NCBI GenBank assembly: GCA_026390795.1
Contig: JAPLFG010000004.1
Span: 1-64,000, forward strand
Direction of reading: 5' to 3'
Source of the DNA: Ignavibacteriales bacterium
Lineage (GTDB): Bacteria > Bacteroidota > Ignavibacteria > Ignavibacteriales > Melioribacteraceae
Length of the DNA stretch: 64,000 nt
The position numbers and the translations under genes were made by a program. How positions within the stretch are numbered: the first letter of the stretch is position 1; every line of letters begins with the position of its first letter. Under the pieces are notes generated by a model, which saw only the letters and a program-made list of their open reading frames with translations, searched no databases and had not been told where the DNA came from. Positions 1 through 64,000 of the stretch are shown one piece after another.

Positions 1-97
1 GATTGTAGTCACCTAAAATATAACCACAAATAATTGTTGTCATCCAAAATACAATTGGAATAATTATTCCAAGATATAATAATTGTTTTTTGTGCAT
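1..97 (-). CDS. DUF998-like membrane protein, N-terminus only
   Basis: The reading frame begins with ATG at 95-97 and runs off the left edge, leaving about 32 residues. The start MHKKQLLYLGIIIPIVFW is followed by a hydrophobic helix and a Gly-Asp-Tyr-Asn turn. This is how DUF998 family membrane proteins usually begin, with a first transmembrane helix and then a loop leading to a conserved Ser-Glu-Leu-Gly motif that would lie outside the window. The family has no firm function. Only one helix is visible, so the assignment is tentative. Confidence 0.4.
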   Translation of the reverse strand, partial: MHKKQLLYLGIIIPIVFWMTTIICGYILGDYN

Positions 98-163
98 TGT
101 TTAATATTCACTTTACTATTAGCATATAACTATTACTTATGCTGAACGGGATAATTGTCTAAA

Positions 164-199
164 GAACATAGAACAGCGTCCAGCTGCATATCTATGTTC
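164..199. repeat. 8-bp perfect inverted repeat downstream of the integrase
   Basis: GAACATAG at 164-171 is the exact complement of CTATGTTC at 192-199, with a 20-base loop that contains CAGCTG. It sits beyond the 3' end of the integron-type integrase. There is no T-run to make it a convincing terminator. I could not fit the RYYYAAC / GTRRRRY-type core sites needed for an integron attC site. Confidence 0.3.
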
Positions 200-270
200 C
201 AATTTCTTCCAAAACTTTCAATTTTCTCAATATTTTAAAATAGGGTCGTGCATATCTATAATCCTAACTC

Positions 271-1311
271 TCAGTAATCCAAAGGGCTTTTTACTCCAAT
301 CCCTCTATTCAATACATGTGTATAAACCATTGTAGTCTTAACCGATTGATGCCCTAGTAATTCTTGTATCGTCCTTATGTCGGAGCCATTCTCTAAAAGA
401 TGAGTAGCAAAAGAATGACGGAATGTATGTGGGCTTCCCGGTTTATTTACACCTGCATTATTAATTGCTTCTTTAACAGCCCGTTGGATTGTACTTTCGT
501 GTAAATGATATCTAAATAGTAAGCCGCTCTCCTTATCTTTTATAAATTTATCTGCGGGAAATACGTATTGCCAACCGAATTCTTTACCTGCATTCGGATA
601 TTTTCTCTTTAGTGCATATGGAAGAATTGTCTCACCTTTACCGCTATTTAAATCTTTTTTGTGTTGTTTATAAACTTCATTTAAATGTCTTTTCAACTCT
701 GTTTGGATTGACATCGGTAGAACTGTATGTCGATCTTTCTCACCTTTTCCATCACGTACTATTATTTGCTTGTAATCAAAATCTATATCTTTAACTCTTA
801 GGCCAAGGCATTCTGCCAGTCGTAATCCTCCACCGTACAAAAGAGAAACAACTAACCTTGGTATTCCTTCAAGATGCTCAAATATCTTTATTACTTCACT
901 TTTCGAAAACACTACTGGAAGGTGCTTAACTCTCGCTGCATGTTTTATGTCATCAATCCACCCAACTTCTTTCTTTAATATATTTTTATATAGATAAAGA
1001 ATTCCTTGTAATGCTTGGTTTTGAGTTGAGGATGATACATGTCTTTTAACAGCAAGATGAGTAATAAAATTTTTTATCTCTTCTGGTCCAAGTTCTTGAG
1101 GATGTGTTTTATTATTGAAAATTATGAATTGCTTTATCCAGGATGTATAGCTTTCTTCTGTTTTACGGCTGTAATGATTTGTGCGGAGCGTAATTCTTAC
1201 CTGATCTAAAAGCTTTAGCTTTTGATTGTTTGGTGAAATGATTTTTCTTACTGCTTCACCGTTAGAACTTTCTTTCCTTTCTAATAACATTGGAATTTCC
1301 CCTTCTTCCAT
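271..1311 (-). CDS. intI: Integron-type tyrosine recombinase (IntI-like)
   Basis: A 346-residue site-specific recombinase. The tyrosine-recombinase residues are all visible: Arg164 in GGLRLAE, Lys189 in DGKGEKD, His295-xx-Arg298 in SPHTFRH, His321 in LLGHQ and Tyr330 in MVYTHV. Residues about 231-255 (ALKRKYPNAGKEFGWQYVF) match the extra segment between the two catalytic halves that separates integron integrases from XerC/XerD. The C-terminal VKSPLDY also fits IntI. IntI enzymes recombine attC and attI sites to capture gene cassettes. No cassette array or attC site was recognised on either side, so this looks like a lone or empty integron integrase. The start chosen is ATG at 1309-1311; a second Met at residue 8 is possible. 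Confidence 0.85.
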   Translation of the reverse strand: MEEGEIPMLLERKESSNGEAVRKIISPNNQKLKLLDQVRITLRTNHYSRKTEESYTSWIKQFIIFNNKTHPQELGPEEIKNFITHLAVKRHVSSSTQNQALQGILYLYKNILKKEVGWIDDIKHAARVKHLPVVFSKSEVIKIFEHLEGIPRLVVSLLYGGGLRLAECLGLRVKDIDFDYKQIIVRDGKGEKDRHTVLPMSIQTELKRHLNEVYKQHKKDLNSGKGETILPYALKRKYPNAGKEFGWQYVFPADKFIKDKESGLLFRYHLHESTIQRAVKEAINNAGVNKPGSPHTFRHSFATHLLENGSDIRTIQELLGHQSVKTTMVYTHVLNRGIGVKSPLDY

Positions 1312-1393
1312 TTACAACTTAAAACAAAATTAAAACTATTCAAAGAAATTTAAAGAAAGCTGTCAGCTAGAAGCTGATTGCCGACAGCCTCCT

Positions 1394-1425
1394 TTCCCGT
1401 TTCACCTTTCCCGTTTCACGTCTCA
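1394..1425. repeat. Short dispersed repeat, TTTCCCGTTTCAC twice
   Basis: Two copies of a 13-base TTTCCCGTTTCAC unit lie close together and continue into TTTCACGTCTCACG. Just before them, at about 1360-1387, GCTGTC and GACAGC pair around AGCTAGAAGCTGATTG. This resembles low-complexity dispersed repeat material between genes. No function is assigned. Confidence 0.4.
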
Positions 1426-1434
1426 CGTATTCAA

Positions 1435-2127
1435 CTAACCAACCGGAACTTCCTTCTCCTCCGGAACATTCTCAGCTTCTTTTCTTCCTCCCGCCCCTTT
1501 TGCTATTGGTTTGAACTGAATAAGAATCTCGGGGTTCTTAGAAAAACAAGCGTTCGCAAAATTACGCGCTCTAAACATTTTGTCTTTCAATTTTTCTGCC
1601 GCTTCATCTCGCATCAATGTTGCCGTCACCTGAAGCTTCTTTGCATTCTCCTGGGACGCGTCAACCGATACAAGCTTTCCGTATGCGGAATTTAGCTCGT
1701 CAATATCTTCCTGCATTAATCCATTCTGCAATAGCATCTCCTGCTTCTCAAGAATCAAACCGCTCAAATATTCACACATCGGTCTCAGTTTCTTTACAGA
1801 AGTTGGAATTAGTTCGCCTATTCTGAAAAGTTTAAGATTCCGCTCGTCATTCCCGTAACTGCTCCTTGCGGAGTTCCGTATTTTTTTAATCAAATTTGTT
1901 ACTTCCGTAATAGAAAGATTCTGCTCGGCGGTTTTATCTCCAACGAGCTTAACCGCCTTCTGCTGTGCTGCTTCCTTCGATTTCAGATTCTCTTTGGCAT
2001 CAATTAACGCCGTGTAGTTAGAATCCGAAAATCCCTTTGCTGTCATTGCGCTTCTGTTATCGTCAATTGTTTGAATAAGCGCTTCACAGTCCTGTAGTAG
2101 GTAATCAATTTTAATCGCCATACTCAC
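1435..2127 (-). CDS. Hypothetical alpha-helical coiled-coil protein
   Basis: A 230-residue protein I do not recognise. It is rich in Ala, Glu, Lys and Leu, with long helical stretches. There is no signal peptide, membrane segment or catalytic motif. The C-terminal 25 residues are a charged, low-complexity tail (GAGGRKEAENVPEEKEVPVG). It starts at an ATG preceded by a GAGGTGAG-like ribosome-binding site. The 3' flank carries dispersed repeats (TTTCCCGTTTCAC twice near 1394-1420), and the 5' flank holds the decayed 21-bp repeat array. The family may be lineage-specific and may use Ser/Lys-rich heptads of the kind seen in that array. Confidence 0.6.
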   Translation of the reverse strand: MSMAIKIDYLLQDCEALIQTIDDNRSAMTAKGFSDSNYTALIDAKENLKSKEAAQQKAVKLVGDKTAEQNLSITEVTNLIKKIRNSARSSYGNDERNLKLFRIGELIPTSVKKLRPMCEYLSGLILEKQEMLLQNGLMQEDIDELNSAYGKLVSVDASQENAKKLQVTATLMRDEAAEKLKDKMFRARNFANACFSKNPEILIQFKPIAKGAGGRKEAENVPEEKEVPVG

Positions 2128-2900
2128 CTCCGAATAATTATTGTTAATTAATTATTGGGTTTTACGGCATACCCCAGTATAAATTGATTAAATTATTTTT
2201 TTGAAGAGTTACACCACATAAACATTATTGCCCCATTTAAGAATGCCAGTACTGAGGGTCTTCTATTGAAAATTTCTGCAATAACTTAATTATTAACTTA
2301 AACTATGTCAATCATTTTTTTATTCTCTTTAAAGATTGTATTCCTTTCTTGGGGTGGAATCAAATTTTCATTCTATAAATCCGCGTTAATTCTTTATGAA
2401 AGAGTATTTCCTTCACCGGTACCCTCAATTATTTGTTTAGAATGCACTTTTACTCCATCAAAAAACAGTTAAACTCCTTTGGAAAGTACATTGAACCCTT
2501 TAGAAATCACATTTAAACTATTGGAAATGACTTTGGAATCACTGGAAACTGCTTGCGAACAATTGGAAACACCTTTGATTTCGCTGGAAACTGCTTATAT
2601 ATCATTGGAAACAACTTTGAAACCGCTGGAAATCGCTTAGTAACCGCTGGAAAGCATTTTGGAAGCGTTGGAAAGTACTATGAAACTACCGGAAATTATA
2701 TTTGAGCCGTCAGATGAAATCATGTTCGGGTTAATTGAAAATAGATGAACTATGTTAAACCTTGAACAAACCACTTAAATGATTAAGCTCATTTTTATTC
2801 ATTTCTTTGATTCACTTTTTTCTTTTTCATTCTTTTCTTTTTTCATTTTTCATTCATTCCTTCTTTCCTCCCGTCTAAATTTGTAATTCTCAATTCTCAA
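2128..2900. other. Gene-free interval with repeat array and pyrimidine tract
   Basis: This 773-base stretch has no intact gene. It holds an AT-rich part (2128-2478), the 21-bp repeat array (2479-2709), and a pyrimidine-rich TTTCATTC tract (about 2785-2870) just downstream of the Ig-like lipoprotein gene. Confidence 0.6.
2479..2709 (-). repeat. Eleven degenerate 21-bp tandem repeats, relic heptad-coding array
   Basis: Eleven units of exactly 21 bases, with no length variation, follow the pattern (C/T)TGGAAA followed by 14 variable bases. Read on the minus strand in one frame, each unit gives seven residues of the type V/I-S-S/N-x-x-K/x-x (for example AVSSEIK, GVSNCSQ, VISNSLN). The frame opens at an ATG near 2721 but is broken by two TAA stops (around 2640 and 2600). 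The strict 21-base period, with drift at most positions, suggests a former heptad-repeat protein segment that has decayed. A DNA-level repeat is also possible. Confidence 0.7.
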
Positions 2901-4589
2901 TTACTTTTTGAAATCAATATTCACCCCGCCTACTGGCCACCGCGCTCTAAGATTTAATGTATCGGGATAAAACTTAAATTCTTCGGAATGTTTGAATGGC
3001 AAGATAGTACCGTAATCGTATTTGCCGTTTTTATTTTTATCCTTAAAGCCCCACGCCAGGTATTTACCGGGCACAACTTTTTTGAATTCGAAATCACTTT
3101 TCGGTCCCGCCTTTTGCGAGTATTTAATTTTATTCACAGTAGTGTTTTGCAGAACTACAATAACATTTGAAGAATCTGAATTGTTTTCGATATTTCCGGA
3201 CGCACCGCTGAAATCGAGTTCGTTCGATGTAGTTATTTTATTTTGGAAAAGAGAATCAATATCGTTGCCGCTTAAATCCGTATAATTTTTCAGATTGAGA
3301 TTAATTGTGTATTCTGTACTTTGTCTTAACTTGGATAACACAGTAATTATATATGCGGCATCATCAATACGTTTAATTGCAAACGGATAATTATCCTTTT
3401 TAGAATCTAGAATAAGTAATCTTGTTTTTACTGTAGTTGAATCAATTGCATCATTAAATGTTAGATTGATCTTAGCGTCCTCGAAATCAACTTTGCCATC
3501 TGGCAGCTCGCCGCCAACTCTATTTGGCTTTATCTTTAAAGTATCGCGGTCGTTTTTAACCGTAATGGAATTTTTCCCTTCTGTGGATTTAATAGAATCA
3601 ATATTATAGATCCCGTTAGAAACTAAAATCCAGCCCTCTTTCTTCTCCAAAGTATCGCCTAAAACAAGATAGAATTGATAAGGCCTTGCGTCTCCCTTAA
3701 AAATATATTTTGGTAACACTTTTTTATTTGCGGTCGAATCGAATAAATAAAAATTAGATGGGGATAGTCTAATGCTGTCAATTTTACTTGTGAACTCGAT
3801 CAGAAGATGATTACGGTCCTTCATAATAACATTTGTTATAGTTGGCGCAATAGTATCTTCTTTTGTAATTAAGAAATCGACATCATTAACTGCGTTTAAC
3901 TGGTCTTTTAAATCAACCGTTTTGAACTGAACTCCGTATTCATCTTCATTCTTTTTATATTTAAGATCTTTCAGCTTATCTCTGATTGCGAAAATCGTAT
4001 AAGCACCGTCTGCTATTCCGGAAAGAGAATATTTTCCGTTCCTTCCTACTTGCGAAACATAATCCGGTGATTGTTTACCGGGATTAATCGCCTCGCCGTC
4101 ATTCTTATAAGCAAAAATCATAATGCCGTCGGAGTTAGGGTCATAAATTCTTCCGCTGATTTTTCCGGTGTGAATTTTATCGCCGGTGGAAAATGCGAAC
4201 GTCAAAGGTTCCGCCATTTTATTATTATTGTTCAAATCTCTAACATCGGTTCCAATTGTAATTGTGTATGTTGTATTCTGTTTGAGAGTATCTTGAAAAT
4301 TAATTGTTAGAGATCTTCCGCTCCAATCATATTCCAACGGGTATTTCAATGAAGGAGAAATAAAGATAGCATCTTGAATAGAGCGCTTATCAACATATTC
4401 ACTGAATGTTAATTCAAAATAATTTTCGTGATAGTTGGTTGTTCCGTTTGCCGGATGGAGATCTATAATTGTAGGAGGGGTTTTATCCACATCTCCGCCT
4501 CCCGGCGGCAACTGATTTGCGCATTTTGAAAATATTACCAGCGCGAATAATGCTGCTACTTTAAATATTAATTTTGATTTCTTCGCCAT
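2901..4589 (-). CDS. Ig-like (SbsA/Big_5 type) surface lipoprotein
   Basis: A 562-residue exported protein. The N-terminus has a Lys-rich start, a hydrophobic core and the lipobox-like VIFSKC with Cys23, so it should be lipid-anchored. Residues about 35-135 form an SbsA-type Ig-like domain (DKTPPTIIDLHPANGTTN, then FSEYVDKRSI and LTFAFSTGD). It is followed by a carboxypeptidase-regulatory-like beta domain and further Ig-like repeats (TIAPTITNV around 250). Such proteins are common in Bacteroidota, usually without known function. The gene overlaps the end of mltG by 22 bases, implying co-translation with a cell-wall gene. Confidence 0.75.
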   Translation of the reverse strand: MAKKSKLIFKVAALFALVIFSKCANQLPPGGGDVDKTPPTIIDLHPANGTTNYHENYFELTFSEYVDKRSIQDAIFISPSLKYPLEYDWSGRSLTINFQDTLKQNTTYTITIGTDVRDLNNNNKMAEPLTFAFSTGDKIHTGKISGRIYDPNSDGIMIFAYKNDGEAINPGKQSPDYVSQVGRNGKYSLSGIADGAYTIFAIRDKLKDLKYKKNEDEYGVQFKTVDLKDQLNAVNDVDFLITKEDTIAPTITNVIMKDRNHLLIEFTSKIDSIRLSPSNFYLFDSTANKKVLPKYIFKGDARPYQFYLVLGDTLEKKEGWILVSNGIYNIDSIKSTEGKNSITVKNDRDTLKIKPNRVGGELPDGKVDFEDAKINLTFNDAIDSTTVKTRLLILDSKKDNYPFAIKRIDDAAYIITVLSKLRQSTEYTINLNLKNYTDLSGNDIDSLFQNKITTSNELDFSGASGNIENNSDSSNVIVVLQNTTVNKIKYSQKAGPKSDFEFKKVVPGKYLAWGFKDKNKNGKYDYGTILPFKHSEEFKFYPDTLNLRARWPVGGVNIDFKK

Positions 4590-5608
4590 TGTCTGTACCG
4601 GCTCACATTTAGTTCATGTTCGTTGTTGGTTTTAGAAAATATATGTCCGCCGTTTCCGTTTGCTACAAAATATAAATAATTATTCTTTTCCGGATAGAGT
4701 GCCGCTCTAATTGCGTCTTTACCCGGGTTGTTGATGGGTGCGGGCGGTAAGCCGTAATATTTATATGTATTGAACCTTGAATCGATCTGTAAATCTTTTT
4801 TGAAGATTCTGTTTTTATGTTTGTCCCGGATCAAATATTGAACTGTCGGATCGGCTTGAAGAGGCATTCCGATTTTTAACCTGTTGTAATAAACACCGGA
4901 AATAGTTTTAAACTCGCTAACTAAATTCGATTCGCCGTCAATAATTGACGCTAATGTAAGAATCTGGTTTTTAGTCATCCTCAGTTCTTTCATACGCGCA
5001 GTAATTTTTGGAGTGAAGAATTTATCCATCTCATCTTTCAGTTTCTTTAATATCTCCTCAGCGCTGCTGTTTGAATAGAAGTAATAACTTTCGGGCATAA
5101 GGTACCCTTCTAAATTATCAACATCCAGGTCCAGGTAATTCAGAAACGATCTGCTTTTGCTTAACTCCATCACTTTGGCAGAATCAATATGTAAATTATT
5201 TTTCAAAATTTGAGCAACCTCAGTTTGCCAGATTCCTTCGGGCAAAGTAACTAAAATTTGTGCCGCTGGGGAACCGTTAATAAGAAGTTCAACCAGTTTA
5301 ATGTAATTCAATCCGTTGGGAATATTATATCTGCCGGCTTTTATTTTTTTCTCCGCTCCGTATAAATATGCAATTATCTTCATATTCATTTTGTTCGGAA
5401 TTATTTTACGGGCATAAAGAGAATCAATCACTTGCGAAAGCGTCGAACCGTGTGCAATATCAATCTCAACCGGTTCGGTATTCTTGTAATAATTTGGAGA
5501 ATAAAATGTTATGATCAGGAGGATTAGAATGAATCCGAAAAAAGCTGAAACAATTACAAGTTCTTTTCTTGTAATGATCGGTTTATTAGGTTTTTTCACT
5601 TCAGGCAT
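4568..5608 (-). CDS. mltG: Endolytic murein transglycosylase MltG
   Basis: A 346-residue single-pass inner-membrane enzyme that cuts nascent peptidoglycan glycan strands and ends their elongation. One membrane helix spans residues about 16-36. A LysM-like region follows (HGSTLSQVIDSLYARKII), then the YceG fold. The signature ASIIDGES (around residue 224, with Glu226 the likely catalytic acid) and YYNRLKIGMPLQADPTVQY are intact. The length is normal for the family. It is followed, with overlap, by the Ig-like lipoprotein. The gap to tsaD upstream is about 83 bases. Confidence 0.93.
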   Translation of the reverse strand: MPEVKKPNKPIITRKELVIVSAFFGFILILLIITFYSPNYYKNTEPVEIDIAHGSTLSQVIDSLYARKIIPNKMNMKIIAYLYGAEKKIKAGRYNIPNGLNYIKLVELLINGSPAAQILVTLPEGIWQTEVAQILKNNLHIDSAKVMELSKSRSFLNYLDLDVDNLEGYLMPESYYFYSNSSAEEILKKLKDEMDKFFTPKITARMKELRMTKNQILTLASIIDGESNLVSEFKTISGVYYNRLKIGMPLQADPTVQYLIRDKHKNRIFKKDLQIDSRFNTYKYYGLPPAPINNPGKDAIRAALYPEKNNYLYFVANGNGGHIFSKTNNEHELNVSRYRQWRRNQN

Positions 5609-5691
5609 AAATTCAATTTTTGTTTAGAGCAATTCTAATATATTGAAAATTTTTATTTTATAGAGTGCGAATATAATTGTGCAATTTGGAA

Positions 5692-6708
5692 TTATTTAAT
5701 GAAAGTGTGATCGCTCAGACTCGGGAAAGCATTAAAATCGAATGAATACTTGATTCCTGCATTATGAAGCTGTACACCCCGGTAAGCAATCATCGCGGCG
5801 TTATCACCGCAAAATTCCGGAGAAGGAATTACAAGTTTCTTTTTATACTTAACTGCCAGTTTTTGAAATTCATTTCTCAGCATTTTATTCGCAGCCACAC
5901 CGCCGACTAATGAAATTGAATTGACTTTATATTTCCGAAGCGCTTTATCTGTATTTACCACAAGTGCTTTAACGGCAGAGTATTGGAATGATGCCGCAAT
6001 TAAAGGAAGATCTTCAGCCGGAATCTTAGTTGCGTCGCCGTATTCTTTTTGAATAAATCGAAGTACTGAAGTTTTTAGTCCACTGAAAGAGAAATCAAAT
6101 TCATTCTTGCATTGCGCAATCGGAAATTCGACAAAGTTGGTCCTCTGGTTTAACGCCGCTTCTTGAATTTTCGGTCCTCCGGGATAACCAAAACCCAACA
6201 ATTTAGAGATCTTATCGAATGCCTCTCCTGCCGCGTCATCAATTGTTGTCCCGAGCTTTTTAATCTCTGTTTCACTTTCAACTAACAGAAGTAACGAATG
6301 CCCTCCGGAGACCACTAGGCACAAATAAGGAAATTCCGGTTTCTCTTCCATTAAGAATCCGGAAAAAATATGTCCTTCAATATGATTTACCGGTATGAAA
6401 GGTTTGTTAACACTAAAAGCAAAACCTTTTGCAAAAGTTAAACCTACTAGGAGAGCACCAATTAAACCGGGGCCTGCCGTGGCAGAGACTAAATCGATTT
6501 GATTAAGTGTAATTCCGGATTCTTTTAAGGATTGTTTCACAAGTGGGAGTAAAATTTGAAGATGTGCCCGGCTTGATAGTTCGGGCACAACTCCGCCGTA
6601 ATTTGTATGAAAGTCTTGAGATGAAATCAGATTTGAAAGAAGTTTTCCTTCGGAAATTACCGCGACGGAAGTTTCATCACACGAGCTTTCGATCCCAAGA
6701 ACATTCAT
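5692..6708 (-). CDS. tsaD: tRNA N6-threonylcarbamoyladenosine transferase TsaD
   Basis: A 338-residue member of the Kae1/TsaD family that transfers threonylcarbamoyl to A37 of ANN-decoding tRNAs, working with TsaB and TsaE. The N-terminus MNVLGIESSCDETSVAVI is diagnostic. Metal ligands His109 and His113 lie in NHIEGH, and the ASKHA nucleotide-binding motifs (VSGGHSLLLLV, SLVGGVAANKMLR, FCGDNAAMIAYRG) are intact. The ATG at 6706-6708 shares bases with the upstream proline dehydrogenase stop (TGATG), so the two are translationally coupled. A TTG one codon upstream is possible but less likely. Confidence 0.96.
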   Translation of the reverse strand: MNVLGIESSCDETSVAVISEGKLLSNLISSQDFHTNYGGVVPELSSRAHLQILLPLVKQSLKESGITLNQIDLVSATAGPGLIGALLVGLTFAKGFAFSVNKPFIPVNHIEGHIFSGFLMEEKPEFPYLCLVVSGGHSLLLLVESETEIKKLGTTIDDAAGEAFDKISKLLGFGYPGGPKIQEAALNQRTNFVEFPIAQCKNEFDFSFSGLKTSVLRFIQKEYGDATKIPAEDLPLIAASFQYSAVKALVVNTDKALRKYKVNSISLVGGVAANKMLRNEFQKLAVKYKKKLVIPSPEFCGDNAAMIAYRGVQLHNAGIKYSFDFNAFPSLSDHTFIK

Positions 6709-7607
6709 CAATTAAAAGAGAAAATGCTTTTTGTAATATGCCATGCCATAGCAGGATTCTCTTGCAATCTTCTAATTGAATATTTGTACCAATGTTCACC
6801 GAACGGTACATAAATTCGAACCTTATAGCCGTCCTTATTTATCTTATCTCGCAAATTTTCTTTTACTCCGTAGAGCATCTGAAATTCAAATTTATCCTTC
6901 GAAATATTTTTCTTTTTTATCAATTCATATGCGCCAGCTACCAGATAATCATCATGTGTAGCTATCCCTACATAGTTCCCGTTATCCAGTATCAATTCTA
7001 ATATTTTTAAGAAATTATCCCTTACTTCCTGCTTCCCCTTGAAAGCAATTTCTTCGGCTTCAACATAAATACCTTTGCATAAACGGTAATTGGTCGCTTC
7101 TTTATTCTCCCTTTCAACATCATCAAAAGTTCTTCTTAAATAAGCTTGTACCACCACACCGACTTTAGTGTATTTTTCTTTCATTTTGTGTAGAAGATCA
7201 AAAGTTAGATCTGTTGCTGATGAGTCTTCCATATCAATTCTGACAAAATTATCATATCCTTTTGCTTTCTCGAGTATTTCAGAAATCTGAGCATAACAAA
7301 ATTCTTTATCCAGTACCAATCCTAATTGTGTCGGTTTTAATGAAAGATTAGCATTTAGTTTGTGATGCTCAATCGCGTCAAGAACTTCCAAGCATTCTTT
7401 TTTAGCCAGTTCAGATTCACGTTTATTATTCACCGCTTCGCCTAAAACATCAATGGTTGTAAGAATTCCCATTGCATTCAATTCTTTTGTTACTCTTACT
7501 GCATCATCCAGTGTATTACCGGCGATATACTTTTTTGCAAAAATATGAACAACAGGTTTCGGGAGTATTTTTACAAAACTTACAATAGCACTATTAATTA
7601 GTTTCAC
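6708..7607 (-). CDS. Proline dehydrogenase (monofunctional, FAD)
   Basis: A 299-residue stand-alone ProDH domain that oxidises L-proline to pyrroline-5-carboxylate and passes electrons to the quinone pool. It has the TIM-barrel pattern of the family: NLSLKPTQLGL, DNFVRIDMEDSS, VVVQAYLRRTFDD, RLCKGIYVEAEEIAFK, and the C-terminal substrate-binding YSIRRLQENP. The length fits the monofunctional bacterial enzymes rather than bifunctional PutA. No P5C dehydrogenase is present nearby. It overlaps tsaD by one base. Confidence 0.9.
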   Translation of the reverse strand: MKLINSAIVSFVKILPKPVVHIFAKKYIAGNTLDDAVRVTKELNAMGILTTIDVLGEAVNNKRESELAKKECLEVLDAIEHHKLNANLSLKPTQLGLVLDKEFCYAQISEILEKAKGYDNFVRIDMEDSSATDLTFDLLHKMKEKYTKVGVVVQAYLRRTFDDVERENKEATNYRLCKGIYVEAEEIAFKGKQEVRDNFLKILELILDNGNYVGIATHDDYLVAGAYELIKKKNISKDKFEFQMLYGVKENLRDKINKDGYKVRIYVPFGEHWYKYSIRRLQENPAMAWHITKSIFSFN

Positions 7608-7696
7608 TTCAGCACCTTATTTTGGAAAATGACCGCACAAAATTAGCCCATGGGTAAATGGAAATCAAGGAAGGATGTTTTTATCTTTTTTAGAGT

Positions 7697-8314
7697 TTAC
7701 TCTGCAATTGCCTTTAAAATATTGAGAATAAAGAGAGTCCGCTTCTCCAATTCAGCCGTTGTTGAATTGTTCTCAATTACAAAATCCGCTGCTCCCTTCT
7801 TCTGCTCGTCGGAAATTTGAGAACCGATCCTGTTCCTAAGATCTTCTTGTGTAATTGTCTCTCTTTTCATTACGCGGGCTATCCGTGTTGCTTCATCAGC
7901 ATAAATTAGTATTACATAATCGAACCAATCTTGAATATTCGCTTCGTAAATCAAAGCCGATTCAACAAAGACTATCTTGCTCTTTAAGAATAATTGCGAA
8001 GTTAATTCTTCAATTTTATTAATCGTAGGCGGATGAACTATCGAATTGATCTTCTCAACTTTTTGCGGATGCGTAAATATATTTTCGGCAAGATATTTTG
8101 TATTCAGTCCTTTTTCGTTATATGAAGGCGGACCAAATTCTTTAATTATTTTTCTCTTAATCGCTTCGTCTTTACGCATCAATTCTTTTGCTACTTCATC
8201 AGATCTGATTACGGGATAGCCGGATTTTTCTATAATAGTTGTAACGAGTGATTTACCCGAACCGATTCCCCCGGTAACCGCTATTTTTAATTTTTTACTC
8301 AATATTGTTTCCAA
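7697..8314 (-). CDS. coaE: Dephospho-CoA kinase
   Basis: A 205-residue P-loop kinase for the last step of coenzyme A synthesis. The Walker A motif is AVTGGIGSGKS (residues 13-23). It is followed by the CoaE pattern ARVMKRETITQEDLRNRIGSQ and the lid region typical of the family. Length and motifs are normal. It sits between rny and the proline dehydrogenase. Confidence 0.95.
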   Translation of the reverse strand: METILSKKLKIAVTGGIGSGKSLVTTIIEKSGYPVIRSDEVAKELMRKDEAIKRKIIKEFGPPSYNEKGLNTKYLAENIFTHPQKVEKINSIVHPPTINKIEELTSQLFLKSKIVFVESALIYEANIQDWFDYVILIYADEATRIARVMKRETITQEDLRNRIGSQISDEQKKGAADFVIENNSTTAELEKRTLFILNILKAIAE

Positions 8315-8326
8315 TAAAAGGAAAGT

Positions 8327-8413
8327 CTTTGTGTCTTTGTGCCTTTGTGGCGAAATCTGATGCAGCGTAAGTTACGATTAACCCATATTGCCGCTAAGAC
8401 ACCAAATCACGAA
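8327..8413. repeat. Dispersed repeat pair in inverted orientation
   Basis: Between the coaE start and the rny stop, GTGTCTTTGTGCCTTTGTGGC (about 8331-8351) is opposed by CCGCTAAGACACCAAATCACG (about 8391-8411). The complement of the second, CGTGATTTGGTGTCTTAGCGG, is a diverged copy of the first. This looks like a dispersed intergenic repeat in head-to-head form and could fold into a long imperfect hairpin. Confidence 0.5.
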
Positions 8414-8446
8414 GAAAAAAGATTGAAAAGATACTTAAGAACAATT

Positions 8447-10015
8447 TTATTTCGCGTAAGCAATCTTTCTAACTTCTCTAATTACCATAACTTTAATTTG
8501 TCCTGGGTATTCCATTTCTTCTTGAATTTTTTGAGCAATCTCATTTGCCAGACGGTCTGAGAAAACATCATCAACTCTATCGGGTTCAACAACAACACGA
8601 ATTTCTCTGCCGGCTTGAATTGCGTAAGTCTTGGCAACGCCTTCAAATGATTTAGCGATCGCTTCAAGGTTCTCTAAGCGCTTGACGTAACTCTCAAGAG
8701 GTTCTCTTCTTGCACCCGGTCTTGCGCCGCTAATTGCATCTGCCGCCTGTACTAAAGCCGCAATCGGATGTTCCATTTCAATATCTTCATGGTGACTTCC
8801 AACCGCGTTGACTACGATCGGATGTTCGTTATATTTTTTTGTGAGATCGTATCCCAGTAATGCGTGAGGACCTTCGACATTACGGTCAATCGTTTTGCCT
8901 ACATCGTGGAGCAATCCAGCACGCCGTGCTAAATTTGTATCGAGACCAAGTTCCGCAGCCATGATTCCGGTAAGATAAGCTACTTCTATACTGTGCTGTA
9001 ATAAATTTTGTCCGTAGCTTGAACGGTACTTCATCTTTCCAATATGCTTAACTAATTCGATGTGAACACCATGTAAACCTAGTTGAATTAATGTGTTCTC
9101 GCCTTCTTTCTGAATTTCTTCATCAAGTTCCAATTCAACTTTTGCAACTACTTCTTCAATTCTTGCCGGATGAATTCTTCCATCCGCGATTAATCTTTCT
9201 AATGAAATTCTTGCCACTTCTCTTCTGAATTGGTCGAATGCCGATAGGATCACGGCTTCAGGCGTATCATCAACGATCACATCGACACCTGTAGCAGCTT
9301 CGAACGCGCGGATGTTTCTGCCTTCACGCCCAATAATTCTTCCTTTCATTTCATCGTTTTGAATCTGGACAACAGAGACAGTTGACTCGACTGAATGATC
9401 AACAGCAGTTCTCTGAATTGCTTGAATTGTAATACGCTGTGCTTCTTTTTTACCGTCGATTTTAGCTTGATCTCTAATTTCTTTAATTGATTGTGCAGCA
9501 TCGGTTTTGGCTTTGTTGATCATATTTTCCATCAACATCTTTTTTGCTTCATCAGCCGTTAATTGTGCAATTTTTTCGAGGCGAACATTTTGATCAACTA
9601 CCAGGCGGTCTAATTCGGAATGTTTTCTATCAAGATCTTCTTTCTGAGATGCAATACTTTTTTCTGCTTCTTTGATTACTTTTTCTTTTTGAGTAACCAC
9701 ATCATATTTTTTTTCAAGACTTTCTTCACGCGATTCTAATTGTTTCTCGTGGTTCTGAAGTTTTTGCCTTTTGTTGTTTACTTCACTATCAAATTCTTGT
9801 TTCTTTTTTAGCCATTCATCTTTTACTTCGAGAAGCTTTTCTCTTTTAATATTTTTTGCTTCTTTATCCGCTTCTTCAATTAATCTTTCAGCTTTTTCTT
9901 TTGCATTAACAAGACTATTTTTACCAAGTTTGGAATTAATAAACCAACCTACAATAAAAGCCAGCACTACCAGAATGGCAGCAACTCCAATTCCAATTAA
10001 CAAATCTACCTGCAT
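8447..10015 (-). CDS. rny: Ribonuclease Y
   Basis: A 522-residue membrane-anchored endoribonuclease that starts mRNA decay. One N-terminal membrane helix (LLIGIGVAAILVVLAFIVGW) is followed by a long charged coiled coil (about 30-200). The KH domain contains GRIIGREGRNIRAFE. The HD phosphohydrolase domain contains LLQHSIEVAYL and LLHDVGK. The ATG at 10013-10015 was chosen over a longer frame because it follows GGAGGAAAT at ideal spacing. The candidate 6S RNA and zapA lie directly upstream. Confidence 0.96.
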   Translation of the reverse strand: MQVDLLIGIGVAAILVVLAFIVGWFINSKLGKNSLVNAKEKAERLIEEADKEAKNIKREKLLEVKDEWLKKKQEFDSEVNNKRQKLQNHEKQLESREESLEKKYDVVTQKEKVIKEAEKSIASQKEDLDRKHSELDRLVVDQNVRLEKIAQLTADEAKKMLMENMINKAKTDAAQSIKEIRDQAKIDGKKEAQRITIQAIQRTAVDHSVESTVSVVQIQNDEMKGRIIGREGRNIRAFEAATGVDVIVDDTPEAVILSAFDQFRREVARISLERLIADGRIHPARIEEVVAKVELELDEEIQKEGENTLIQLGLHGVHIELVKHIGKMKYRSSYGQNLLQHSIEVAYLTGIMAAELGLDTNLARRAGLLHDVGKTIDRNVEGPHALLGYDLTKKYNEHPIVVNAVGSHHEDIEMEHPIAALVQAADAISGARPGARREPLESYVKRLENLEAIAKSFEGVAKTYAIQAGREIRVVVEPDRVDDVFSDRLANEIAQKIQEEMEYPGQIKVMVIREVRKIAYAK

Positions 10016-10042
10016 ATTTCCTCCATTAACAATATATTTAAG

Positions 10043-10247
10043 CCGCAACTGCCGGTCTAATTACAGTAAAGAACCTCTTTTATAACTATGCATTGCGGGA
10101 AACCACCCGACGCTTTTTACTTCCACTGGTCCCGCCTAAACGGGATCCCGACGAATCGGGATGAGGCCTGTAATACACGCCGCGAGCTGATAACCCTAAT
10201 AGTCTACTATTAGTTCTTTTTTATAAATGACACGGCAGCGCGGAAAG
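10043..10247 (-). ncRNA. ssrS: Candidate 6S RNA (ssrS)
   Basis: The 230-base gap between zapA and rny can fold into one rod of about 200 nt on the minus strand. The closing stem pairs CCGC (10243-10240) with GCGG (10046-10043), then CUGCCG (10238-10233) with CGGCAG (10054-10049). Further in, AAGAAC (10218-10213) pairs with GUUCUU (10074-10069). A small hairpin, CUAAUAG/CUAUUAG (10213-10196), lies beside the likely central bubble. Size, rod shape, side hairpin and the zapA neighbourhood match 6S RNA, which binds RNA polymerase. The apex carries two GC-rich hairpins that look inserted. No covariance search was run. Confidence 0.6.
10130..10162. repeat. Two small GC-rich palindromes in the 6S RNA apex
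   Basis: TCCCG (10130-10134) pairs with CGGGA (10141-10145), and ATCCCGA (10145-10151) pairs with TCGGGAT (10156-10162). The second has a CGAA loop, which is UUCG on the RNA strand. Similar CCCG...CGGG units occur at 17709-17723, suggesting a small dispersed palindromic element. Confidence 0.55.
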
Positions 10248-10547
10248 TTATGATGGGTTAGACATAAATTTGGATTCGTTTAGAAGAAGCTTGATTTTTT
10301 TGATTTTGTCTGTCGCCTGAATGCTGAATTCACGATATTTATTCTTTTCTACAAATAAATCATATGCTATGTTCAAAGCGGCAATGATGGCAATTGTATC
10401 TTTCGTTTGATCTGGTAACTCTTCTTTTGTTTCTTCCATCATCGTATTGACATATTCAGCTAACTCTGCAGCAATCTCCTGGTTTTCTACCAGCAGTGAA
10501 TATTCTTTATCAAAAATTTTTACTTTCAGCTTCTTTTTTTCGCTCAT
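10248..10547 (-). CDS. zapA: Cell division protein ZapA
   Basis: A 99-residue FtsZ-ring-stabilising protein. It has the ZapA pattern: an N-terminal beta segment (KKKLKVKIFDKEYSLLVENQE), then a helical dimerisation region (AAELAEYVNTMMEE, DTIAIIAALNIAYDLF). Length is normal. It lies 27 bases after the small coiled-coil gene that follows pheT, so division and tRNA-charging genes probably share a transcript. Confidence 0.88.
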   Translation of the reverse strand: MSEKKKLKVKIFDKEYSLLVENQEIAAELAEYVNTMMEETKEELPDQTKDTIAIIAALNIAYDLFVEKNKYREFSIQATDKIKKIKLLLNESKFMSNPS

Positions 10548-10574
10548 TTTTATCTATTCCATCTTTAAACTAAT

Positions 10575-10889
10575 TTAAGAACGCAAATGATAGTCAATCT
10601 TTGCTATCAATTCGCTTATTTTGTTCTTAAGCGCTTCCTTCTCCTCTAAATTAAAGGTTTCACCCCCAAAAATGTTCTCACCATTAAATAGTGATTTACT
10701 AACTTTACCTTCAATCTCCGAAATTTTCTTTTTCAGAGTGTCATTTTCTCTTTCAAGTAATATTATTCTGTTATTTAACGCTTGATTTGCCTCTTGAAGA
10801 TCACTTCCTTTTTGCAAGAAATAATAGATTTGTTTTTCGAGAGCATTCAATTCATCAATAAACAAATCATATTTAGAAATTTCCGACAA
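10575..10889 (-). CDS. ZapB-like coiled-coil protein
   Basis: A 104-residue, almost wholly coiled-coil protein with clear heptads (ANQALNNRIILLERENDTLKKKI). It begins with TTG immediately after the pheT TGA (TGATTG), and no ATG is near, so translation is probably coupled to pheT. Position next to zapA and coiled-coil content suggest a ZapB-like FtsZ-ring partner, but sequence alone cannot prove this. Confidence 0.65.
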   Translation of the reverse strand: MSEISKYDLFIDELNALEKQIYYFLQKGSDLQEANQALNNRIILLERENDTLKKKISEIEGKVSKSLFNGENIFGGETFNLEEKEALKNKISELIAKIDYHLRS

Positions 10890-13295
10890 TCAAGCGCCTC
10901 TTAAATGTGCATTAAACTTTTGTTCAACTGATTTAACCGTTTTACTAAATACTTTTTCGATCTCTTCTTCAGTTAATGTTTTAGCCGGATCATAATATTC
11001 CAGTTGAAAAGCAAGACTCTTTTTACCCGATCCTAAGCTTTCACTTTGAAAGATATCAAATAACTTTACATTATGCAACAAGTTAGAACCATTTTCCTTT
11101 ATAACTTCGGTAACCTCGTCCGATCTGATATTCGCGTCAAAAACAAATGCACAGTCGCGGTATACTTTAGGAAATTTTAACAAATCCTTGAATGCTCTCT
11201 TTGGAAGAAGAATTTGCTTCAATTCATCCAGATGAGTTTGAAATAGGAAAACATCCTGATTGATGTCAAATAACAAGCAAATTTCTTTTTTCAGTTTTCC
11301 ACAGACTCCTAAAATCTTTCCACTTGCAGTTAATTGAAATCCGTAATCTAAGAATGGAAAATCGTTTTCCGAAAAATGATCCCCGAATGTGACTCCCGGT
11401 AACAAATTCACCAATAATGAATTAACCAGTCCTTTCATATCGTAGATATCAAATGATCTGTCTTTTTCAAACCATTCTGTTCTTGTGAAATTCCCGGTTG
11501 CTATCATCAGTAATTGTTCTGATTCTTTGAAATCGTCAAAACTCTTAATCTTTGCGTCGCTCAATTTTTCAAAAACTTTTCCAATTTCAAATAGTTGTAG
11601 ATCTTTTTCATTTACTTTCAAGTTATTGGAAATGGTTGTCATCATTCCCGGTAACAAAGAAGGACGCAAATGTGACATTTCACTACTCTGCGGATTCATC
11701 ACATGCACCGGTTTGCCAAAACGGTTTGCTGTCTCTTCACTCAAAAGTGAATTCGTTATTATTTCATAAAACCCAAGTGAGTTTAAATAGACTCTTACTT
11801 TGTCGTCAAATGCCGAATGATCAACTTTTTCTTCGAGAGTTACCGAAATTTTATTCACTTCCGGAATTTTATTGTAGCCGTAAATTCTTGCCACTTCTTC
11901 AATCAAATCAATTTCCCTTTCAACATCATGGCGGTATGACGGAATATTTACGTTCAATTCACCTTTGGAATTATCTGTAATTTCAAATCCAAGGCTCACT
12001 AGAATATTTTCGACTTCTGTGCTTTCAATATGATAACCTAGCACTTGATCGAGCCGAGAGAAACGAAGTTTTGTACTCCTTATAGCAATCGGTTTTGGGA
12101 ATGCGTCAATCTCACCAAAAGAAATTTCGCCGCCGGCAGTTTCCTGGATTAATTGAGCCGCACGCCTTGCAGCCCACAAAGTAATATTAGGATCGGTTCC
12201 CCGTTCAAATCGATATGAAGCATCCGTCGAAAGTCCAAGATTCTTCGCGGTTTTTCTAATTGAAGATGGATTGAAGAACGCGCTTTCTATTAAGATATTT
12301 TTTGTCGATTCTGTAACTTCGGAATTTTCTCCTCCCATTACTCCGGCAATAGCAACAGCTCTCTTAGTGTCGCATATCATTAAATCTTTGGGTTGAAGAT
12401 TTCTCTCTTTAGAATCAAGCGTTGTAAATTTTGTATCGTTTCCGGCAGAGCGGACAATTATTTTCTTTCCGTTCAACTTGTCAAGATCGAATGCATGAAG
12501 CGGTTGTCCAACCTCATGAAGAATAAAATTTGTAACATCAACAACATTATTTATCGGACGTGAACCGATAATTTTTATTCTCTTCTTTAACCAATCCGGC
12601 GATTCTTTTATAACAACATTTGTAACAACTTTACCAACGTAACGTGGACAATTTTCAACATCAATTATCTCAACAGCAGCAAGTTCATCCGATTTTTTGC
12701 CGGATTCATTTAATTTTATTTCGGGATACTTCAACGGAATGTTGAAGAGCGCAGCTAGATCGCGTGCAATACCGATATGACTTAAAGCATCGGCACGGTT
12801 CGGCGTAATCGCAATTTCAAGAATTACATCATTCATTTCAAGTGCATCTGCAATAGATGTTCCTTCTTTCAAAGAAGGATTTAAAACCATTATGCCTTCG
12901 TGATTATCGCTAATATTTAATTCTCTTTCCGAACAGATCATTCCGAATGAAACTTCACCGCGGATCTTCGCTTTTTCTAATTTCAATTTTCCATTTGGAA
13001 TAATTGAACCAACTTTAGCAAAAACAACTTTTTGCCCTGACGCAACATTTGGCGCACCGCAAACCACATTAAATTCTTCTTTGCCGTCGCTAACTTTGCA
13101 TAACGATAACTTATCTGCGTTCGGATGTTTCTTCGCTTCCATCACTAATCCAACAACCATCTTCTCGTAATTTTTTGCCTGGTCTTCTACTTCTTCTACT
13201 TCCAATCCCGCATAAGTCAATTTATCAAGAATCTCTTCTAATGAGATCTCTTTTAGATTGATATAATCATTTAACCAATTGAGAGAAATTTTCAT
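10890..13295 (-). CDS. pheT: Phenylalanine-tRNA ligase beta subunit
   Basis: An 801-residue beta subunit of the alpha2-beta2 PheRS. In order it has the EMAP/tRNA-binding domain (residues 40-150, with HPNADKLSLCKV and VVCGAPNV), the B3/B4 editing domain (ITPNRADALSHIGIARDLAA), the B5 domain, the catalytic-like core (RPSLLPGMMTTISNNL), and the C-terminal FDX-ACB anticodon-binding domain (FPKVYRDCAFVFD). It is complete and lies 21 bases after pheS. Confidence 0.97.
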   Translation of the reverse strand: MKISLNWLNDYINLKEISLEEILDKLTYAGLEVEEVEDQAKNYEKMVVGLVMEAKKHPNADKLSLCKVSDGKEEFNVVCGAPNVASGQKVVFAKVGSIIPNGKLKLEKAKIRGEVSFGMICSERELNISDNHEGIMVLNPSLKEGTSIADALEMNDVILEIAITPNRADALSHIGIARDLAALFNIPLKYPEIKLNESGKKSDELAAVEIIDVENCPRYVGKVVTNVVIKESPDWLKKRIKIIGSRPINNVVDVTNFILHEVGQPLHAFDLDKLNGKKIIVRSAGNDTKFTTLDSKERNLQPKDLMICDTKRAVAIAGVMGGENSEVTESTKNILIESAFFNPSSIRKTAKNLGLSTDASYRFERGTDPNITLWAARRAAQLIQETAGGEISFGEIDAFPKPIAIRSTKLRFSRLDQVLGYHIESTEVENILVSLGFEITDNSKGELNVNIPSYRHDVEREIDLIEEVARIYGYNKIPEVNKISVTLEEKVDHSAFDDKVRVYLNSLGFYEIITNSLLSEETANRFGKPVHVMNPQSSEMSHLRPSLLPGMMTTISNNLKVNEKDLQLFEIGKVFEKLSDAKIKSFDDFKESEQLLMIATGNFTRTEWFEKDRSFDIYDMKGLVNSLLVNLLPGVTFGDHFSENDFPFLDYGFQLTASGKILGVCGKLKKEICLLFDINQDVFLFQTHLDELKQILLPKRAFKDLLKFPKVYRDCAFVFDANIRSDEVTEVIKENGSNLLHNVKLFDIFQSESLGSGKKSLAFQLEYYDPAKTLTEEEIEKVFSKTVKSVEQKFNAHLRGA

Positions 13296-13316
13296 TTTAT
13301 CACCGTTAAACTGTCA

Positions 13317-14306
13317 TTAAAATTGAGTCAAGAATCTTTTATCGTTGTCAAATAAAATTCTGATATCGCCTATACCATACTTAAGCATTGCTGTTCTTTC
13401 TACACCCATTCCAAAAGCATAGCCGCAATATTTTTCCGGATCAATTCCAACATTATTTAACACATTCGGATCAACCATTCCGCATCCAAGAACTTCAAGC
13501 CACCGTCCTTCTTTACCTTTCGGCTGCCACCACACATCCATCTCTGCACTTGGTTCTGTAAATGGGAAAAAACTTGCACGAAACCGATACTTAACGTCTT
13601 GACCATAGAATTGTTTTGCGAACGCTACCAATGTTCCTTTTAATTCTGCGAATGTTACATCTGTATCAACGTAAAGACCTTCAACTTGATGGAACAGACA
13701 ATAACTTTTTGCGCTAATGGCTTCATTACGAAAAACTTTACCAGGCATTATAGCGCGCAGCGGCGGCTTCTTATCCGTCATCAATCTAACTTGAACCGGG
13801 GAAGTATGCGTTCTCAATAAAAAATCTTCTGTAACAAAGAAAGTGTCCTGCATATCACGTGCTGGGTGATCGGGTGCAAAATTTAAAGCTTCAAAATTAT
13901 TGTAATCGGATTCTAATTCCGGTCCTTCATAGACTGAAAAACCGAGTCCTTTAAATATATTTTTAATTTCATCTAAAGTTTGAGTGAGAATATGTTTGCT
14001 TCCGATTGTTCGAGTTCTGCCAGCTAAAGATAAATCAACAAAACTTTCAGATTTGTTTTCGCTCTTCTCAAAATTTTCTTTCATCTCATCAAATTTAGAT
14101 TGAGTATGGATTTTTAATTGATTGAGTGCTTGTCCAACTTTCGGTTTATCTTCTTTTGAAACATCTTTGAGGGATTCAAAAAGTTGAGAGACTAAACCTT
14201 TTCTGCCGAGGAATTTGATGCGCAGTTCTTCAAGTGCGGCGGATGAATCAACCTTTGAGAGGTCTTCGTCAAAACTTTTTCGGGTTTCATCAATCTTGTT
14301 AATCAT
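13317..14306 (-). CDS. pheS: Phenylalanine-tRNA ligase alpha subunit
   Basis: A 329-residue catalytic alpha subunit of PheRS, which charges tRNA-Phe. An N-terminal coiled coil (about 1-100) precedes the class II core: motif 2 at AIMPGKVFRNEAISAKSYCLFHQVEGLYVD and motif 3 at GMGVERTAMLKYGIGDIR. FTEPSAEMDVWW is also typical. A hairpin with a U-run separates it from rplT, so its expression may be set by attenuation or by a fresh promoter. Confidence 0.97.
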   Translation of the reverse strand: MINKIDETRKSFDEDLSKVDSSAALEELRIKFLGRKGLVSQLFESLKDVSKEDKPKVGQALNQLKIHTQSKFDEMKENFEKSENKSESFVDLSLAGRTRTIGSKHILTQTLDEIKNIFKGLGFSVYEGPELESDYNNFEALNFAPDHPARDMQDTFFVTEDFLLRTHTSPVQVRLMTDKKPPLRAIMPGKVFRNEAISAKSYCLFHQVEGLYVDTDVTFAELKGTLVAFAKQFYGQDVKYRFRASFFPFTEPSAEMDVWWQPKGKEGRWLEVLGCGMVDPNVLNNVGIDPEKYCGYAFGMGVERTAMLKYGIGDIRILFDNDKRFLTQF

Positions 14307-14326
14307 TTCTGTATTCCCGACAATTT

Positions 14327-14370
14327 AAAAAAATTCCCTCCCGAAACTTTTTTAAGAGCTCGGGAGGGAA
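14327..14370 (-). terminator. Intrinsic terminator or attenuator between rplT and pheS
   Basis: TTCCCTCCCGA (14334-14344) and TCGGGAGGGAA (14360-14370) form a perfect 11-bp stem with a 15-base loop. On the minus strand the stem is followed by seven U residues (14333-14327). It lies five bases beyond the rplT stop and 21 bases before the pheS start, so it can end the infC-rpmI-rplT transcript or attenuate pheST. Confidence 0.85.
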
Positions 14371-14374
14371 AAAA

Positions 14375-14722
14375 TTAGTTCATAGCAAATTTTACGATAT
14401 CTGTAAAAGCTTGAGGATTTTCAATTGCCATACTTGCTAATAACTTTCTGTTAATTGTAATGCCTTTCTTATCGAGGGCATTAATTAAACGCGAATATGT
14501 TGTGCCATTCAATCTAGATGCAGCGTTAATTCTGACAATCCATAATGAACGGAATTCTCTCTTTTTAAGTTTGCGGTCTCTGTACGCGTGCTGCAAACCT
14601 TTTTCAACTGCAGTTTTAGCAATGGTATAAACATTGCCCCGGGCACCCCAGTAGCCCTTCGCCATTTTAAGAATTTTCTTACGCTTCGCTTTTGACGCTG
14701 CGTGATTGACTGACCTTGGCAT
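14375..14722 (-). CDS. rplT: 50S ribosomal protein L20
   Basis: A 115-residue, highly basic protein with the L20 pattern [29 protein letters not shown] and [21 protein letters not shown]. It binds 23S rRNA early in 50S assembly and, in several bacteria, represses its own operon. It follows rpmI by 15 bases. Confidence 0.98.
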
Positions 14723-14737
14723 GGTATTACTTTCTCC

Positions 14738-14929
14738 TTATTGAATTAATCTGGTTATACGCTTCTGTTCGGATGCAGAGACTAAAGTGGATTTTCTCAA
14801 TCCTCTTTTTCTCTTGGTAGATTTAGAAGTAAGTATGTGTGATTTAAAAGCTTTATTTCTTTTGATCTTTCCGGATGCGGTTTTGCGAAATGTTTTAGCC
14901 GCTCCACGATTACTTTTCATTTTTGGCAT
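14738..14929 (-). CDS. rpmI: 50S ribosomal protein L35
   Basis: A 63-residue basic protein with the L35 pattern [24 protein letters not shown] and [17 protein letters not shown]. It lies between infC and rplT in the standard order, 12 bases after infC. Confidence 0.98.
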
Positions 14930-14941
14930 TTGTTCACCTGT

Positions 14942-15469
14942 TTATTTTTTCTTTTTGCTTTTTGACGGTGCTAAAATTGCGTGCATTGCCCTTCCTTCAA
15001 ACTTTGGTTCCTGTTCAACTTTAGCAACATCTGCTAAGCGTTCAAGGAATTTCCGTAACAATGTCTCGCCTATTTCTGTATATGCTAATTCTCTTCCTTT
15101 AAATATTACAGATACTTTTACTTTATCGCCATCCTCTATAAAATTAATTGCGTGTCTTGCTTTAAAATCGAAATCATGTGTATCTGTATTTGGATGTAGT
15201 CTAATCTCTTTTAATACGCTAACCTGTTGTTTCTTTTTCTGAAGTTTCTCTTTTTTCTGAATCTCATATGAAAATTTGCCGTAATCAATGATCTTGCAAA
15301 CCGGAGGGGTTGCCTGAGGGGCAATCTCAACCAAATCCATCTGAGCTTCTTCTGATTTTTTAAGTGCATCTTTTATTGATACAACACCAATAGCTTCTCC
15401 ATTGGGTCCTATGAGCCTAACTTCTGGAATTCTAATTTCCTGGTTGACTCGATATTTTATTTGACTAAT
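14942..15469 (-). CDS. infC: Translation initiation factor IF-3 (AUU start)
   Basis: A 175-residue IF-3 that keeps 30S subunits free and checks start-codon pairing. The usual N-terminus (KYRVNQEIRIPEVRLIGPNG) lies upstream of the first ATG. It can only be reached from ATT at 15467-15469, which is preceded by GAGGT at good spacing; an in-frame stop lies five codons further up. IF-3 genes are known for AUU starts that let IF-3 repress its own synthesis, and this one keeps that feature. The C-terminal domain (LHPNTDTHDFDFKARHAINFIEDGDKVKV) is complete. The start lies 12 bases after the thrS stop. Confidence 0.95.
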   Translation of the reverse strand: MSQIKYRVNQEIRIPEVRLIGPNGEAIGVVSIKDALKKSEEAQMDLVEIAPQATPPVCKIIDYGKFSYEIQKKEKLQKKKQQVSVLKEIRLHPNTDTHDFDFKARHAINFIEDGDKVKVSVIFKGRELAYTEIGETLLRKFLERLADVAKVEQEPKFEGRAMHAILAPSKSKKKK

Positions 15470-15481
15470 GGAATACCTCGC

Positions 15482-17413
15482 TTAAATGTGATTTACTCTG
15501 TTGTTTATTTCTTCAGAAATCGTATTTATAAAATCTTGCAGTGATATACTTCCCTTGTCTCCAAGTTTATGTTGGCGAACCGATACCGTTCCGGATTCTT
15601 TTTCTTTCTCTCCTACTATCAACATATATGGTACTTTATGAGTTTCCCAATCACGAATTTTATATCCGATCTTCTCATTTCGCTCATCAAGCTCAACAAT
15701 AATATTTTTTGATTTTAACTCAGCTACAACTTTTTTACCATAATCAAAGAAATTTTGCGAAACCGGAATTACAGCAACTTGAACTGGCGCTAACCATGGA
15801 GGAAAAGCACCGCCGTAATGTTCAATTAAAATTCCCATGAATCTTTCTATTGAACCAAGTAATGCTCTATGAACCATATAGGGCTGATGTTCTTTGCCAT
15901 CTTCACCGATATAAGTCATTTTGAATCTTGCAGGCAGGTTGAAATCAAATTGAATTGTGCTTAACTGCCATTCACGGTTCAATGCATCTTTAATCTTAAT
16001 ATCAATTTTAGGTCCGTAAAACGCACCGCCGCCTTCATCCATTTCATACGGAAGATTTTCTCTCTCCATAGCATGCTTTAACGATTGAGTTGCTTTTTCC
16101 CAATCTTGATCTTCACCAACAGCCTTTTCAGGCTTTGTTGCAACGTAGAATTTTAATTCATTAAAACCAAATGCGCTCAGCAACGCGATCGAAAAGCGAA
16201 CAACTTCTATAATCTCATCTTCCATTTGTTCATGTGTACAGAATATATGAGCATCATCTTGAGTAAATCCGCGGACTCTTAAAAGTCCATGAAGCACACC
16301 GCTTTTTTCGTATCTGTATACCGTCCCGAGTTCAGCCCATCGTAAAGGCAAATCTCTATATGAACGGAGTTGTGTCTTATAAATCATAATATGAAACGGG
16401 CAATTCATCGGTTTAACAAAATAATCCTGATCGTCAATACTCATCGGTGAATACATATTCTCTTTATATGTAACTAAGTGACCGCTTGTTTCCCACAGCC
16501 AGCTTTTACCCATATGCGGTGAATAAAGAAGATCATAACCATTTTTAAAATGTTCTGATCTCCAAAATGTTTCTATAGTATTTCTTACTCGTGAACCTTT
16601 AGGATGCCAGTATATAAGTCCCGCACCGGCTTCTTCATGAATGCTAAAGAGATCGAGCTGTTTACCGAGTTTACGGTGATCGCGTTTCTTTGCTTCTTCA
16701 AGGAACAAGAGATAATCTTCGAGCATTTTCTTTTTAGGAAATGAAATGCCGTAGATCCTCTGCATTCGTTTATTCTTTTCATCGCCGCGCCAGTAAGATC
16801 CGGAGACAGTCAGAAGTTTCACAAATTTAATTTTTCCTGCATCAGGTAAATGAGGACCTAAGCAGAGATCAGTAAAATCACCTTCGTCATATATACTAAT
16901 AATATCATTTGAATCGTCAAGTTCACTTAAAATCTCGAGCTTGTAATTATCTCCCTTTTTCTCAAAGAATTTCACAGCATCTTTCTTCGGCAGCTCGGTA
17001 CGTTTAAATGGATTTTTCTGAGATGATATTTCCATCATCTTCTTTTCAATCTTTGCCAGATCTTCTTCGCTTAAAACCGAATTGATATCAATATCATAGT
17101 AGAACCCGGCATCAATTGCAGGACCGACTCCAAATTTGGCTTCAGGGTAAATTGATTGAATGGCGTGCGCCATCAAATGTGAAGTTGAATGCCAGTAGGT
17201 TTCCTTCCCTTGTGCATCTTCAAAAGTGAAAATCTGTAACGATGCGTCTTGATTTATTTTGGTTGAAAGTTCACGCACTGCGCCGTCAATTTTTGCAACC
17301 AAAGCTTCATCGGCAAGACGATTAGAAATCGATTTTGCAACTTCAAAGGGGGTAATTCCTTTATCGAATTCCCTTTCCGATCCGTCGGGAAATTTTATTT
17401 TTATTTTATCCAT
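15482..17413 (-). CDS. thrS: Threonine-tRNA ligase
   Basis: A 643-residue class II synthetase. It has the N-terminal TGS domain (DKIKIKFPDGSEREFDKGITPFEVA), the editing domain (HSTSHLMAHAIQSIYP), the catalytic core with zinc ligands (MNCPFHIMIY, RGFTQDDAHIF, MVHRALLGSIERFMGILIEHY) and a C-terminal anticodon-binding domain. The ATG at 17411-17413 gives the normal family length. A longer frame would run into the tRNA-Val gene and was rejected. A terminator ends about 10 bases before this ATG, so the gene depends on readthrough or a promoter in that short leader. Confidence 0.96.
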   Translation of the reverse strand: MDKIKIKFPDGSEREFDKGITPFEVAKSISNRLADEALVAKIDGAVRELSTKINQDASLQIFTFEDAQGKETYWHSTSHLMAHAIQSIYPEAKFGVGPAIDAGFYYDIDINSVLSEEDLAKIEKKMMEISSQKNPFKRTELPKKDAVKFFEKKGDNYKLEILSELDDSNDIISIYDEGDFTDLCLGPHLPDAGKIKFVKLLTVSGSYWRGDEKNKRMQRIYGISFPKKKMLEDYLLFLEEAKKRDHRKLGKQLDLFSIHEEAGAGLIYWHPKGSRVRNTIETFWRSEHFKNGYDLLYSPHMGKSWLWETSGHLVTYKENMYSPMSIDDQDYFVKPMNCPFHIMIYKTQLRSYRDLPLRWAELGTVYRYEKSGVLHGLLRVRGFTQDDAHIFCTHEQMEDEIIEVVRFSIALLSAFGFNELKFYVATKPEKAVGEDQDWEKATQSLKHAMERENLPYEMDEGGGAFYGPKIDIKIKDALNREWQLSTIQFDFNLPARFKMTYIGEDGKEHQPYMVHRALLGSIERFMGILIEHYGGAFPPWLAPVQVAVIPVSQNFFDYGKKVVAELKSKNIIVELDERNEKIGYKIRDWETHKVPYMLIVGEKEKESGTVSVRQHKLGDKGSISLQDFINTISEEINNRVNHI

Positions 17414-17423
17414 AATCTTTACT

Positions 17424-17447
17424 AAAAAAAATCGGAGAAAACTCCGA
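17424..17447 (-). terminator. Terminator between tRNA-Val and thrS
   Basis: On the minus strand TCGGAG (17447-17442) pairs with CTCCGA (17437-17432) around a four-base TTTT loop and is followed by a run of seven or eight U residues. It would end the tRNA-Val transcript directly before the thrS start. Confidence 0.75.
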
Positions 17448-17454
17448 GTTGGTG

Positions 17455-17528
17455 TGGGTTCTATAGGATTCGAACCTATGACCTTCTGCACGTCAAGCAG
17501 ACGCTCTAACCAACTGAGCTAAGAACCC
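17455..17528 (-). tRNA. tRNA-Val (GAC)
   Basis: A 74-nt cloverleaf. Acceptor arms GGGTTCT (5') and AGAACCC (3') pair fully. The D-arm contains AGCTCAGTTGGTTAGAG, the anticodon loop is TTGACGT with anticodon GAC, and the T-arm contains GGTTCGAATCC. The discriminator base is A, and CCA is not encoded. Confidence 0.95.
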
Positions 17529-17583
17529 GTGCAAATTATTTTGTCATTTTTACAAAACCCAAATCAAAAAAGTTAGTACCGAG
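17513..17583. repeat. Left copy of a 71-bp duplicated tRNA spacer
   Basis: This 71-base block covers the first 16 nt of tRNA-Val, the spacer, and the last nucleotides of tRNA-Leu. It matches 22226-22296 base for base with 7 mismatches and no gaps. The two copies are in direct orientation and bracket the tRNA-Leu gene and the redox/methyltransferase/radical SAM cassette. Confidence 0.85.
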
Positions 17584-17662
17584 GGCCGGACTCGAACCGG
17601 CACGGGTGTGACCACCCACAGGATTTTAAGTCCTGTGCGTCTACCAATTCCGCCACCCCGGC
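17577..17662 (-). tRNA. tRNA-Leu (UAA)
   Basis: An 86-nt class II tRNA with a long variable arm. The 5' GCCGGGG pairs with 3' CCTCGGT (two G-U pairs). The anticodon loop CTTAAAA gives anticodon TAA between AGGA and TCCT stem arms. The variable arm is GGGTGGTCACACCC-like, and the T-arm contains GGTTCGAGTCC. CCA is not encoded. Confidence 0.95.
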
Positions 17663-17697
17663 AGATTTACATTTCTACAAATTATGAATCACAACTT

Positions 17698-17742
17698 CGT
17701 TTACCAATCCCGCAAAGCGGGACAGGTTCCGCCACCCCGGCA
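17698..17742 (-). pseudogene. tRNA-Leu 5' fragment split by a 19-bp hairpin element
   Basis: CGTTTACCAAT plus TCCGCCACCCCGGCA repeats the 5' end of the intact tRNA-Leu gene (CGTCTACCAAT then TCCGCCACCCCGGCA). It is interrupted by 19 extra bases at 17709-17727. The insert begins CCCGCAAAGCGGG, a 5-bp hairpin with an AAA loop, and ends ACAGGT. The fragment cannot make a tRNA. Confidence 0.75.
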
Positions 17743-17928
17743 CAAAACGCGGTGCAAATATAAACTTTTTTTTTGATTCGTTGCAATGTTTTGTACTTCA
17801 ATCCGTCAATTAAATTTATTCTTTAGCAGATTACCGTAAGTCGTACCTTAGCGTGTAGTAAGAGGATCATAATTGACTCACCGCAAAAATACATTACACT
17901 TACACAGATAACAAATCTACCGATTCCA

Positions 17929-17956
17929 TATTTGGATTTATGCTGCTATCCAAATA
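17929..17956. promoter_or_regulatory. Inverted repeat, possible operator
   Basis: TATTTGGAT (17929-17937) is the exact complement of ATCCAAATA (17948-17956), with a 10-base spacer, about one helical turn between centres of the arms. It lies about 175 bases upstream of the thioredoxin reductase fusion and could be a site for a dimeric regulator. Inference only. Confidence 0.35.
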
Positions 17957-17980
17957 CTGATGGGTTCATAAACGAATATT

Positions 17981-17999
17981 GTACTTAATCCTTAAGTAC
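17981..17999. promoter_or_regulatory. 19-bp palindrome, possible operator
   Basis: GTACTTAA (17981-17988) and TTAAGTAC (17992-17999) form perfect 8-bp arms around TCC. It lies about 130 bases upstream of the cassette's first gene and has no T-run, so it fits a regulator site better than a terminator. Confidence 0.4.
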
Positions 18000-18129
18000 T
18001 GAGGATCAAAAGCCTTCAGAACAGTATTTAATTTTTCATTTTTTATGAATCCAATTAATAAAAACAGCATCCAACACTCCAGTATCTGATTATTATTATA
18101 GAAAATTTCAATTATTATGGAGACAGTTG

Positions 18130-19413
18130 ATGTCTGAAAAAATTATGAACATTACTTCTAAAGAATTTGAAACTGAAGTATTAAAATCCGGAAATGTAGT
18201 AGTTGATTTTTATTCAAGCGAATGCCCTCCTTGCGAGGCATTGGCAACTAAATTTGAAAGCCTAAGCGATGTATACGGCGACGACATTAAATTCATAAAA
18301 ATATTTAGACAAGAGAACAAGGAACTCGCAGTATCATTAGGAGTTTCTGGATCCCCTACATTATTGTTTTATAAAAATGGCGAGATGGTAGGTGAAAGAT
18401 TAACCGGTGGAATCAAGCGCGCCGATATCATAAAAAATTTGGAACTTCTTATTTCGAAAGAAAGAGCCGCAATCCTTAAAAATTCATTTCAAAAATCCGA
18501 TACAAATTGTGATGTACTAATACTCGGAGGCGGACCGGCAGGTTTAACTTCCGGCATTTACTCTGCACAAGCAAAACTAAATACTATAATAGTTGATAAA
18601 GACTTACCGGGCGGACAAGTTAAGGTGACTCACATGGTTTGGAATTATCCCGGTTATGAAGAACCGATTTCCGGATATATGTTGATGCATCATATGGCAG
18701 AACAAGCAAAAGCCACCGGCGTAAATTTTAGATCTGCTGTAGATGTTACATGGATCGACTTAGTAAATAAAAGCATTGAGATCGATGGAGTCGAAACGAT
18801 TCATGCGAAAAAAATTATTATAGCAACCGGTGCTTCACCAAGAAAATTGGGAGTCAAAGGTGAACTTGAATATAAGGGACAAGGAATTTCGTATTGCGCA
18901 ACCTGCGATGCAAAGTTTTATGAAGGAAAACATGTTGTAGTTATAGGCGGCGGCAACTCTGCGATAGAAGAAGCATTATTTATTACAAAATTTGCTAGTA
19001 AAGTTTCAATCGTTCATCAATTTGATAAACTGCAGGCTAACAAAGTTGCCCAGGAAAAAGCATTCGCCAATCCAAAAATTGAATTTATTTTTGAGCATGA
19101 ACCGAGAGAATTTGTGAAGAACGGTTCAGTAGTTAATGAAGTTGTAGTAGAAGATCTCAGAACACACGAATATAAAACTATTAGTTGTGATGGAGTTTTT
19201 ATTTTTGCCGGAATGATACCAAACTTAGAAGATCTTGATAATCGGCTGACACTTGATAAATGGGGTTATGTAAATGTAGACGCAAATATGAAGACAAACA
19301 TGGAAGATGTATTTGCAATTGGAGATGTTGCTGGAAAACAATTCAGACAAATTACTACGGCGGTTGCAGATGGAACTGTTGCAGCAATTACAATTTCAAA
19401 AGAGTTGGAATAG
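18130..19413 (+). CDS. Thioredoxin-thioredoxin reductase fusion
   Basis: A 427-residue two-domain redox enzyme. Residues 1-105 are a thioredoxin fold with active site Cys32-Pro-Pro-Cys35 and the cis-proline loop SGSPTLLF. Residues about 127-427 are thioredoxin reductase: FAD motif LILGGGPAGL, redox pair Cys256-Ala-Thr-Cys259, NADPH motif VIGGGNSAIEEA, and C-terminal FAIGDVAGKQFRQITTAVADG. It should use NADPH to reduce its own thioredoxin arm. The thioredoxin is N-terminal, unlike fusions with a C-terminal thioredoxin. ATG at 18130 was chosen over the TTG just upstream because GGAGAC lies at good distance. It heads the cassette. Confidence 0.9.
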   Translation: MSEKIMNITSKEFETEVLKSGNVVVDFYSSECPPCEALATKFESLSDVYGDDIKFIKIFRQENKELAVSLGVSGSPTLLFYKNGEMVGERLTGGIKRADIIKNLELLISKERAAILKNSFQKSDTNCDVLILGGGPAGLTSGIYSAQAKLNTIIVDKDLPGGQVKVTHMVWNYPGYEEPISGYMLMHHMAEQAKATGVNFRSAVDVTWIDLVNKSIEIDGVETIHAKKIIIATGASPRKLGVKGELEYKGQGISYCATCDAKFYEGKHVVVIGGGNSAIEEALFITKFASKVSIVHQFDKLQANKVAQEKAFANPKIEFIFEHEPREFVKNGSVVNEVVVEDLRTHEYKTISCDGVFIFAGMIPNLEDLDNRLTLDKWGYVNVDANMKTNMEDVFAIGDVAGKQFRQITTAVADGTVAAITISKELE

Positions 19414-19455
19414 AAATTCAATAACTTAATTACTAAAACTATTTGAAGAGAAATT

Positions 19456-20100
19456 ATGGATACATTAGAAATAAATAAACGTTACGGAGAACTTGCAGAA
19501 AGCAGTTGTTGCCTTTCTTGCGGCGGCGCCATCAATTATGCTGAGCCGCAGAAAAACGAAGTTTGTGTGGATTTAGGATGCGGCAGAGGGAATGATGTTC
19601 TAAGAATGGCAGAAGAAGTTGGACCGAACGGCTTCGTATACGGAGTTGATATTTCAGATGGAATGCTGGAAAAAGCGAAAGCTAATTCAGAAAAATTTGG
19701 TGTTACTAATGTAAAATTTGTTAAATCCGAGTTAGAACAAATTGAGATTTCTGATAAGCAAGCAGATCTTATTATTTCGAATTGTACGATCAATCATGCA
19801 TCTGACAAATTAAAAGTCTGGCAAGAGATTCATCGTATACTTAAAAAAGGCGGACGTTTTTCTGTTAGTGATATTTATTCGCTCATAGATGTACCGGATG
19901 AATATAAAAACGATCCGGTTGCTGTTGCAGAATGCTGGGCAGGCGCTATTAGGAAAGATCTCTACATAGATATTCTTGAAAAAGTAGGTTTTGTTGATAT
20001 AGATATTATTGAAGAGAGCCAACCCTATGATAAAGGTAAAATAAAAGTAGCTAGTTTTACGGTTGTAGGTAAAAGAAAAAATTGCGGATGTTCTGATTAA
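19456..20100 (+). CDS. ArsM-like SAM-dependent methyltransferase
   Basis: A 214-residue class I methyltransferase. The SAM site is VDLGCGRGNDVLRMA, with VYGVDISDGMLEKAK following. The family marks of arsenite methyltransferase are visible: Cys18-Cys19 and Cys22 near the N-terminus, Cys110 in IISNCTINH, and Cys160 in AECWAGAI. The 50-residue gap between the last two equals that of characterised ArsM enzymes. It also ends with two cysteines (NCGCSD). Arsenic methylation is therefore possible. Given its neighbours, another thiol-held metalloid or the small Cys-rich peptide could be the substrate. It lies 42 bases after the reductase. Confidence 0.7.
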   Translation: MDTLEINKRYGELAESSCCLSCGGAINYAEPQKNEVCVDLGCGRGNDVLRMAEEVGPNGFVYGVDISDGMLEKAKANSEKFGVTNVKFVKSELEQIEISDKQADLIISNCTINHASDKLKVWQEIHRILKKGGRFSVSDIYSLIDVPDEYKNDPVAVAECWAGAIRKDLYIDILEKVGFVDIDIIEESQPYDKGKIKVASFTVVGKRKNCGCSD

Positions 20101-20189
20101 TATCTTTCTAATTATTTCGATTAATAATTTTAACGATAATTGAATTCATCTTCGGTTATCAGATTTAAATACCAAATACGGAGTAGATG

Positions 20190-20282
20190 ATGAAATCTCT
20201 CATCTCGAAAAAAAAGAGCAATGTTAAAGTTGCTCAATGTTGTGCTAAAGTCTCGGTAATTGCTACAGGTTGCCACGACTAG
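20190..20282 (+). CDS. Putative Cys-rich RiPP precursor peptide (30 residues)
   Basis: A short gene with a GGAG ribosome-binding site six bases before the second of two adjacent ATGs (20187 and 20190). The leader is basic (MKSLISKKKSNVKVAQ). The C-terminal part, CCAKVSVIATGCHD, has three cysteines and would be the core. It is followed at once by a terminator and then by a radical SAM/SPASM gene, the usual order for a peptide that is made in excess and then cross-linked. Peptides of this kind become sactipeptides or ranthipeptides through Cys thioether bonds. The role of precursor is inferred from position, composition and ribosome-binding site. Confidence 0.75.
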   Translation: MKSLISKKKSNVKVAQCCAKVSVIATGCHD

Positions 20283-20296
20283 TTTTTAGTGCGGAA

Positions 20297-20323
20297 AATC
20301 CGGCTCAATGCCGGATTTTTTTT
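20297..20323 (+). terminator. Terminator or attenuator after the peptide gene
   Basis: AATCCGGC (20297-20304) and GCCGGATT (20310-20317) form a perfect 8-bp stem with a TCAAT loop, followed by a T-run to 20323. Placed between the peptide and its presumed maturase, it would make peptide mRNA more abundant than enzyme mRNA. Confidence 0.9.
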
Positions 20324-20354
20324 ATTAACGTTTTTTCAGAAACAGGAATTGTAA

Positions 20355-21662
20355 ATGTATTTTTCAAAATATAATATCTTTTCAAAGATTAGAAATTCTG
20401 ATGATTACTATCTAGTAAATCTTCTTTCCGGTAATGCGGATATTCTTCAGCTCGAGAAGGCAAATGAAATAATAACCGGCAACTTTGGCGACGTTCAAGA
20501 ATACCTTGACAAAGGTTATTTGATTGATGAGAATGAAGAGAAAAAATTATACATGAACAAATATCTCGAGTTCATTGAGGACAGAGATAAGGATGAAGTT
20601 CAAATATTTTTTGTGCCATGGTACGCGTGTAACTTTGGCTGCTCGTATTGCTATCAATCCGGTTACGATCTTGAAAAACAATCTATATCTAAAGAAGTTA
20701 TTGATGCTTTCTTTTCATATGTAAAAAAGGAATTCGCCGGAAGAAGAAAATATATTACCGTCTTCGGCGGAGAGCCGCTTCTGCCGTCAGAAGCTTCACG
20801 AAAATCGATTGAGTATATCTTGCAGCAAGCCACAGAAAATGGTTTGGATACGGCTTTAGTTACAAATGGATTTTCACTTAAAGAATACACTTCCCTACTT
20901 AATGAATATAGGATTAGAGAAGTTCAGGTAACACTTGATGGTATTGGCGAAATTCATAATTCCCGCCGCCCGCTTAAAAATGGCGGAGAAACGTTCCTTC
21001 AAATTGTTGATGGCATTGATGAAGCATTGGCTAATAAAATCAATATTAATCTTAGAGTTGTGATTGATAAAGAAAATCTCAATTCACTTGTTGATCTTTC
21101 GAAATTTGCAGTAGAAAAAGGTTGGACGAAAAGTCAATATTTCAAGACACAGCTTGGCAGAAATTACGAACTGCATTATTGCCAATCGTCTCAGAGCAAA
21201 TTATTCACGCGTCTTGAATTTTATGAGGCGATCTATTCTTTGATAGAAGAACATCCGGAAATCACAGAATTTCACAAACCTGCTTTTTCCGTTTCAAAAT
21301 TTTTATTTGATAATGGAGAATTACCGGCTCCTCTTTTTGATGACTGTACCGGCTGTAAAACAGAATGGGCTTTTGATGGTTCCGGGCATATTTATGCATG
21401 CACAGCAACCGTTGGGAAAAAAGGAGAAGAGTTGGGTACTTATTATCCGACAGTAAATAAAGCTAATGACTTGATAAAAGTTTGGGAAGAACGGGATGTA
21501 ACAACAATTCCCGAATGTAAAAGTTGTAATCTGCAACTAGCATGTGGAGGCGGTTGTGCTTCGATTGCGAAAAATAGAACAGGCAGTTTAACTTCACCTG
21601 ATTGCCGTCCGATAACACAGTTGTTGGAGATGGGAATTTCACATTATTTTTGTGAAAAGTAA
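20355..21662 (+). CDS. Radical SAM/SPASM peptide maturase
   Basis: A 435-residue radical SAM enzyme. Residues about 1-75 look like a small peptide-binding (PqqD/RRE-like) region, inferred from position. The 4Fe-4S motif CNFGCSYC (Cys92, Cys96, Cys99) opens the radical SAM barrel, with FGGEPLL and TLDGIGEIHNSRRP typical of peptide-modifying members. The C-terminal SPASM region has many cysteines (DDCTGCKTEW, YACTATVG, CKSCNLQLACGGGCASIAKNRTGSLTSPDC in part) for two auxiliary clusters. Its likely substrate is the 30-residue peptide just upstream, on which it would form a thioether or carbon-carbon link. Confidence 0.88.
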   Translation: MYFSKYNIFSKIRNSDDYYLVNLLSGNADILQLEKANEIITGNFGDVQEYLDKGYLIDENEEKKLYMNKYLEFIEDRDKDEVQIFFVPWYACNFGCSYCYQSGYDLEKQSISKEVIDAFFSYVKKEFAGRRKYITVFGGEPLLPSEASRKSIEYILQQATENGLDTALVTNGFSLKEYTSLLNEYRIREVQVTLDGIGEIHNSRRPLKNGGETFLQIVDGIDEALANKININLRVVIDKENLNSLVDLSKFAVEKGWTKSQYFKTQLGRNYELHYCQSSQSKLFTRLEFYEAIYSLIEEHPEITEFHKPAFSVSKFLFDNGELPAPLFDDCTGCKTEWAFDGSGHIYACTATVGKKGEELGTYYPTVNKANDLIKVWEERDVTTIPECKSCNLQLACGGGCASIAKNRTGSLTSPDCRPITQLLEMGISHYFCEK

Positions 21663-21695
21663 TAACCGGTAAATAATTTATGAAAGGAACAGTAG

Positions 21696-22235
21696 ATGAA
21701 TGAACGAGTCTATAATAGCGGAGTAGAACGCCTTCGATCGCCTGAAAGAACCGGGAGATTGGAAGTAGAGCGAGTGGTTGATCTTTGCTTAAACGGTTCG
21801 AAGATTGCTTCCGTTCTTGATATCGGAACAGGCAGCGGACTTTTTGCAGAAGCATTTTATAAAAGAAATATTAAAGTATCGGGAATCGATGCCAATCAAG
21901 AAATGTTAATAGCTGCAAAAGATTATTTGCCTAACTGCCAATTTAAACTTGCATCAGCGGAATCACTTCCTTTTGAAGATAAATCCTTTGATATGATTTT
22001 TATGGGATTAGTCTTTCATGAAGTAGATGATTTTAATAAAGTGCTGAAGGAAATTGAAAGAGTATCTGTAAAACAAGCAGCAATACTGGAATGGAATTAC
22101 GAGGTTCAGGAGTTTGGACCGCCGTTAGAACACAGATTGAAACCGGAATTTATTGAACAACTTTCAAAAGATGCCGGATTTATATCTTTCACTGCTATCC
22201 CATTGACAAACTTATCTCTCTATTTACTGAGCTAA
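21696..22235 (+). CDS. Class I SAM-dependent methyltransferase
   Basis: A 179-residue methyltransferase with the SAM motif VLDIGTGSGLFAEAF, acidic loop VSGIDANQEML and ESLPFEDKSFDMIFMGLVFHEV. It belongs to the broad UbiE-like group; the substrate is unknown. It follows the radical SAM gene by 33 bases, so it may methylate the peptide or a related thiol compound. Its last codons, including the TAA stop, lie inside the 71-bp repeat copied from the tRNA-Val locus. The C-terminus was therefore shaped, perhaps slightly shortened, by that junction. Confidence 0.75.
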   Translation: MNERVYNSGVERLRSPERTGRLEVERVVDLCLNGSKIASVLDIGTGSGLFAEAFYKRNIKVSGIDANQEMLIAAKDYLPNCQFKLASAESLPFEDKSFDMIFMGLVFHEVDDFNKVLKEIERVSVKQAAILEWNYEVQEFGPPLEHRLKPEFIEQLSKDAGFISFTAIPLTNLSLYLLS

Positions 22236-22296
22236 GAACCCGTGCAATTTATTTTTTCATTTTTACATAACCCAATTCAATAAAATTAGTATCGAG
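22226..22296. repeat. Right copy of the 71-bp duplicated tRNA spacer
   Basis: A gap-free match (64 of 71) to 17513-17583. It carries the 5' end of tRNA-Val and the spacer up to tRNA-Leu, but no working tRNA. It supplies the stop codon of the preceding methyltransferase and marks the right edge of the cassette. Confidence 0.85.
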
Positions 22297-22535
22297 CTAA
22301 ATAACTCTTATTTAAATCGTTTATAAGTACTTTGTATTTCTTTGTGTACTGGGATAGGTAGTTTAGTAGGATTAGATTCTGAATAATATTTTCACTATCA
22401 ATCGATGAGTCTTCATCTTCACAGCTTAGATAATAATTTCAGTTCAAGAAAATTATTGGAGCATCAACTGGTTATTGGAATAAATATCCCGCAAATAAAA
22501 CCGGATATCAGCGGGATTCAAATTCATCGGGGTGA
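22236..22535. other. Intergenic region between convergent genes
   Basis: Three hundred bases between the methyltransferase and the convergent SLOG-like gene. Apart from the repeat copy in the first 60 bases I see no supported gene or structure. Confidence 0.5.
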
Positions 22536-23087
22536 TTATTTGAAACTTCTTTCAAAAAGTTCTTTGATTGCTTTTTTCCCGTTCTCTTCTAGAAAACGTG
22601 TTCCGGTTCCTACAAAATGAACATGTTGAATGACGGGTTCTTTTTCACAGGGAATCCAATTTAATTGCTTCCAAGTAAACCAGCCATCACGCTTTTGATC
22701 GAAAACGAAAATAGGTTTGTTGCACAACTTCGCAAATTCAGCACCCCATCCGGTTCCACCTTTTACTGTGTTGTTCTCCAGAATTTCGCCTACAACATAA
22801 ATTTCCTGACCGCTATTTATCTGATACCAAATACTCTGAAGAATTTTTCTGAACAGAGGAGTTTCTGTGTAATTACGGTTCATTAACTTGGAGATATACT
22901 CTAGGCTCACATCGCCGTTTTTTAGTTCATCGTGATTCAACATTCTAATTCCGCGCTGGCGGTTTATCGAGTGTCCTTCGAAAGTAAAATTAACTTCTTC
23001 AATTCCGAAATGTTCGGCATTCATCCCGAATTCCGATTCTGCTCCATTTATACCGCCGCTGAATAAAATGCAATCTTCTTTTTTCAT
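22536..23087 (-). CDS. SLOG-like nucleotide-binding protein
   Basis: A 183-residue protein. The start (ILFSGGINGAESEFG) and the later VKGGTGWGAEFAKLCNKPIFVFDQ have the Gly-rich loop and Rossmann-like spacing of the SLOG superfamily, whose members bind nucleotides or nucleotide-derived signals. It also contains VVGEILENNTVKGG. There is no signal peptide or membrane segment. It is convergent with the RiPP cassette and probably not part of it. The exact function is unknown. Confidence 0.5.
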   Translation of the reverse strand: MKKEDCILFSGGINGAESEFGMNAEHFGIEEVNFTFEGHSINRQRGIRMLNHDELKNGDVSLEYISKLMNRNYTETPLFRKILQSIWYQINSGQEIYVVGEILENNTVKGGTGWGAEFAKLCNKPIFVFDQKRDGWFTWKQLNWIPCEKEPVIQHVHFVGTGTRFLEENGKKAIKELFERSFK

Positions 23088-23543
23088 TACTTTTCTTCTC
23101 GTTTTAAAATTAATTGATTTTCAGGATAGACTAATTAGTATTTTCCGCGCAGATTTCTAAATCAAGTTTATTTCGATTATAAGGGCATTCATACAAAATA
23201 ACTACAACAAAGATACGGACTTATTCATTAATAAGGCGACTTGTTAGAAATATTTAATTCCTACTTGGGCCATTATCTTAGAATTCATTTCACAATAGAT
23301 GAATCGACAGATTTCATTAAAATATCGATCCAACACTATTAAATAATCGGTCAGCTCTATTACTATTCAATGTAAAATCCCTTTTATAGACTTGATAATA
23401 ATTGTTTTAAAACAATATTATGAATCGTCAATGAGTCAAATATGCCATTGTTCTATGAATTTATTACGAATTTAAATTTCTTCACAAAAAGTCCGTACTA
23501 GAATTCAATAAGTAATCATCGGGCTACTTTTGACCGAAAATAT

Positions 23544-23577
23544 AAAACCTCGAAAACATAACATTTTCGAGGTTTTT
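23544..23577. terminator. Strong hairpin terminator
   Basis: AAAACCTCGAAAA (23544-23556) pairs with TTTTCGAGGTTTT (23564-23576), a 13-bp perfect stem with loop CATAACA. The stem has T-runs on both strands and could act in both directions. On the minus strand it would end the transcript of the tRNA whose 3' half lies next to it. Confidence 0.85.
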
Positions 23578-23580
23578 GAG

Positions 23581-23623
23581 TGGGCCCTGAAGGACTTGAA
23601 CCTCCGACCCGCTGATTATGAGT
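23581..23623 (-). pseudogene. 3' half of a CAT-anticodon tRNA (Met or Ile2), likely att site
   Basis: On the minus strand this reads from the anticodon loop ACTCATAATCAGC through GGAGGTTCAAGTCC (T-arm) to AGGGCCCA. The anticodon is CAT. The 5' half expected at higher coordinates is missing, and the match stops at the anticodon loop, a common crossover point for tyrosine integrases. An integrase gene starts 87 bases away. I read this as one end of an integrated element. Confidence 0.7.
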
Positions 23624-23709
23624 AATCGGGATTCGTAGTAATTCAGACTGAATAATTAGGGTTTTGGTCACTCCATACAAAGTCCATACACGGCAAAAAG
23701 GAGTTTGCC

Positions 23710-24735
23710 ATGTATATTTTCAAAGACAACAAGTCGCCATATTATCAACTAGTATATTTCTTTGAAGGTAAAAGAAAAACCATTTCAACAAAAACTAAAA
23801 ATGAAAAAGAAGCTACTCGTTTCCAAAAATCATTTAAGCTACCTATCCCAAAACCCGAACAGAAACCTGTTTATGTTACAATTACACTATCAGAATTCCA
23901 GCAAGAATATTTGAATTATGTTCAAGCCACGAAATCAAAACACTACATTAGATCAGTGCAGACATCCTTCAGACTATTGCATGCATACACTGGGGAAATT
24001 CATCTTGACCGATTAGATCTACGCACTCTTGATAAATTTATTACTGCTACTTTCAAGAGGGCTCCGCGCAGTGCTTCTCTCTATTATCGCACTCTAAAAG
24101 CAGCTTTAAGTAAAGCAGTCCTTTGGGATTACCTGTCAGAAAACGCTCTGAAGAAAATAAGATCTCCAAAAGTTTCAAAAGTCTTCCCAATTTTCATATC
24201 TGAAACTGAGTTAAGTATAATCCTCGTAAATACTAAAGAGGGGTATCTTAAAGATTTATTTACTATCGCTTTCTATACAGGAATGCGACTCAGTGAAATA
24301 CTCAATATGAAATGGTCATGGGTTAATTTTAAAGAAAATTATATCATTGTTAAATGCTCCGAAGAGTTTACAACCAAAAGTAAAAATGAGAGGATCATTC
24401 CCTTTAATTCAAATCTCCAAGCAATTTTAACTACTCGGTTCCCTAGAGTAATCAATATCAAGAATGAGGAGTATGTTTTTTCAAAGTGTCCAGGGATCAA
24501 ATTCAATGAAAATTTCATAAGTAAGAAGTTCAAAGCTTTAGTCAGAATTGCTAGACTTGATGAGAAAGTACATTTCCATACTTTAAGACATTCATTCGCT
24601 TCGCTCTTGGTTCAGAAAGGTGTCTCTTTATATGTAGTAAAAGAATTGCTAGGACATGAATCACTCACAACTACACAAATTTATAGTCACTTACAGCAAC
24701 AGAATTTGAGAGACGCCGTTAATTTGTTCTTATAA
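23710..24735 (+). CDS. int: Tyrosine recombinase/integrase of a genomic island
   Basis: A 341-residue phage-type integrase. It has an N-terminal AP2-like arm region (YQLVYFFEGKRKTIST), a core-binding SAM-like domain (about 55-155), and a catalytic domain with Arg in TGMRLSEI, HTLRHSFAS, LLGHES and the Tyr in TQIYSHL. AAGGAG lies at good distance from the ATG. Its position beside a tRNA 3' half indicates it drove insertion of the island to its right. It resembles the second integrase at 52234-53307. Confidence 0.9.
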   Translation: MYIFKDNKSPYYQLVYFFEGKRKTISTKTKNEKEATRFQKSFKLPIPKPEQKPVYVTITLSEFQQEYLNYVQATKSKHYIRSVQTSFRLLHAYTGEIHLDRLDLRTLDKFITATFKRAPRSASLYYRTLKAALSKAVLWDYLSENALKKIRSPKVSKVFPIFISETELSIILVNTKEGYLKDLFTIAFYTGMRLSEILNMKWSWVNFKENYIIVKCSEEFTTKSKNERIIPFNSNLQAILTTRFPRVINIKNEEYVFSKCPGIKFNENFISKKFKALVRIARLDEKVHFHTLRHSFASLLVQKGVSLYVVKELLGHESLTTTQIYSHLQQQNLRDAVNLFL

Positions 24736-24783
24736 AGTGATTAAAATAAAAAAAATAATCTTATCTTATTCCAAAGAATCTAA

Positions 24784-25656
24784 TTAGGAAAATAAAAGAA
24801 ATTTCTTGTATTTAAAGAAATAGATAATAGTTAATATAATAAAAGTAAATAGGAGATTAGACAAAGAGATAACAATTGCAAAGATAAAAAGTGTAATTAG
24901 ATTCCCACTCAAGTAGTTTAGTTTTATAAGATAAGAACTTACGTCATATCCAACTACAAGAAAAAAAGAATTTATTGCTAACATTATAATTATTATAAAA
25001 AATAATCCCTTCCACATGCCTTTAATATCTGGCAGACTCAGTTCCATGTGAGAGGCTACACAAAGAGAAAAATACAGAAAGAGCCAGAAAGTCAGATGGC
25101 CATAATTAGAAGAACTGAAAATTTTTTTTAATAGACTTAGACTATAATCAACAATAAGAGCACAATTGTTAAAAATGTTTGACAGATTTAATCTGTTCCA
25201 CCTTGACGAAGAAAGTATTTTTATTATTTCAATATTATTCGGGAGCAAGCAATACATTATCCCATAGATGATAAAAACACCAAATATTATCGGTCCAACT
25301 CCTATAAAAAAATTGCCAACATTCTGATAATAATTATTTGGGTTATAGCTATGATTAACATGCCCAAGCGAGCCATAATTATTCGGTGTAAAAAGGCTGA
25401 TATTTTCAATTTTATGGACGAAAATTAAACAGAAAATCGCGTGTCCAATCTCATGCACGGGTGTCCCCAACCAACCCGTGAAATAAATATCCAATCTAAG
25501 GAATCCAGCTTTCTGAAAAAGTTTTCGAGTCATTTTCGAAAGAATAAGAAGGATAAATCCGGAAAGGAAGAAAAAGCCTAATAAACCTATCAATTGTGTA
25601 AGAGTTGCAATAATTATAACTTTGATATAACGAAGTAATAAATTTATAATATTCAT
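24784..25656 (-). CDS. Membrane-embedded zinc metalloprotease-like protein
   Basis: A 290-residue protein with about six hydrophobic segments. HEIGH in WLGTPVHEIGHAIFCLIF (around residue 67) is an HExxH zinc site inside a hydrophobic stretch, as in M50-type or related intramembrane proteases. A clear third ligand (NxxPxxxxD) is not seen; the GVGPIIFG segment is the nearest feature. The substrate is unknown. It sits alone between the integrase and a decayed transposase. Confidence 0.6.
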   Translation of the reverse strand: MNIINLLLRYIKVIIIATLTQLIGLLGFFFLSGFILLILSKMTRKLFQKAGFLRLDIYFTGWLGTPVHEIGHAIFCLIFVHKIENISLFTPNNYGSLGHVNHSYNPNNYYQNVGNFFIGVGPIIFGVFIIYGIMYCLLPNNIEIIKILSSSRWNRLNLSNIFNNCALIVDYSLSLLKKIFSSSNYGHLTFWLFLYFSLCVASHMELSLPDIKGMWKGLFFIIIIMLAINSFFLVVGYDVSSYLIKLNYLSGNLITLFIFAIVISLSNLLFTFIILTIIYFFKYKKFLLFS

Positions 25657-25726
25657 TTAATTAATGGTTTGATCAAAATTTTGTTATTACTTATTTCTAG
25701 AGACATCTGAGTATTCTGTTAATTAA

Positions 25727-26703
25727 TTAGTTTTTAAGTATTACTGTTTTTTTGAAATAATAATTCTTGTATACGTAATAATACGTTCTTTGAAATAGTG
25801 TTGTCTGCTTTAAACGGTTTCTTGCTAGGTCATAGTAACTACACCTTTCATAGTCCAAGACTTTTTTTATGAATGCAAAAGTCTTCTCAACTCTGTTTCT
25901 AATACTTGAGAGCAATCGATTTACTTTCTTCTGAACCAGAGTTAATGGTTTATTGCGGGAACCTTTTTCTAGGATACTATAAAATATTCCTTTGGATTCC
26001 AGTTTCTTTCTTCTCGGTTTATTAGCATAGTCCTTATAGCCAAAAACTGCTAATTAAGTGCAATCTACAAGGGTGTCAAATTTATTGGAGTCGTGAACAC
26101 TTATTTTGGTAAATTCAAGTTGCTTTATTATTTAACTGTCTTCATTAATGGAGATATGCCCTTTACAACCGCAATACGTCTTTTTCCTCGTTTCTAGGTA
26201 AAGTTTGAATCCTTGTCTTTGTTGCTTGATAGCCTAGCTTGAGCTTGTTTTAATGCTGCATCTACTATTGTCCATTTTCCCACTATTAATTGTTTTCGAT
26301 GCAGCAGTCTGCTGAATCTATCAAATAGCATCTTATCTAATCCCAGGGAAGAAAATGTTTTACGGAAGCAAACAAGTGTCGTTTCATCGGAGATTGAATC
26401 TTCGCTGGTAATTCCTAAAAATATTTGAAAACTTCGTCTATCAGCAATTTCTTCTTCTAAATCAGGGATCGGAAAGATTGTAGATTGTCTGGAGAATGAA
26501 ACATTTTATTATTGCCTCCAGTGAAAATGGTTTTCTCCGACTTCAGTGTTTTTGCTTGTCCTCTGACTAACTTTTGTTCTATTGGAGCTATTAAATCGCT
26601 CCAGTTTATTTTTTGGTTGTTCGTTTCTAATGCTCTTTTGCATTGGGTTTTTATATGATTCTCAAATCCTACATTAGCTGCTTGTGTAAACAAATCGATG
26701 TTA
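25727..26703 (-). pseudogene. Decayed IS5-family transposase
   Basis: Pieces in several minus-strand frames add up to an IS5-type DDE transposase. The N-terminal part has GGNNKMFHSPDNLQS, then a frameshift to PDLEEEIADRRSFQIFLGI and DETTLVCFRKTFSSLGLDKM. The catalytic start is KWTIVDAALKQAQARL (first Asp). The C-terminal part has SSIRNRVEKTFAFIKKVL (catalytic Glu) and LARNRLKQ. Stops and frameshifts, including a TAG near 26050, prevent a full product. I could not define the terminal inverted repeats. Confidence 0.75.
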
Positions 26704-26814
26704 TTAACCTTATTGGTGCTAATCTTCTTCTCAAGTTTGTTTACTCTCTTAGAACACTATTCATAAAAAAGTTTTTAAATCTTGAAGAATATTTCAGAGG
26801 TTTACCATTGTAAT

Positions 26815-28326
26815 TCAGTTACTTAAATCTTGAGAATCATTTTCAGCGTTTGATGTTTGGCTTTTGTCAACCTTGTCCCGTTCAGTTTTTTTTATATGAT
26901 TACCAAGAACTTTACCTCCTGACTTCGCAATGGAAAAACGCGCAATTAATGCACCAAAGAAGATCACTGTAATAAATACTTCAATAATGTTCGCCAGAGA
27001 AACTATAAATTTTATAAAACCATCCTTTGGTTTTATATCCCCATAACCTGTTGTCGTAATCGTATAAATCATGAAATACATGTAATCCAATAGTTCCATA
27101 TTATTATTCATAGCAATGGATGAAATTTGAATTTCAGATTGATGCTGATTTATTGGTTGTATAATTATATTAACAAGTCTCCTTAAAGGATCCGCCATTT
27201 TTAAGTTTTTATGATTTGTTTCATTGGGCATTGGAACAAGAGCCCATTCAATATTAAAATTATTTGAAATATTTCTTTTTTTATTTTGAATTGCTTTTTT
27301 CTCACGGGCTAATAGAGAATCCGCTAATATCATTTGAACTTGTACCGTTCGTGCTTGAGATAATTCATAATTAGATGTGAATTTATTATTGAGTGTATCT
27401 TTTCCTTGTAAATCAGTCTGCCCAATTAGTTTGATTCTTATTCTTTTTTGTGAATTTCTCAAAGAATCAGAATCAATCTTATCCAGGATAAACTTTATGC
27501 TACTATAATTTAAGGCTTTCATTCGATCATTCAATAAACCATTATTACTATTTCCATAATTTTTTAAATATCCTCTCCAGTCTAATACGGCCTGAACATA
27601 GGGTGTTTGACTAGGAGAACTCTCAACAATTGCTGAACCACTATTAAAATATAAAAGAGTACTTTCTTCATTCTCAATTTTATTCTCAAATACTTTATTT
27701 GGGAATAAATTTTCAGAGTATATGCTTCGGTGATTATGTGCTCCATCCCAGAAAGCAATTGCTAATGCTAGCAGGCTACAAATACATAGGAATAGACCAA
27801 GGAAATGTACTAGATTATTAAATGTTTGCTGTTCTAAACCATGAGAAAATATAGAGTTTGGGTCCTCTTTTGTGCCGAGTAAATGACTACAAATCGTACC
27901 GATATCCAACACGAGCGTAATTGAAAAAGTAAGTGCTAATACAGCAAGCATATTCAAATACGTACACGGAATTATAATAAACTGAACACATACAAGATAC
28001 ATGATATATAATATACACACCATGAGTATTGATCGAGATGCACTAAATAAATAATACCCTTTAATCTCTCGATCCCCCACCCTTCTTATAACATACAACT
28101 GTAAGATCGGACCTATAATGAATAAAAGGGTAGCATATGCTGAATTACTTATCCATGCCGAATAATCTCCATTCGGTTCTAGCAGGTCTTTTCTAATTGA
28201 GGGCATAAAAGCACTAAATGCAAAACCAATAAGAAATATAACTATCGTAATAATTTCAATTCTAGCTTGCTTATTAGAATATTCTTTGTAATCCTCTAAA
28301 TCATTATTCGTCAATTTATATTTCAT
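26815..28326 (-). CDS. Potassium-channel-like protein with OmpA-like domain
   Basis: A 503-residue membrane protein, last gene of the large operon. Four or five hydrophobic helices fill residues 20-190. Residues about 220-395 form a soluble domain with OmpA-like features (LLYFNSGSAIV, then IRIKLIGQTDLQGKD and NYELSQARTVQVQ). A pore follows with the potassium selectivity filter TTTGYGD (in YTITTTGYGDIKPKDG, about residue 425), then a last helix and a charged tail. OmpA-like domains usually bind peptidoglycan. This could couple wall contact to ion flow. The gene lies about 180 bases after the ZorB-like gene, so it may be a separate unit. Confidence 0.7.
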   Translation of the reverse strand: MKYKLTNNDLEDYKEYSNKQARIEIITIVIFLIGFAFSAFMPSIRKDLLEPNGDYSAWISNSAYATLLFIIGPILQLYVIRRVGDREIKGYYLFSASRSILMVCILYIMYLVCVQFIIIPCTYLNMLAVLALTFSITLVLDIGTICSHLLGTKEDPNSIFSHGLEQQTFNNLVHFLGLFLCICSLLALAIAFWDGAHNHRSIYSENLFPNKVFENKIENEESTLLYFNSGSAIVESSPSQTPYVQAVLDWRGYLKNYGNSNNGLLNDRMKALNYSSIKFILDKIDSDSLRNSQKRIRIKLIGQTDLQGKDTLNNKFTSNYELSQARTVQVQMILADSLLAREKKAIQNKKRNISNNFNIEWALVPMPNETNHKNLKMADPLRRLVNIIIQPINQHQSEIQISSIAMNNNMELLDYMYFMIYTITTTGYGDIKPKDGFIKFIVSLANIIEVFITVIFFGALIARFSIAKSGGKVLGNHIKKTERDKVDKSQTSNAENDSQDLSN

Positions 28327-28508
28327 TTAAAACCCTCCTTTATTTCTTGCTTTTTCCTTTCTCTTTTTAGAACTATTATTTTACATAAATTATATTTTAT
28401 AAAAATGTATCAAAATATATTTAAATTAGAATAAACTATTAAATACTTTTATTTCAAAAGTGCACTCGATAGTATTTTCATTTATTCACTTTCAATCGTC
28501 TTTGAATA

Positions 28509-29177
28509 TTATTGAAATTTTTCTTCTACGCTTTTTCCTATTTTATATTCAATAAATATTTGTATCCTCTTGCTTGCTTCTTCATCCTCTTCACCCAGCT
28601 CAGATTTTTTTGTTACATAATCGTACTGTGCATAACCTGCAATTGACAAGAGCCGGGATGGTTTTGATGATTCTTCTTTTTTTGCTTCGCGTACCCCTTC
28701 TTTGTCGAAAATTTCAATAATTTTTATGGCCCTATTTGCAGAAAGATACCAATTTTTAAATACGCTGCCATTATACGGCAAATCATTCGTGTGTCCTTCC
28801 ACCACAACACGTGATATCTTGTTTTCAGCAACGTATTTTTTAATCGCTTGGCCAACTTTTCGGATAAAATCTTCACTTTTGTCACTAGCAAAAAGATCTT
28901 TACCTGATTGAAATAGAAACGCATCTTTAAATACAATAGTATGGTTTGTTCCAATTAATATATCGCGATCAATAATTGTTGAATCTCTACCGAGACTTTG
29001 TTTTATACTTCGCATTAATCCATCTCTATTTTTTTGAATCTCTTCCACCGGGAAGCTAAGATAATTTTTAATAACTAAAACAAACATGAAGAGTATTAGA
29101 ATAAACATCACCATGATAGTTAGGTCCGACAAACTAGGCCAAAAATTAAAATCCACCTCTTCTGGTTTCTTTTTCAT
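28509..29177 (-). CDS. ZorB/MotB-like proton-channel subunit with OmpA-like domain
   Basis: A 222-residue protein with one N-terminal helix (residues 17-40). FWPSLSDLTIMVMF holds Asp18 in the position of the ion-carrying Asp of MotB and ZorB. A C-terminal OmpA/MotB peptidoglycan-binding domain has VVVEGHTNDLPY, NWYLSANRAIKIIEIF and RIQIFIEYK. ZorB pairs with ZorA to form the ion-driven part of Zorya anti-phage systems. It lies 23 bases after the ZorA-like gene, the usual order. ZorC, ZorD and ZorE are not seen here. Confidence 0.85.
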   Translation of the reverse strand: MKKKPEEVDFNFWPSLSDLTIMVMFILILFMFVLVIKNYLSFPVEEIQKNRDGLMRSIKQSLGRDSTIIDRDILIGTNHTIVFKDAFLFQSGKDLFASDKSEDFIRKVGQAIKKYVAENKISRVVVEGHTNDLPYNGSVFKNWYLSANRAIKIIEIFDKEGVREAKKEESSKPSRLLSIAGYAQYDYVTKKSELGEEDEEASKRIQIFIEYKIGKSVEEKFQ

Positions 29178-29200
29178 AATTAGATCAACCTCAAACCAAT

Positions 29201-30886
29201 TTACTTTTTAGAGAAAAAATTAAATGGAAAAAATAATGCTTTATAGTTTTTAGTCTTGGTTGGTTTCTTTTTAGCATTCAGAGCTGAGTCTATTTCCACA
29301 CTTGGTATTTTTCTGATGCTGGATTGCACTGCCTGCTTGAGTTCACCTGCCATATTATCTATTTTAGTCTGCACTGAAGAATTCAACTGTGATATAGAAT
29401 TAGTTATTTGTGAGATATTTGTTATTAACATATTTTTATTTTCTGTTGAAAAAGCATTTTGAGCAGAAGTAAATTGTTCTGTAATAGAAAGAAGAGTCGT
29501 ATTTAATTGCTTTGTTAATTCGCCTATGTGTTCGTATTGTTTCTCTGAGTGTTCATCAAGAGTTTGTCTCAAATATTTTATCATATTGATCGTCTCATCA
29601 TTAATCTTTTTAATTCCTGACAGAAAACCATCATTTCCTTCGTTCATCATTAATGACAATGTTTTATTAATTTCATTAATACTGTTTTGGACTGAATCTT
29701 TGATATCTTTTAAAGTAATGGAAGTCATTTTTACAATTTCAGGAATGATTTTTTGCAATTCGACATTTGTGTTCCTTATTTCAAGAGTAAAACTGTCGGT
29801 TCTCGTTATTAATGAATCAGTCTTCTCAGAATAACTTGATAATTGGTTCTTCAGCTCCTGGCTTTCAAAACTTTGAGTTTTTAGTTGTCCAATTGTTTCA
29901 TCAACACTTCTTATCATCTGGTCATACTTTGAAGTAAAATCTGAAATAGAGGTTTTCATCTCTATGGAGGATTCGGAGAATTTATTAAATACTTCTTCCA
30001 CATTCCGTAATATTGAAAGCATCTCAGACTGAATATTCCCACTTTGCCCTAGTGGTGTTACAACCTCCCGAATTACTTTTGTTAAAGAGGCTACAGAATC
30101 AAATAGATTTTGATATAATTCACGTGTATTTTCATTTGTTTTCACAGTTTGTTGAACTACACCTGTTAGAGTGGTCGAAATATCAGTCATGATGTGTTTA
30201 ATGTCATCAAGATCATCTCTTGATTTGACAAAAGAATATGCTGGAATAATTTTGCCAACTATCAATCTTTCAAAACTTTCTTCTAACGAATTTTTATGCT
30301 TTTCATAAAAGAACAAAATAAATAATACTAGTAAAGTTGAAATAATTCCCAGTAATGTCGTGGAAAAAGCTGTCGACATACCTGAGAGAAAAGAGATCAT
30401 TGAATTGGTTATAGCCTCAACATCTTTTTGAACTAAAAGTTCTCGCATCGGAAGAATAGATTGACTAAGACCAACAATAGTACCTAATAAGCCAAGTAAG
30501 ACAAGAATTCCAGACACTTTTTTTGCAGACATAGCTCCTGGAAGCGGAATAGTACTTACAACACTGTCCACTATATCAATCGATAGCTCTTTTCCTGACA
30601 AACGTATTTTATGAAATTCATACAATCTTTTGTATAATATTGAACCTTCTTCCATAACGGTTAAATATGAGGCAAAATTTACAATAGGTACTTTACCAAT
30701 ACCTTCATCTACTGAACAAACTAGTTTAGTAAATTCTTTTTTTGAATTTAATATTTTTATATATAGTTGAATTACTCTAATAAACGCATATGAAGCTATT
30801 ATTATTATAAATATGTTAATAAATATTGAAGTGGGACTTGCGAAAAAAAATTGTAAAATGAACTTTGTAATACTTGCGATTATCAT
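29201..30886 (-). CDS. ZorA/MotA-like proton-channel subunit with long coiled-coil tail
   Basis: A 561-residue MotA/TolQ/ExbB-type protein. One helix lies near the N-terminus (about 18-40) and two more at about 124-143 (VSGILVLLGLLGTIVGL) and 163-190, the classic stator core. A cytoplasmic coiled coil of more than 250 residues follows, as in ZorA, where the tail projects into the cell and passes the signal inward. ATG at 30884-30886 was chosen because it lies 16 bases after the preceding gene; a longer frame overlapping that gene by 92 bases was rejected. With the ZorB-like protein it should form the motor of the operon. Confidence 0.85.
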   Translation of the reverse strand: MIIASITKFILQFFFASPTSIFINIFIIIIASYAFIRVIQLYIKILNSKKEFTKLVCSVDEGIGKVPIVNFASYLTVMEEGSILYKRLYEFHKIRLSGKELSIDIVDSVVSTIPLPGAMSAKKVSGILVLLGLLGTIVGLSQSILPMRELLVQKDVEAITNSMISFLSGMSTAFSTTLLGIISTLLVLFILFFYEKHKNSLEESFERLIVGKIIPAYSFVKSRDDLDDIKHIMTDISTTLTGVVQQTVKTNENTRELYQNLFDSVASLTKVIREVVTPLGQSGNIQSEMLSILRNVEEVFNKFSESSIEMKTSISDFTSKYDQMIRSVDETIGQLKTQSFESQELKNQLSSYSEKTDSLITRTDSFTLEIRNTNVELQKIIPEIVKMTSITLKDIKDSVQNSINEINKTLSLMMNEGNDGFLSGIKKINDETINMIKYLRQTLDEHSEKQYEHIGELTKQLNTTLLSITEQFTSAQNAFSTENKNMLITNISQITNSISQLNSSVQTKIDNMAGELKQAVQSSIRKIPSVEIDSALNAKKKPTKTKNYKALFFPFNFFSKK

Positions 30887-30902
30887 ATTTGTCTCAGCCC
30901 GT

Positions 30903-32948
30903 TTAGATATTAATTTTACAAGGAGTAGAATTATTATAATAGATTGAAATGTATTTCTCTTTAGAATTTGATAGACTTTTATTTTCGAAAACAACCCAAC
31001 TTACAGCCTCATCTTCTTTGATATAACATGGAAATCTTGACCCCGTATTCATAAAGTCTACTATGACAAACGGATCACTCGATATGAGATTGTATATAAC
31101 TATGGGATCCTTCTTTTTGTTTGTACACTTAATCTCACTGCTAGTATAATTATTCATATCTGATTTTTTTGATCTATTGTAAATGAATTCTGCCTCGCCT
31201 ATGACGAAGCGTCCAAAAACTATCAATGATTCGTAATATGTTGAGTACTTTGTAACAATTTTGAATTGCAAGTGGACCTTGAAATCACCTGCCAGTTTAA
31301 TATTTCTACCCTCAAATGTGAATACAATTTTACCTGGCTCTAATTCAGTGTATTGAATGATTTGGTCATATATAGACTTAATTCCTAAATCCTCTTGGAT
31401 CAATTCAGATTTAATTTCAGTTCCATTTATTAAAAGCTCTTTGAGTTTCACTTTAATACTGGAAATCCCCTCATCATTATTACCAGTAAACAATATTTCC
31501 TTCTGATACCGACTACCATAATGAAGAATAACAGGACCAACGACATCTGGTAATGAGCGATTTATTCTACTCATATTGTGATTAAGTGAAACGCCCACAA
31601 TTGTGTGAATTCCACGGGATGTTGATGAAATTAGTTGAAAGCACTTGGGTTCTTCTAAAAGACTAGTGAATAGAGAGGTTTTTATTTCAAGTGGATATTC
31701 ACTAGAGCGAATAGAAGGACCATTTTTATCTATTATAAAACCAGAATGTTTTATTTCACTATTTGTTACAGTTATTTTTGTTTTTCCATTCCCAGCTAAT
31801 CTGACAGGTAAATCAATTTTTAGAAAAGGAAGAGGTTTTGATAATTCTTCAGTCACATCAATACATATATTTTCACTTATTAATTCCAGCGCTTCAGGCA
31901 AATATTCCACCTTCAATCTAACTGAAACTTCTTTACCTTTGATTTTAAGGAGTAAGATTCCATTAGTAGTTCCAAAAAGAATTTTTTCTCTAAGTACGTT
32001 TATAATTATATCAACTGATTCTTTGCTTGTATCATCTTGCTCAATTATACACCAATCAGGGCTAGAAAGCACAAAAGTTTTACCTTTTTTAACATTGCTA
32101 ATTCTATAAATACAATCAGGGGTTAGGTCTGTTATTTTTTGAGATAGCGTAAAATCATATGTAAAAAACTGCATTGAAGAACCATAACTATTGATAAACC
32201 TTCCGAAATTATCCTCGAAATAAAAAATATCCTCACCTGCGTCAAGCTGAATTTCAGTAGAGAAAAGACTTTCACCTTCAGCATATAAAAATTTTTTATC
32301 GCGCTTTTTATTTAATTTCAATTCGATATAGTTACTATCGATATACTCAGACTTGCAATACAATTTTCTTGTATTTGGACTAATTTTAAATGAAAGTAAA
32401 TTTCCACTCGGTTGCGATTCATCGAGCAACTTTGAAGTACTTGTTTTTACTACTTTCACAGAGTACTTTTTTATTTCGGAATGTTTTAAAACCATTCCAT
32501 CTAGATCAACACTAAAATAAAGCTGGGTCTTGAGCGGTTGACAGTCTTGAACTGTGAAATGTAGTATTAAGATATAAAAACCAGCCGGGGTGTTCTCTAA
32601 GTTTAAGTGCAAATAAAATACACCATCGCTATAAGGAGCAATTTGAAAACTTTTAAATTCCCCTACGATATCTTTATTAATTGATTCAAGAAGTGGATAA
32701 TTTGAATCAAGTATTCTTATGGCAGAGACTTTCCTAATACTATCTGAAAAATTATTGAACTTTATTTTTATAGTATGCGATTCCGGAGACAATGCTCCGA
32801 GATGTAAAATATCAGATTCGATTTCCAATGCCCCGTTATTATCACTAGTGATTTCAGAATCAATTGATAATTCTGGAATATCTCCGAACGGGTTTTCATA
32901 TAATAGATTATGAACACGCGTAATTTCGTCAAATGAAAATACTTTCAT
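30903..32948 (-). CDS. Large beta-rich protein of unknown function
   Basis: A 681-residue protein I do not recognise. It has no signal peptide or membrane helix. It is made of beta-rich stretches with alternating hydrophobic residues (HTIKIKFNNFSDSIRKVSAI, AGFYILILHF, ITVTNSEIKHSGF), resembling serial Ig-like or CARDB-like modules. Similar beta modules occur in the Hsp70 fusion and the 72-residue zinc-ribbon protein of the same operon. The gene overlaps the protease stop by four bases (ATGA). It may be a scaffold. Confidence 0.6.
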   Translation of the reverse strand: MKVFSFDEITRVHNLLYENPFGDIPELSIDSEITSDNNGALEIESDILHLGALSPESHTIKIKFNNFSDSIRKVSAIRILDSNYPLLESINKDIVGEFKSFQIAPYSDGVFYLHLNLENTPAGFYILILHFTVQDCQPLKTQLYFSVDLDGMVLKHSEIKKYSVKVVKTSTSKLLDESQPSGNLLSFKISPNTRKLYCKSEYIDSNYIELKLNKKRDKKFLYAEGESLFSTEIQLDAGEDIFYFEDNFGRFINSYGSSMQFFTYDFTLSQKITDLTPDCIYRISNVKKGKTFVLSSPDWCIIEQDDTSKESVDIIINVLREKILFGTTNGILLLKIKGKEVSVRLKVEYLPEALELISENICIDVTEELSKPLPFLKIDLPVRLAGNGKTKITVTNSEIKHSGFIIDKNGPSIRSSEYPLEIKTSLFTSLLEEPKCFQLISSTSRGIHTIVGVSLNHNMSRINRSLPDVVGPVILHYGSRYQKEILFTGNNDEGISSIKVKLKELLINGTEIKSELIQEDLGIKSIYDQIIQYTELEPGKIVFTFEGRNIKLAGDFKVHLQFKIVTKYSTYYESLIVFGRFVIGEAEFIYNRSKKSDMNNYTSSEIKCTNKKKDPIVIYNLISSDPFVIVDFMNTGSRFPCYIKEDEAVSWVVFENKSLSNSKEKYISIYYNNSTPCKINI

Positions 32949-33826
32949 AAGTCATTCATAAAATTTTTACTCACAATAGTAATGGGTCTGGCAAAACCTA
33001 TATTCTCCGCTTCCATTATTTTGGCAGTCACGACACCAAGTACTTCACCAGAATTTCTATCTAGTAACGGTCCTCCGGAATTACCTTTATTTACTGCAGC
33101 ACTTACCTGGTACCAAACAAGATTTCCGCTATTATCTTTTCTAATAGAGCTGATTAATCCATCTGTTAAAGTCATCTCGCTTCCTAACTGGGATCCAAGT
33201 GGGAAACCCATCACAAGAATTGATCTGCCAATTTTAACATTGTCTGACAGATTTATTTTGAGAGAAGGAACTCCATCTGGGATTTCGCAACTTAAAGTAG
33301 CTATATCCAATTCAGGATTGGACTTTTTTACTTGTGCAAATCTTATTGAACCATCATAAAACGTAAGAAGAATATCATCTCCATTCGAAATGACGTGATT
33401 ATTTGTAAAAATTGTAGAATAATTCCCGGCAACGAAGCCCGTTCCAGATTTAGTAGAATGAAAAGTGTTGGTAGTTCGGTCCATATTTCCAACCTCAATG
33501 TAAACGACACTTTTAGCCCATGAGGCCAATTCTCCTTCTGGAAGATTCCTAGCTGGACGAGATTCTATAGGTGGATTTTGTTTTTGTTGTTCTCTACTAG
33601 GATATTGATGGCTTTGTTCAGAATTACGTATCTTTCTAGATTTTCCTACCCCTATAAGCAAAATAAATAAAATAAATAAAAAAAACCCGGACAAGACGAC
33701 TAGAAATCTGATTTCTCTTTTTTTCTTCGTTGCATAAGGAATTTTATGGAATGGCCTCTCCTTCTCCAGTGAATTGCTGCCCGATCGCGTATTTTTATGC
33801 GGGTCAAATAGTGGTGGTTTTGTCAT
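32945..33826 (-). CDS. Membrane-anchored HtrA-like serine protease
   Basis: A 293-residue trypsin-fold protease. One helix at residues 41-60 follows a basic segment (YATKKKREIR), giving an inner-membrane anchor with the protease domain likely outside. The triad is visible: His144 in FTNNHVIS, Asp174 in ELDIATL, Ser250 in NKGNSGGPLLD. There is no PDZ domain after it, unlike DegP. It overlaps the preceding gene by 23 bases. In this operon it could process an envelope partner. Confidence 0.88.
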   Translation of the reverse strand: MTKPPLFDPHKNTRSGSNSLEKERPFHKIPYATKKKREIRFLVVLSGFFLFILFILLIGVGKSRKIRNSEQSHQYPSREQQKQNPPIESRPARNLPEGELASWAKSVVYIEVGNMDRTTNTFHSTKSGTGFVAGNYSTIFTNNHVISNGDDILLTFYDGSIRFAQVKKSNPELDIATLSCEIPDGVPSLKINLSDNVKIGRSILVMGFPLGSQLGSEMTLTDGLISSIRKDNSGNLVWYQVSAAVNKGNSGGPLLDRNSGEVLGVVTAKIMEAENIGFARPITIVSKNFMNDL

Positions 33827-35366
33827 TCTCTAACTTTTTCTTTAGGGTTATAAATAAATATGAGTAAGTACTTAAAAAAAGATGACTCTCCTCCTGTTTG
33901 AAATCTTTAGCTACTTTAAATAATTCATTAAAGAAAATACTTAACAGAGTAAAATTTTTAGGGTCGCTAAAAACGGTTCTGTATAATTCTGTAAAGTCAC
34001 TTCCAACTGTACTAACATCCTCTTTTAACAAAAACAGCAATTTTGTTTCTAATTGAACGAACAATTGTATTAATTTTTCAATTATCACTTTAAATACTGG
34101 ATTCTCTGACAATTGTGAGATTATACTCTTTTGACCCTTTTCAGTGGAAGAATATCTGTGAAACCAAGTATGTAATTCTAATCCAATTTTTATAATTAGG
34201 TCTTCGCTATTCTCATTAATATTTAATAATGCTAGCTTGTTGAGTCGGTCAGACATTTTTATATAAAAATTATTTAGTCTATCAATATTTTTGATTTTAT
34301 CTTCATAGCCCTTTCGACCACCAGCGTTTTGATATTGTAAAATAATCTCCTCTAATTCAACTTTATAATTGTTTAGATAATTATTTTTATCTTTTTCATT
34401 TATAAGAATATTAATATCATTCTTTAGTCGGAGTATTTCATTTTCAGAATTTTTAAACCTATAACTCAACTCTGTTTTTTCTTCGTTCATTTTTTTAAGT
34501 TCTTTTTCTAACTTTTCTTTAGCCTCTCTTAAAATATTTTTTTCGAAGACATGGGTTTCGATTTCTCTACTATTTTCTATCTTCATTGAATCGTCAGTAT
34601 CACTATTAAGTTTTTGTGAAGGGACCATTTTAATTGTTACTGGACCCGTTTCAGTATTTTTATTACTTTTATTGATGGGCATCTTTTTATTAAAGATAAT
34701 GTTTACCATTTGATATAGATTATTTTTATCAATGCCATCGTAATCGACTCTGAAAAGATATTCATATGCTGTCGTGATAATATATAAATCTACGGGAAGT
34801 TTATTTATAATATATATATTCTTTATTTCTTTACCTCTTTGACCTGTTGAGATATTCACGTTCGGCAATCGTTCATATTTTATAACAACTTCTTCTTTCA
34901 AGAAGTTTTTAAAATATAATGCAAGTGTAAATGAAAGATCTGATTTATCTTTATGCAGTATTGCACAATCAATAGATGATTCATTAAAATATTCCCTCTT
35001 TTCATATTCGTCAGGTTGGACATTAGCAGGCATCAATTGCAAAAATTCAAGGCGATCTACAACGGATTTTATTGTTACAATTGTTTTAATCATTGTATTT
35101 TTGTTTTTTTCTGTTACTATTATAAATAGTCTTTTATTATAATAAGTTTGCTTGACCTTGAAATAGAAATCTTTGTATTTTTTCATATTAATATTGAATT
35201 CACCATTAATAAACTGACACCGTTCATTTATATTTGTTACATTATCAATTATTTCCAAAAAGTAATCTTTGTTATTATCAACATTATTTAGTTTTACCTT
35301 CAAATAGATGTCGCCCGTAGATGTATTTTCTTTGAATAATTGAATTGTATTTATCTCAACCGACAC
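33804..35366 (-). CDS. Unknown protein with central coiled coil
   Basis: A 520-residue protein, not recognised. Residues 1-240 are beta-rich. Residues about 280-345 form a strong coiled coil (EKLEKELKKMNEEKTELSYRF). The C-terminal 170 residues are helical, ending in a Lys-rich tail. No membrane segment or catalytic motif is seen. It sits between the GrpE-like gene (10 bases upstream) and the protease (overlapping). A structural role in the complex is a guess. Confidence 0.6.
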   Translation of the reverse strand: MSVEINTIQLFKENTSTGDIYLKVKLNNVDNNKDYFLEIIDNVTNINERCQFINGEFNINMKKYKDFYFKVKQTYYNKRLFIIVTEKNKNTMIKTIVTIKSVVDRLEFLQLMPANVQPDEYEKREYFNESSIDCAILHKDKSDLSFTLALYFKNFLKEEVVIKYERLPNVNISTGQRGKEIKNIYIINKLPVDLYIITTAYEYLFRVDYDGIDKNNLYQMVNIIFNKKMPINKSNKNTETGPVTIKMVPSQKLNSDTDDSMKIENSREIETHVFEKNILREAKEKLEKELKKMNEEKTELSYRFKNSENEILRLKNDINILINEKDKNNYLNNYKVELEEIILQYQNAGGRKGYEDKIKNIDRLNNFYIKMSDRLNKLALLNINENSEDLIIKIGLELHTWFHRYSSTEKGQKSIISQLSENPVFKVIIEKLIQLFVQLETKLLFLLKEDVSTVGSDFTELYRTVFSDPKNFTLLSIFFNELFKVAKDFKQEESHLFLSTYSYLFITLKKKLENDKTTTI

Positions 35367-35375
35367 AAAACCCTC

Positions 35376-36107
35376 TTAAATATTGAACGAGATAATTACT
35401 ACTGGTTTTCTAACAATGACACCATTATTTGATTTTTCAACAATACCCATTCTAATCACTTCTAATACTGATCTATGAGGATAAGTAGAGTTTTGATCTG
35501 AAAATTTTTCATGCAACGATTGATTAAAGATTATTTGACCTGGTTTATAATTGAGAATATTCAATTGCTCATCATATTTATACCCAAATACCAAGAGTAA
35601 TTCATTCATTTTTCCAAGCTTTATTTTATCCATAGGTTTTTTAACTAAGACAGACTCAATTTTTTCAAATAATAATTGAAAACTAGTCCACTCAGGTAAT
35701 CTAATTGAGCTAATCTCTTTGTCCATTGCTTTGAGAATTTGAAGACTATATGGTTTATCAGTATTTGAAAAAGCAAAAGTTGAATATTCCAGCGAGAATT
35801 TTGTGTAATCAGAAAATATTTGAGAATCCAATGAGTACTCATGAATAATATTTTTAATCAGACTATTAAGTAGACCTATTGGATTTTCATTTTTTTTACG
35901 TTCAAGAATTTCTCCAAGAACATTGAGAATTAATTCATAATTAGTCTCGCTAGTGGAAGATTGTCTTAGAATATCATCTCTTAAAATTTCTCGGAGTATC
36001 TCAATTTGAAATTTCTCGGAATTTTTCCACAGTTTATTCTCTGAGAAATTCCTTAATTCATCAAGAGTACTAAGAAATTCATCACGAACTATAGGGTCAA
36101 TACTCAT
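35376..36107 (-). CDS. GrpE-like nucleotide-exchange factor
   Basis: A 243-residue, mostly helical protein. The last 50 residues have the order of the GrpE beta domain: GQIIFNQSLHEKF, a short loop, SVLEVIRMGIVEKSNNGVIVRKPVVIIS, comparable to GrpE's G-x-x-F-D-P-x-x-H-E followed by G-Y-x-x-x-G-x-V-x-R-P-x-x-V. It overlaps its upstream gene by four bases (ATGA). The operon also encodes an Hsp70, so a dedicated exchange factor makes sense. The long N-terminal helical part is not typical of GrpE. Confidence 0.6.
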   Translation of the reverse strand: MSIDPIVRDEFLSTLDELRNFSENKLWKNSEKFQIEILREILRDDILRQSSTSETNYELILNVLGEILERKKNENPIGLLNSLIKNIIHEYSLDSQIFSDYTKFSLEYSTFAFSNTDKPYSLQILKAMDKEISSIRLPEWTSFQLLFEKIESVLVKKPMDKIKLGKMNELLLVFGYKYDEQLNILNYKPGQIIFNQSLHEKFSDQNSTYPHRSVLEVIRMGIVEKSNNGVIVRKPVVIISFNI

Positions 36108-37057
36108 AGGTCAAGTTTAGGTATTTTATTTTCCTTAATATTATTACGGTATTCTAATTTCTCAGCAATATTATGCAAAATTATTTGCAAGTCCTTAATA
36201 GAATTTTCAAAATCATCAACTTTTGAATTTCTTACTTCTAACAACTTCTCGATTTCAGAAAGTGCATTGCGATCTAAATTGAACTCTTCTTTCTGAGTTT
36301 CATTGTGCAATATTTTCAAAAACCCAATTTCAGTTTCAATGTTTATGATCTTATTGCTTAGCGTATGGAACCAATAATTTAGTGCGCCTTTCTCATCGCC
36401 TAATACATCTTCCAAAGCACTTTTTATTGAGGTAATTGTTTTGTCCTCATCATTTGAAGAAGTTGGTGTGGAATCCTTATTAGAGTCTCCAAGATTATGG
36501 GATCTTTTTGAATGTAAGATTTTTCTAATAAGGAATATTAATTTTTGGAATAAAGGAAAGGACAGAATAACTAATGATAAAGTAGAAATAATTAATACAT
36601 AAAGAATATATTGATTTTCTTGAGACTGCATAACTTTTGTAGAAGTATATAAAATGTTTTTTTGAATTACGATTGCTGAAGGTCCACTTTTATATATGTT
36701 TAGGTGGTTTTCCAACTGCAATGCTTGTAATTGTCGACCATTCAATAAATAGTTAATAAATTCGTCGATATTATTTACAATACCTCCTTCTTTTGAAACT
36801 AATTTGCCAAATATTTTCAATGAATCCCTCAGAAATATCTCAGTTTTAGCCATTTCTTCAGAATTAACAACAACGAATTTATTATCAACATTTTTAAGCA
36901 CCATTTTTGAATATTCACCATCGATCAGGCTTGATAAAAATATTTCTTTACCAGTTTGAATTATTTCAAAAGAGTAAAATTTATAATTTTGTGCAAAACT
37001 GTTGACTGAACAACTTAGTATAATTGCCGCTACAAAGAATATTTTCCTAAAAATCAT
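36104..37057 (-). CDS. Exported single-pass membrane protein with coiled-coil tail
   Basis: A 317-residue protein. Residues 1-22 form a signal peptide (IFFVAAIILSCSVNSFAQ), and about 125 residues lie outside. A helix spans about 148-172 (YILYVLIISTLSLVILSFPLF). The cytoplasmic part ends in coiled coils (IEKLLEVRNSKVDDFENSIKDL). The topology suits a sensor that relays an envelope state inward. Not recognised as a family. It overlaps the GrpE-like gene by ATGA. Confidence 0.6.
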   Translation of the reverse strand: MIFRKIFFVAAIILSCSVNSFAQNYKFYSFEIIQTGKEIFLSSLIDGEYSKMVLKNVDNKFVVVNSEEMAKTEIFLRDSLKIFGKLVSKEGGIVNNIDEFINYLLNGRQLQALQLENHLNIYKSGPSAIVIQKNILYTSTKVMQSQENQYILYVLIISTLSLVILSFPLFQKLIFLIRKILHSKRSHNLGDSNKDSTPTSSNDEDKTITSIKSALEDVLGDEKGALNYWFHTLSNKIINIETEIGFLKILHNETQKEEFNLDRNALSEIEKLLEVRNSKVDDFENSIKDLQIILHNIAEKLEYRNNIKENKIPKLDL

Positions 37058-37067
37058 AAGTCCGTCC

Positions 37068-37925
37068 TTATAACGAATAAATTAGAAATGGTATTTGCAT
37101 TTCAGATGCACATAAAATGTTTGTTTTTTCATATAAAGTTGCAGTCCCGTTATATGAATGAAGAAATTCTAATTTTAGGGTAAATCTATGAAATTGATTC
37201 CCTAATTCGCGTGGGATTTTGATCCGATGTATCTGGTACATTTTTTTTTGCTGGGTTCTACACAGAAGTATAATATCTCTTTCGTCACGAAATTGGAAAT
37301 TTTGTTCAATTGAAAAACTAAAATATTTAGTTTGGGGAAGAGTTGATGAAGTATTGATCAAAGGAAGAAATTGTCCTCTAACCTTTAAACCAATTTCAAC
37401 GGGATAATTAATCACAATTGGAATGTTTGAACCTTTAACAAAATTCTTTATACTTGAATTGAATTTAAGTACCCGGAAATCTTGAGTATCTGTATTTTTA
37501 TTTTCATTGGATTCCGAATAATCATAGAAACAATCAAATTTTTCGATAATAGGCTCACGTAGAAAAAACAATCCATGCAATCCAACGATTCCTGCGTGTT
37601 TTCTAAATTTAGACAAATAATTTTCTGGAAAATCTTCTTTAAGAATAATAAAAATTTTATCACATTTATAAGAATTTTTAATTTCTCCAATCTTATCAAC
37701 TAATAGCTCTAGAAAAACGATTTTTAATTCTTCATCAATATTTTTCATTAGTTTAAGATGAAAAGAAGCAAATATTTTGGATTTACCATCTGGACTACCA
37801 AAATAAAATTTCCCATTACTAAAACAGAATTCATGAAGATCTATTTTTTCAAGAATCTCTGATTCAAGATTAATGATTGCAAAACGAATTTTGTCTGAAG
37901 TAGTGTCCACAAACAGGTTTATCAT
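37068..37925 (-). CDS. Unknown protein, possible degenerate actin-fold (Hsp70-like) partner
   Basis: A 285-residue protein. The N-terminus (MINLFVDTTSDKIRFAIINL) resembles an Hsp70 phosphate-1 strand-turn-strand that has lost the DxGTT glycines. SYKCDKIFIILKEDFPENYLSKFRKHAGIVGLHGLFFLREP resembles the Hsp70 segment reading VPA-x-F-x-x-x-Q-R to N-E-P. The C-terminal half is beta-rich. This could be a decayed Hsp70-like scaffold. It overlaps the Hsp70 fusion gene by ATGA. The resemblance was judged by eye only. Confidence 0.4.
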   Translation of the reverse strand: MINLFVDTTSDKIRFAIINLESEILEKIDLHEFCFSNGKFYFGSPDGKSKIFASFHLKLMKNIDEELKIVFLELLVDKIGEIKNSYKCDKIFIILKEDFPENYLSKFRKHAGIVGLHGLFFLREPIIEKFDCFYDYSESNENKNTDTQDFRVLKFNSSIKNFVKGSNIPIVINYPVEIGLKVRGQFLPLINTSSTLPQTKYFSFSIEQNFQFRDERDIILLCRTQQKKMYQIHRIKIPRELGNQFHRFTLKLEFLHSYNGTATLYEKTNILCASEMQIPFLIYSL

Positions 37926-40900
37926 CTTTGAATGTCCTCATATTGTAAAATCCTCCAATCTTCATCAATAATTACAGATCGAACTTGATTCTGGGAATTT
38001 ACATATACACATAGATAGCCTTCTAAGTCGATATATTTTTTGTCGATTTTAATATTAATATAGCCAAGCGAACTTCTTAGACGTGGACTTTGTTCTCTGA
38101 ACTCGTAAGATTTATCATGATAGAATTTTAAAGAATTTTTTGTAGATACATAACACGCGTATTCGTTATGGGTACCATTTTGAAGAATGCTAACAATTTT
38201 GCTTGGATTTTTATCATCAATTTTTACTCTACCTGGCAAAATTATTTCTATTCCCCAAGCAATAATAGTATTATAAAAACGGTCATTACACGTTTCAATA
38301 TCCTGATTTTCCATTTGTATAGCACCAAGAGCAACTACTTGTTTCAATTCGTCCGGTTTTTCAACAGTACTATTTGAATTGAAAAAAAGAGGGCTATCTG
38401 AAGGATAAAAGCCATCATACTGATCTTGAGGGAATGAAGTATTATTAACGTAATACTCAAAAAGATGCTGTACTAATTTTAGATTAGAAGAGCGACCTAA
38501 AAGTAATATGTTTATAGGTTTCGAATTTTCGATTGTTTTGTTTGAATAAGAAAGAACTTCTTTGATAATCTTATCAAGTCTTTCACCAACCTTTTTAAAT
38601 ACGATTTTTCTTAAATCACATAACGATGTATAATCTAATTCGACCGAACTTGGGTTAGGTTCTACCAAATAGGTTGTGTATTGATCTCTAGTAGAACTAT
38701 TAGTCAAACAGTATATTAACGAAATCGTCAAGGTATCTGAATCTTTAATTAAATCAATTGATTTTTTGAATGATTCGGCTTTATCCCAAAGTTTAGCATA
38801 ATTACCAGAGACTCTTGATCTCAACTCATCAGACCAATTTCCAGGAAGACTACCCCTCTCTCGCATAGGAATAGCTGGGATAAGTTTTGCTTCTTTTTCA
38901 TAAATAATATTTACAATCTCCTCAATGATCAATTCATTTATTGTATCGCCTCCATAATTATAACCCGTCGCAAACAAAGGTGTAAGTTTTTTATGTTTTG
39001 TAAATCCTCCTGGCGTTTTAATATTGTAACATTCAAAAAAAGCTAATACAATATCAGTGGTCCCTCCACCAAAATCATACACGAGATAATAACTATCAGA
39101 TTCAGCTCTTTGGTTGATAAAATGAAGAGCTCCGGCGGTCGCCTCATCAATGAACTTAATTTTTGCAGTAATATCGTTAATATGCAGCCGATTAATTATA
39201 TCTTTATACGCTAGCTCTTGAGCCCTAGTAATATTTGTAGGATGGGTAAAAATATACTTTGTGAATCGTCTTTCGTTATAGATTGATATATCATTGAATA
39301 GTTTTGACAAATAATCAAATGTCATTTCCTCGTATGTAACGAATCTTGGATGTCCATGAATGAAAACGGGTTCGGACTTATGCTCACCAATGAATCTCTT
39401 AACTGAATGGAATGTGTTAGGTCTTCCCTGTAGAAAAGATGTTTTTGCCTCCTGCCCATAATATATTTCATCAACACCTTTTTTATCGGAATAATAAAGA
39501 AAACTTGGAAGACTTTTATAATCCTCTTCGGCTCCTATATTGTATGACCAGTTCACAAGGTTATATTCTCCATCAGCGTCGATATATGCTGCGCAAGTAT
39601 TTGAAGTGCCGAAATCTATAGCGATTACAGATTCAGCATCCAACTTCTTAAAAACTAAATTGAATTTATGATTACATTTATTTGATAATATCTTAGATTG
39701 GATCTGTTCATCATATTCAATTACGAATTCACCTTGAGAGGCATCATTCTCGCGAACAGAAGTTCCATCAACAGTTATTTGGAACTCAATTTGTTGATTA
39801 TTAGAAATCCATCTAGAGGTCGGTTTAAAAAATAATCGAATTAAATCACGACTATATCTTAAGTAAATATTTGTTATACGACAAGGGTTTCCACCCGAAT
39901 TTCTCAATTCGAGAGTAAATGTTTTTAATTCCCCGCAATGGAGTCTGAGCTGCGACATAATATCAAAAAGAATATCAAGTTTTGCAGGAAATGTGGGAAT
40001 AATTGGATGAGTATGTTCAATACTAGAATGATTATGCAATGAAAAATTAAGAATTAATCGTGATACTTCATTTATTTTAATATCTGCATCAACAACTTTA
40101 AAATAAATGTAATAAGGCTCTCCGCCAGGGTTAGGTGTAAGAAGTGTATTTAGGCCATTGAATTCAATTTCATCGATTGGATTAGGAATGCCCTCAATAT
40201 CAATATTGATTTTTGAGATCCTAACAACACTTTGTATTATCCTAAAATCAATTCGACCTTCATAATGATAAGAGCTACCTTGAAATGCTGAATCATATTT
40301 CTTCATTAAATATGAAGTATTCACAATTCTTATTTGGGGAGATGGATAAATTGTAATCTCTTTTCTTTCTTTACTTTTGGTCCCTTGAATTGATGGTGAA
40401 TTAACAGAAATCGTTAAAACCTTATTTTGGGTTTGGGATGGTAATAAAAATGGAGATATTTTTAATCGCCCTCTAACGATGTCACCATGGTTTTGCAATT
40501 CTACATGTTCAGATTGAAAAACATTTTCAAACCAGCGTTTTATTTCATTTTCATTATTGAGAGAAACACCAGTTATTTCAATATTGTTGGATTGAACGAC
40601 TGGATTAAAAATTGTTTTTAGCTTCTCAGAAAAATCATTTAGACTAAATCTTTGATAAGGATCAAGTTTCAATGCTCCGGATAAAAGAGTTTTATACGAA
40701 TTACCCATGGATTCTTCAATTTTAAGAGTCAGTTCTCCTGCTTTGATGGCGCTCAAATAACCAGCTTGAGTACTAAAATTAAAGGGTAATTTTCCTGTCT
40801 TAAGAATAGATAATAGGATACCCAGCGACCAAACATCGGCTTTTTCTGATAAATTCATTTTGTTTTTTATCAATTCTGGAGCCAATGGGAAAATATTTAA

Positions 40901-41485
40901 TTCTCGAAATCCTTTTGTTACTGTTTTATAAGTTAAACTTATATTCTCGATAAGATTACTGAATCCTGGAAATGCTAATCTATATCTGGATTCGTAAAAG
41001 AAAATGGATTCGGGACAAATGAAGGAATGATGGAATCCATTTTTATTTAAAGAAGTAAGATCTCCAAATATATCCTCAAATATTTTTTGAATATCTGGAT
41101 CAGACATGATTGTATTTGAGCAATATTTGTCTTCATCCCACCCGATTTTATTGAAAAGCGGCCTTTCAAACGATCCTTTATTATAAATATGAATTTGATT
41201 TATTTCATACGGTTTACGTGAAGTATTAGGTCGCTGTTCAGAAAAAATAGGAAGAATTAAATCACTATCTCTCATAGTGTTAGCTGAGTTTTTCAAATAA
41301 TTGCCATATTTGTCGAAATTCAACAAAAACGGAGAATCTTTCTCAATTAGTGAATACTGTAGGTCATAAATTTTATTTTTTTCAATATCCTTAACCTCAT
41401 AAAAATCACCCTCTATATTTTGGAAAAGAACTTTGGTGATTTCATACTTTACAAATAATATATCGGATACTTTTAGAGAATGCAT
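37922..41485 (-). CDS. Pseudokinase-Ig-Hsp70 fusion protein
   Basis: A 1187-residue protein. Residues 1-295 have the C-lobe of a protein kinase (APE at 202-204, ADVWSLGILL at 216-225), but HRD is HSF (153-155) and DFG is FPG (172-174), so it should be a pseudokinase. Residues about 310-610 are beta modules with Ig-like strands. Residues 618-1130 are an Hsp70 ATPase: IDFGTSNT (623-630), FIDEATAGALHF, VYDFGGGTTDIV (802-813) and LLGRSSNL (995-1002). There is no typical Hsp70 substrate-binding domain or lid. ATP cycling is probably served by the GrpE-like protein of the operon. Confidence 0.85.
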   Translation of the reverse strand: MHSLKVSDILFVKYEITKVLFQNIEGDFYEVKDIEKNKIYDLQYSLIEKDSPFLLNFDKYGNYLKNSANTMRDSDLILPIFSEQRPNTSRKPYEINQIHIYNKGSFERPLFNKIGWDEDKYCSNTIMSDPDIQKIFEDIFGDLTSLNKNGFHHSFICPESIFFYESRYRLAFPGFSNLIENISLTYKTVTKGFRELNIFPLAPELIKNKMNLSEKADVWSLGILLSILKTGKLPFNFSTQAGYLSAIKAGELTLKIEESMGNSYKTLLSGALKLDPYQRFSLNDFSEKLKTIFNPVVQSNNIEITGVSLNNENEIKRWFENVFQSEHVELQNHGDIVRGRLKISPFLLPSQTQNKVLTISVNSPSIQGTKSKERKEITIYPSPQIRIVNTSYLMKKYDSAFQGSSYHYEGRIDFRIIQSVVRISKINIDIEGIPNPIDEIEFNGLNTLLTPNPGGEPYYIYFKVVDADIKINEVSRLILNFSLHNHSSIEHTHPIIPTFPAKLDILFDIMSQLRLHCGELKTFTLELRNSGGNPCRITNIYLRYSRDLIRLFFKPTSRWISNNQQIEFQITVDGTSVRENDASQGEFVIEYDEQIQSKILSNKCNHKFNLVFKKLDAESVIAIDFGTSNTCAAYIDADGEYNLVNWSYNIGAEEDYKSLPSFLYYSDKKGVDEIYYGQEAKTSFLQGRPNTFHSVKRFIGEHKSEPVFIHGHPRFVTYEEMTFDYLSKLFNDISIYNERRFTKYIFTHPTNITRAQELAYKDIINRLHINDITAKIKFIDEATAGALHFINQRAESDSYYLVYDFGGGTTDIVLAFFECYNIKTPGGFTKHKKLTPLFATGYNYGGDTINELIIEEIVNIIYEKEAKLIPAIPMRERGSLPGNWSDELRSRVSGNYAKLWDKAESFKKSIDLIKDSDTLTISLIYCLTNSSTRDQYTTYLVEPNPSSVELDYTSLCDLRKIVFKKVGERLDKIIKEVLSYSNKTIENSKPINILLLGRSSNLKLVQHLFEYYVNNTSFPQDQYDGFYPSDSPLFFNSNSTVEKPDELKQVVALGAIQMENQDIETCNDRFYNTIIAWGIEIILPGRVKIDDKNPSKIVSILQNGTHNEYACYVSTKNSLKFYHDKSYEFREQSPRLRSSLGYINIKIDKKYIDLEGYLCVYVNSQNQVRSVIIDEDWRILQYEDIQR

Positions 41486-41489
41486 ATTT

Positions 41490-41708
41490 TCACTCTATAC
41501 TTATTTGTGGCCTGTCAACCGTTATTGGAAGAATTCCTGTATTAATAATTGTGTAGATAAGTTCAATTTCATTTTCAGAATCGGCATAATTAATTTGCTC
41601 TTCATCATCAAAATGAATTGAAAATCCTTTTGTTGGTGAACCACACCAGCCGCAATATTTTTCGTCATCTAAAATTTCCCATCCGCTTTTACATAAAATG
41701 CATACCAT
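41490..41708 (-). CDS. Small zinc-ribbon protein with Ig-like strand
   Basis: A 72-residue protein. Cys3-xx-Cys6 and Cys19-xx-Cys22 make a zinc ribbon. The rest (IELIYTIINTGILPITVDRP) is like the opening strands of an Ig-like domain. It ends four bases before the pseudokinase-Hsp70 gene. It may be a detached N-terminal module or an adaptor. Confidence 0.65.
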   Translation of the reverse strand: MVCILCKSGWEILDDEKYCGWCGSPTKGFSIHFDDEEQINYADSENEIELIYTIINTGILPITVDRPQISIE

Positions 41709-41727
41709 ATAAGTTCCGTTTTATTAA

Positions 41728-44661
41728 TTAATCCGCTGAGTACTTTTTATTCATTAGCGTAGTGTAGAATAGTTTTTCTTTTTCATATTCTGGGGAAATC
41801 TTAGAGAAATTACCACTTTCTAAAAATTCATTTAAATGATTATTCATTCTTTCCTTAAATCCTTTCTTATCCATATTTGCAAAACAACCATCAAATTTTT
41901 CTCTAAAATGATCAAAAACATATTTGTTATTAACAAGTTTTTGGATGAAATCCTGTTCGTTAGATTCGATGAAATTTTCCTCTGTATTTTCATCGAACTC
42001 ATCTACATAAGAAAAGACATAGTAAATTTGGTTTGTCCTTGGATCTTTATTCTTGCTTGTATAAATAATATCCTCAAAAAGATCCTTTGAGACCTTGAAC
42101 CAAGAATCAGTTTTCATTTCGTTTGTTACAAGAAATCTCTCAATATTAAATCTTTCGGGGTTTTTATCGATATGATTTCCGTACTCATGCCCAATTTGAT
42201 ATTGAGCTTTCATACTATTAAAGGCTTTAAACTCGCTTATAGCAATACCAGCTTCTTCTTTGTAAATATAAAGTAGATGATTAAGATCTATTGGTAATTC
42301 AATTGATATCTTATTTTCTGGTAAGTATTCATTAATTTCAGTTTTTGCTTGTTCTCTTGAATTTTGGCTACCGCCACCTATGATCGTTGGATTTTGACCG
42401 ACGGGATATGGAACCTGTTGATAGTTAAGATCAGGTTCAAACATTGGTTCTGCATTCCTGGCAAAATTTATTAAAGTAGTTCTATCTACTCTACTAGCTA
42501 CATCAAAATTGTTAATTGATGAATTTCTGAGAATATTAGTTTGGAGAGATCCCGCTAAATTATCGAAGCAATATTCTTCCGTTTGTTGAGGGTCTAAAAT
42601 ATTTTTTATTAAATCAGGTAATTCAGTAGAGAATTGTGTTACATCAATTTCGGAAGAATATTTTTCAATATCATTTTCTAAAAGACCACTCTGTGAAATG
42701 ATTTTTAACGAAGTGTATTCATGCACTTGACTCAGATCATTGAATCTTTGATTTGCTAAATCTTTTATTTTAATAACTCGCTTGTGATTTTCATTTATGA
42801 TTTTATTAAGTATGGAATCAAGTGAATCCAAGTTATTTTTAATTATTTGACTAATGAAATTTTTAATCAGATTTTCTTCAGCTTCGTTAAATATGAAATT
42901 TATTCCATCTGAAATTCTTTTGTAATGTTGCTTAAGAACTTCATCACGTAAAAATACCATTGTAGTAGTAATTCTATTCTGCTCAACTTCGACAGCATCA
43001 AAATTTGGGTCCAATAATGAAAAATCAATATCTTTAGTCGACAGATTGGGAGCTTTCCGAGATAATTCAGTCAATTGATTTTTAACTAAATTTTGTAAAT
43101 TAACTAAATCAGCTAATGAGATATTATTAGGACCTCCATCAATATTGATTGAAGACAATATGATTTTTATTTGCCTTTCAAAAGTATCTTTTAGCTTTAG
43201 CTTAAATATGTTAGTACCTCGGTTAATATTTAAGGATAATTGTTTGTAGTAATAACCTTGAATCTTAAAACGGGAGACATAAGGATCTTCGGTTGGTGTT
43301 TGAATTAACTCGCTTTTAAGAAACGCTACGTTTGGGTTATTAATCTCTAAATCAGTAATTTTTTGATTGACATATGCTCTCCAATCAGAACCAATCGTTG
43401 TCTGAACACCAGATTCGTTAATGAAACCCACAATTTCAGATGTAATTTCTTGTGTCAACTGACTTACTATTTGATTAGCCATGTTTTGAACTTGTTGATT
43501 ATTGGTTGTACTTTGATTCCCAAGCCAATTAGTGCAAAGTTTATTTGAAATAAATTTTGCGGCAGCTGCACCAGAAATTCTACTTTTCGGGAACCATAAT
43601 GCAACAGCACCAAACGATGAAAAAGATTTCAAATATCTTGGTCTTGTTTCTACTTGTTTTTTTAAAAAGGTCCAATTACATCTCAAGCCACCTGTATTCA
43701 TATATTGGCCACCAACTGTATCGAAGAACATCGAAATACCAATCATTTTATGCAAACTTTCAAAATCAACACTACCATCAGTGCGTACAATGGCTGCAGA
43801 CGTTCCTTTTTTATTCTTAGTTGATATATAATGAACATGTTCAAAAGGAGGGTTTATTTCATTAAGCGAATTCATTGAGTTTGGGAAGAAATAATTAAAC
43901 ACTGTTCCTGTTTGCCTGTAAAAATCATTCTCAACCATACCAGCATATGCATTTGCTGAAAGTCTAGAATTATTTGGTTTCGATGTCTCAGTATCATCCA
44001 TAAATGTAAAAATACCAAAGACTTTAACCAAGGGGTTTTGAGTTCTAATAAAATAGGCTAAGTCTAACATAGTCCCTGAACATGTTCCACCATGTAAAGT
44101 TCCAACTAAATAGACATTAATGTTATTATTTACATAATTGGCTGACTCTTGATTTATACCTTTTTGCTTTAAATATTCCTTTATTTTTGCCTGTGTCGAG
44201 TCTTTATTTTCATTGTTGTGTAATACATTAATCTCTTCCTGAATACTTTTGGTAACATTGTCCCAATTAAGCCACAGCGCTAATCTGCCAAGCATTCTTT
44301 TGTTCTGCATTCCACTCTGAAGATCAGTATTACCCAATTTAGCTAATTCAGGCAGAAACCATTCAGCAAGACCAGGCCGGAAAAAATCTTTTCTAGAAGG
44401 ATCTAGCATCATTGGGACTTGCTTATATAATGTATCTGGGATACTAATCTCAATAACTTTTACTTTTTCATAAATATTTGAAAACTGATTATTAGGTAAT
44501 CTAAATGTCTCCCCATTTTTGTGAGAGCTAATATTGATGAATCTAACTGAAGGCATTCCTGCAGATAGAAATTCCTCATACATTAATTCACGAGCACTAT
44601 TCATAATTTCAAGACCTGAAGATCCAACTCCAATTATTAATGTGGGTGTAATGTTTATCAT
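41728..44661 (-). CDS. Tubulin-like GTPase family protein (Tubulin_2)
   Basis: A 977-residue protein. TLIIGVGSSGLEIM (7-20) and GGTCSGTMLDL (191-201) are the GTP-binding loops of the tubulin/FtsZ fold; the second is the tubulin signature G-G-x-x-S-G-T. Pfam's tubulin-like family has this layout with a long, mostly helical C-terminal part, as here (about 400-977). No membrane segment is seen. It follows a small membrane protein gene and may polymerise or serve as a nucleotide-gated scaffold. AGGAG lies before its ATG. Confidence 0.82.
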   Translation of the reverse strand: MINITPTLIIGVGSSGLEIMNSARELMYEEFLSAGMPSVRFINISSHKNGETFRLPNNQFSNIYEKVKVIEISIPDTLYKQVPMMLDPSRKDFFRPGLAEWFLPELAKLGNTDLQSGMQNKRMLGRLALWLNWDNVTKSIQEEINVLHNNENKDSTQAKIKEYLKQKGINQESANYVNNNINVYLVGTLHGGTCSGTMLDLAYFIRTQNPLVKVFGIFTFMDDTETSKPNNSRLSANAYAGMVENDFYRQTGTVFNYFFPNSMNSLNEINPPFEHVHYISTKNKKGTSAAIVRTDGSVDFESLHKMIGISMFFDTVGGQYMNTGGLRCNWTFLKKQVETRPRYLKSFSSFGAVALWFPKSRISGAAAAKFISNKLCTNWLGNQSTTNNQQVQNMANQIVSQLTQEITSEIVGFINESGVQTTIGSDWRAYVNQKITDLEINNPNVAFLKSELIQTPTEDPYVSRFKIQGYYYKQLSLNINRGTNIFKLKLKDTFERQIKIILSSINIDGGPNNISLADLVNLQNLVKNQLTELSRKAPNLSTKDIDFSLLDPNFDAVEVEQNRITTTMVFLRDEVLKQHYKRISDGINFIFNEAEENLIKNFISQIIKNNLDSLDSILNKIINENHKRVIKIKDLANQRFNDLSQVHEYTSLKIISQSGLLENDIEKYSSEIDVTQFSTELPDLIKNILDPQQTEEYCFDNLAGSLQTNILRNSSINNFDVASRVDRTTLINFARNAEPMFEPDLNYQQVPYPVGQNPTIIGGGSQNSREQAKTEINEYLPENKISIELPIDLNHLLYIYKEEAGIAISEFKAFNSMKAQYQIGHEYGNHIDKNPERFNIERFLVTNEMKTDSWFKVSKDLFEDIIYTSKNKDPRTNQIYYVFSYVDEFDENTEENFIESNEQDFIQKLVNNKYVFDHFREKFDGCFANMDKKGFKERMNNHLNEFLESGNFSKISPEYEKEKLFYTTLMNKKYSAD

Positions 44662-44669
44662 AACAACTC

Positions 44670-45005
44670 CTATGCTATTGCTGGTAAATTATTTTTTTTA
44701 GAAAAAAAGATGAAAGCCATTACTATATCAAACAAAAACAATACTACCAAAGATATCATTTGTATCAAAAGCAAAGTATAATCGTAATACAAGAAGAGGA
44801 ACACTAGTAAAAAAACGATAAACATTAGATGAACTAGTGATGCTAAGAAAAACCCTGTCAGAACTGTTTCTTCCAACCTCGTTGAACTAGTATTAGATTT
44901 TGCATAAATAAGCGCAACTAAATACCAGAAAACAATATAAGATACAGCAAGTGTCAAGAACCAATAAAGAAGATCTTGAAATATTGAATCCATTATTTCT
45001 GCCAT
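44670..45005 (-). CDS. Small membrane protein, three helices
   Basis: A 111-residue protein with hydrophobic helices at about 10-32, 48-72 and 76-98. It ends with Lys-Lys-Asn, suggesting an inside C-terminus. AGGAG precedes the ATG. No family is recognised. It lies eight bases before the tubulin-like gene and 17 bases after the vWA gene and may anchor one of them. Confidence 0.65.
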   Translation of the reverse strand: MAEIMDSIFQDLLYWFLTLAVSYIVFWYLVALIYAKSNTSSTRLEETVLTGFFLASLVHLMFIVFLLVFLFLYYDYTLLLIQMISLVVLFLFDIVMAFIFFSKKNNLPAIA

Positions 45006-45022
45006 GTTAAACTCCTAATAGA

Positions 45023-46510
45023 TTATTTCCGGTTTGAACTAAAAAGTGTTTTTGATTTGGAGGGCCCACTCTTAGTGCCCAGTAAAATTTTCATTCTAAT
45101 CGGGTTTTTATCTTTGTCATAAATTTCAAAGTCTTTACCCATCTCAATATTTTTTGTCTGGGCTTTTTCTTCTATTAACTCGAAACCCTTGGGATTAAGA
45201 ATCTTTACTGAGAAAAGAGGTGCTTGGACATCGAAATATTTGTTCTTTGATGCTTCGAGACGAGATTTCCCAAATTTTATTTCTTCACCATATTTTATTT
45301 TAAAAATTTGATTTCTGCTATTTGTTAAGTTTATAAATGTGGCCTGAATATTTCTATTCTGTGCAATCTTAAATAGAAGAAATAGAATAGCTACCGCTAG
45401 CATTAGTAAAATGATTATTATCCATGATTTAGAAGACGTTTTGGGTGTAACAACTTGTATTGATTCTTTTAATAATTGCAACTTAATTTTAGGATAAATA
45501 GTTTTTGTAACATCTTGAAGATTTGGGAATCCATTGTAAATGTATTGGGCTTTAATATCTATAAATCCACCTTTGCACAAAGCCGCTACTGTTGTAGTAT
45601 CCAAATCCTTTAAAATTATTTTATTGAAAAACCAAGGTAGGATCACATTTCTCATTACTTGCTGAGTTACAATCTCGTTTTTATTATTATACACTCTCAA
45701 CCAAAGTGTTAAATCTTTCACTAAGCCATCTGCCAGTCCCTTTTTTGTTGAAATTCGGGAATTGTTAGTGTTTACATAAACGTTGCTGTTCTCTTTAGAA
45801 TTGGAAAAAATTATTGTATCCTTTTTTTCTGATATTAACTCAAGAATGTCTCCAATAGTTGATTTAATCTTAGCGATTTGAAGTCTAATTGTTGATTTGG
45901 TGATTTTGTCATTGAATAATTCAATATCTTCTGCATAAGCTATGTGATACTTACTCATTAGATCCCTAATTTCGTGAGACAAGGTATGACCACCACCGAC
46001 TTGATCATGAATATCGTCTGATAAATAAATCCAAATTGGATCGTATGAGACACTAATACTTTCTAAAAATTTTCGATATGCCTCTTCAACATTGGTATTA
46101 TTCTGATTAAAATCGGATTTCCTTGAGGGCAATTTTCCTGTCAATGTAATTGGATTATTTCCAATCTCAATATCTTCAAAAACAGTTTTTAAATTATCTC
46201 CAATTAGAAAAAGACTTGCCTTATCACCTTTTGAAACTAAAGGAACAGGTAAAACAGGTGCATTTTGAAAGTCAGGAAATAAAAATTTTTTGTAATTTGA
46301 AGGAGAGTAGGAACTGTTAAAAAGTATATCTGCTAATAAAGTGTTCCATTCAGTAATCAATTGATCTGTAACTCTTCCATTCTTCAACATACTTTTTGAA
46401 ATATCATAGGTTATAATAATATTCCTAGAAGGAGTTGATTGACAGAAACCATTCTGAAGATTTAGAAACAAAAGAAAAGTGAAAAATAAAATTGCGATTT
46501 TTTTCGACAT
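45023..46510 (-). CDS. Exported vWA-like protein with membrane anchor
   Basis: A 495-residue protein. Residues 1-23 are a signal peptide. The vWA start IIITYDISKSM has the metal-site pattern Asp36-x-Ser38-x-Ser40. The vWA-like part extends to about 200 (IWIYLSDDIHDQ). After a beta region comes a membrane helix near 365-387 (IIIILLMLAVAILFLLF), followed by a cytoplasmic beta domain of about 100 residues that could be FHA-like. vWA domains bind protein partners through a metal. The layout points to outside sensing or binding with inward signalling. Confidence 0.75.
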   Translation of the reverse strand: MSKKIAILFFTFLLFLNLQNGFCQSTPSRNIIITYDISKSMLKNGRVTDQLITEWNTLLADILFNSSYSPSNYKKFLFPDFQNAPVLPVPLVSKGDKASLFLIGDNLKTVFEDIEIGNNPITLTGKLPSRKSDFNQNNTNVEEAYRKFLESISVSYDPIWIYLSDDIHDQVGGGHTLSHEIRDLMSKYHIAYAEDIELFNDKITKSTIRLQIAKIKSTIGDILELISEKKDTIIFSNSKENSNVYVNTNNSRISTKKGLADGLVKDLTLWLRVYNNKNEIVTQQVMRNVILPWFFNKIILKDLDTTTVAALCKGGFIDIKAQYIYNGFPNLQDVTKTIYPKIKLQLLKESIQVVTPKTSSKSWIIIILLMLAVAILFLLFKIAQNRNIQATFINLTNSRNQIFKIKYGEEIKFGKSRLEASKNKYFDVQAPLFSVKILNPKGFELIEEKAQTKNIEMGKDFEIYDKDKNPIRMKILLGTKSGPSKSKTLFSSNRK

Positions 46511-46521
46511 AGTATTTCTCC

Positions 46522-47739
46522 TTAAATATCACGAACTAAAATTATTTTCTTGTGTTCAATAAATGCTAATAAGCCATTTAAATAAAAAATGTTCGATAAC
46601 GGATTTACTACTTCGCTCATGACAAAATTTACTGGGATTTCTGAAATAAATTGATTCGATGCCATGTTTAGTCGACGTATAGCTCTATCATTCCTACTTA
46701 CTGAATAAATAATATTGTTTTTAACAAAATTAAACTCCGTGTTCAATTCATAGCTTAAAGTTATTAATTCAGAATTCCCATCTTTTAGTATTTTGCAAAA
46801 AGATCCTTTCTCTATACCGTTTTTAAAGAGAAAACCTCTCTCGGAATAAATAGGTCGTCCACATGGAATTACAATATTATTTTCTTTGATGTTGCGATTT
46901 GGAAGATCTGTTCGAGAGGTTAAATCGAAGATTTTCATTTTGACTTGTTTATCAGCATTATACCCAAATATATATATTTTATTATCCATGACTACGGGAA
47001 TTGCAATATCTATTAGATCGGATTTAATTATATGAGTAAAACTATCTTCACCTCCTAGAATACTTTTTAATGATGCTTCAAATACGTTTCCAGCCGAATC
47101 GCTAATATAGATTGTCTCTTTATTAAAATTATAAAATATTGAGTTCCATTTTCTATTTGATTGTAATCTGACGAGGTTAATTTGATTGGAACTTTCTTCC
47201 TTAAAACGAGATAGATCAATAATAAAAAGTTTATTTTCAACTATAAATAGAAGAAATCTCTTATCTTTTTCAAAAACGATCGTGGGTGAGATTGCGACAC
47301 TTGATATTTGGCCTGCCGTATGATATATATATACATTAGATATTATATTTTCATTTCTATCAACCCCAAACCTTAAAAGAATATTTGAACAGATTGTATT
47401 TAGAAAGAGTCCATCAAAAACTGGGGTAGAAGATTTGGATATTTCACTTGGTAAGAAATCTGTTCGTCCTAATTCATAATTTCCTTTTCCGCTATCAAAT
47501 AACCTATAATAGTTCTGATTGCTATCAGGAATACATAGAATTGAATTAAATCCAGATAAACCAGGAAGTACTCTAAGATATTTCTTATTCTGAGTGACTT
47601 GAATCGAGTGGATATCATTTACATTTTCAAAAATATTGAGAAAACCTTCAATAGATTTGATTGCTTGACCGCAGTTTGGGCAAAATCTTGTATTCGCTGG
47701 TAATATCTGATTACATTCTAAACATTTTTTTGATACCAT
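46522..47739 (-). CDS. Zinc-ribbon protein with beta-propeller-like body
   Basis: A 405-residue protein. Cys6-xx-Cys9 and Cys20-xx-Cys23 form a zinc ribbon (CLECNQILPANTRFCPNCG). The remaining 380 residues repeat strand patterns such as NVYIYHTAGQISSVAIS, ETIYISDSAGNVFEASL and NIIYSVSRNDRAIRRL, fitting a degenerate beta-propeller. No membrane segment is seen. It lies 11 bases before the vWA gene. Likely a protein-protein adaptor. Confidence 0.6.
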   Translation of the reverse strand: MVSKKCLECNQILPANTRFCPNCGQAIKSIEGFLNIFENVNDIHSIQVTQNKKYLRVLPGLSGFNSILCIPDSNQNYYRLFDSGKGNYELGRTDFLPSEISKSSTPVFDGLFLNTICSNILLRFGVDRNENIISNVYIYHTAGQISSVAISPTIVFEKDKRFLLFIVENKLFIIDLSRFKEESSNQINLVRLQSNRKWNSIFYNFNKETIYISDSAGNVFEASLKSILGGEDSFTHIIKSDLIDIAIPVVMDNKIYIFGYNADKQVKMKIFDLTSRTDLPNRNIKENNIVIPCGRPIYSERGFLFKNGIEKGSFCKILKDGNSELITLSYELNTEFNFVKNNIIYSVSRNDRAIRRLNMASNQFISEIPVNFVMSEVVNPLSNIFYLNGLLAFIEHKKIILVRDI

Positions 47740-48049
47740 TAAAGCCCCTATTAGTGCACATGAGAAATATTACTTCGGTAAAATTATTCTTTGAAAATAT
47801 TGATTACTCCGAATACAAAAAACCTTTATAATCGCAGTAATTTTATTTCAGAATAATAATTGTGCTAATTTTATTTAATAGTAATCTTAAATTTTTATTT
47901 TTTCCATAAATTTTGATTCAGTAATTAAAATAATGAAAGTTCTTTGTATTAGCGAGAATTTTATTAATATGTTTAATCTTAATAATAATATATCTAGTCC
48001 TTTTTGGATCTAGTATAACTGTTGGATCTCTTTGGAGGGACAAATCGTA
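47740..48049. other. Intergenic region within the operon start
   Basis: A 310-base AT-rich gap between the first and second genes of the large operon. I see no gene or clear terminator. It probably holds the main operon promoter or leader, but no site could be fixed. Confidence 0.4.
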
Positions 48050-48397
48050 TTACCTATTCCTAATAGTTTGACCAACACCAGTATCTTTTGTTGTATATCG
48101 ATTACATCCACATTTACCACATACTTTTGGTGAATTTCCTAGATATTGTCCACAGTCTGAACAATAATAATTATTAATAGTGCGATAAAATGTTGCTTTT
48201 GGCAGAAATAATTGAGCGATCCAAGCTATAATTATTGAGAGTAACACAGTTTGGATAATACCAAAAAAGTTATCTGCTCCAGCCTTAAAAATGAACCAAG
48301 CGATTAAGCCAACACCAATAAAAATTGCTACATCAATCATTTGACTTTGAGTAGTAAGACCACTAAACCCTTTTCGTGTAAAATATTGTTTTGCCAT
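48050..48397 (-). CDS. Two-helix membrane protein with C-terminal zinc ribbon
   Basis: A 115-residue protein with helices at about 27-46 (VAIFIGVGLIAWFIFKAG) and 49-70 (IIQTVLLSIIIAWIAQLFL). A C-terminal zinc ribbon follows (YYCSDCGQYLG and VCGKCGCNRY). AAAAGGAG precedes the ATG. It may begin the operon, although a 310-base gap separates it from the next gene. Confidence 0.65.
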   Translation of the reverse strand: MAKQYFTRKGFSGLTTQSQMIDVAIFIGVGLIAWFIFKAGADNFFGIIQTVLLSIIIAWIAQLFLPKATFYRTINNYYCSDCGQYLGNSPKVCGKCGCNRYTTKDTGVGQTIRNR

Positions 48398-48711
48398 TAT
48401 TCACTCCTTTTTTTATAATGAGTACATTCTCAATCAATCAGCAATATTTTATTATCAGTCACATTTATAATTATTTTGATAGAAAAAAATTGTTCATAAC
48501 GTCTTAGAAATGATTATTATAAATTCTCGTATGAATCTCTTATTTTAATTAAACTTAAGCAAATGGAATTATTCAGTCAACAATAATCAAATATCACCAA
48601 TAGTCTTATTCTAGAATATATTATCCCATTTGGTATAAAGCTGATGTACCATATAAAAATAAAAGTTTTAACAATTGACAACATTATCATTATCATATTT
48701 TCTGCAAATTC
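48398..48711. other. Divergent intergenic region
   Basis: A 314-base AT-rich region between the minus-strand operon and the plus-strand small genes. No repeat, hairpin or gene is supported. It must contain promoters for one or both directions. Confidence 0.4.
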
Positions 48712-48977
48712 ATGGGTAATAGGAAATTATATATGAGAATAGATTCGAAAACTTTGTTGATTGGTAGCAAAGTAAACTTGTTTAAATATATTTTCGAAAA
48801 TTTTTTATCAATACAACTAAGTCAAATCGAGAAACTCCCATTGGACGAAATGGCAACAAAAAATATTTTGAATTGCATTCGAAACACTATAGTCTTTTTG
48901 TATTAAATCACTCTTCTTATGGATGGTTGTCAGTCAAACAGCAAGAATATATTGCCAATAAAATTGGACATCTATGA
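48712..48977 (+). pseudogene. Possible frameshifted small gene upstream of the HAD-like gene
   Basis: A plus-strand frame opening at 48712 (MGNRKLYMRIDSKTLLIGS) stops at 48906. The neighbouring frame then continues without a start (NHSSYGWLSVKQQEYIANKI) and ends with a TGA that overlaps the next gene's ATG (CTATGA), as in coupled genes. Together this suggests one gene of about 85 codons with a frameshift near 48900. It may instead be chance; no family is recognised. Confidence 0.3.
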
Positions 48978-49201
48978 AAATTCTTCTCAACATTGATGAT
49001 ACTGCGTTGATAAGCAAGGATCGGAGTAAAACTTGGAGTGAACATCCTAAGTTGAAAGAACTTATACAGAATTATTCGGTTTTTCGCTTCTCAAGAAATC
49101 CGGATATTGCTAATTATGCAGCCCAGTGGAAAACGAAAGGATACATCCCTAAATGCTCTGATTCAATTCCAAAAGCAAATGTTTTGATAAATAATGATTA
49201 A
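48974..49201 (+). CDS. Small HAD-like protein
   Basis: A 75-residue protein. The start MKILLNIDDTALISKD has the Asp-x-Asp/Thr-type motif I expected of HAD phosphatases (NIDDTAL). A short helical region and KANVLINND follow. This is far shorter than a full HAD enzyme, so it is either a minimal domain or a truncated one. It is translationally coupled to the frame upstream. Confidence 0.45.
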   Translation: MKILLNIDDTALISKDRSKTWSEHPKLKELIQNYSVFRFSRNPDIANYAAQWKTKGYIPKCSDSIPKANVLINND

Positions 49202-49389
49202 GATCTTTGGAAGAATACTGTTGAAATATCATAATGCTACAAAAACATAGATTCTTTTCTTGGAGCTCAAAAAAGAAAAATAAATAATACTAACAACAAA
49301 AAAAGATAATCACAAAATTCATTGGCGATACAACATAAAGATAAATTTGTCTGAACGATCTTCAGTGCTCTAATGCATTTTTAGGATAT

Positions 49390-49944
49390 TTATTTTTCAG
49401 GTTTTATGACTGATCGTATATGGACAAACTGCTCATTAACGAATTGATAATAGTGTGTACCATTGTCACCATCCTTCTCATTTCGAAAACCAGTAAATAC
49501 AATCATTCTACTTTCAGGCCGAAATTCAATTGGTTGGATTTCGTCATCTAGACTTGAACTCCACCAACAACATATACTAAATTCGATCCAATAGACCTTA
49601 CCTGTTTTGGCATCAATGACAGCACCCATCAAACATTGGGCCCCGCAACCCCATGTAGTCAGAATATAGTGCCCTGCAAAGTTCGGTTTAATATTTTTCG
49701 TCGCCCATTTTAAGCGTGTCTTAAACATTAGATCATCACGTGTTAAAACAAGAGGAGCAGTTAAACCATTGTAAATTTTTTCATTAATAGAGTAATCTTT
49801 AAAGTTTGGTAAAGTAGACTGAGCAATCACAATAGTGTAATTAAACATGTAGACAATCGTGAATAATAGTATCACTGCAGGAAGACTTCCAAAATGCTGA
49901 ATGCTGAAATATGGATTATTATTTGAAGTACTATTTTTTATCAT
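49390..49944 (-). CDS. Hypothetical exported or membrane-anchored protein
   Basis: A 184-residue protein from ATG 49944; a TTG start at 50013 would add 23 residues. One helix near the start (LPAVILLFTIVYMFNYTIVIAQ) may be a signal peptide. The body has conserved-looking motifs (NFAGHYILTTWGCGAQCLMGAVIDAKTG in part; SICCWWSSS) with four cysteines, as in a widespread family of uncharacterised exported proteins. No catalytic motif is known to me. Confidence 0.55.
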   Translation of the reverse strand: MIKNSTSNNNPYFSIQHFGSLPAVILLFTIVYMFNYTIVIAQSTLPNFKDYSINEKIYNGLTAPLVLTRDDLMFKTRLKWATKNIKPNFAGHYILTTWGCGAQCLMGAVIDAKTGKVYWIEFSICCWWSSSLDDEIQPIEFRPESRMIVFTGFRNEKDGDNGTHYYQFVNEQFVHIRSVIKPEK

Positions 49945-50013
49945 ATTTTTATTTCGTTCTGACCTATTGTAAGTAATTATATTATTAATGCTGCAAACAA
50001 TATTTTGAGCCAA

Positions 50014-50370
50014 CTGAAGTTTTTCTTTAACAGCGCTTAACTCTTTTAATTGTACCTATACATTTAATTTGTGTAGCAGAAATCTCCTTTGAGTATTGTT
50101 TGTTTTCATTCGCTTCATTTATAAGCAGCAGGTCGAATTCCAATGGTTATATTTTTACGTGCTGATCATCTTGAACAAGCCGTGTATCCTTTATCAATGT
50201 CATCTTTAAGAGAAATGGTATTGAACTATTTATAAAATATTGACATGTATAAGAATTATATTTTGCACTCTTTTTAGTAATATAAATAGTTTAGGCAAAG
50301 TTATTAACGGAGAATAATGGAATTATTAGTAGGAAATAAAATAATCTTTTAGTGAACATCACAAGTCCCT
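50014..50370. other. Gene-free interval
   Basis: A 357-base AT-rich gap between two minus-strand genes. A 30-codon plus-strand frame at 50143-50235 lacks a ribosome-binding site, and nothing else is supported. Confidence 0.4.
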
Positions 50371-51156
50371 TTAATTAAACCATTGCTTTAGATTAAAATT
50401 TGATTCCAATTTATCTTGTATATTTTTAGGAATACTGTAAAAGAAATTTATTTTTGTAATTTTTTCAACAGAATCAATTGATACAGCATAATCTTCTATC
50501 GTTTTTTGAGACGATTGATTTGGCAGAATGAATCCTATCCCCAGTTTAATTAATCCTTGGTATACACATAATACTTTGTAATAGTATTTCGGTATTGCTA
50601 CGTGATTAGTCCCAATAGTCGGCAGTCCTCTTTCAAGCATTGGTCCTGTAGCAATATAAACTATTTCATATTTCATTACAAAGCTTCTGACCATTTCTTC
50701 AAGTTTTTTCCAAATCCCACGATTGAATGAGGGTTCCTGCGGACTCATGTTGCTCATTAAGAATGATTCTGACATTGCCACATCGGACCAAACCATATCC
50801 GCTGCTGGAGCTAAATGACCTCTATCATAACCGGAATCTTTATAATCTTCCGGGGTAGCTGAACCAGTTGTAACATCTGGATCTGGCTTAAATCCATTAG
50901 AACGATTGGCTCTTTTAATTAGTTTATCAGAGGTCAATACGTATGCAACCCAAGTAGGTTGCTCAAATTCTTCTTTATAATTCAGGACATAAGCGTAATG
51001 TTCAACAATTTCATCATCAACATAAATTTCAGGTAACTCATACCTCATTTTTGCTATGGGATTAGAGGGTATAGCTTTTTTCTCATTACAGGAAATTATA
51101 ACAACTATGAGAAGAAATAACATAGTGGTTTTAAAATTCACAATAGTATTAATCAT
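50371..51156 (-). CDS. DNA/RNA non-specific endonuclease, lipoprotein
   Basis: A 261-residue secreted nuclease of the NucA/NUC1 (beta-beta-alpha metal) family. The active site DRGH is in SGYDRGHLAPAADM, and the metal-binding Asn is in SNMSPQEPSFNRGIW. The N-terminus has a helix ending in the lipobox VIISC, so it should be lipid-anchored outside the inner membrane. Such enzymes break down extracellular or invading nucleic acid. Confidence 0.9.
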   Translation of the reverse strand: MINTIVNFKTTMLFLLIVVIISCNEKKAIPSNPIAKMRYELPEIYVDDEIVEHYAYVLNYKEEFEQPTWVAYVLTSDKLIKRANRSNGFKPDPDVTTGSATPEDYKDSGYDRGHLAPAADMVWSDVAMSESFLMSNMSPQEPSFNRGIWKKLEEMVRSFVMKYEIVYIATGPMLERGLPTIGTNHVAIPKYYYKVLCVYQGLIKLGIGFILPNQSSQKTIEDYAVSIDSVEKITKINFFYSIPKNIQDKLESNFNLKQWFN

Positions 51157-51517
51157 TTTTATTTTATAGAAAACAATAGATTTATTAATTTATGAGAAAA
51201 AATATTTGAATTACATTATCATCTGGATATACCATTATAATCATTACATTCTCTTATTATTCGGTGACATTAATTTTGATTGTTTTATAATTTTCTCAAT
51301 AAAATTTTCAATCATGAAGTTATACAACCCTTCTTCAATTGCTTTAGACTAAAGTCCTTTAAGATGCACAAGATAATTTACATCAATATAAATCCTAATT
51401 TAGTAAAGCGATCTATCGGTTCGGTTTAGTTAAATTGTTTTCATTAACTCAGTATTTATTATTTTTTTGTATATATGAACTTGATCTTGATAATCTATGT
51501 TGAATTCCATAATTGTA
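51157..51517. other. Gene-free interval
   Basis: A 361-base AT-rich gap with no supported gene, hairpin or repeat. Confidence 0.4.
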
Positions 51518-52117
51518 TTATTTTCTTTTAATTTGACCTAATTGTGGACTGGAAGGAATAGTCTTAATAAATTCTTTACCACTCCAGACATAATTATCTA
51601 TTATATTTTCACCGTATGCAACACATATTTTACCATTATTAAAATAAATTCCACCACGTGGTAAATCAGGATTCACTTCAGAGTCTAGTAATTTCTTGTT
51701 ACGACCTTCAATTTTCCCAAATATCCAATAACTTAAATATGCACCAGACCCTTCCACGCTCGAAATTACTAATACTGAATCAACTATGCCTGCTATTTGG
51801 CCTACTTCAAGTCTTAGATTACTATATTCAATTTTTTCATTAATACTCTTCTCCCAATTGTTAGTCACTGAATCATAGTCTATAACATAAAAACTATGCT
51901 TTAACGAGAATTCATCAGTGGTATCGAGGGCGATTATAGCATATTGAGAAAAACGTGATGAATTCAATTTAATTGCTTTACATACTTCTATTCTTTCATC
52001 AGGAGCAATAAATTTTTGTGGTAGAGGTTTTTTCGTATTCAAAGACGGGTTGGGAGAAATTGAAGGTGGTTTGGAACATGAATAAAAAAGTAACATAAAA
52101 AAAAGAAATTTCTTCAT
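51518..52117 (-). CDS. Hypothetical lipoprotein
   Basis: A 199-residue protein. ATG at 52115-52117 was preferred because GGAG lies eight bases before it and the N-terminus then begins MKKFLFFMLLFYSCSKPP, a lipoprotein signal with Cys14. The body is beta-rich (YAIIALDTTDEFSLKHSFYVIDYD, VLVISSVEGSGAYLSYWIFG) without known motifs. Confidence 0.55.
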   Translation of the reverse strand: MKKFLFFMLLFYSCSKPPSISPNPSLNTKKPLPQKFIAPDERIEVCKAIKLNSSRFSQYAIIALDTTDEFSLKHSFYVIDYDSVTNNWEKSINEKIEYSNLRLEVGQIAGIVDSVLVISSVEGSGAYLSYWIFGKIEGRNKKLLDSEVNPDLPRGGIYFNNGKICVAYGENIIDNYVWSGKEFIKTIPSSPQLGQIKRK

Positions 52118-52233
52118 AAGAGTGCTCCAGTATCTTTTTACTTGATGTAATTTTTCCTGAATTAAAATAAACAAATGATCTTGCAAAGTAATATATATAA
52201 AGAATTTTTTGTAGATAAGTAGATTGGTAGAAT

Positions 52234-53307
52234 TTATAATATAGAGTTTGAATCTATCTTAATCACTGAGCTGAAATCATTGGGAGTTGGAGCAATTTTG
52301 CTCAAAGAAGAATAAGAGGATGTTTCAAGCACCTTAATTGCGTCTTTTAAAGAATCCATGTTTAAGTGTGCATAAATCTCTGTTGTTGAAACCGAAGTAT
52401 GTCCCAGTAGCTCCTTAATTATATAAAGTGAAATTCCTTTTTGCGCGAGGTTGGAGGCAAAGGAATGTCTCAAGGAATGGAAATGAATTGATTTACTTAT
52501 GCCCGCAGCCCCACATGCACGTTTAAATATTTTAGAGATGTAGTCCCCGGTGAACTTTTTTCCATCATTTTTGCAAAAAATATAATCTTCGTTTTGTTTG
52601 AAAACTTTCATTTTCTTTTCGTTCTTTTTGATAAGAATTTCATAAACTTCTGCAGTCATAGGGATATATCTTTGGCTTCTACTTTTCGTTATAAAGTTTT
52701 CATCTCCTACCGTAATTATTCTTTTTGTTAGGTCAACATTCCGCCAAGTCAGATTTGTAATTTCACTCAATCTCATACCTGTAAAGAATGCTGTTACAAC
52801 TATCTCCTTCATTTTTTGATTTTCTATCTGACTGCTCAATAATAGCAATTGATCGTTGTTGAGATATGCTGGTGCCGTTTTCTGTCTTCGCGGAAGCTTA
52901 ATTTTTAAGAAATAGTTCTCTCCTATATAACCCCAATTTTTTGCCTGATTGAATGCTGCTTTTAAGTTGCGGAAATAAACGACATAACCTTTTTTAACTT
53001 TTTGCTGAATGTAGATCATAAATTTTTCAACCTCTCGCAATCCAATAGATTGTATCAATTTTTGATCGCCGAAAAAATCTGTTAAATGCATCAAAGAGAG
53101 TATAACAGAAGCATGATATGCTTTACTATGATTCATTTTTATTTGATGAGAATACTCATCAAAAAATATTTTAAGCGTAACGACTTCAATCGGTTTAGCC
53201 ACGTTCACATTTTGCGAAGCGTCTGGAATAATCAATAGAAGCCGTTTCAATTTCTCGATCTCTTCAAACGAGAATTGGTTTAATATTTTCTGAACATTCT
53301 CTTCCAT
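52234..53307 (-). CDS. int: Tyrosine recombinase/integrase, second copy type
   Basis: A 357-residue integrase with a core-binding domain (about 45-155) and a complete catalytic domain: TGMRLSEITNL, HFHSLRHSFAS, LLGHTS and the Tyr in TTEIYAHL. It is clearly related to the integrase at 23710-24735 in both core and catalytic parts. It heads a replication module (53473-58341), so it may belong to a second mobile element nested in, or next to, the first. No tRNA fragment was found beside it. Confidence 0.9.
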   Translation of the reverse strand: MEENVQKILNQFSFEEIEKLKRLLLIIPDASQNVNVAKPIEVVTLKIFFDEYSHQIKMNHSKAYHASVILSLMHLTDFFGDQKLIQSIGLREVEKFMIYIQQKVKKGYVVYFRNLKAAFNQAKNWGYIGENYFLKIKLPRRQKTAPAYLNNDQLLLLSSQIENQKMKEIVVTAFFTGMRLSEITNLTWRNVDLTKRIITVGDENFITKSRSQRYIPMTAEVYEILIKKNEKKMKVFKQNEDYIFCKNDGKKFTGDYISKIFKRACGAAGISKSIHFHSLRHSFASNLAQKGISLYIIKELLGHTSVSTTEIYAHLNMDSLKDAIKVLETSSYSSLSKIAPTPNDFSSVIKIDSNSIL

Positions 53308-53472
53308 AGTTCTTAGATTATGATCTCTTTAAGTGTTACGATTATTATATTCATTAATACTGCCTCTCCAATCGAAATTATTCTAAGCGGAATGATTTAT
53401 TATTCCAGCACTTCTGCTATAATCAATTTTAATAGTCAAGAACCCCCTTTCAACTAGCGTTTTGATAACAAA

Positions 53473-53664
53473 CTATTCTAAGCCTAATGCTAGTTCACCT
53501 GATTCTTGTATCACCGCTTTTCGCTTTCTATTTGGGTTCTTGCCCAGTCTGTATGGATGCAACGGACAATCTTCTAGATGACAATTAAGAACTTCTCCTT
53601 TTTGTTGACAACTACACTCTAGACAATGCTGACGTATAGACTTTATTGGTGTATTTTTTTTCAT
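53473..53664 (-). CDS. Small Cys-rich zinc-binding protein of mobile elements
   Basis: A 63-residue protein with the pattern IRQHCLECSCQQKGEVLNCHLEDCPLHPYRLGKNPNR. In mobile elements and phages this pattern is common as a zinc-binding motif (H-C-x-x-C ... C-P-L-x-P-Y-R). It follows the integrase and precedes replication genes. Function unknown. Confidence 0.65.
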   Translation of the reverse strand: MKKNTPIKSIRQHCLECSCQQKGEVLNCHLEDCPLHPYRLGKNPNRKRKAVIQESGELALGLE

Positions 53665-53736
53665 GTTATTTTCCCTTCACTTGCTGATTATAGTTTGTGT
53701 TTGATTACATAATCGATAATTTTATAAACAGCCTAT

Positions 53737-54273
53737 TTATGAAATTTCACTTTTTCTTGGTCCAATTTCGAAAATCAGGAATGGCTTTAATCCATATCCA
53801 TGCATACCTTCCGTCTCTCCTCCCCCGGTGGTTTTGTTAAAATGTTCATAGGTTCCAATGATGTCTTTTAACTCAGCCTTGGTTAACTCAAGATTATTCT
53901 TAGCTTCAAGATCATCGGGGTAAATCTCTATAGCCTTTTTATAATCTTCGATAGCTCCCGCAAAATCTAAAAATCCTCTTTTGGCATTACCACGGTCTAT
54001 AAAAGCGACACCATCTGTTGGATCAAACTCGATGAATTTATCATAATCTTGGATAGCACCCAGGAAGTCTGAAATTTTTAATTTTGCATAACCGCGATTG
54101 AAATAAATATCTTGATTATAGGGATCTAACTGGATCGCTTTGTCAAAATCCAGTATAGCACCCGTGAAGTCACCTTGATCACATTTAGAAATTGCTCGAC
54201 TGTGATACACCAAAGCGAGTTTAAGATTAGCATCTTCATTATTACTTTTTTCTATTTTTCTGTTGTCTATCAT
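53737..54273 (-). CDS. TPR-repeat protein
   Basis: A 178-residue protein with three or four tetratricopeptide repeats (HSRAISKCDQGDFTGAILDFDKAIQLDP, YFNRGYAKLKISDFLGAIQDYDKFIEFDP, FIDRGNAKRGFLDFAGAIEDYKKAIEIYP), each about 34 residues. The C-terminal tail is not repeated. TPRs bind other proteins. A related TPR gene lies at 56563-57219 in the same module. Confidence 0.8.
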   Translation of the reverse strand: MIDNRKIEKSNNEDANLKLALVYHSRAISKCDQGDFTGAILDFDKAIQLDPYNQDIYFNRGYAKLKISDFLGAIQDYDKFIEFDPTDGVAFIDRGNAKRGFLDFAGAIEDYKKAIEIYPDDLEAKNNLELTKAELKDIIGTYEHFNKTTGGGETEGMHGYGLKPFLIFEIGPRKSEIS

Positions 54274-54564
54274 ATAGTTACCTCCTATTAGTTTTATTAT
54301 TCGTCAGAAATTCTTTCAGCTTTCGCTGAGAGAATAAAATTGTTTAACCTACTCGCAGAACTCAGATTCTGTGGTTCTTAAAAATTATTCTTACTGTAAG
54401 AGTAGCAATCTTTGAGAACTTAACTACTTCCTTGTCATGACTTAACTCTGTATCTTTTCTTATCATGTTTCTTCCTTCATCTTTGAGCTTTATATTTATA
54501 TAATTAGCCTGAAATGATTTTATTGGTAAATTTGTTCTCATATTATATTCCTGTCATTTTATAT
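54274..54564. other. Gap between the TPR gene and the helicase gene
   Basis: A 291-base AT-rich stretch with no supported gene. CAGCTTTCGCTG at 54318-54329 is a small imperfect hairpin; nothing else is seen. Confidence 0.35.
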
Positions 54565-55902
54565 TTATTTTTTGAAAAAGTTTGTTTGTGTACCATGGTG
54601 GATTTTACGAAGCTTCAAAGTTCCTCTATTATTTAAGTATGAGTTGTCAAAACGTGTTTCAATTTCTTCCATTTTGCCGTTGTCATTTAATCGTAAAAGA
54701 AATTCCTTCCCACTAGCCGTATGCCTGCTCGAATCTAACTTTACTTCAAAATAGGTTGTATCTTCCTCCTTTGGCTTACTGATTGTAAATAGGAAATCAC
54801 TATCTCGTGCCAATCCTAGACTTTCAGCTAAGTTGACAGAACTTGCATCTTTAATTCCGCTCCTATTCAACTGTGATAAAACAATAATGATTGTGTCTGT
54901 TTCTTTTGCGAGTAATTTTAACGAGCTGCTAATTTGGGCTATTTCTCTTTCCCGTGAGTCGATGTTTTTATTTTTGCTAACAGATTTTATCAATCCTATG
55001 TAATCAATCAAGATTACCTTGAGACCATATTTATCTTTCAGCTTTTTTACGTTCGACTCTATCTCAGAGAGGGTAAAAGCTCTATCAAAAATGAATAACT
55101 TTTCGTCGCTGTTCTTACGTTGTGATGAATACCTCAATAAAGAAACTCTTTCTTCTTCATTCAAGCGTTTAGGGTTACGGATTTTGTCGTAATTGATACC
55201 GGTTTTATAAGACAAGATCTTTTCTTCTATTTCATTATTACTCATTTCAAGAGAGAAGATAGCAGAAGGTATGTTCTGCTCCACAAAATCCAGTATGAGA
55301 TTTAATCCGAATGTAGTCTTACCATTCTTAAACGCACCGGCAATGCCGAGTAAGTTCCCTTCATTAAGTCCGCCGGTTCCCGTGTTAAAACTTGGGAATG
55401 ATTTAGTCTTTAGTGAATCATCCATTGTAAATTTGGATTCGATCCGTTCTAATATGGTCGGAAGGTTTTGATCAAAGGTTGTGATCGTAAGGAAGCGGGA
55501 ATACTTGTTTATCCCGGCATCTATTTTTTCTTTTACTTCAAATAGTAGATCAACTCCACGAAAGGATGTTTTGCTTTCATTTAACGCACCGGCCAAAATA
55601 TTTTCTATGTTGAGTGTTTCGCAAATATCATAGAATTCCTTTATTCTTTCGGTTATAGATTCAATTTGAAATGAAAGATCCAAAATTTCTTGAACAGGAT
55701 AGCTCCGTATCTGAAGTTGATGAAGAATTGCTATGCTATCACAAGGGCTTTGTTTTGATATTGCCTCAAAGATTTCGCGGTTCTCTTTTGTAAACATCTC
55801 CAATGGTACTTTTTCAAATAGCTCATTAGATTGTTCAGGATCCTTATAAAGCAGTGCAAGAATTTGTTTTTCTTTTTCGAGCTTAATTTTGTATTTGTTC
55901 AT
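54565..55902 (-). CDS. DnaB-like replicative helicase
   Basis: A 445-residue protein. The N-terminal helical domain (KEKQILALLYKDPEQSNELFEKVPLEMF) is of DnaB type. The RecA-like core has Walker A GAFKNGKTTFGLNL, Walker B LKVILIDYIGLI and the DnaB motif IIIVLSQLNRSG. ATG at 55900-55902 is chosen over a longer frame because it begins the DnaB-like domain and overlaps the preceding gene by only 20 bases. It should load or unwind at the element's own origin. Confidence 0.85.
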   Translation of the reverse strand: MNKYKIKLEKEKQILALLYKDPEQSNELFEKVPLEMFTKENREIFEAISKQSPCDSIAILHQLQIRSYPVQEILDLSFQIESITERIKEFYDICETLNIENILAGALNESKTSFRGVDLLFEVKEKIDAGINKYSRFLTITTFDQNLPTILERIESKFTMDDSLKTKSFPSFNTGTGGLNEGNLLGIAGAFKNGKTTFGLNLILDFVEQNIPSAIFSLEMSNNEIEEKILSYKTGINYDKIRNPKRLNEEERVSLLRYSSQRKNSDEKLFIFDRAFTLSEIESNVKKLKDKYGLKVILIDYIGLIKSVSKNKNIDSREREIAQISSSLKLLAKETDTIIIVLSQLNRSGIKDASSVNLAESLGLARDSDFLFTISKPKEEDTTYFEVKLDSSRHTASGKEFLLRLNDNGKMEEIETRFDNSYLNNRGTLKLRKIHHGTQTNFFKK

Positions 55903-56563
55903 TTTCGTAATCCCATTTTGGTTTATAATTAATTTGGGGTGTTGCCTGCTCATCATTCCAACATTCGCCATTTAGATATGTGAGAGGGTTTTTACGATAC
56001 TTCAATTCTGGTGTGGCTGAGATGTATGCCGGCAGCGTAGTGAAAATTTTCTCTTTAACTGCTTCAGGTAGATTCATCCATTTCTTAAGACTCTTTACTC
56101 TATCCGCCTTCTTTCCGTATAAGTCCCAGAACTTTTCGAAGTCCGGTGGAGTATTCTCTTCATTCTTACATTCTTGTCTGTGTCGGATTGGTGTCGGATT
56201 GATGTCGGCTTTGGTGTCGGTATTATCCCGCCTACTTTGCTCTACATCCCAGTTAACAATCGTAATAACTGTTTTCTTGTTGTCGGAAAAGGTGTCGATA
56301 TATTTGAGCTTTTTTAATTTCAAAATTTGGCTCCAGAAGGTTGAGGGACTCATATTGCATTCCTGAGCCCCTGTATACCTTCCTGTAATAAATTGACCTG
56401 GCTTTAGGATACTTACTTCATCTCCGAATGGTATCTCCGCTTCTTTATGATTAGCTCTGATAAGGCAGTAGGACCAAACTTTCCATGTGTTTGGGTTTTG
56501 CCAGACAACACTATCCAACGATTTTCGATAAAGTTTGACGTATCCTAAATTGGTCACTTTCAT
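55883..56563 (-). CDS. Replication organiser-like protein with winged-helix domain
   Basis: A 226-residue protein. The N-terminus (LGYVKLYRKSLDSVVWQNPNTWKVWSYCL, LKPGQFITGRYTGAQECNMSPSTFWSQILKLKKLKYI) is a winged-helix pattern common to phage and plasmid replication proteins. A linker and a DnaD-like C-terminal helical part (FEKFWDLYGKKADRVKSLKKW, NPLTYLNGECWND) follow. It likely loads the DnaB-like helicase, whose gene overlaps its end. Confidence 0.75.
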   Translation of the reverse strand: MKVTNLGYVKLYRKSLDSVVWQNPNTWKVWSYCLIRANHKEAEIPFGDEVSILKPGQFITGRYTGAQECNMSPSTFWSQILKLKKLKYIDTFSDNKKTVITIVNWDVEQSRRDNTDTKADINPTPIRHRQECKNEENTPPDFEKFWDLYGKKADRVKSLKKWMNLPEAVKEKIFTTLPAYISATPELKYRKNPLTYLNGECWNDEQATPQINYKPKWDYENEQIQN

Positions 56564-57219
56564 TAAACAGTTTCCTTTGGATCTAATAAAGGTTCAAGAA
56601 GAGACTCGAGAGCTTCTAAAAAACCAGTCCGGTTTAGATAGTCCTCAGTATACTCACTGTTTATTTCTACAGCCCTATTTAAATCATTAATTGCTGCTTC
56701 TATGTCTAAAAGTTTCACTTTAACGAGAGAACGGTTAATATATGCTTCGATAAAGTCTGGATTATTTTGTATTGCTTCCTCAAAATCAATAAGCGCTCCA
56801 ATGAGGTTTCCAATCTCTACTTTACAAAGACCTCGAGCGTGATAAGCATCAGGAAAAGAAGGATTGTACTTTATTACAATATTGAAATCTTGGATTGAGC
56901 TATTGTAATAGTTTAAAACAGCTTTCGTAATACCGCGATTATAATATGCAGAACTATCACAAGGATTTAGTTTTATTGCCTTGGTGTAATCTTGGAGAGC
57001 TCCGGTGTAGTCTGAACGATTAAATCTTGACATACCGCGATTGTAGTAAGCACCAGCTGAATTGGGATTAATTTTTAATGCTTTGTTAAAATTGTGAATT
57101 GCACCCCGGTGATCTGAAAGCTCAGCCCTAGAGAGACCACGATAAAAGTGGACTTTCTCAGATTCACTCTGAAAGCTTTTGTCTGAGTTCTTATAAAATT
57201 TTCGTTTGGTTTTTGACAT
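56563..57219 (-). CDS. TPR-repeat protein
   Basis: A 218-residue protein with five TPR units (NFNKALKINPNSAGAYYNRGMSRF, DYTKAIKLNPCDSSAYYNRGITKA, DFNIVIKYNPSFPDAYHARGLCKV and others). ATG at 57217-57219 follows AAGGAG at ideal spacing, so a longer frame was rejected. It overlaps the replication organiser by one base, so the two should be coupled. Its role in the element is unknown. Confidence 0.85.
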   Translation of the reverse strand: MSKTKRKFYKNSDKSFQSESEKVHFYRGLSRAELSDHRGAIHNFNKALKINPNSAGAYYNRGMSRFNRSDYTGALQDYTKAIKLNPCDSSAYYNRGITKAVLNYYNSSIQDFNIVIKYNPSFPDAYHARGLCKVEIGNLIGALIDFEEAIQNNPDFIEAYINRSLVKVKLLDIEAAINDLNRAVEINSEYTEDYLNRTGFLEALESLLEPLLDPKETV

Positions 57220-57510
57220 TTGAATCTCCTTCTTTGATAGAGCAAGTGTTAGAGTGCTTGCTGTTTTATTCCCACATAATAGAAAAGCCGGAAAGTCTTT
57301 AACCAAGAGACAAACCGGCTTCTCAATGAGGGAAAATAAATTTTTTATTGTATTAAACTTTTATTGTCTCTTGGTAAGAAAGAATAGACAAGTATTATAC
57401 CTGTGATCTCTGGGGGCTAAAAGATTTGAAATTAGATTATAAACAAGGTTTTTTACTATCACAGAGACAGGCCTTTATTTCTGTGATTTCTATCTCTATG
57501 ATCTCTGGGA
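57220..57510. promoter_or_regulatory. Control region with inverted and direct repeats
   Basis: ACCAAGAGACAA (57301-57312) is the exact complement of TTGTCTCTTGGT (57364-57375), with 51 bases between. Near 57401-57510, CTGTGATCTCTGGG, CTGTGATTTC and ATGATCTCTGGGA recur, and CACAGAGACAGG (57460-57471) runs the opposite way. Such a cluster directly upstream of replication genes could be the operator or origin of the mobile element. Confidence 0.4.
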
Positions 57511-58341
57511 CTATTTTGAGGGCAATGAAAGCTTACCTGCTTTTAATGCTTCATTTAATCCGCTACTAGTACGATATCCTAGTTTTTGGGCCAGCTGAGT
57601 TTTATTAAGGAATTGCCAATCTTTTATATTATCAAGTATCGCATCAAGATGACTTTGATCTTGGAATTTTGGTGGTTTCCCAGGCATCCTTTTTTTCGTT
57701 TCTTTTGATTTACGGTTTAGTTCATATTGTGCCAATTTATACTCGGCGATCAATAGTTCTTTTTTTGTGTTTAGATGAAAAAGATGCATTTCTCTAAAAT
57801 TCATCACCACTTCTTCATTTTCTCTTGAAAATTCATTCTTTAATGATTGCATTGCAACAGACATTTTCAATGCAACCTTAGTACTCTGACTAAAAGCTTC
57901 AAATAATTTGAATTGGAAGAATTCGTAATCTAATTCTTCATCTTCCTCCGCATCATAATCATTAATTATAGCCTCGTATGATATCTGAAAATTTTCAAAA
58001 CCAGAATGTAATATTTCATTTGATTCTTCCTTCGTCAATTGACAATAATTAAGAATCGGTAGCACATTTTCATTGAAATATTTTTCTGTATAGTTAAATA
58101 TTATAGCAAGATGAGGAGCTTTCGATTTTCTATAATACTTGAACATCAATTCCAAGATGGGGAGACCATTAATAATACCATAAGTGGGGTATTTTTGATT
58201 GTTCACATCTGGATCAAGTTTTTTAAAATCTATTTTGTCAAAATCTATTTCTGGAAATTTTATTTTTCTAGAGCCAAATGAATCCAATCCGAAATTTTCA
58301 AATACAATTCCACCTATATCTTTTTTTCTTACCATCTTCAT
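57511..58341 (-). CDS. Hypothetical protein with C-terminal helix-turn-helix-like segment
   Basis: A 276-residue protein, mostly helical. The C-terminal 60 residues (DWQFLNKTQLAQKLGYRTSSGLNEALKAGKL) look like a DNA-binding helix-turn-helix. The central part is rich in acidic residues (DYDAEEDEELDYEFFQF). No family is recognised. It may regulate or initiate replication of the element, since the repeat-rich control region follows it. Confidence 0.5.
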   Translation of the reverse strand: MKMVRKKDIGGIVFENFGLDSFGSRKIKFPEIDFDKIDFKKLDPDVNNQKYPTYGIINGLPILELMFKYYRKSKAPHLAIIFNYTEKYFNENVLPILNYCQLTKEESNEILHSGFENFQISYEAIINDYDAEEDEELDYEFFQFKLFEAFSQSTKVALKMSVAMQSLKNEFSRENEEVVMNFREMHLFHLNTKKELLIAEYKLAQYELNRKSKETKKRMPGKPPKFQDQSHLDAILDNIKDWQFLNKTQLAQKLGYRTSSGLNEALKAGKLSLPSK

Positions 58342-58515
58342 ATTTCCCTTAACTTTTATTGTACTTTAATATTTTCTATGAATATAATACCATGTTTGAT
58401 CCTTGACAAACCTATTAAGTTTGAGAGGCGTCTTATTTTATGCACATTTTTTTCGATAAGTTTTTTGAGTGTTGAGCCAAAAAAATATATTATTTTTAAT
58501 TTAAGTTCTTCCCTC

Positions 58516-61500
58516 CTAAAACAAATTTGCTTGCCCTTCATCTTTCGGTTTTGGTATTTCTACTTTTTCTTTCTTCTTTCCCTTTTTATCCCACAATCCG
58601 GCAGCGACTTCTTCTTCGTGGATTTTGTGGTTGAGTTCTAATAATCTCTTTAGTATTTCTTTGCGGGCTTCGGGAGAAATTGTATATCTAATTCTATCAT
58701 TTTCCGGCAAATAGTCTACTTCGTAATAGTTGTGGGCAAGGTTTATAGGCTGAGCGGAGCCGAAGCCCCAGTCGTAAGCTTTGAGAACAGCTTCGTCCAT
58801 TTCTTTGTGCAAAATGCGGAGTGTTTCTATCTCTTTTACCGCTTGTTCTATTGGTATCTGCAACTTTGCTTGCTTAAACTCTCGTATATTTTTTGCCACC
58901 TCTAGGTTCTGCACTCTACATTCTGCGTTATGAAACAGATTATAAGTTTTTGTTAAGCCAAGCTGCAAGTTTAGCATTAGCTGGCGGCGGAACTCGTGGT
59001 ACTGCTCTCCAATTTTTTCAAGTTCCACTTCGGTTTCTCTTGAAGATGATTTAGGGATTGGGAAGGTTTCAAAACAGTCTGATACAATATATCTAGTATC
59101 CGTTTTCATTGTTGAAGCATATTTTTCAGCCCAGTACTGATGTATACTGGATTGCAACAAACCAAATGTAAAATTGTCTTCAAATAAAAATATTATTAAG
59201 GATTCGGAATAAACGAAATCTTTATTCAGAAAATCGATCATGTGTATGTTGGAAATTCTAGACCGGCCTAAAACTCTTTGCACATTTGTTGTTCGTAAAT
59301 TATCATATAATTCATGACGAGAATGCCAAAATTTCCACCACTCATCAACCAATCGTGGATATTTTTCTTTATCTCTAGTCATCCTTTCCGGCTTTACGGT
59401 GCCTTCTACGTATTGAAAGACATCTGAATAAGTTGAAGCGTCATCGAAGTCTTTTTCATCAAAATTAATAATCCATCTTTCATGCTCATTTATAGTTCTG
59501 TTGTTTAATTCCTTTCCCCCAATGAAAGGATATACGACATCTTGATTTTTCTCGTTTGATAGAAATACAGAAGCAGTATCAGGTTCAATCACAAATCCTT
59601 CACCATACGGGTTTGATCCTTGAAAGCATTTCCCATCATTACGAATCAACTTATTCGGACTCGTCTCGTTTTCTTCTGCTTCTTTCAATAAAGTGGAAAT
59701 TTTTATTACTTCTGCATTATTAAGAAAATTCTTTTTTATCCATCGCGTTTTTGAAATCCATACTAAAGAAATAATAACTGAAGCTTTGCCAGGCCATTTG
59801 ATCGAATCTGATGCATGATATATAGTTCCACCTTGACTCTCAATGACATCTAATCCACCCTTTCTAGTCGTGCCTTGTGAAATTGTATTGGTACTTATTA
59901 AAGCAAAAACCCCTTTCGAGTTAAGAATCTGGAAATTTCTTCTGAAAAAGTAAGCACATAAATCTGTTTTTTTTGAACCTCCCATGAAAACACCGACTAA
60001 ATATTCGTTGTACTCATCTCCATAATTTTCTGAAATTTTTAATCCATGTAAGAATGGTGGATTCCCCAAAATACAATCGAAACCACTTTCAGCGAACACA
60101 TCCGGGAATTCTAAAAACCAATGAAAGAATCTTTTCTCAACTCCGATAGCCATTGCTTCAGAGATTTGTCTTTCGTGTTTACTTTTTTCTCCACCAAGTA
60201 TTCTAAAATAATCCGCAAATGTAGTAAGCTTACTTTGGTTCTCTTTTGTCTTTGGTAAAAAGAATTGGGCAACCTGAACATCTGCGGCTTGTTTCAATCT
60301 CCACCAATCGCTTCCTTTCAAGACATCGTATTGCTGTGCTTTATTCTTTACGTCTTCTAATGTTTTTTCTGGAAGTTGATCAAATTCTATATACTTTGTA
60401 GATATTTTTTTGATGTTATCAAGAATCTCATTTGTATCAAAGAAGTTCTCTTTTCCTTGGCTTTCATCTTTGTTCTTTTTGGTAATATATTTTACAACAT
60501 CAGCATCATCGCCGGGCATTTTCTTAAAAGCTTCGTTGGCAATTCCTTTTTCAAGTTCTTCTCTTCTTGCAAGACCCACAATAGAATCACCGCATTTAAT
60601 TTTGTGGTCCAAAAAGCTAAGAGGCAAACCGGGATTGTATGCTTCCAGCCAAAGAGCAACTTTACAAAGTTCAACTGCAAGAGGATTTTTATCAACTCCA
60701 TAAATACAATGGTTAATAACATCTCTCAGAGCATGGCGGTATGGTTCCGGTGACGGTTGATCTTCTCCGGTTCTAACACGTGCAAGTTCAATTGCTATTC
60801 TTCGCGCTGCGGAAAGAAGTATGTGTCCGCTGCCCGCAGCAACATCGCAGACTTTGATGGATAAAAGAGATTGTGCCTTTGCTTCTCTTTCTTCGATGCT
60901 TATAGATTCCGGATCTCCACTTCGTTTTGTCCGGAATGACAACTTTGCAGTTGTCAATTTGTCTTCGATGACATAATCGAGTGAGTGTTTGATTAGCGGC
61001 TGAACTAGTTCTTCCGGTGTATAGTGAGAACCGGATGATGAACGCTCCGAACTTTCAACAAACTCAAATGTTACTTGCTGGTTTTGGATGTTAAACTTTC
61101 CATCGTATTCAAGAAGTCCCTCGTAAACAGAACCGAATTCTTCAACATTTAGCGCAGCATAATTAACACGGATTACATCTTTACCGTTCGGACTTTCAAA
61201 CAAACTTAAATTACGAATGCATTCCAATAATGTTTTATTATCTAGCTGAGATTGACTAAGTAATCCAATTGCATCGGGGGAAAAGAGATCGCCGCCAAGA
61301 GGATAAATGCCAAGTTTCTTCGCGTAGCGTTCTTCAATAAAAATGTTAAATGTGTTATTGAGTGAAATCCAGAGATCGTCAAGTTTATCATCAAAGAAAT
61401 GAATCTTCTCTGCAAGTTTTCTTAAACGGGAAATACTGTAGTAGTTGTAGTAAATGTTTTTGAAGTAAAACAGTTTATCTTTTTCTGTTTGCGAAAGATC

Positions 61501-62421
61501 CTTTCCAATTTCCGGATAGACAATATCTCTTTCTTCTATTACAAGTAAGAATAAAATTCTGTAGATAAACCGAAGAAGCTGTTTGAAAAAATCTTCCGGT
61601 TTTAATTTTCCATCAATTACTTCCGCTCTTAGTGTTTGGCTAGCTGGATGAGCAAGAAATCCATTTGCTATAATTTTAATTGACTTTTCAACAGCAACGC
61701 TCAACTTCTCACGTATTCGTGAACCGGATTCAATTGCGTCTTGATGGTACTGCTCGAATATACATTGATCGGCTTCAGTCTGTTTCTTCGGCATCCTGGA
61801 AGAATGAATAAGCCGGTACATAATAGAGAATTCGGCATAGAGATCATCTTCAAGCATTCGCTGAAGGTTGAATTCAAGATAACTTAAGCGGACAAGTTTA
61901 CCGGAGTCGCGGAGGATTCTTAAGAAAAAGCCATTGGTAACAATTCCATAAAGATGCTCTGTTACATTGACGTATTCTTGGAGTAATGCGTGTGGAGACA
62001 TTCTTGGACCACCGGATTCACGACGTCTATCAAGATTATCGTTCACACCCATAATATGAATCGGAAAATTATCGAGAGCTTCAACTCTGTGGCTTATAGC
62101 ATAGGATTTTTCGTTTACAACCTCTGAAGAACGCTGGAATTCTAATTTGTAGCCAAGGTTTTCAAGTAAAGGAATGATCCAGAATTTTCTTGTCTCTTCA
62201 ACACCGCTCTGGTTATCAGTTAATTTTTCTGTCCTACGTTTGAAGATATTCCACTGATCTTTAGCATCAGCCCATGCGCGCGCAATATCATCTTTTACCT
62301 TGAATGATCGGTCGAAACCAAAGTCAGAAGGATTCTGCCCGCGAACATCAGCAGAATCAAGCTTTTCGAATAGCTCGGGTGAAATTATATTTCCTTCAAC
62401 ACGTATAGAAGATGTTTTCAT
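58516..62421 (-). CDS. Eco57I-type DNA methylase, candidate type IIG restriction enzyme
   Basis: A 1301-residue adenine-specific DNA methylase. GSHYTPEELVQPLI leads into SAM motif I, VCDVAAGSGHIL (about 523-534), and the catalytic motif IV is NPPF (about residue 787). The N-terminal 450 residues may hold a nuclease part (FWIIPLLENLGYKLEFQRSS), and the C-terminal 300 a target-recognition region ending with YEVDYLPENDRIRYTI. It could be a restriction-modification enzyme in one chain or a component of a larger defence system. Three segments (about residues 494-506, 1165-1172 and 1217-1224) are translations of dispersed DNA repeats. Confidence 0.8.
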   Translation of the reverse strand: MKTSSIRVEGNIISPELFEKLDSADVRGQNPSDFGFDRSFKVKDDIARAWADAKDQWNIFKRRTEKLTDNQSGVEETRKFWIIPLLENLGYKLEFQRSSEVVNEKSYAISHRVEALDNFPIHIMGVNDNLDRRRESGGPRMSPHALLQEYVNVTEHLYGIVTNGFFLRILRDSGKLVRLSYLEFNLQRMLEDDLYAEFSIMYRLIHSSRMPKKQTEADQCIFEQYHQDAIESGSRIREKLSVAVEKSIKIIANGFLAHPASQTLRAEVIDGKLKPEDFFKQLLRFIYRILFLLVIEERDIVYPEIGKDLSQTEKDKLFYFKNIYYNYYSISRLRKLAEKIHFFDDKLDDLWISLNNTFNIFIEERYAKKLGIYPLGGDLFSPDAIGLLSQSQLDNKTLLECIRNLSLFESPNGKDVIRVNYAALNVEEFGSVYEGLLEYDGKFNIQNQQVTFEFVESSERSSSGSHYTPEELVQPLIKHSLDYVIEDKLTTAKLSFRTKRSGDPESISIEEREAKAQSLLSIKVCDVAAGSGHILLSAARRIAIELARVRTGEDQPSPEPYRHALRDVINHCIYGVDKNPLAVELCKVALWLEAYNPGLPLSFLDHKIKCGDSIVGLARREELEKGIANEAFKKMPGDDADVVKYITKKNKDESQGKENFFDTNEILDNIKKISTKYIEFDQLPEKTLEDVKNKAQQYDVLKGSDWWRLKQAADVQVAQFFLPKTKENQSKLTTFADYFRILGGEKSKHERQISEAMAIGVEKRFFHWFLEFPDVFAESGFDCILGNPPFLHGLKISENYGDEYNEYLVGVFMGGSKKTDLCAYFFRRNFQILNSKGVFALISTNTISQGTTRKGGLDVIESQGGTIYHASDSIKWPGKASVIISLVWISKTRWIKKNFLNNAEVIKISTLLKEAEENETSPNKLIRNDGKCFQGSNPYGEGFVIEPDTASVFLSNEKNQDVVYPFIGGKELNNRTINEHERWIINFDEKDFDDASTYSDVFQYVEGTVKPERMTRDKEKYPRLVDEWWKFWHSRHELYDNLRTTNVQRVLGRSRISNIHMIDFLNKDFVYSESLIIFLFEDNFTFGLLQSSIHQYWAEKYASTMKTDTRYIVSDCFETFPIPKSSSRETEVELEKIGEQYHEFRRQLMLNLQLGLTKTYNLFHNAECRVQNLEVAKNIREFKQAKLQIPIEQAVKEIETLRILHKEMDEAVLKAYDWGFGSAQPINLAHNYYEVDYLPENDRIRYTISPEARKEILKRLLELNHKIHEEEVAAGLWDKKGKKKEKVEIPKPKDEGQANLF
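58747..58769 (-). repeat. Dispersed repeat translated near the methylase C-terminus
   Basis: On the minus strand GGCTTCGGCTCCGCTCAGCC is read as GFGSAQP between DW and INLAHNYYEVDYLPEND. In related enzymes this position is usually a short turn before the conserved YEVDYLPEND block. The DNA matches a common dispersed repeat type (GCTTCG-CTCCGCTCAGCC). Inferred insertion. Confidence 0.45.
58907..58929 (-). repeat. Short GCAGAATG-type repeat translated in the methylase
   Basis: On the minus strand AACGCAGAATGTAGAGTGCAG is read as NAECRVQ between TYNLFH and NLEVAKNI. This is a GCAGAATG-like simple repeat. In frame and probably a late insertion. Confidence 0.4.
60905..60940. repeat. Palindromic element translated within the methylase gene
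   Basis: ATTCCGGA (60906-60913) and TCCGGAAT (60930-60937) are perfect 8-bp arms around 16 bases. On the minus strand it is read as FRTKRSGDPES. It resembles the widespread GTCATTCCGGA...TCCGGAATC intergenic element and lies in frame, just before SAM motif I. Confidence 0.65.
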
Positions 62422-62636
62422 GAAATCCTAAAAAAGAATAGCATACTGTTTATATGGGTATGCACAATTAATCCAATTTTTTAAGCATATCTTATTTTGT
62501 ATGCACAAATTTTTCGATTTTTTGTGCATATGTTTTAAAATAATGTGAGTCGTGCAGACACACAGCTATAACAACGTGTGTCATTTTTTAATAAAATGAC
62601 ACATATGCCGTTATTGATGTGTCTAACTGACACATG

Positions 62637-63740
62637 TTATTTTTTGCCCTTAAACAAATTGTAGATTTTATTATTTATAAAAACAACATCACTTCCAATT
62701 TTTTTGCTGGATAGGATTTCCAATTTTTCTAATTCGCGGAGATATATGCCCGCAGCTTTTCTGGCGGCTAGACCACTTTCAACAATAGTAGCAATTCTGC
62801 AATACGGATCATTAAAGAGTATCTCAACCAATTCTTTAGTATAAATCTTCGGTAACTTTTCTTTAACCTCAATAACAGTATCATCCAATATTTTTTTTAT
62901 CTTTTTAATTTTTGCCGAAGTATCGATTGCTGTAGATTCGATTGCATCGAGCATATATAGAACCCACTGTTCCCAATTTTGGTTATAAGTAACCTCGCGT
63001 AAGAAACGGTAGTAGTCAGATTTGTTTTTGATTATGAAGCTGCTCAAATACAAAATTGGGAGGTCGAGTAATTCATTTAGGGCCAGGTAAAGAACGTTAA
63101 TTATTCTGCCGGTTCTACCGTTTCCATCATAGAAAGGATGGATAGATTCAAACTGGTAGTGAAGGACAGCCATTTTTACAAGAGGATCGATACCGTTCGA
63201 AGAGTTTAAATAATCTTCAAAGTTTTTTAACAATGAACGAATATTAGATTCGCCAACAGGGGGAGTATAAATGACTTCTTTGGTTATCTCATTTTGTAAA
63301 ACTGTACCGGGCAGTTTTCTTATGCCGGCATTAGTTTCCACAAGTTCGGCTTGAATATCAATTATCATGTTTGTGGAAAGAAATCCTTTGCGTTTTACAT
63401 CTGAAAATCCTTTCCAAAGAGCTTTACGATAATTAAGAACTTCTTTTGTAGAAGGATCGATCTTCAGTGAAGAAATTGCCAAAGCTTCGTAAAGTTTATC
63501 TCTTGTTGTGATGACGTTTTCTATAGCTGAACTGTCTCTTGCTTCTTCAAGAACGAGTGTATTAAGTAAAATGTTTTGATTAGGAATTAGAGCGGCAACG
63601 CCTTTGAGTTCTGCCAAAGCCTTATTAGCGGAGATTGCTTTTTTTAGTATCAATTTTGATTCAACCTCTGCTTTCGGAGGTAGAAGAGGCAAATCATTAT
63701 ATGGTCGATCTTTAATAAATTTTTTCATTTTGATACCCAA
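62637..63740 (-). CDS. Fic family protein (AMP transferase type)
   Basis: A 367-residue protein. The active motif HPFYDGNGRTGR is complete, preceded by FESI. ARDSSAIENVIT near residue 65 matches the inhibitory S/T-x-x-x-E-G/N motif that blocks ATP binding in class II Fic proteins. A C-terminal winged-helix-like part follows (VEILFNDPYCRIATIVESGLAARKAAGIYLRELEKL). It should attach AMP (or a related nucleotide) to a protein target when relieved of inhibition. It follows the partial gene at the right edge by 0 bases. Confidence 0.92.
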   Translation of the reverse strand: MGIKMKKFIKDRPYNDLPLLPPKAEVESKLILKKAISANKALAELKGVAALIPNQNILLNTLVLEEARDSSAIENVITTRDKLYEALAISSLKIDPSTKEVLNYRKALWKGFSDVKRKGFLSTNMIIDIQAELVETNAGIRKLPGTVLQNEITKEVIYTPPVGESNIRSLLKNFEDYLNSSNGIDPLVKMAVLHYQFESIHPFYDGNGRTGRIINVLYLALNELLDLPILYLSSFIIKNKSDYYRFLREVTYNQNWEQWVLYMLDAIESTAIDTSAKIKKIKKILDDTVIEVKEKLPKIYTKELVEILFNDPYCRIATIVESGLAARKAAGIYLRELEKLEILSSKKIGSDVVFINNKIYNLFKGKK

Positions 63741-64000
63741 TTATAATTGCGGTATAATTATATAAATTCCTAAAACATCCGGAGGTAAAACCGGCTCTAT
63801 TAATTGATATTTACTTCCGCCAACTAATTTTCTGAATCGTTCATGAGCTTCTATCAATTTATTCGATCTCTCGCGTACAATATCTGTAAGAACATCTTGA
63901 GATTTTTTTATTGTTTCTATTTCTCGATCAAACAAAAACTCTTGTCTTGGTCTTTCATAATCTGATGATGGGACCAATTCTGCCAGTAAAGTTTTACATT
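63741..64000 (-). CDS. C-terminal fragment of a larger protein cut by the window edge
   Basis: The frame stays open to the right edge; about 86 residues are visible. The end (YQLIEPVLPPDVLGIYIIIPQL) is like the C-terminus of large helicase-type proteins found next to Eco57I-type methylases. The apparent TTG start near 63977 lies in an open frame (TLLAEL before it), so it is not the real start. I cannot confirm the helicase identity from this piece. Confidence 0.4.
   Translation of the reverse strand, partial: CKTLLAELVPSSDYERPRQEFLFDREIETIKKSQDVLTDIVRERSNKLIEAHERFRKLVGGSKYQLIEPVLPPDVLGIYIIIPQL

What the first reader, a model, noticed from the sequence alone, without database searches (positions are those of the whole stretch)
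26815..48397. Sixteen-gene operon joining a ZorAB-like motor, Hsp70 pseudokinase fusion, tubulin-like GTPase, vWA protein and protease
All genes lie on one strand with overlaps or short gaps. The set has a ZorA/ZorB-like ion channel pair without ZorC, ZorD or ZorE. It also has a tubulin-like GTPase, an exported vWA protein, a pseudokinase-Ig-Hsp70 chain, a GrpE-like factor, a membrane HtrA-like protease, three zinc-ribbon proteins and a K+ channel. Zorya uses ZorAB to sense an envelope disturbance and pass it inward; here the inward part seems replaced by a chaperone/GTPase machine. I know of no named system with this whole content. A role in defence or envelope stress is inference.
Basis: partly seen in the sequence, partly recalled or inferred. 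Interest (0 to 1): 0.92.

Follow-up and report, generated by a model that had tools for sequence, protein, structure and literature searches.

The report
Motor-linked bacterial tubulin–Hsp70 operon
A mobile set of about fifteen bacterial genes joins a cell-wall-anchored membrane motor of the kind used in Zorya phage defence to a tubulin-like GTPase and an Hsp70-type ATPase; the tubulin part was described in 2010, but its link to such a motor appears unreported and could show how it works.

Summary
The operon is real. Fourteen of its 16 genes follow each other within 23 nt. It encodes an FtsZl1/Tubulin_2 GTPase, a ZorA/ZorB-like motor pair, a pseudokinase–Hsp70 chain, a membrane HtrA-like protease and a K+ channel. 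The vWA label rests on a MIDAS motif only; GrpE was not confirmed.

It is a single system. In Desulfobacter latus, apparently another phylum, a cluster has the same order; five of 11 paired proteins match strongly (tubulin, zinc ribbon, pseudokinase–Hsp70, ZorA, ZorB), the rest by position. ZorAB-like pairs also lie beside FtsZl1 in four Deinococcus plasmids and, with a weaker ZorA, in a Chthonomonadaceae MAG and genome G652.

It is not Zorya: no ZorC–G protein was found. The kind is in print: Makarova and Koonin (2010) described FtsZl1 operons with vWA, kinase and OmpA proteins. New here is that the 'OmpA' partner is half of a ZorAB-like motor, with an Hsp70 arm. That gives a physical path from cell wall to cytoplasm.

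The operon sits in a defence island (type IIG RM, SoFic, DruE-like, bSEFIR). Most likely it is an envelope-sensing defence machine. Defence and mechanism are inference.

The parts
48050..48397 (-). g1: 115-aa protein with two TM segments and CxxC pairs near its C-terminus; membership uncertain
   Evidence: 310-nt gap to g2; TM; no counterpart seen in D. latus
46522..47739 (-). g2: zinc-ribbon protein, remainder perhaps a beta-propeller (by eye)
   Evidence: DZR 1.1e-4, below cut-off; same slot in D. latus and G995; Z 2.7 against D. latus; profile of D. latus and G995 ranks it first among window ORFs but E = 0.056, next ORF 0.095
45023..46510 (-). g3: exported/membrane vWA-like protein with MIDAS motif DISKS
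   Evidence: no Pfam hit; MIDAS also in D. latus and G995; ranks first with E = 0.0034 but an unrelated ORF scores 0.0059; TM 364-382
44670..45005 (-). g4: small membrane protein directly upstream of the tubulin
   Evidence: a small protein stands in the same slot in D. latus, 4 Deinococcus loci, G408 and G543a, not in L034 or, as far as seen, G995; not significant by sequence against D. latus (Z 0.4)
41728..44661 (-). g5: FtsZl1 / Tubulin_2 GTPase
   Evidence: Tubulin_2 3e-36; D. latus Z 124; tree
41490..41708 (-). g6: 72-aa zinc-ribbon protein
   Evidence: D. latus counterpart also 72 aa, Z 10.7
37922..41485 (-). g7: pseudokinase, linker region, Hsp70 nucleotide-binding domain
   Evidence: Pfam; hhalign to DnaK residues 2-371, probability 99; HRD Asp missing in 4 of 4; D. 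latus Z 61
37068..37925 (-). g8: unknown, 285 aa
   Evidence: positional match only to D. latus 353-aa protein (Z 0.2); model pLDDT 36, unusable
36104..37057 (-). g9: N-terminal signal-like segment, one TM, then a probably coiled-coil part
   Evidence: same TM pattern in D. latus 520-aa protein, sequence not significant (Z -0.3)
35376..36107 (-). g10: 243 aa, GrpE-like C-terminus proposed but unconfirmed
   Evidence: Pfam GrpE E = 0.21; hhalign probability 1.7%
33804..35366 (-). g11: probably coiled-coil protein, 520 aa (by eye)
   Evidence: weak match to D. latus 675-aa protein (Z 2.8)
32945..33826 (-). g12: membrane-anchored HtrA/DegS-type serine protease, no room for a PDZ domain; absent from the D. 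latus cluster
   Evidence: Trypsin_2 1.2e-25 to residue 265 of 293; triad motifs; TM 42-60
30903..32948 (-). g13: unknown, 681 aa
   Evidence: positional match only to D. latus 604-aa protein (Z 0.4)
29201..30889 (-). g14: ZorA-like motor subunit with long C-terminal coiled-coil tail (ATG start preferred over TTG 30994, inference)
   Evidence: PADLOC ZorA1 1.2e-8; three TM segments, last ends at 228 of 597; D. latus Z 20
28509..29177 (-). g15: ZorB-like motor subunit with conserved Asp18 and OmpA-like peptidoglycan-binding domain
   Evidence: PADLOC ZorB1 2.8e-24; PDB 8VVN 1.1e-10; Asp invariant in 6 of 6; D. latus Z 30
26815..28326 (-). g16: K+ channel with an OmpA-like segment between its TM groups; membership uncertain
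   Evidence: Ion_trans_2 2.4e-9; OmpA-like 278-341 E 2.4e-5, far under the model's cut-off; 182-nt gap; not in D. latus
23710..24735 (+). tyrosine integrase to the left of the operon
   Evidence: Phage_integrase 5.8e-34
52234..53307 (-). tyrosine integrase to the right of the operon
   Evidence: Phage_integrase 2e-38
22226..22296 (.). copy of a 71-nt stretch that includes the end of tRNA-Val (att-like)
   Evidence: 90% match to 17513-17583; the 20-nt core occurs only at these two places in the window

Best explanation
It is a mobile transenvelope FtsZl1 system with a ZorAB-type motor as its input. ZorB-like protein binds peptidoglycan and, with ZorA-like protein, forms an ion-driven motor in the inner membrane. 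An exported vWA-like protein and small membrane proteins sit with it. When the wall is disturbed, most likely by phage entry, ion flow turns or shifts the long ZorA tail in the cytoplasm. The tail engages an NTP-driven assembly made of the FtsZl1 GTPase and the pseudokinase–Hsp70 chain. That assembly sets a threshold and releases output through lineage-specific parts, here the membrane protease and the K+ channel, which would stop growth or depolarise the cell. Shown: gene content, conserved order, key motifs, defence-island setting. Inferred: 5:2 assembly, wall sensing, tail-to-GTPase coupling, outputs and defence.
For: One system: D. latus has the same order, with 5 of 11 paired proteins strongly significant against 100 shuffles each (tubulin Z 124, pseudokinase–Hsp70 61, ZorB 30, ZorA 20, zinc ribbon 10.7). 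G995 has zinc ribbon–vWA–tubulin–pseudokinase and then its contig ends, before any Hsp70 motif; G670, cut at the other end, has tubulin then pseudokinase–Hsp70.
ZorAB beside FtsZl1 in 8 of 29 loci on the tree: window, D. latus, 4 Deinococcus plasmids, L034, G652. In L034 and G652 the ZorA is weak (PADLOC ZorA2 1.4e-6; E = 0.0042).
Motor type.
Defence setting: of 10 chosen proteins on the right side (window and L027) 4 hit PADLOC at 1.4e-47 or better (type IIG/DrmMI 1.7e-225, SoFic 4.5e-112, DruE 8e-99, bSEFIR 1.4e-47), against 1 of 10 chosen on the left side, at 4e-7.
Mobility: integrases, tRNA-derived repeat, low GC; tubulin not found in the other 163 genomes searched in the order at E up to 1e-10.
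In Zorya, ZorAB is thought to sense the wall and recruit effectors (PMC11890865, abstract and Discussion read).
Against: No nuclease or other classical killing effector is in the operon. GrpE and most small partners are unconfirmed; 4 of 11 D. latus pairs are not significant and 2 are marginal, and the control of off-diagonal pairs reached Z 4.1 and 4.6 twice (coiled-coil proteins), above the marginal pairs. Protease and K+ channel are missing from the D. latus cluster, so they cannot be the general output. Of 22 loci on the tree with readable context, 14 have no ZorAB, including 4 in the window's own tubulin clade; clustering of ZorAB in that clade has p = 0.012 counting all rows but 0.11 once near-copies are merged. 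The ZorB profile is broad. Island neighbourhood says nothing certain about function. Both structure predictions failed (pLDDT 36 and 33).
Confidence: 0.5

Rival explanations
1. A membrane-remodelling or envelope-maintenance machine, as Makarova and Koonin proposed for FtsZl1 operons: the motor supplies force across the envelope, FtsZl1 polymerises at the membrane, protease and Hsp70 handle misfolded envelope proteins. No phage link.
For: Published reading of the family (PMC2875224, text parts 1-3 of 5 read). Membrane protease, K+ channel and Hsp70 suit envelope stress.
Against: Sporadic and mobile: 1 of 164 genomes searched in the order, low GC, integrases, defence-gene neighbours. A housekeeping envelope machine should be less patchy.
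Confidence: 0.25
2. A GTPase-centred conflict system of the GAP1-N2 kind (Kaur et al. 2020) in which the motor replaces the TRAFAC GTPase/GAP1 module.
For: Similar cast: tubulin, vWA, Hsp70, kinase, zinc ribbons, membrane parts (PMC7159879 section 29 read).
Against: No P-loop GTPase family and no GAP1 among the 15 of 16 proteins scanned with Pfam at E up to 1; 'MotA', 'Zorya' and 'ExbB' do not occur in the paper's main text.
Confidence: 0.15
3. A divergent Zorya type whose ZorC/D/E role is taken by unrelated proteins.
For: ZorB-like protein nearest to Zorya I and II structures 8VVN and 8VVI; long ZorA tail. Zorya III is a published precedent for swapped partners (PMC8565338, passages seen).
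Against: No ZorC, D, E, F or G in any of 16 proteins; ZorB profile is broad, 131 of 247 genomes of the phylum; 8QYD, recalled as a Zorya ZorB, scores below MotB; the conserved centre is FtsZl1.
Confidence: 0.07
4. Two or three unrelated operons lying side by side by chance.
For: End genes g1 and g16 have larger gaps; protease and channel are absent from D. latus.
Against: Collinear core in D. latus and repeated ZorAB–FtsZl1 neighbourhood.
Confidence: 0.03

Closest known systems
FtsZl1 operons (Makarova and Koonin 2010, PMC2875224)
   Same: FtsZ-like N-terminus with long C-terminal part, neighbouring vWA protein, kinase and OmpA-family protein, many small membrane proteins. That Pfam Tubulin_2 is the FtsZl1 family is my identification, from recall and from the matching architecture and neighbours
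   Different: The paper treats OmpA partners as membrane transport or outer-membrane proteins; MotA, ExbB, TolQ, Hsp70 and DnaK do not occur in its main text (its additional files were not seen). Here the OmpA protein is the ZorB half of a ZorAB-like motor and an Hsp70 chain is present. The GTPase named there was not found here.
GAP1-N2 GTPase-centric conflict systems (Kaur et al. 2020, PMC7159879)
   Same: Tubulin with vWA in one theme; Hsp70 with GrpE in a second; kinase in a third; zinc ribbons and TM parts
   Different: Those themes are described as non-overlapping and are built around a GTPase and GAP1; here tubulin, pseudokinase and Hsp70 are together, with a motor and without those two
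Zorya defence systems (types I-III)
   Same: ZorA with long cytoplasmic tail and ZorB with conserved Asp and peptidoglycan-binding domain
   Different: No ZorC, D, E, F or G; FtsZl1–Hsp70 arm instead
Flagellar MotAB and Tol/Exb stators
   Same: MotA/ExbB-type channel protein and MotB-like partner
   Different: Weaker matches (MotB 2.7e-5 against Zorya I ZorB 1.1e-10; no flagellar MotA, ExbB or TolQ NCBIfam model listed for ZorA at E up to 0.1); long ZorA tail

Membership tests
FtsZl1 (Tubulin_2) operon | FtsZl1/Tubulin_2 protein | tested here: met
   Pfam 3e-36; GTP-binding loop GGTCSGT
FtsZl1 (Tubulin_2) operon | adjacent vWA protein, MIDAS DxSxS | tested here: inconclusive
   MIDAS and slot present; no Pfam hit, hhalign probability under 1%, model unusable
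FtsZl1 (Tubulin_2) operon | OmpA-family protein and kinase as frequent partners | tested here: met
   OmpA 1.9e-8, Pkinase 1.9e-13
FtsZl1 (Tubulin_2) operon | diverged P-loop GTPase as frequent partner | tested here: not met
   no P-loop GTPase family in 15 of 16 proteins scanned; described as frequent, not universal
Zorya | ZorA and ZorB, 5:2 motor with ZorA tail | tested here: inconclusive
   sequence features met; profile is broad; stoichiometry not testable
Zorya | ZorC+ZorD, or ZorE, or ZorF+ZorG | tested here: not met
   none among all 16 proteins at E up to 0.1
Zorya | protects against phage | not testable with these tools
   needs experiment
GAP1-N2 GTPase-centric system | GTPase with zinc ribbons, and GAP1 | tested here: not met
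   no Pfam hit in 15 of 16 proteins
GAP1-N2 GTPase-centric system | Hsp70 with GrpE | tested here: inconclusive
   Hsp70 nucleotide-binding domain met; GrpE not confirmed
Flagellar stator | MotA/MotB nearer than ZorA/ZorB | tested here: not met
   (8VVN and 8VVI above MotB, though 8QYD below)

The most novel reading that the evidence does not exclude
A class of immune machine in which a wall-anchored ZorAB-type motor drives, through the ZorA tail, a tubulin-like GTPase and Hsp70 assembly. This would answer the question raised in review of the 2010 paper: how a cytoplasmic FtsZ-like protein can work with periplasmic vWA and OmpA partners. A peptidoglycan-tethered K+ channel would be one of its outputs.
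Probability: 0.4. Interest if true: 0.9.

Novelty: new variant of a known kind. Interest (0 to 1): 0.72.

Why it matters
As far as my searches show, FtsZl1 has remained an untested branch of the tubulin family since 2010, with partners on the wrong side of the membrane. Finding that its OmpA partner is half of a ZorAB-like motor gives a physical path from cell wall to cytoplasm and makes the function directly testable with point mutants. If it defends against phage, it shows the Zorya motor as a general sensor that can be wired to cytoskeletal and chaperone outputs as well as to nucleases.

Tried and rejected
GrpE: my by-eye reading of a GrpE-like tail in g10 and in the D. latus 675-aa protein was not borne out (Pfam 0.21; hhalign 1.7% and 12.7%, though these ranked third and first of the 24 profiles tried). 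g8 as a split Hsp70 substrate domain: by eye only; g8 is not among the top eight against DnaK and its model was unusable. vWA by structure: unusable model; no PDB relative with E under 1. ZorA by PDB profile: the whole-length profile matched coiled coils and similar helical proteins, no stator; the channel part alone matched one chain, 8VVN, at E = 0.49. ZorB profile as proof of Zorya: rejected. My label 'vWA' for the exported protein upstream in Deinococcus is a slot label: those four have no MIDAS. Viral contigs: three scans, no relative. Order-wide search: only the window genome (1 of 164). Promoter and terminator scan over 25600-45000: no more sites than shuffles. Literature: eight searches ran. 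I noticed no paper in their listings that joins ZorAB to a tubulin-like protein, but some listings were capped and the library holds only open-licence PMC papers, so absence there is weak.

Rows dropped before counting: of 34 tubulin loci seen, 29 went into the tree. Four partial proteins (G670, G219, G284, G543b) and the Cylindrospermopsis plasmid (L136) were left out. Two of these, G284 and G543b, and G354 in the tree (counted as cut), have weaker matches to the wide ZorB profile (2.6e-7, 7e-12, 1.2e-4); I did not count them as ZorAB because no sound ZorA stands beside them. The ZorB proteins of L034 and G652 were part of that wide profile, so their support comes (9.1e-12 and 3.9e-5). The tree's own labels called L035-L037 'cut'. 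I relabelled them 'no ZorAB', because downstream sequence is present and the wide profiles found nothing there; one search uses the new labels.
Full report
What is there. Sixteen complete ORFs run on the minus strand from 48397 to 26815. Fourteen of them, g2 to g15, are packed with gaps of -23 to +23 nt; g1 and g16 stand off by 310 and 182 nt. GC in 26-48 kb is 0.27-0.34 against 0.34-0.39 in 1-22 kb, and third-position GC is mostly lower than in either flank (0.16-0.29 against 0.27-0.35).

What the proteins are. Sound: Tubulin_2 (g5, 3e-36); kinase domain plus Hsp70 in one chain (g7), the Hsp70 part matching DnaK residues 2-371 only (hhalign 99), with phosphate motifs intact and the kinase lacking its catalytic Asp in 4 of 4 sequences; membrane serine protease with triad motifs (g12); ZorA-like and ZorB-like proteins (g14, g15); K+ channel with TTTGYGD filter (g16). 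Motif only: vWA (g3, MIDAS DISKS after a signal peptide) and zinc ribbons (g1, g2, g6). Not confirmed: GrpE (g10). Unknown: g4, g8, g9, g11, g13. g16 also carries an OmpA-like stretch between its membrane segments (E 2.4e-5, far below that model's cut-off), which would tie a K+ channel to peptidoglycan if real. PADLOC also gives domain-level hits to other defence proteins: g7 kinase to mad6 (4.6e-13) and PD-T4-6, g12 protease to RT-Protease_XI (7.7e-19); I read these as shared kinase and trypsin domains.

One system or a chance cluster. A scan of GTDB genome contigs with a tubulin alignment returned seven loci. One, Desulfobacter latus, encodes in the same order a zinc-ribbon protein, exported vWA-like protein, small membrane protein, tubulin, 72-aa zinc ribbon, pseudokinase–Hsp70, four further proteins, ZorA and ZorB. 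Against 100 shuffles each, 5 of 11 paired proteins are clearly homologous (tubulin Z 124, pseudokinase–Hsp70 61, ZorB 30, ZorA 20, zinc ribbon 10.7), two are marginal (2.7, 2.6) and four are not (0.4, 0.2, -0.3, 0.4). In the control of mismatched pairs two coiled-coil pairs reached Z 4.1 and 4.6, so the marginal values carry little weight; those proteins match by slot and, in part, TM pattern. Protease and K+ channel are missing there. All 297 genomes drawn for the phylum of D. latus seem to bear handles from G395 on, none from the window phylum's set (one search lists part of them; the next new handle is G692), so the two appear to lie in different phyla (inference). G995 adds zinc ribbon–vWA–tubulin–pseudokinase, cut before any Hsp70 motif; G670 adds tubulin–pseudokinase–Hsp70. 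Of 7 plasmid records that match the tubulin, the 4 from Deinococcus hold ZorAB (alignments) and the 3 from Thermaceae do not. A ZorB next to the tubulin also occurs in a Chthonomonadaceae MAG (L034, 9.1e-12) and in G652 (3.9e-5), each after a membrane coiled-coil protein that is only weakly ZorA-like (1.4e-6; 0.0042).

How widespread. Tubulin_2 itself is uncommon: 9 of 395 genomes of the window's phylum. The window-type tubulin is rarer: 2 of 395 in that phylum, the second only at 7e-6; 1 of 164 in the order; 7 of 297 (three of them only 1e-8 to 1e-10) and 5 of 340 (stricter limit, two shared) around D. latus. On a 29-tubulin tree the window, D. latus and G995 form a supported group (97/92) inside a clade of 15 (98/93). 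In that clade 7 loci have ZorAB, 4 do not, and 4 are cut by contig ends; outside it 1 has it, 10 do not, 3 are cut. The difference has p = 0.012 with all rows and 0.11 after merging near-copies, so association with the clade is suggestive only; the repeated neighbourhood itself is not in doubt.

Motor type. ZorB's nearest solved relatives are Zorya I (8VVN, 1.1e-10) and Zorya II (8VVI, 4e-8), ahead of flagellar MotB (2.7e-5) (the two codes are identified in PMC11890865, passages seen). 8QYD, which I recall as another Zorya ZorB, scores only 0.0033, below MotB and PomB chains. The only PDB match for the ZorA channel part is 8VVN, at E = 0.49. The ion-path Asp of ZorB is invariant in six sequences. 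But the ZorB profile rings in 131 of 247 genomes of the phylum, once more in this genome itself, so it marks a broad class. None of the 16 proteins hits ZorC, D, E, F or G. So: works like ZorAB, is not Zorya.

Setting. A tyrosine integrase lies on either side (23710-24735; 52234-53307). A 71-nt stretch holding the end of tRNA-Val recurs at 22226. To the right lie a type IIG/DrmMI-like enzyme, SoFic, a DruE-like helicase and bSEFIR: 4 of 10 chosen proteins, E 1.4e-47 to 1.7e-225. On the left, 1 of 10 chosen, at 4e-7. I read this as a defence island on a mobile element. Around the Deinococcus loci 4 of 9 chosen proteins hit: a DruE-like helicase and Cas6 near D. radiophilus, PDC-M26A near QL22, and TPR/helicase near D. 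deserti; no control was run there.

What is already known. Makarova and Koonin 2010 (PMC2875224; text parts 1-3 of 5 read) described FtsZl1 operons with vWA, kinase, a GTPase and OmpA-family proteins and proposed membrane remodelling; a reviewer asked how a cytoplasmic FtsZ could work with periplasmic partners. That Pfam Tubulin_2 is FtsZl1 is my identification, not a tool result. Kaur et al. 2020 (PMC7159879; abstract, section 29 and passages seen) described GTPase-centred conflict systems with tubulin–vWA, Hsp70–GrpE and kinase themes. Neither main text contains 'MotA' or 'ExbB'. In the eight literature searches that ran I noticed no paper joining ZorAB and a tubulin-like protein.

How it most likely works. 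By analogy with Zorya, where ZorB binds peptidoglycan, ion flow is needed and the ZorA tail is needed (PMC11890865 abstract and Discussion), the pair here would sense wall disturbance and pass it inward. The inward receiver here is FtsZl1 with the pseudokinase–Hsp70 chain in place of a nuclease. NTP-driven assembly would set a threshold, and variable parts, here protease and K+ channel, would carry the output. Only the parts list, order, motifs and setting are shown; every functional step is inference.

Verdict. Observation confirmed, interpretation partly supported. New variant of a known kind, with a specific and testable new link. The checking round changed statements of fact but none that required new odds.

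Noticed in passing
window 58516-62421, 62637-63740; L027 (G000:C4:64001-80000) 2549-7717, 11664-12680: Defence island beside the operon: type IIG/DrmMI-like enzyme, SoFic, DruE-like helicase, bSEFIR.
   Followed up: partly
window 17513-17583 and 22226-22296: 71-nt direct repeat, 90% alike, covering the end of tRNA-Val; looks like attachment sites, with a thioredoxin/reductase, radical SAM and methyltransferase stretch between.
   Followed up: partly
window 26815-28326: K+ channel with an OmpA-like segment between its membrane helices, a channel perhaps anchored to peptidoglycan (weak match of the wide ZorB profile, E = 0.042).
   Followed up: partly
G000:C3:1772955-1773578: A second ZorB-profile protein elsewhere in the same genome (73 bits).
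   Followed up: no
window 50371-51156: DNA/RNA non-specific endonuclease (Endonuclease_NS 1.5e-50) upstream of the operon on the same strand.
   Followed up: no
window 54565-55971: DnaB-like helicase (1.4e-41) with only distant matches, 26-29% identity, in 10 other genomes of the genus.
   Followed up: no
L003, L028, L029: Thermaceae plasmids carry vWA–tubulin–unknown–BrxL sets near helicase or methyltransferase genes, without ZorAB.
   Followed up: no
L004 5883-18023 and equivalents in L005, L030, L031: Compact seven-gene Deinococcus version; in L004 it ends in a protein annotated DUF2336 and a kinase–SH3–beta-helix protein. An IS lies inside the set in D. radiophilus.
   Followed up: partly
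G543b (L052), G284 (L026), G354 (L023): Further FtsZl1 loci with weaker matches to the wide ZorB profile (7e-12, 2.6e-7, 1.2e-4) and no sound ZorA.
   Followed up: no
L041 / joined D. latus contig, beyond ZorB: Genes resembling phage or recombination functions (AAA ATPase, SSB, UvrD helicase, by eye) follow the cluster.
   Followed up: no
L132 about 3906-5195: In G995 a stretch of short, probably spurious ORFs separates the vWA gene from the tubulin where the small membrane gene would be.
   Followed up: no
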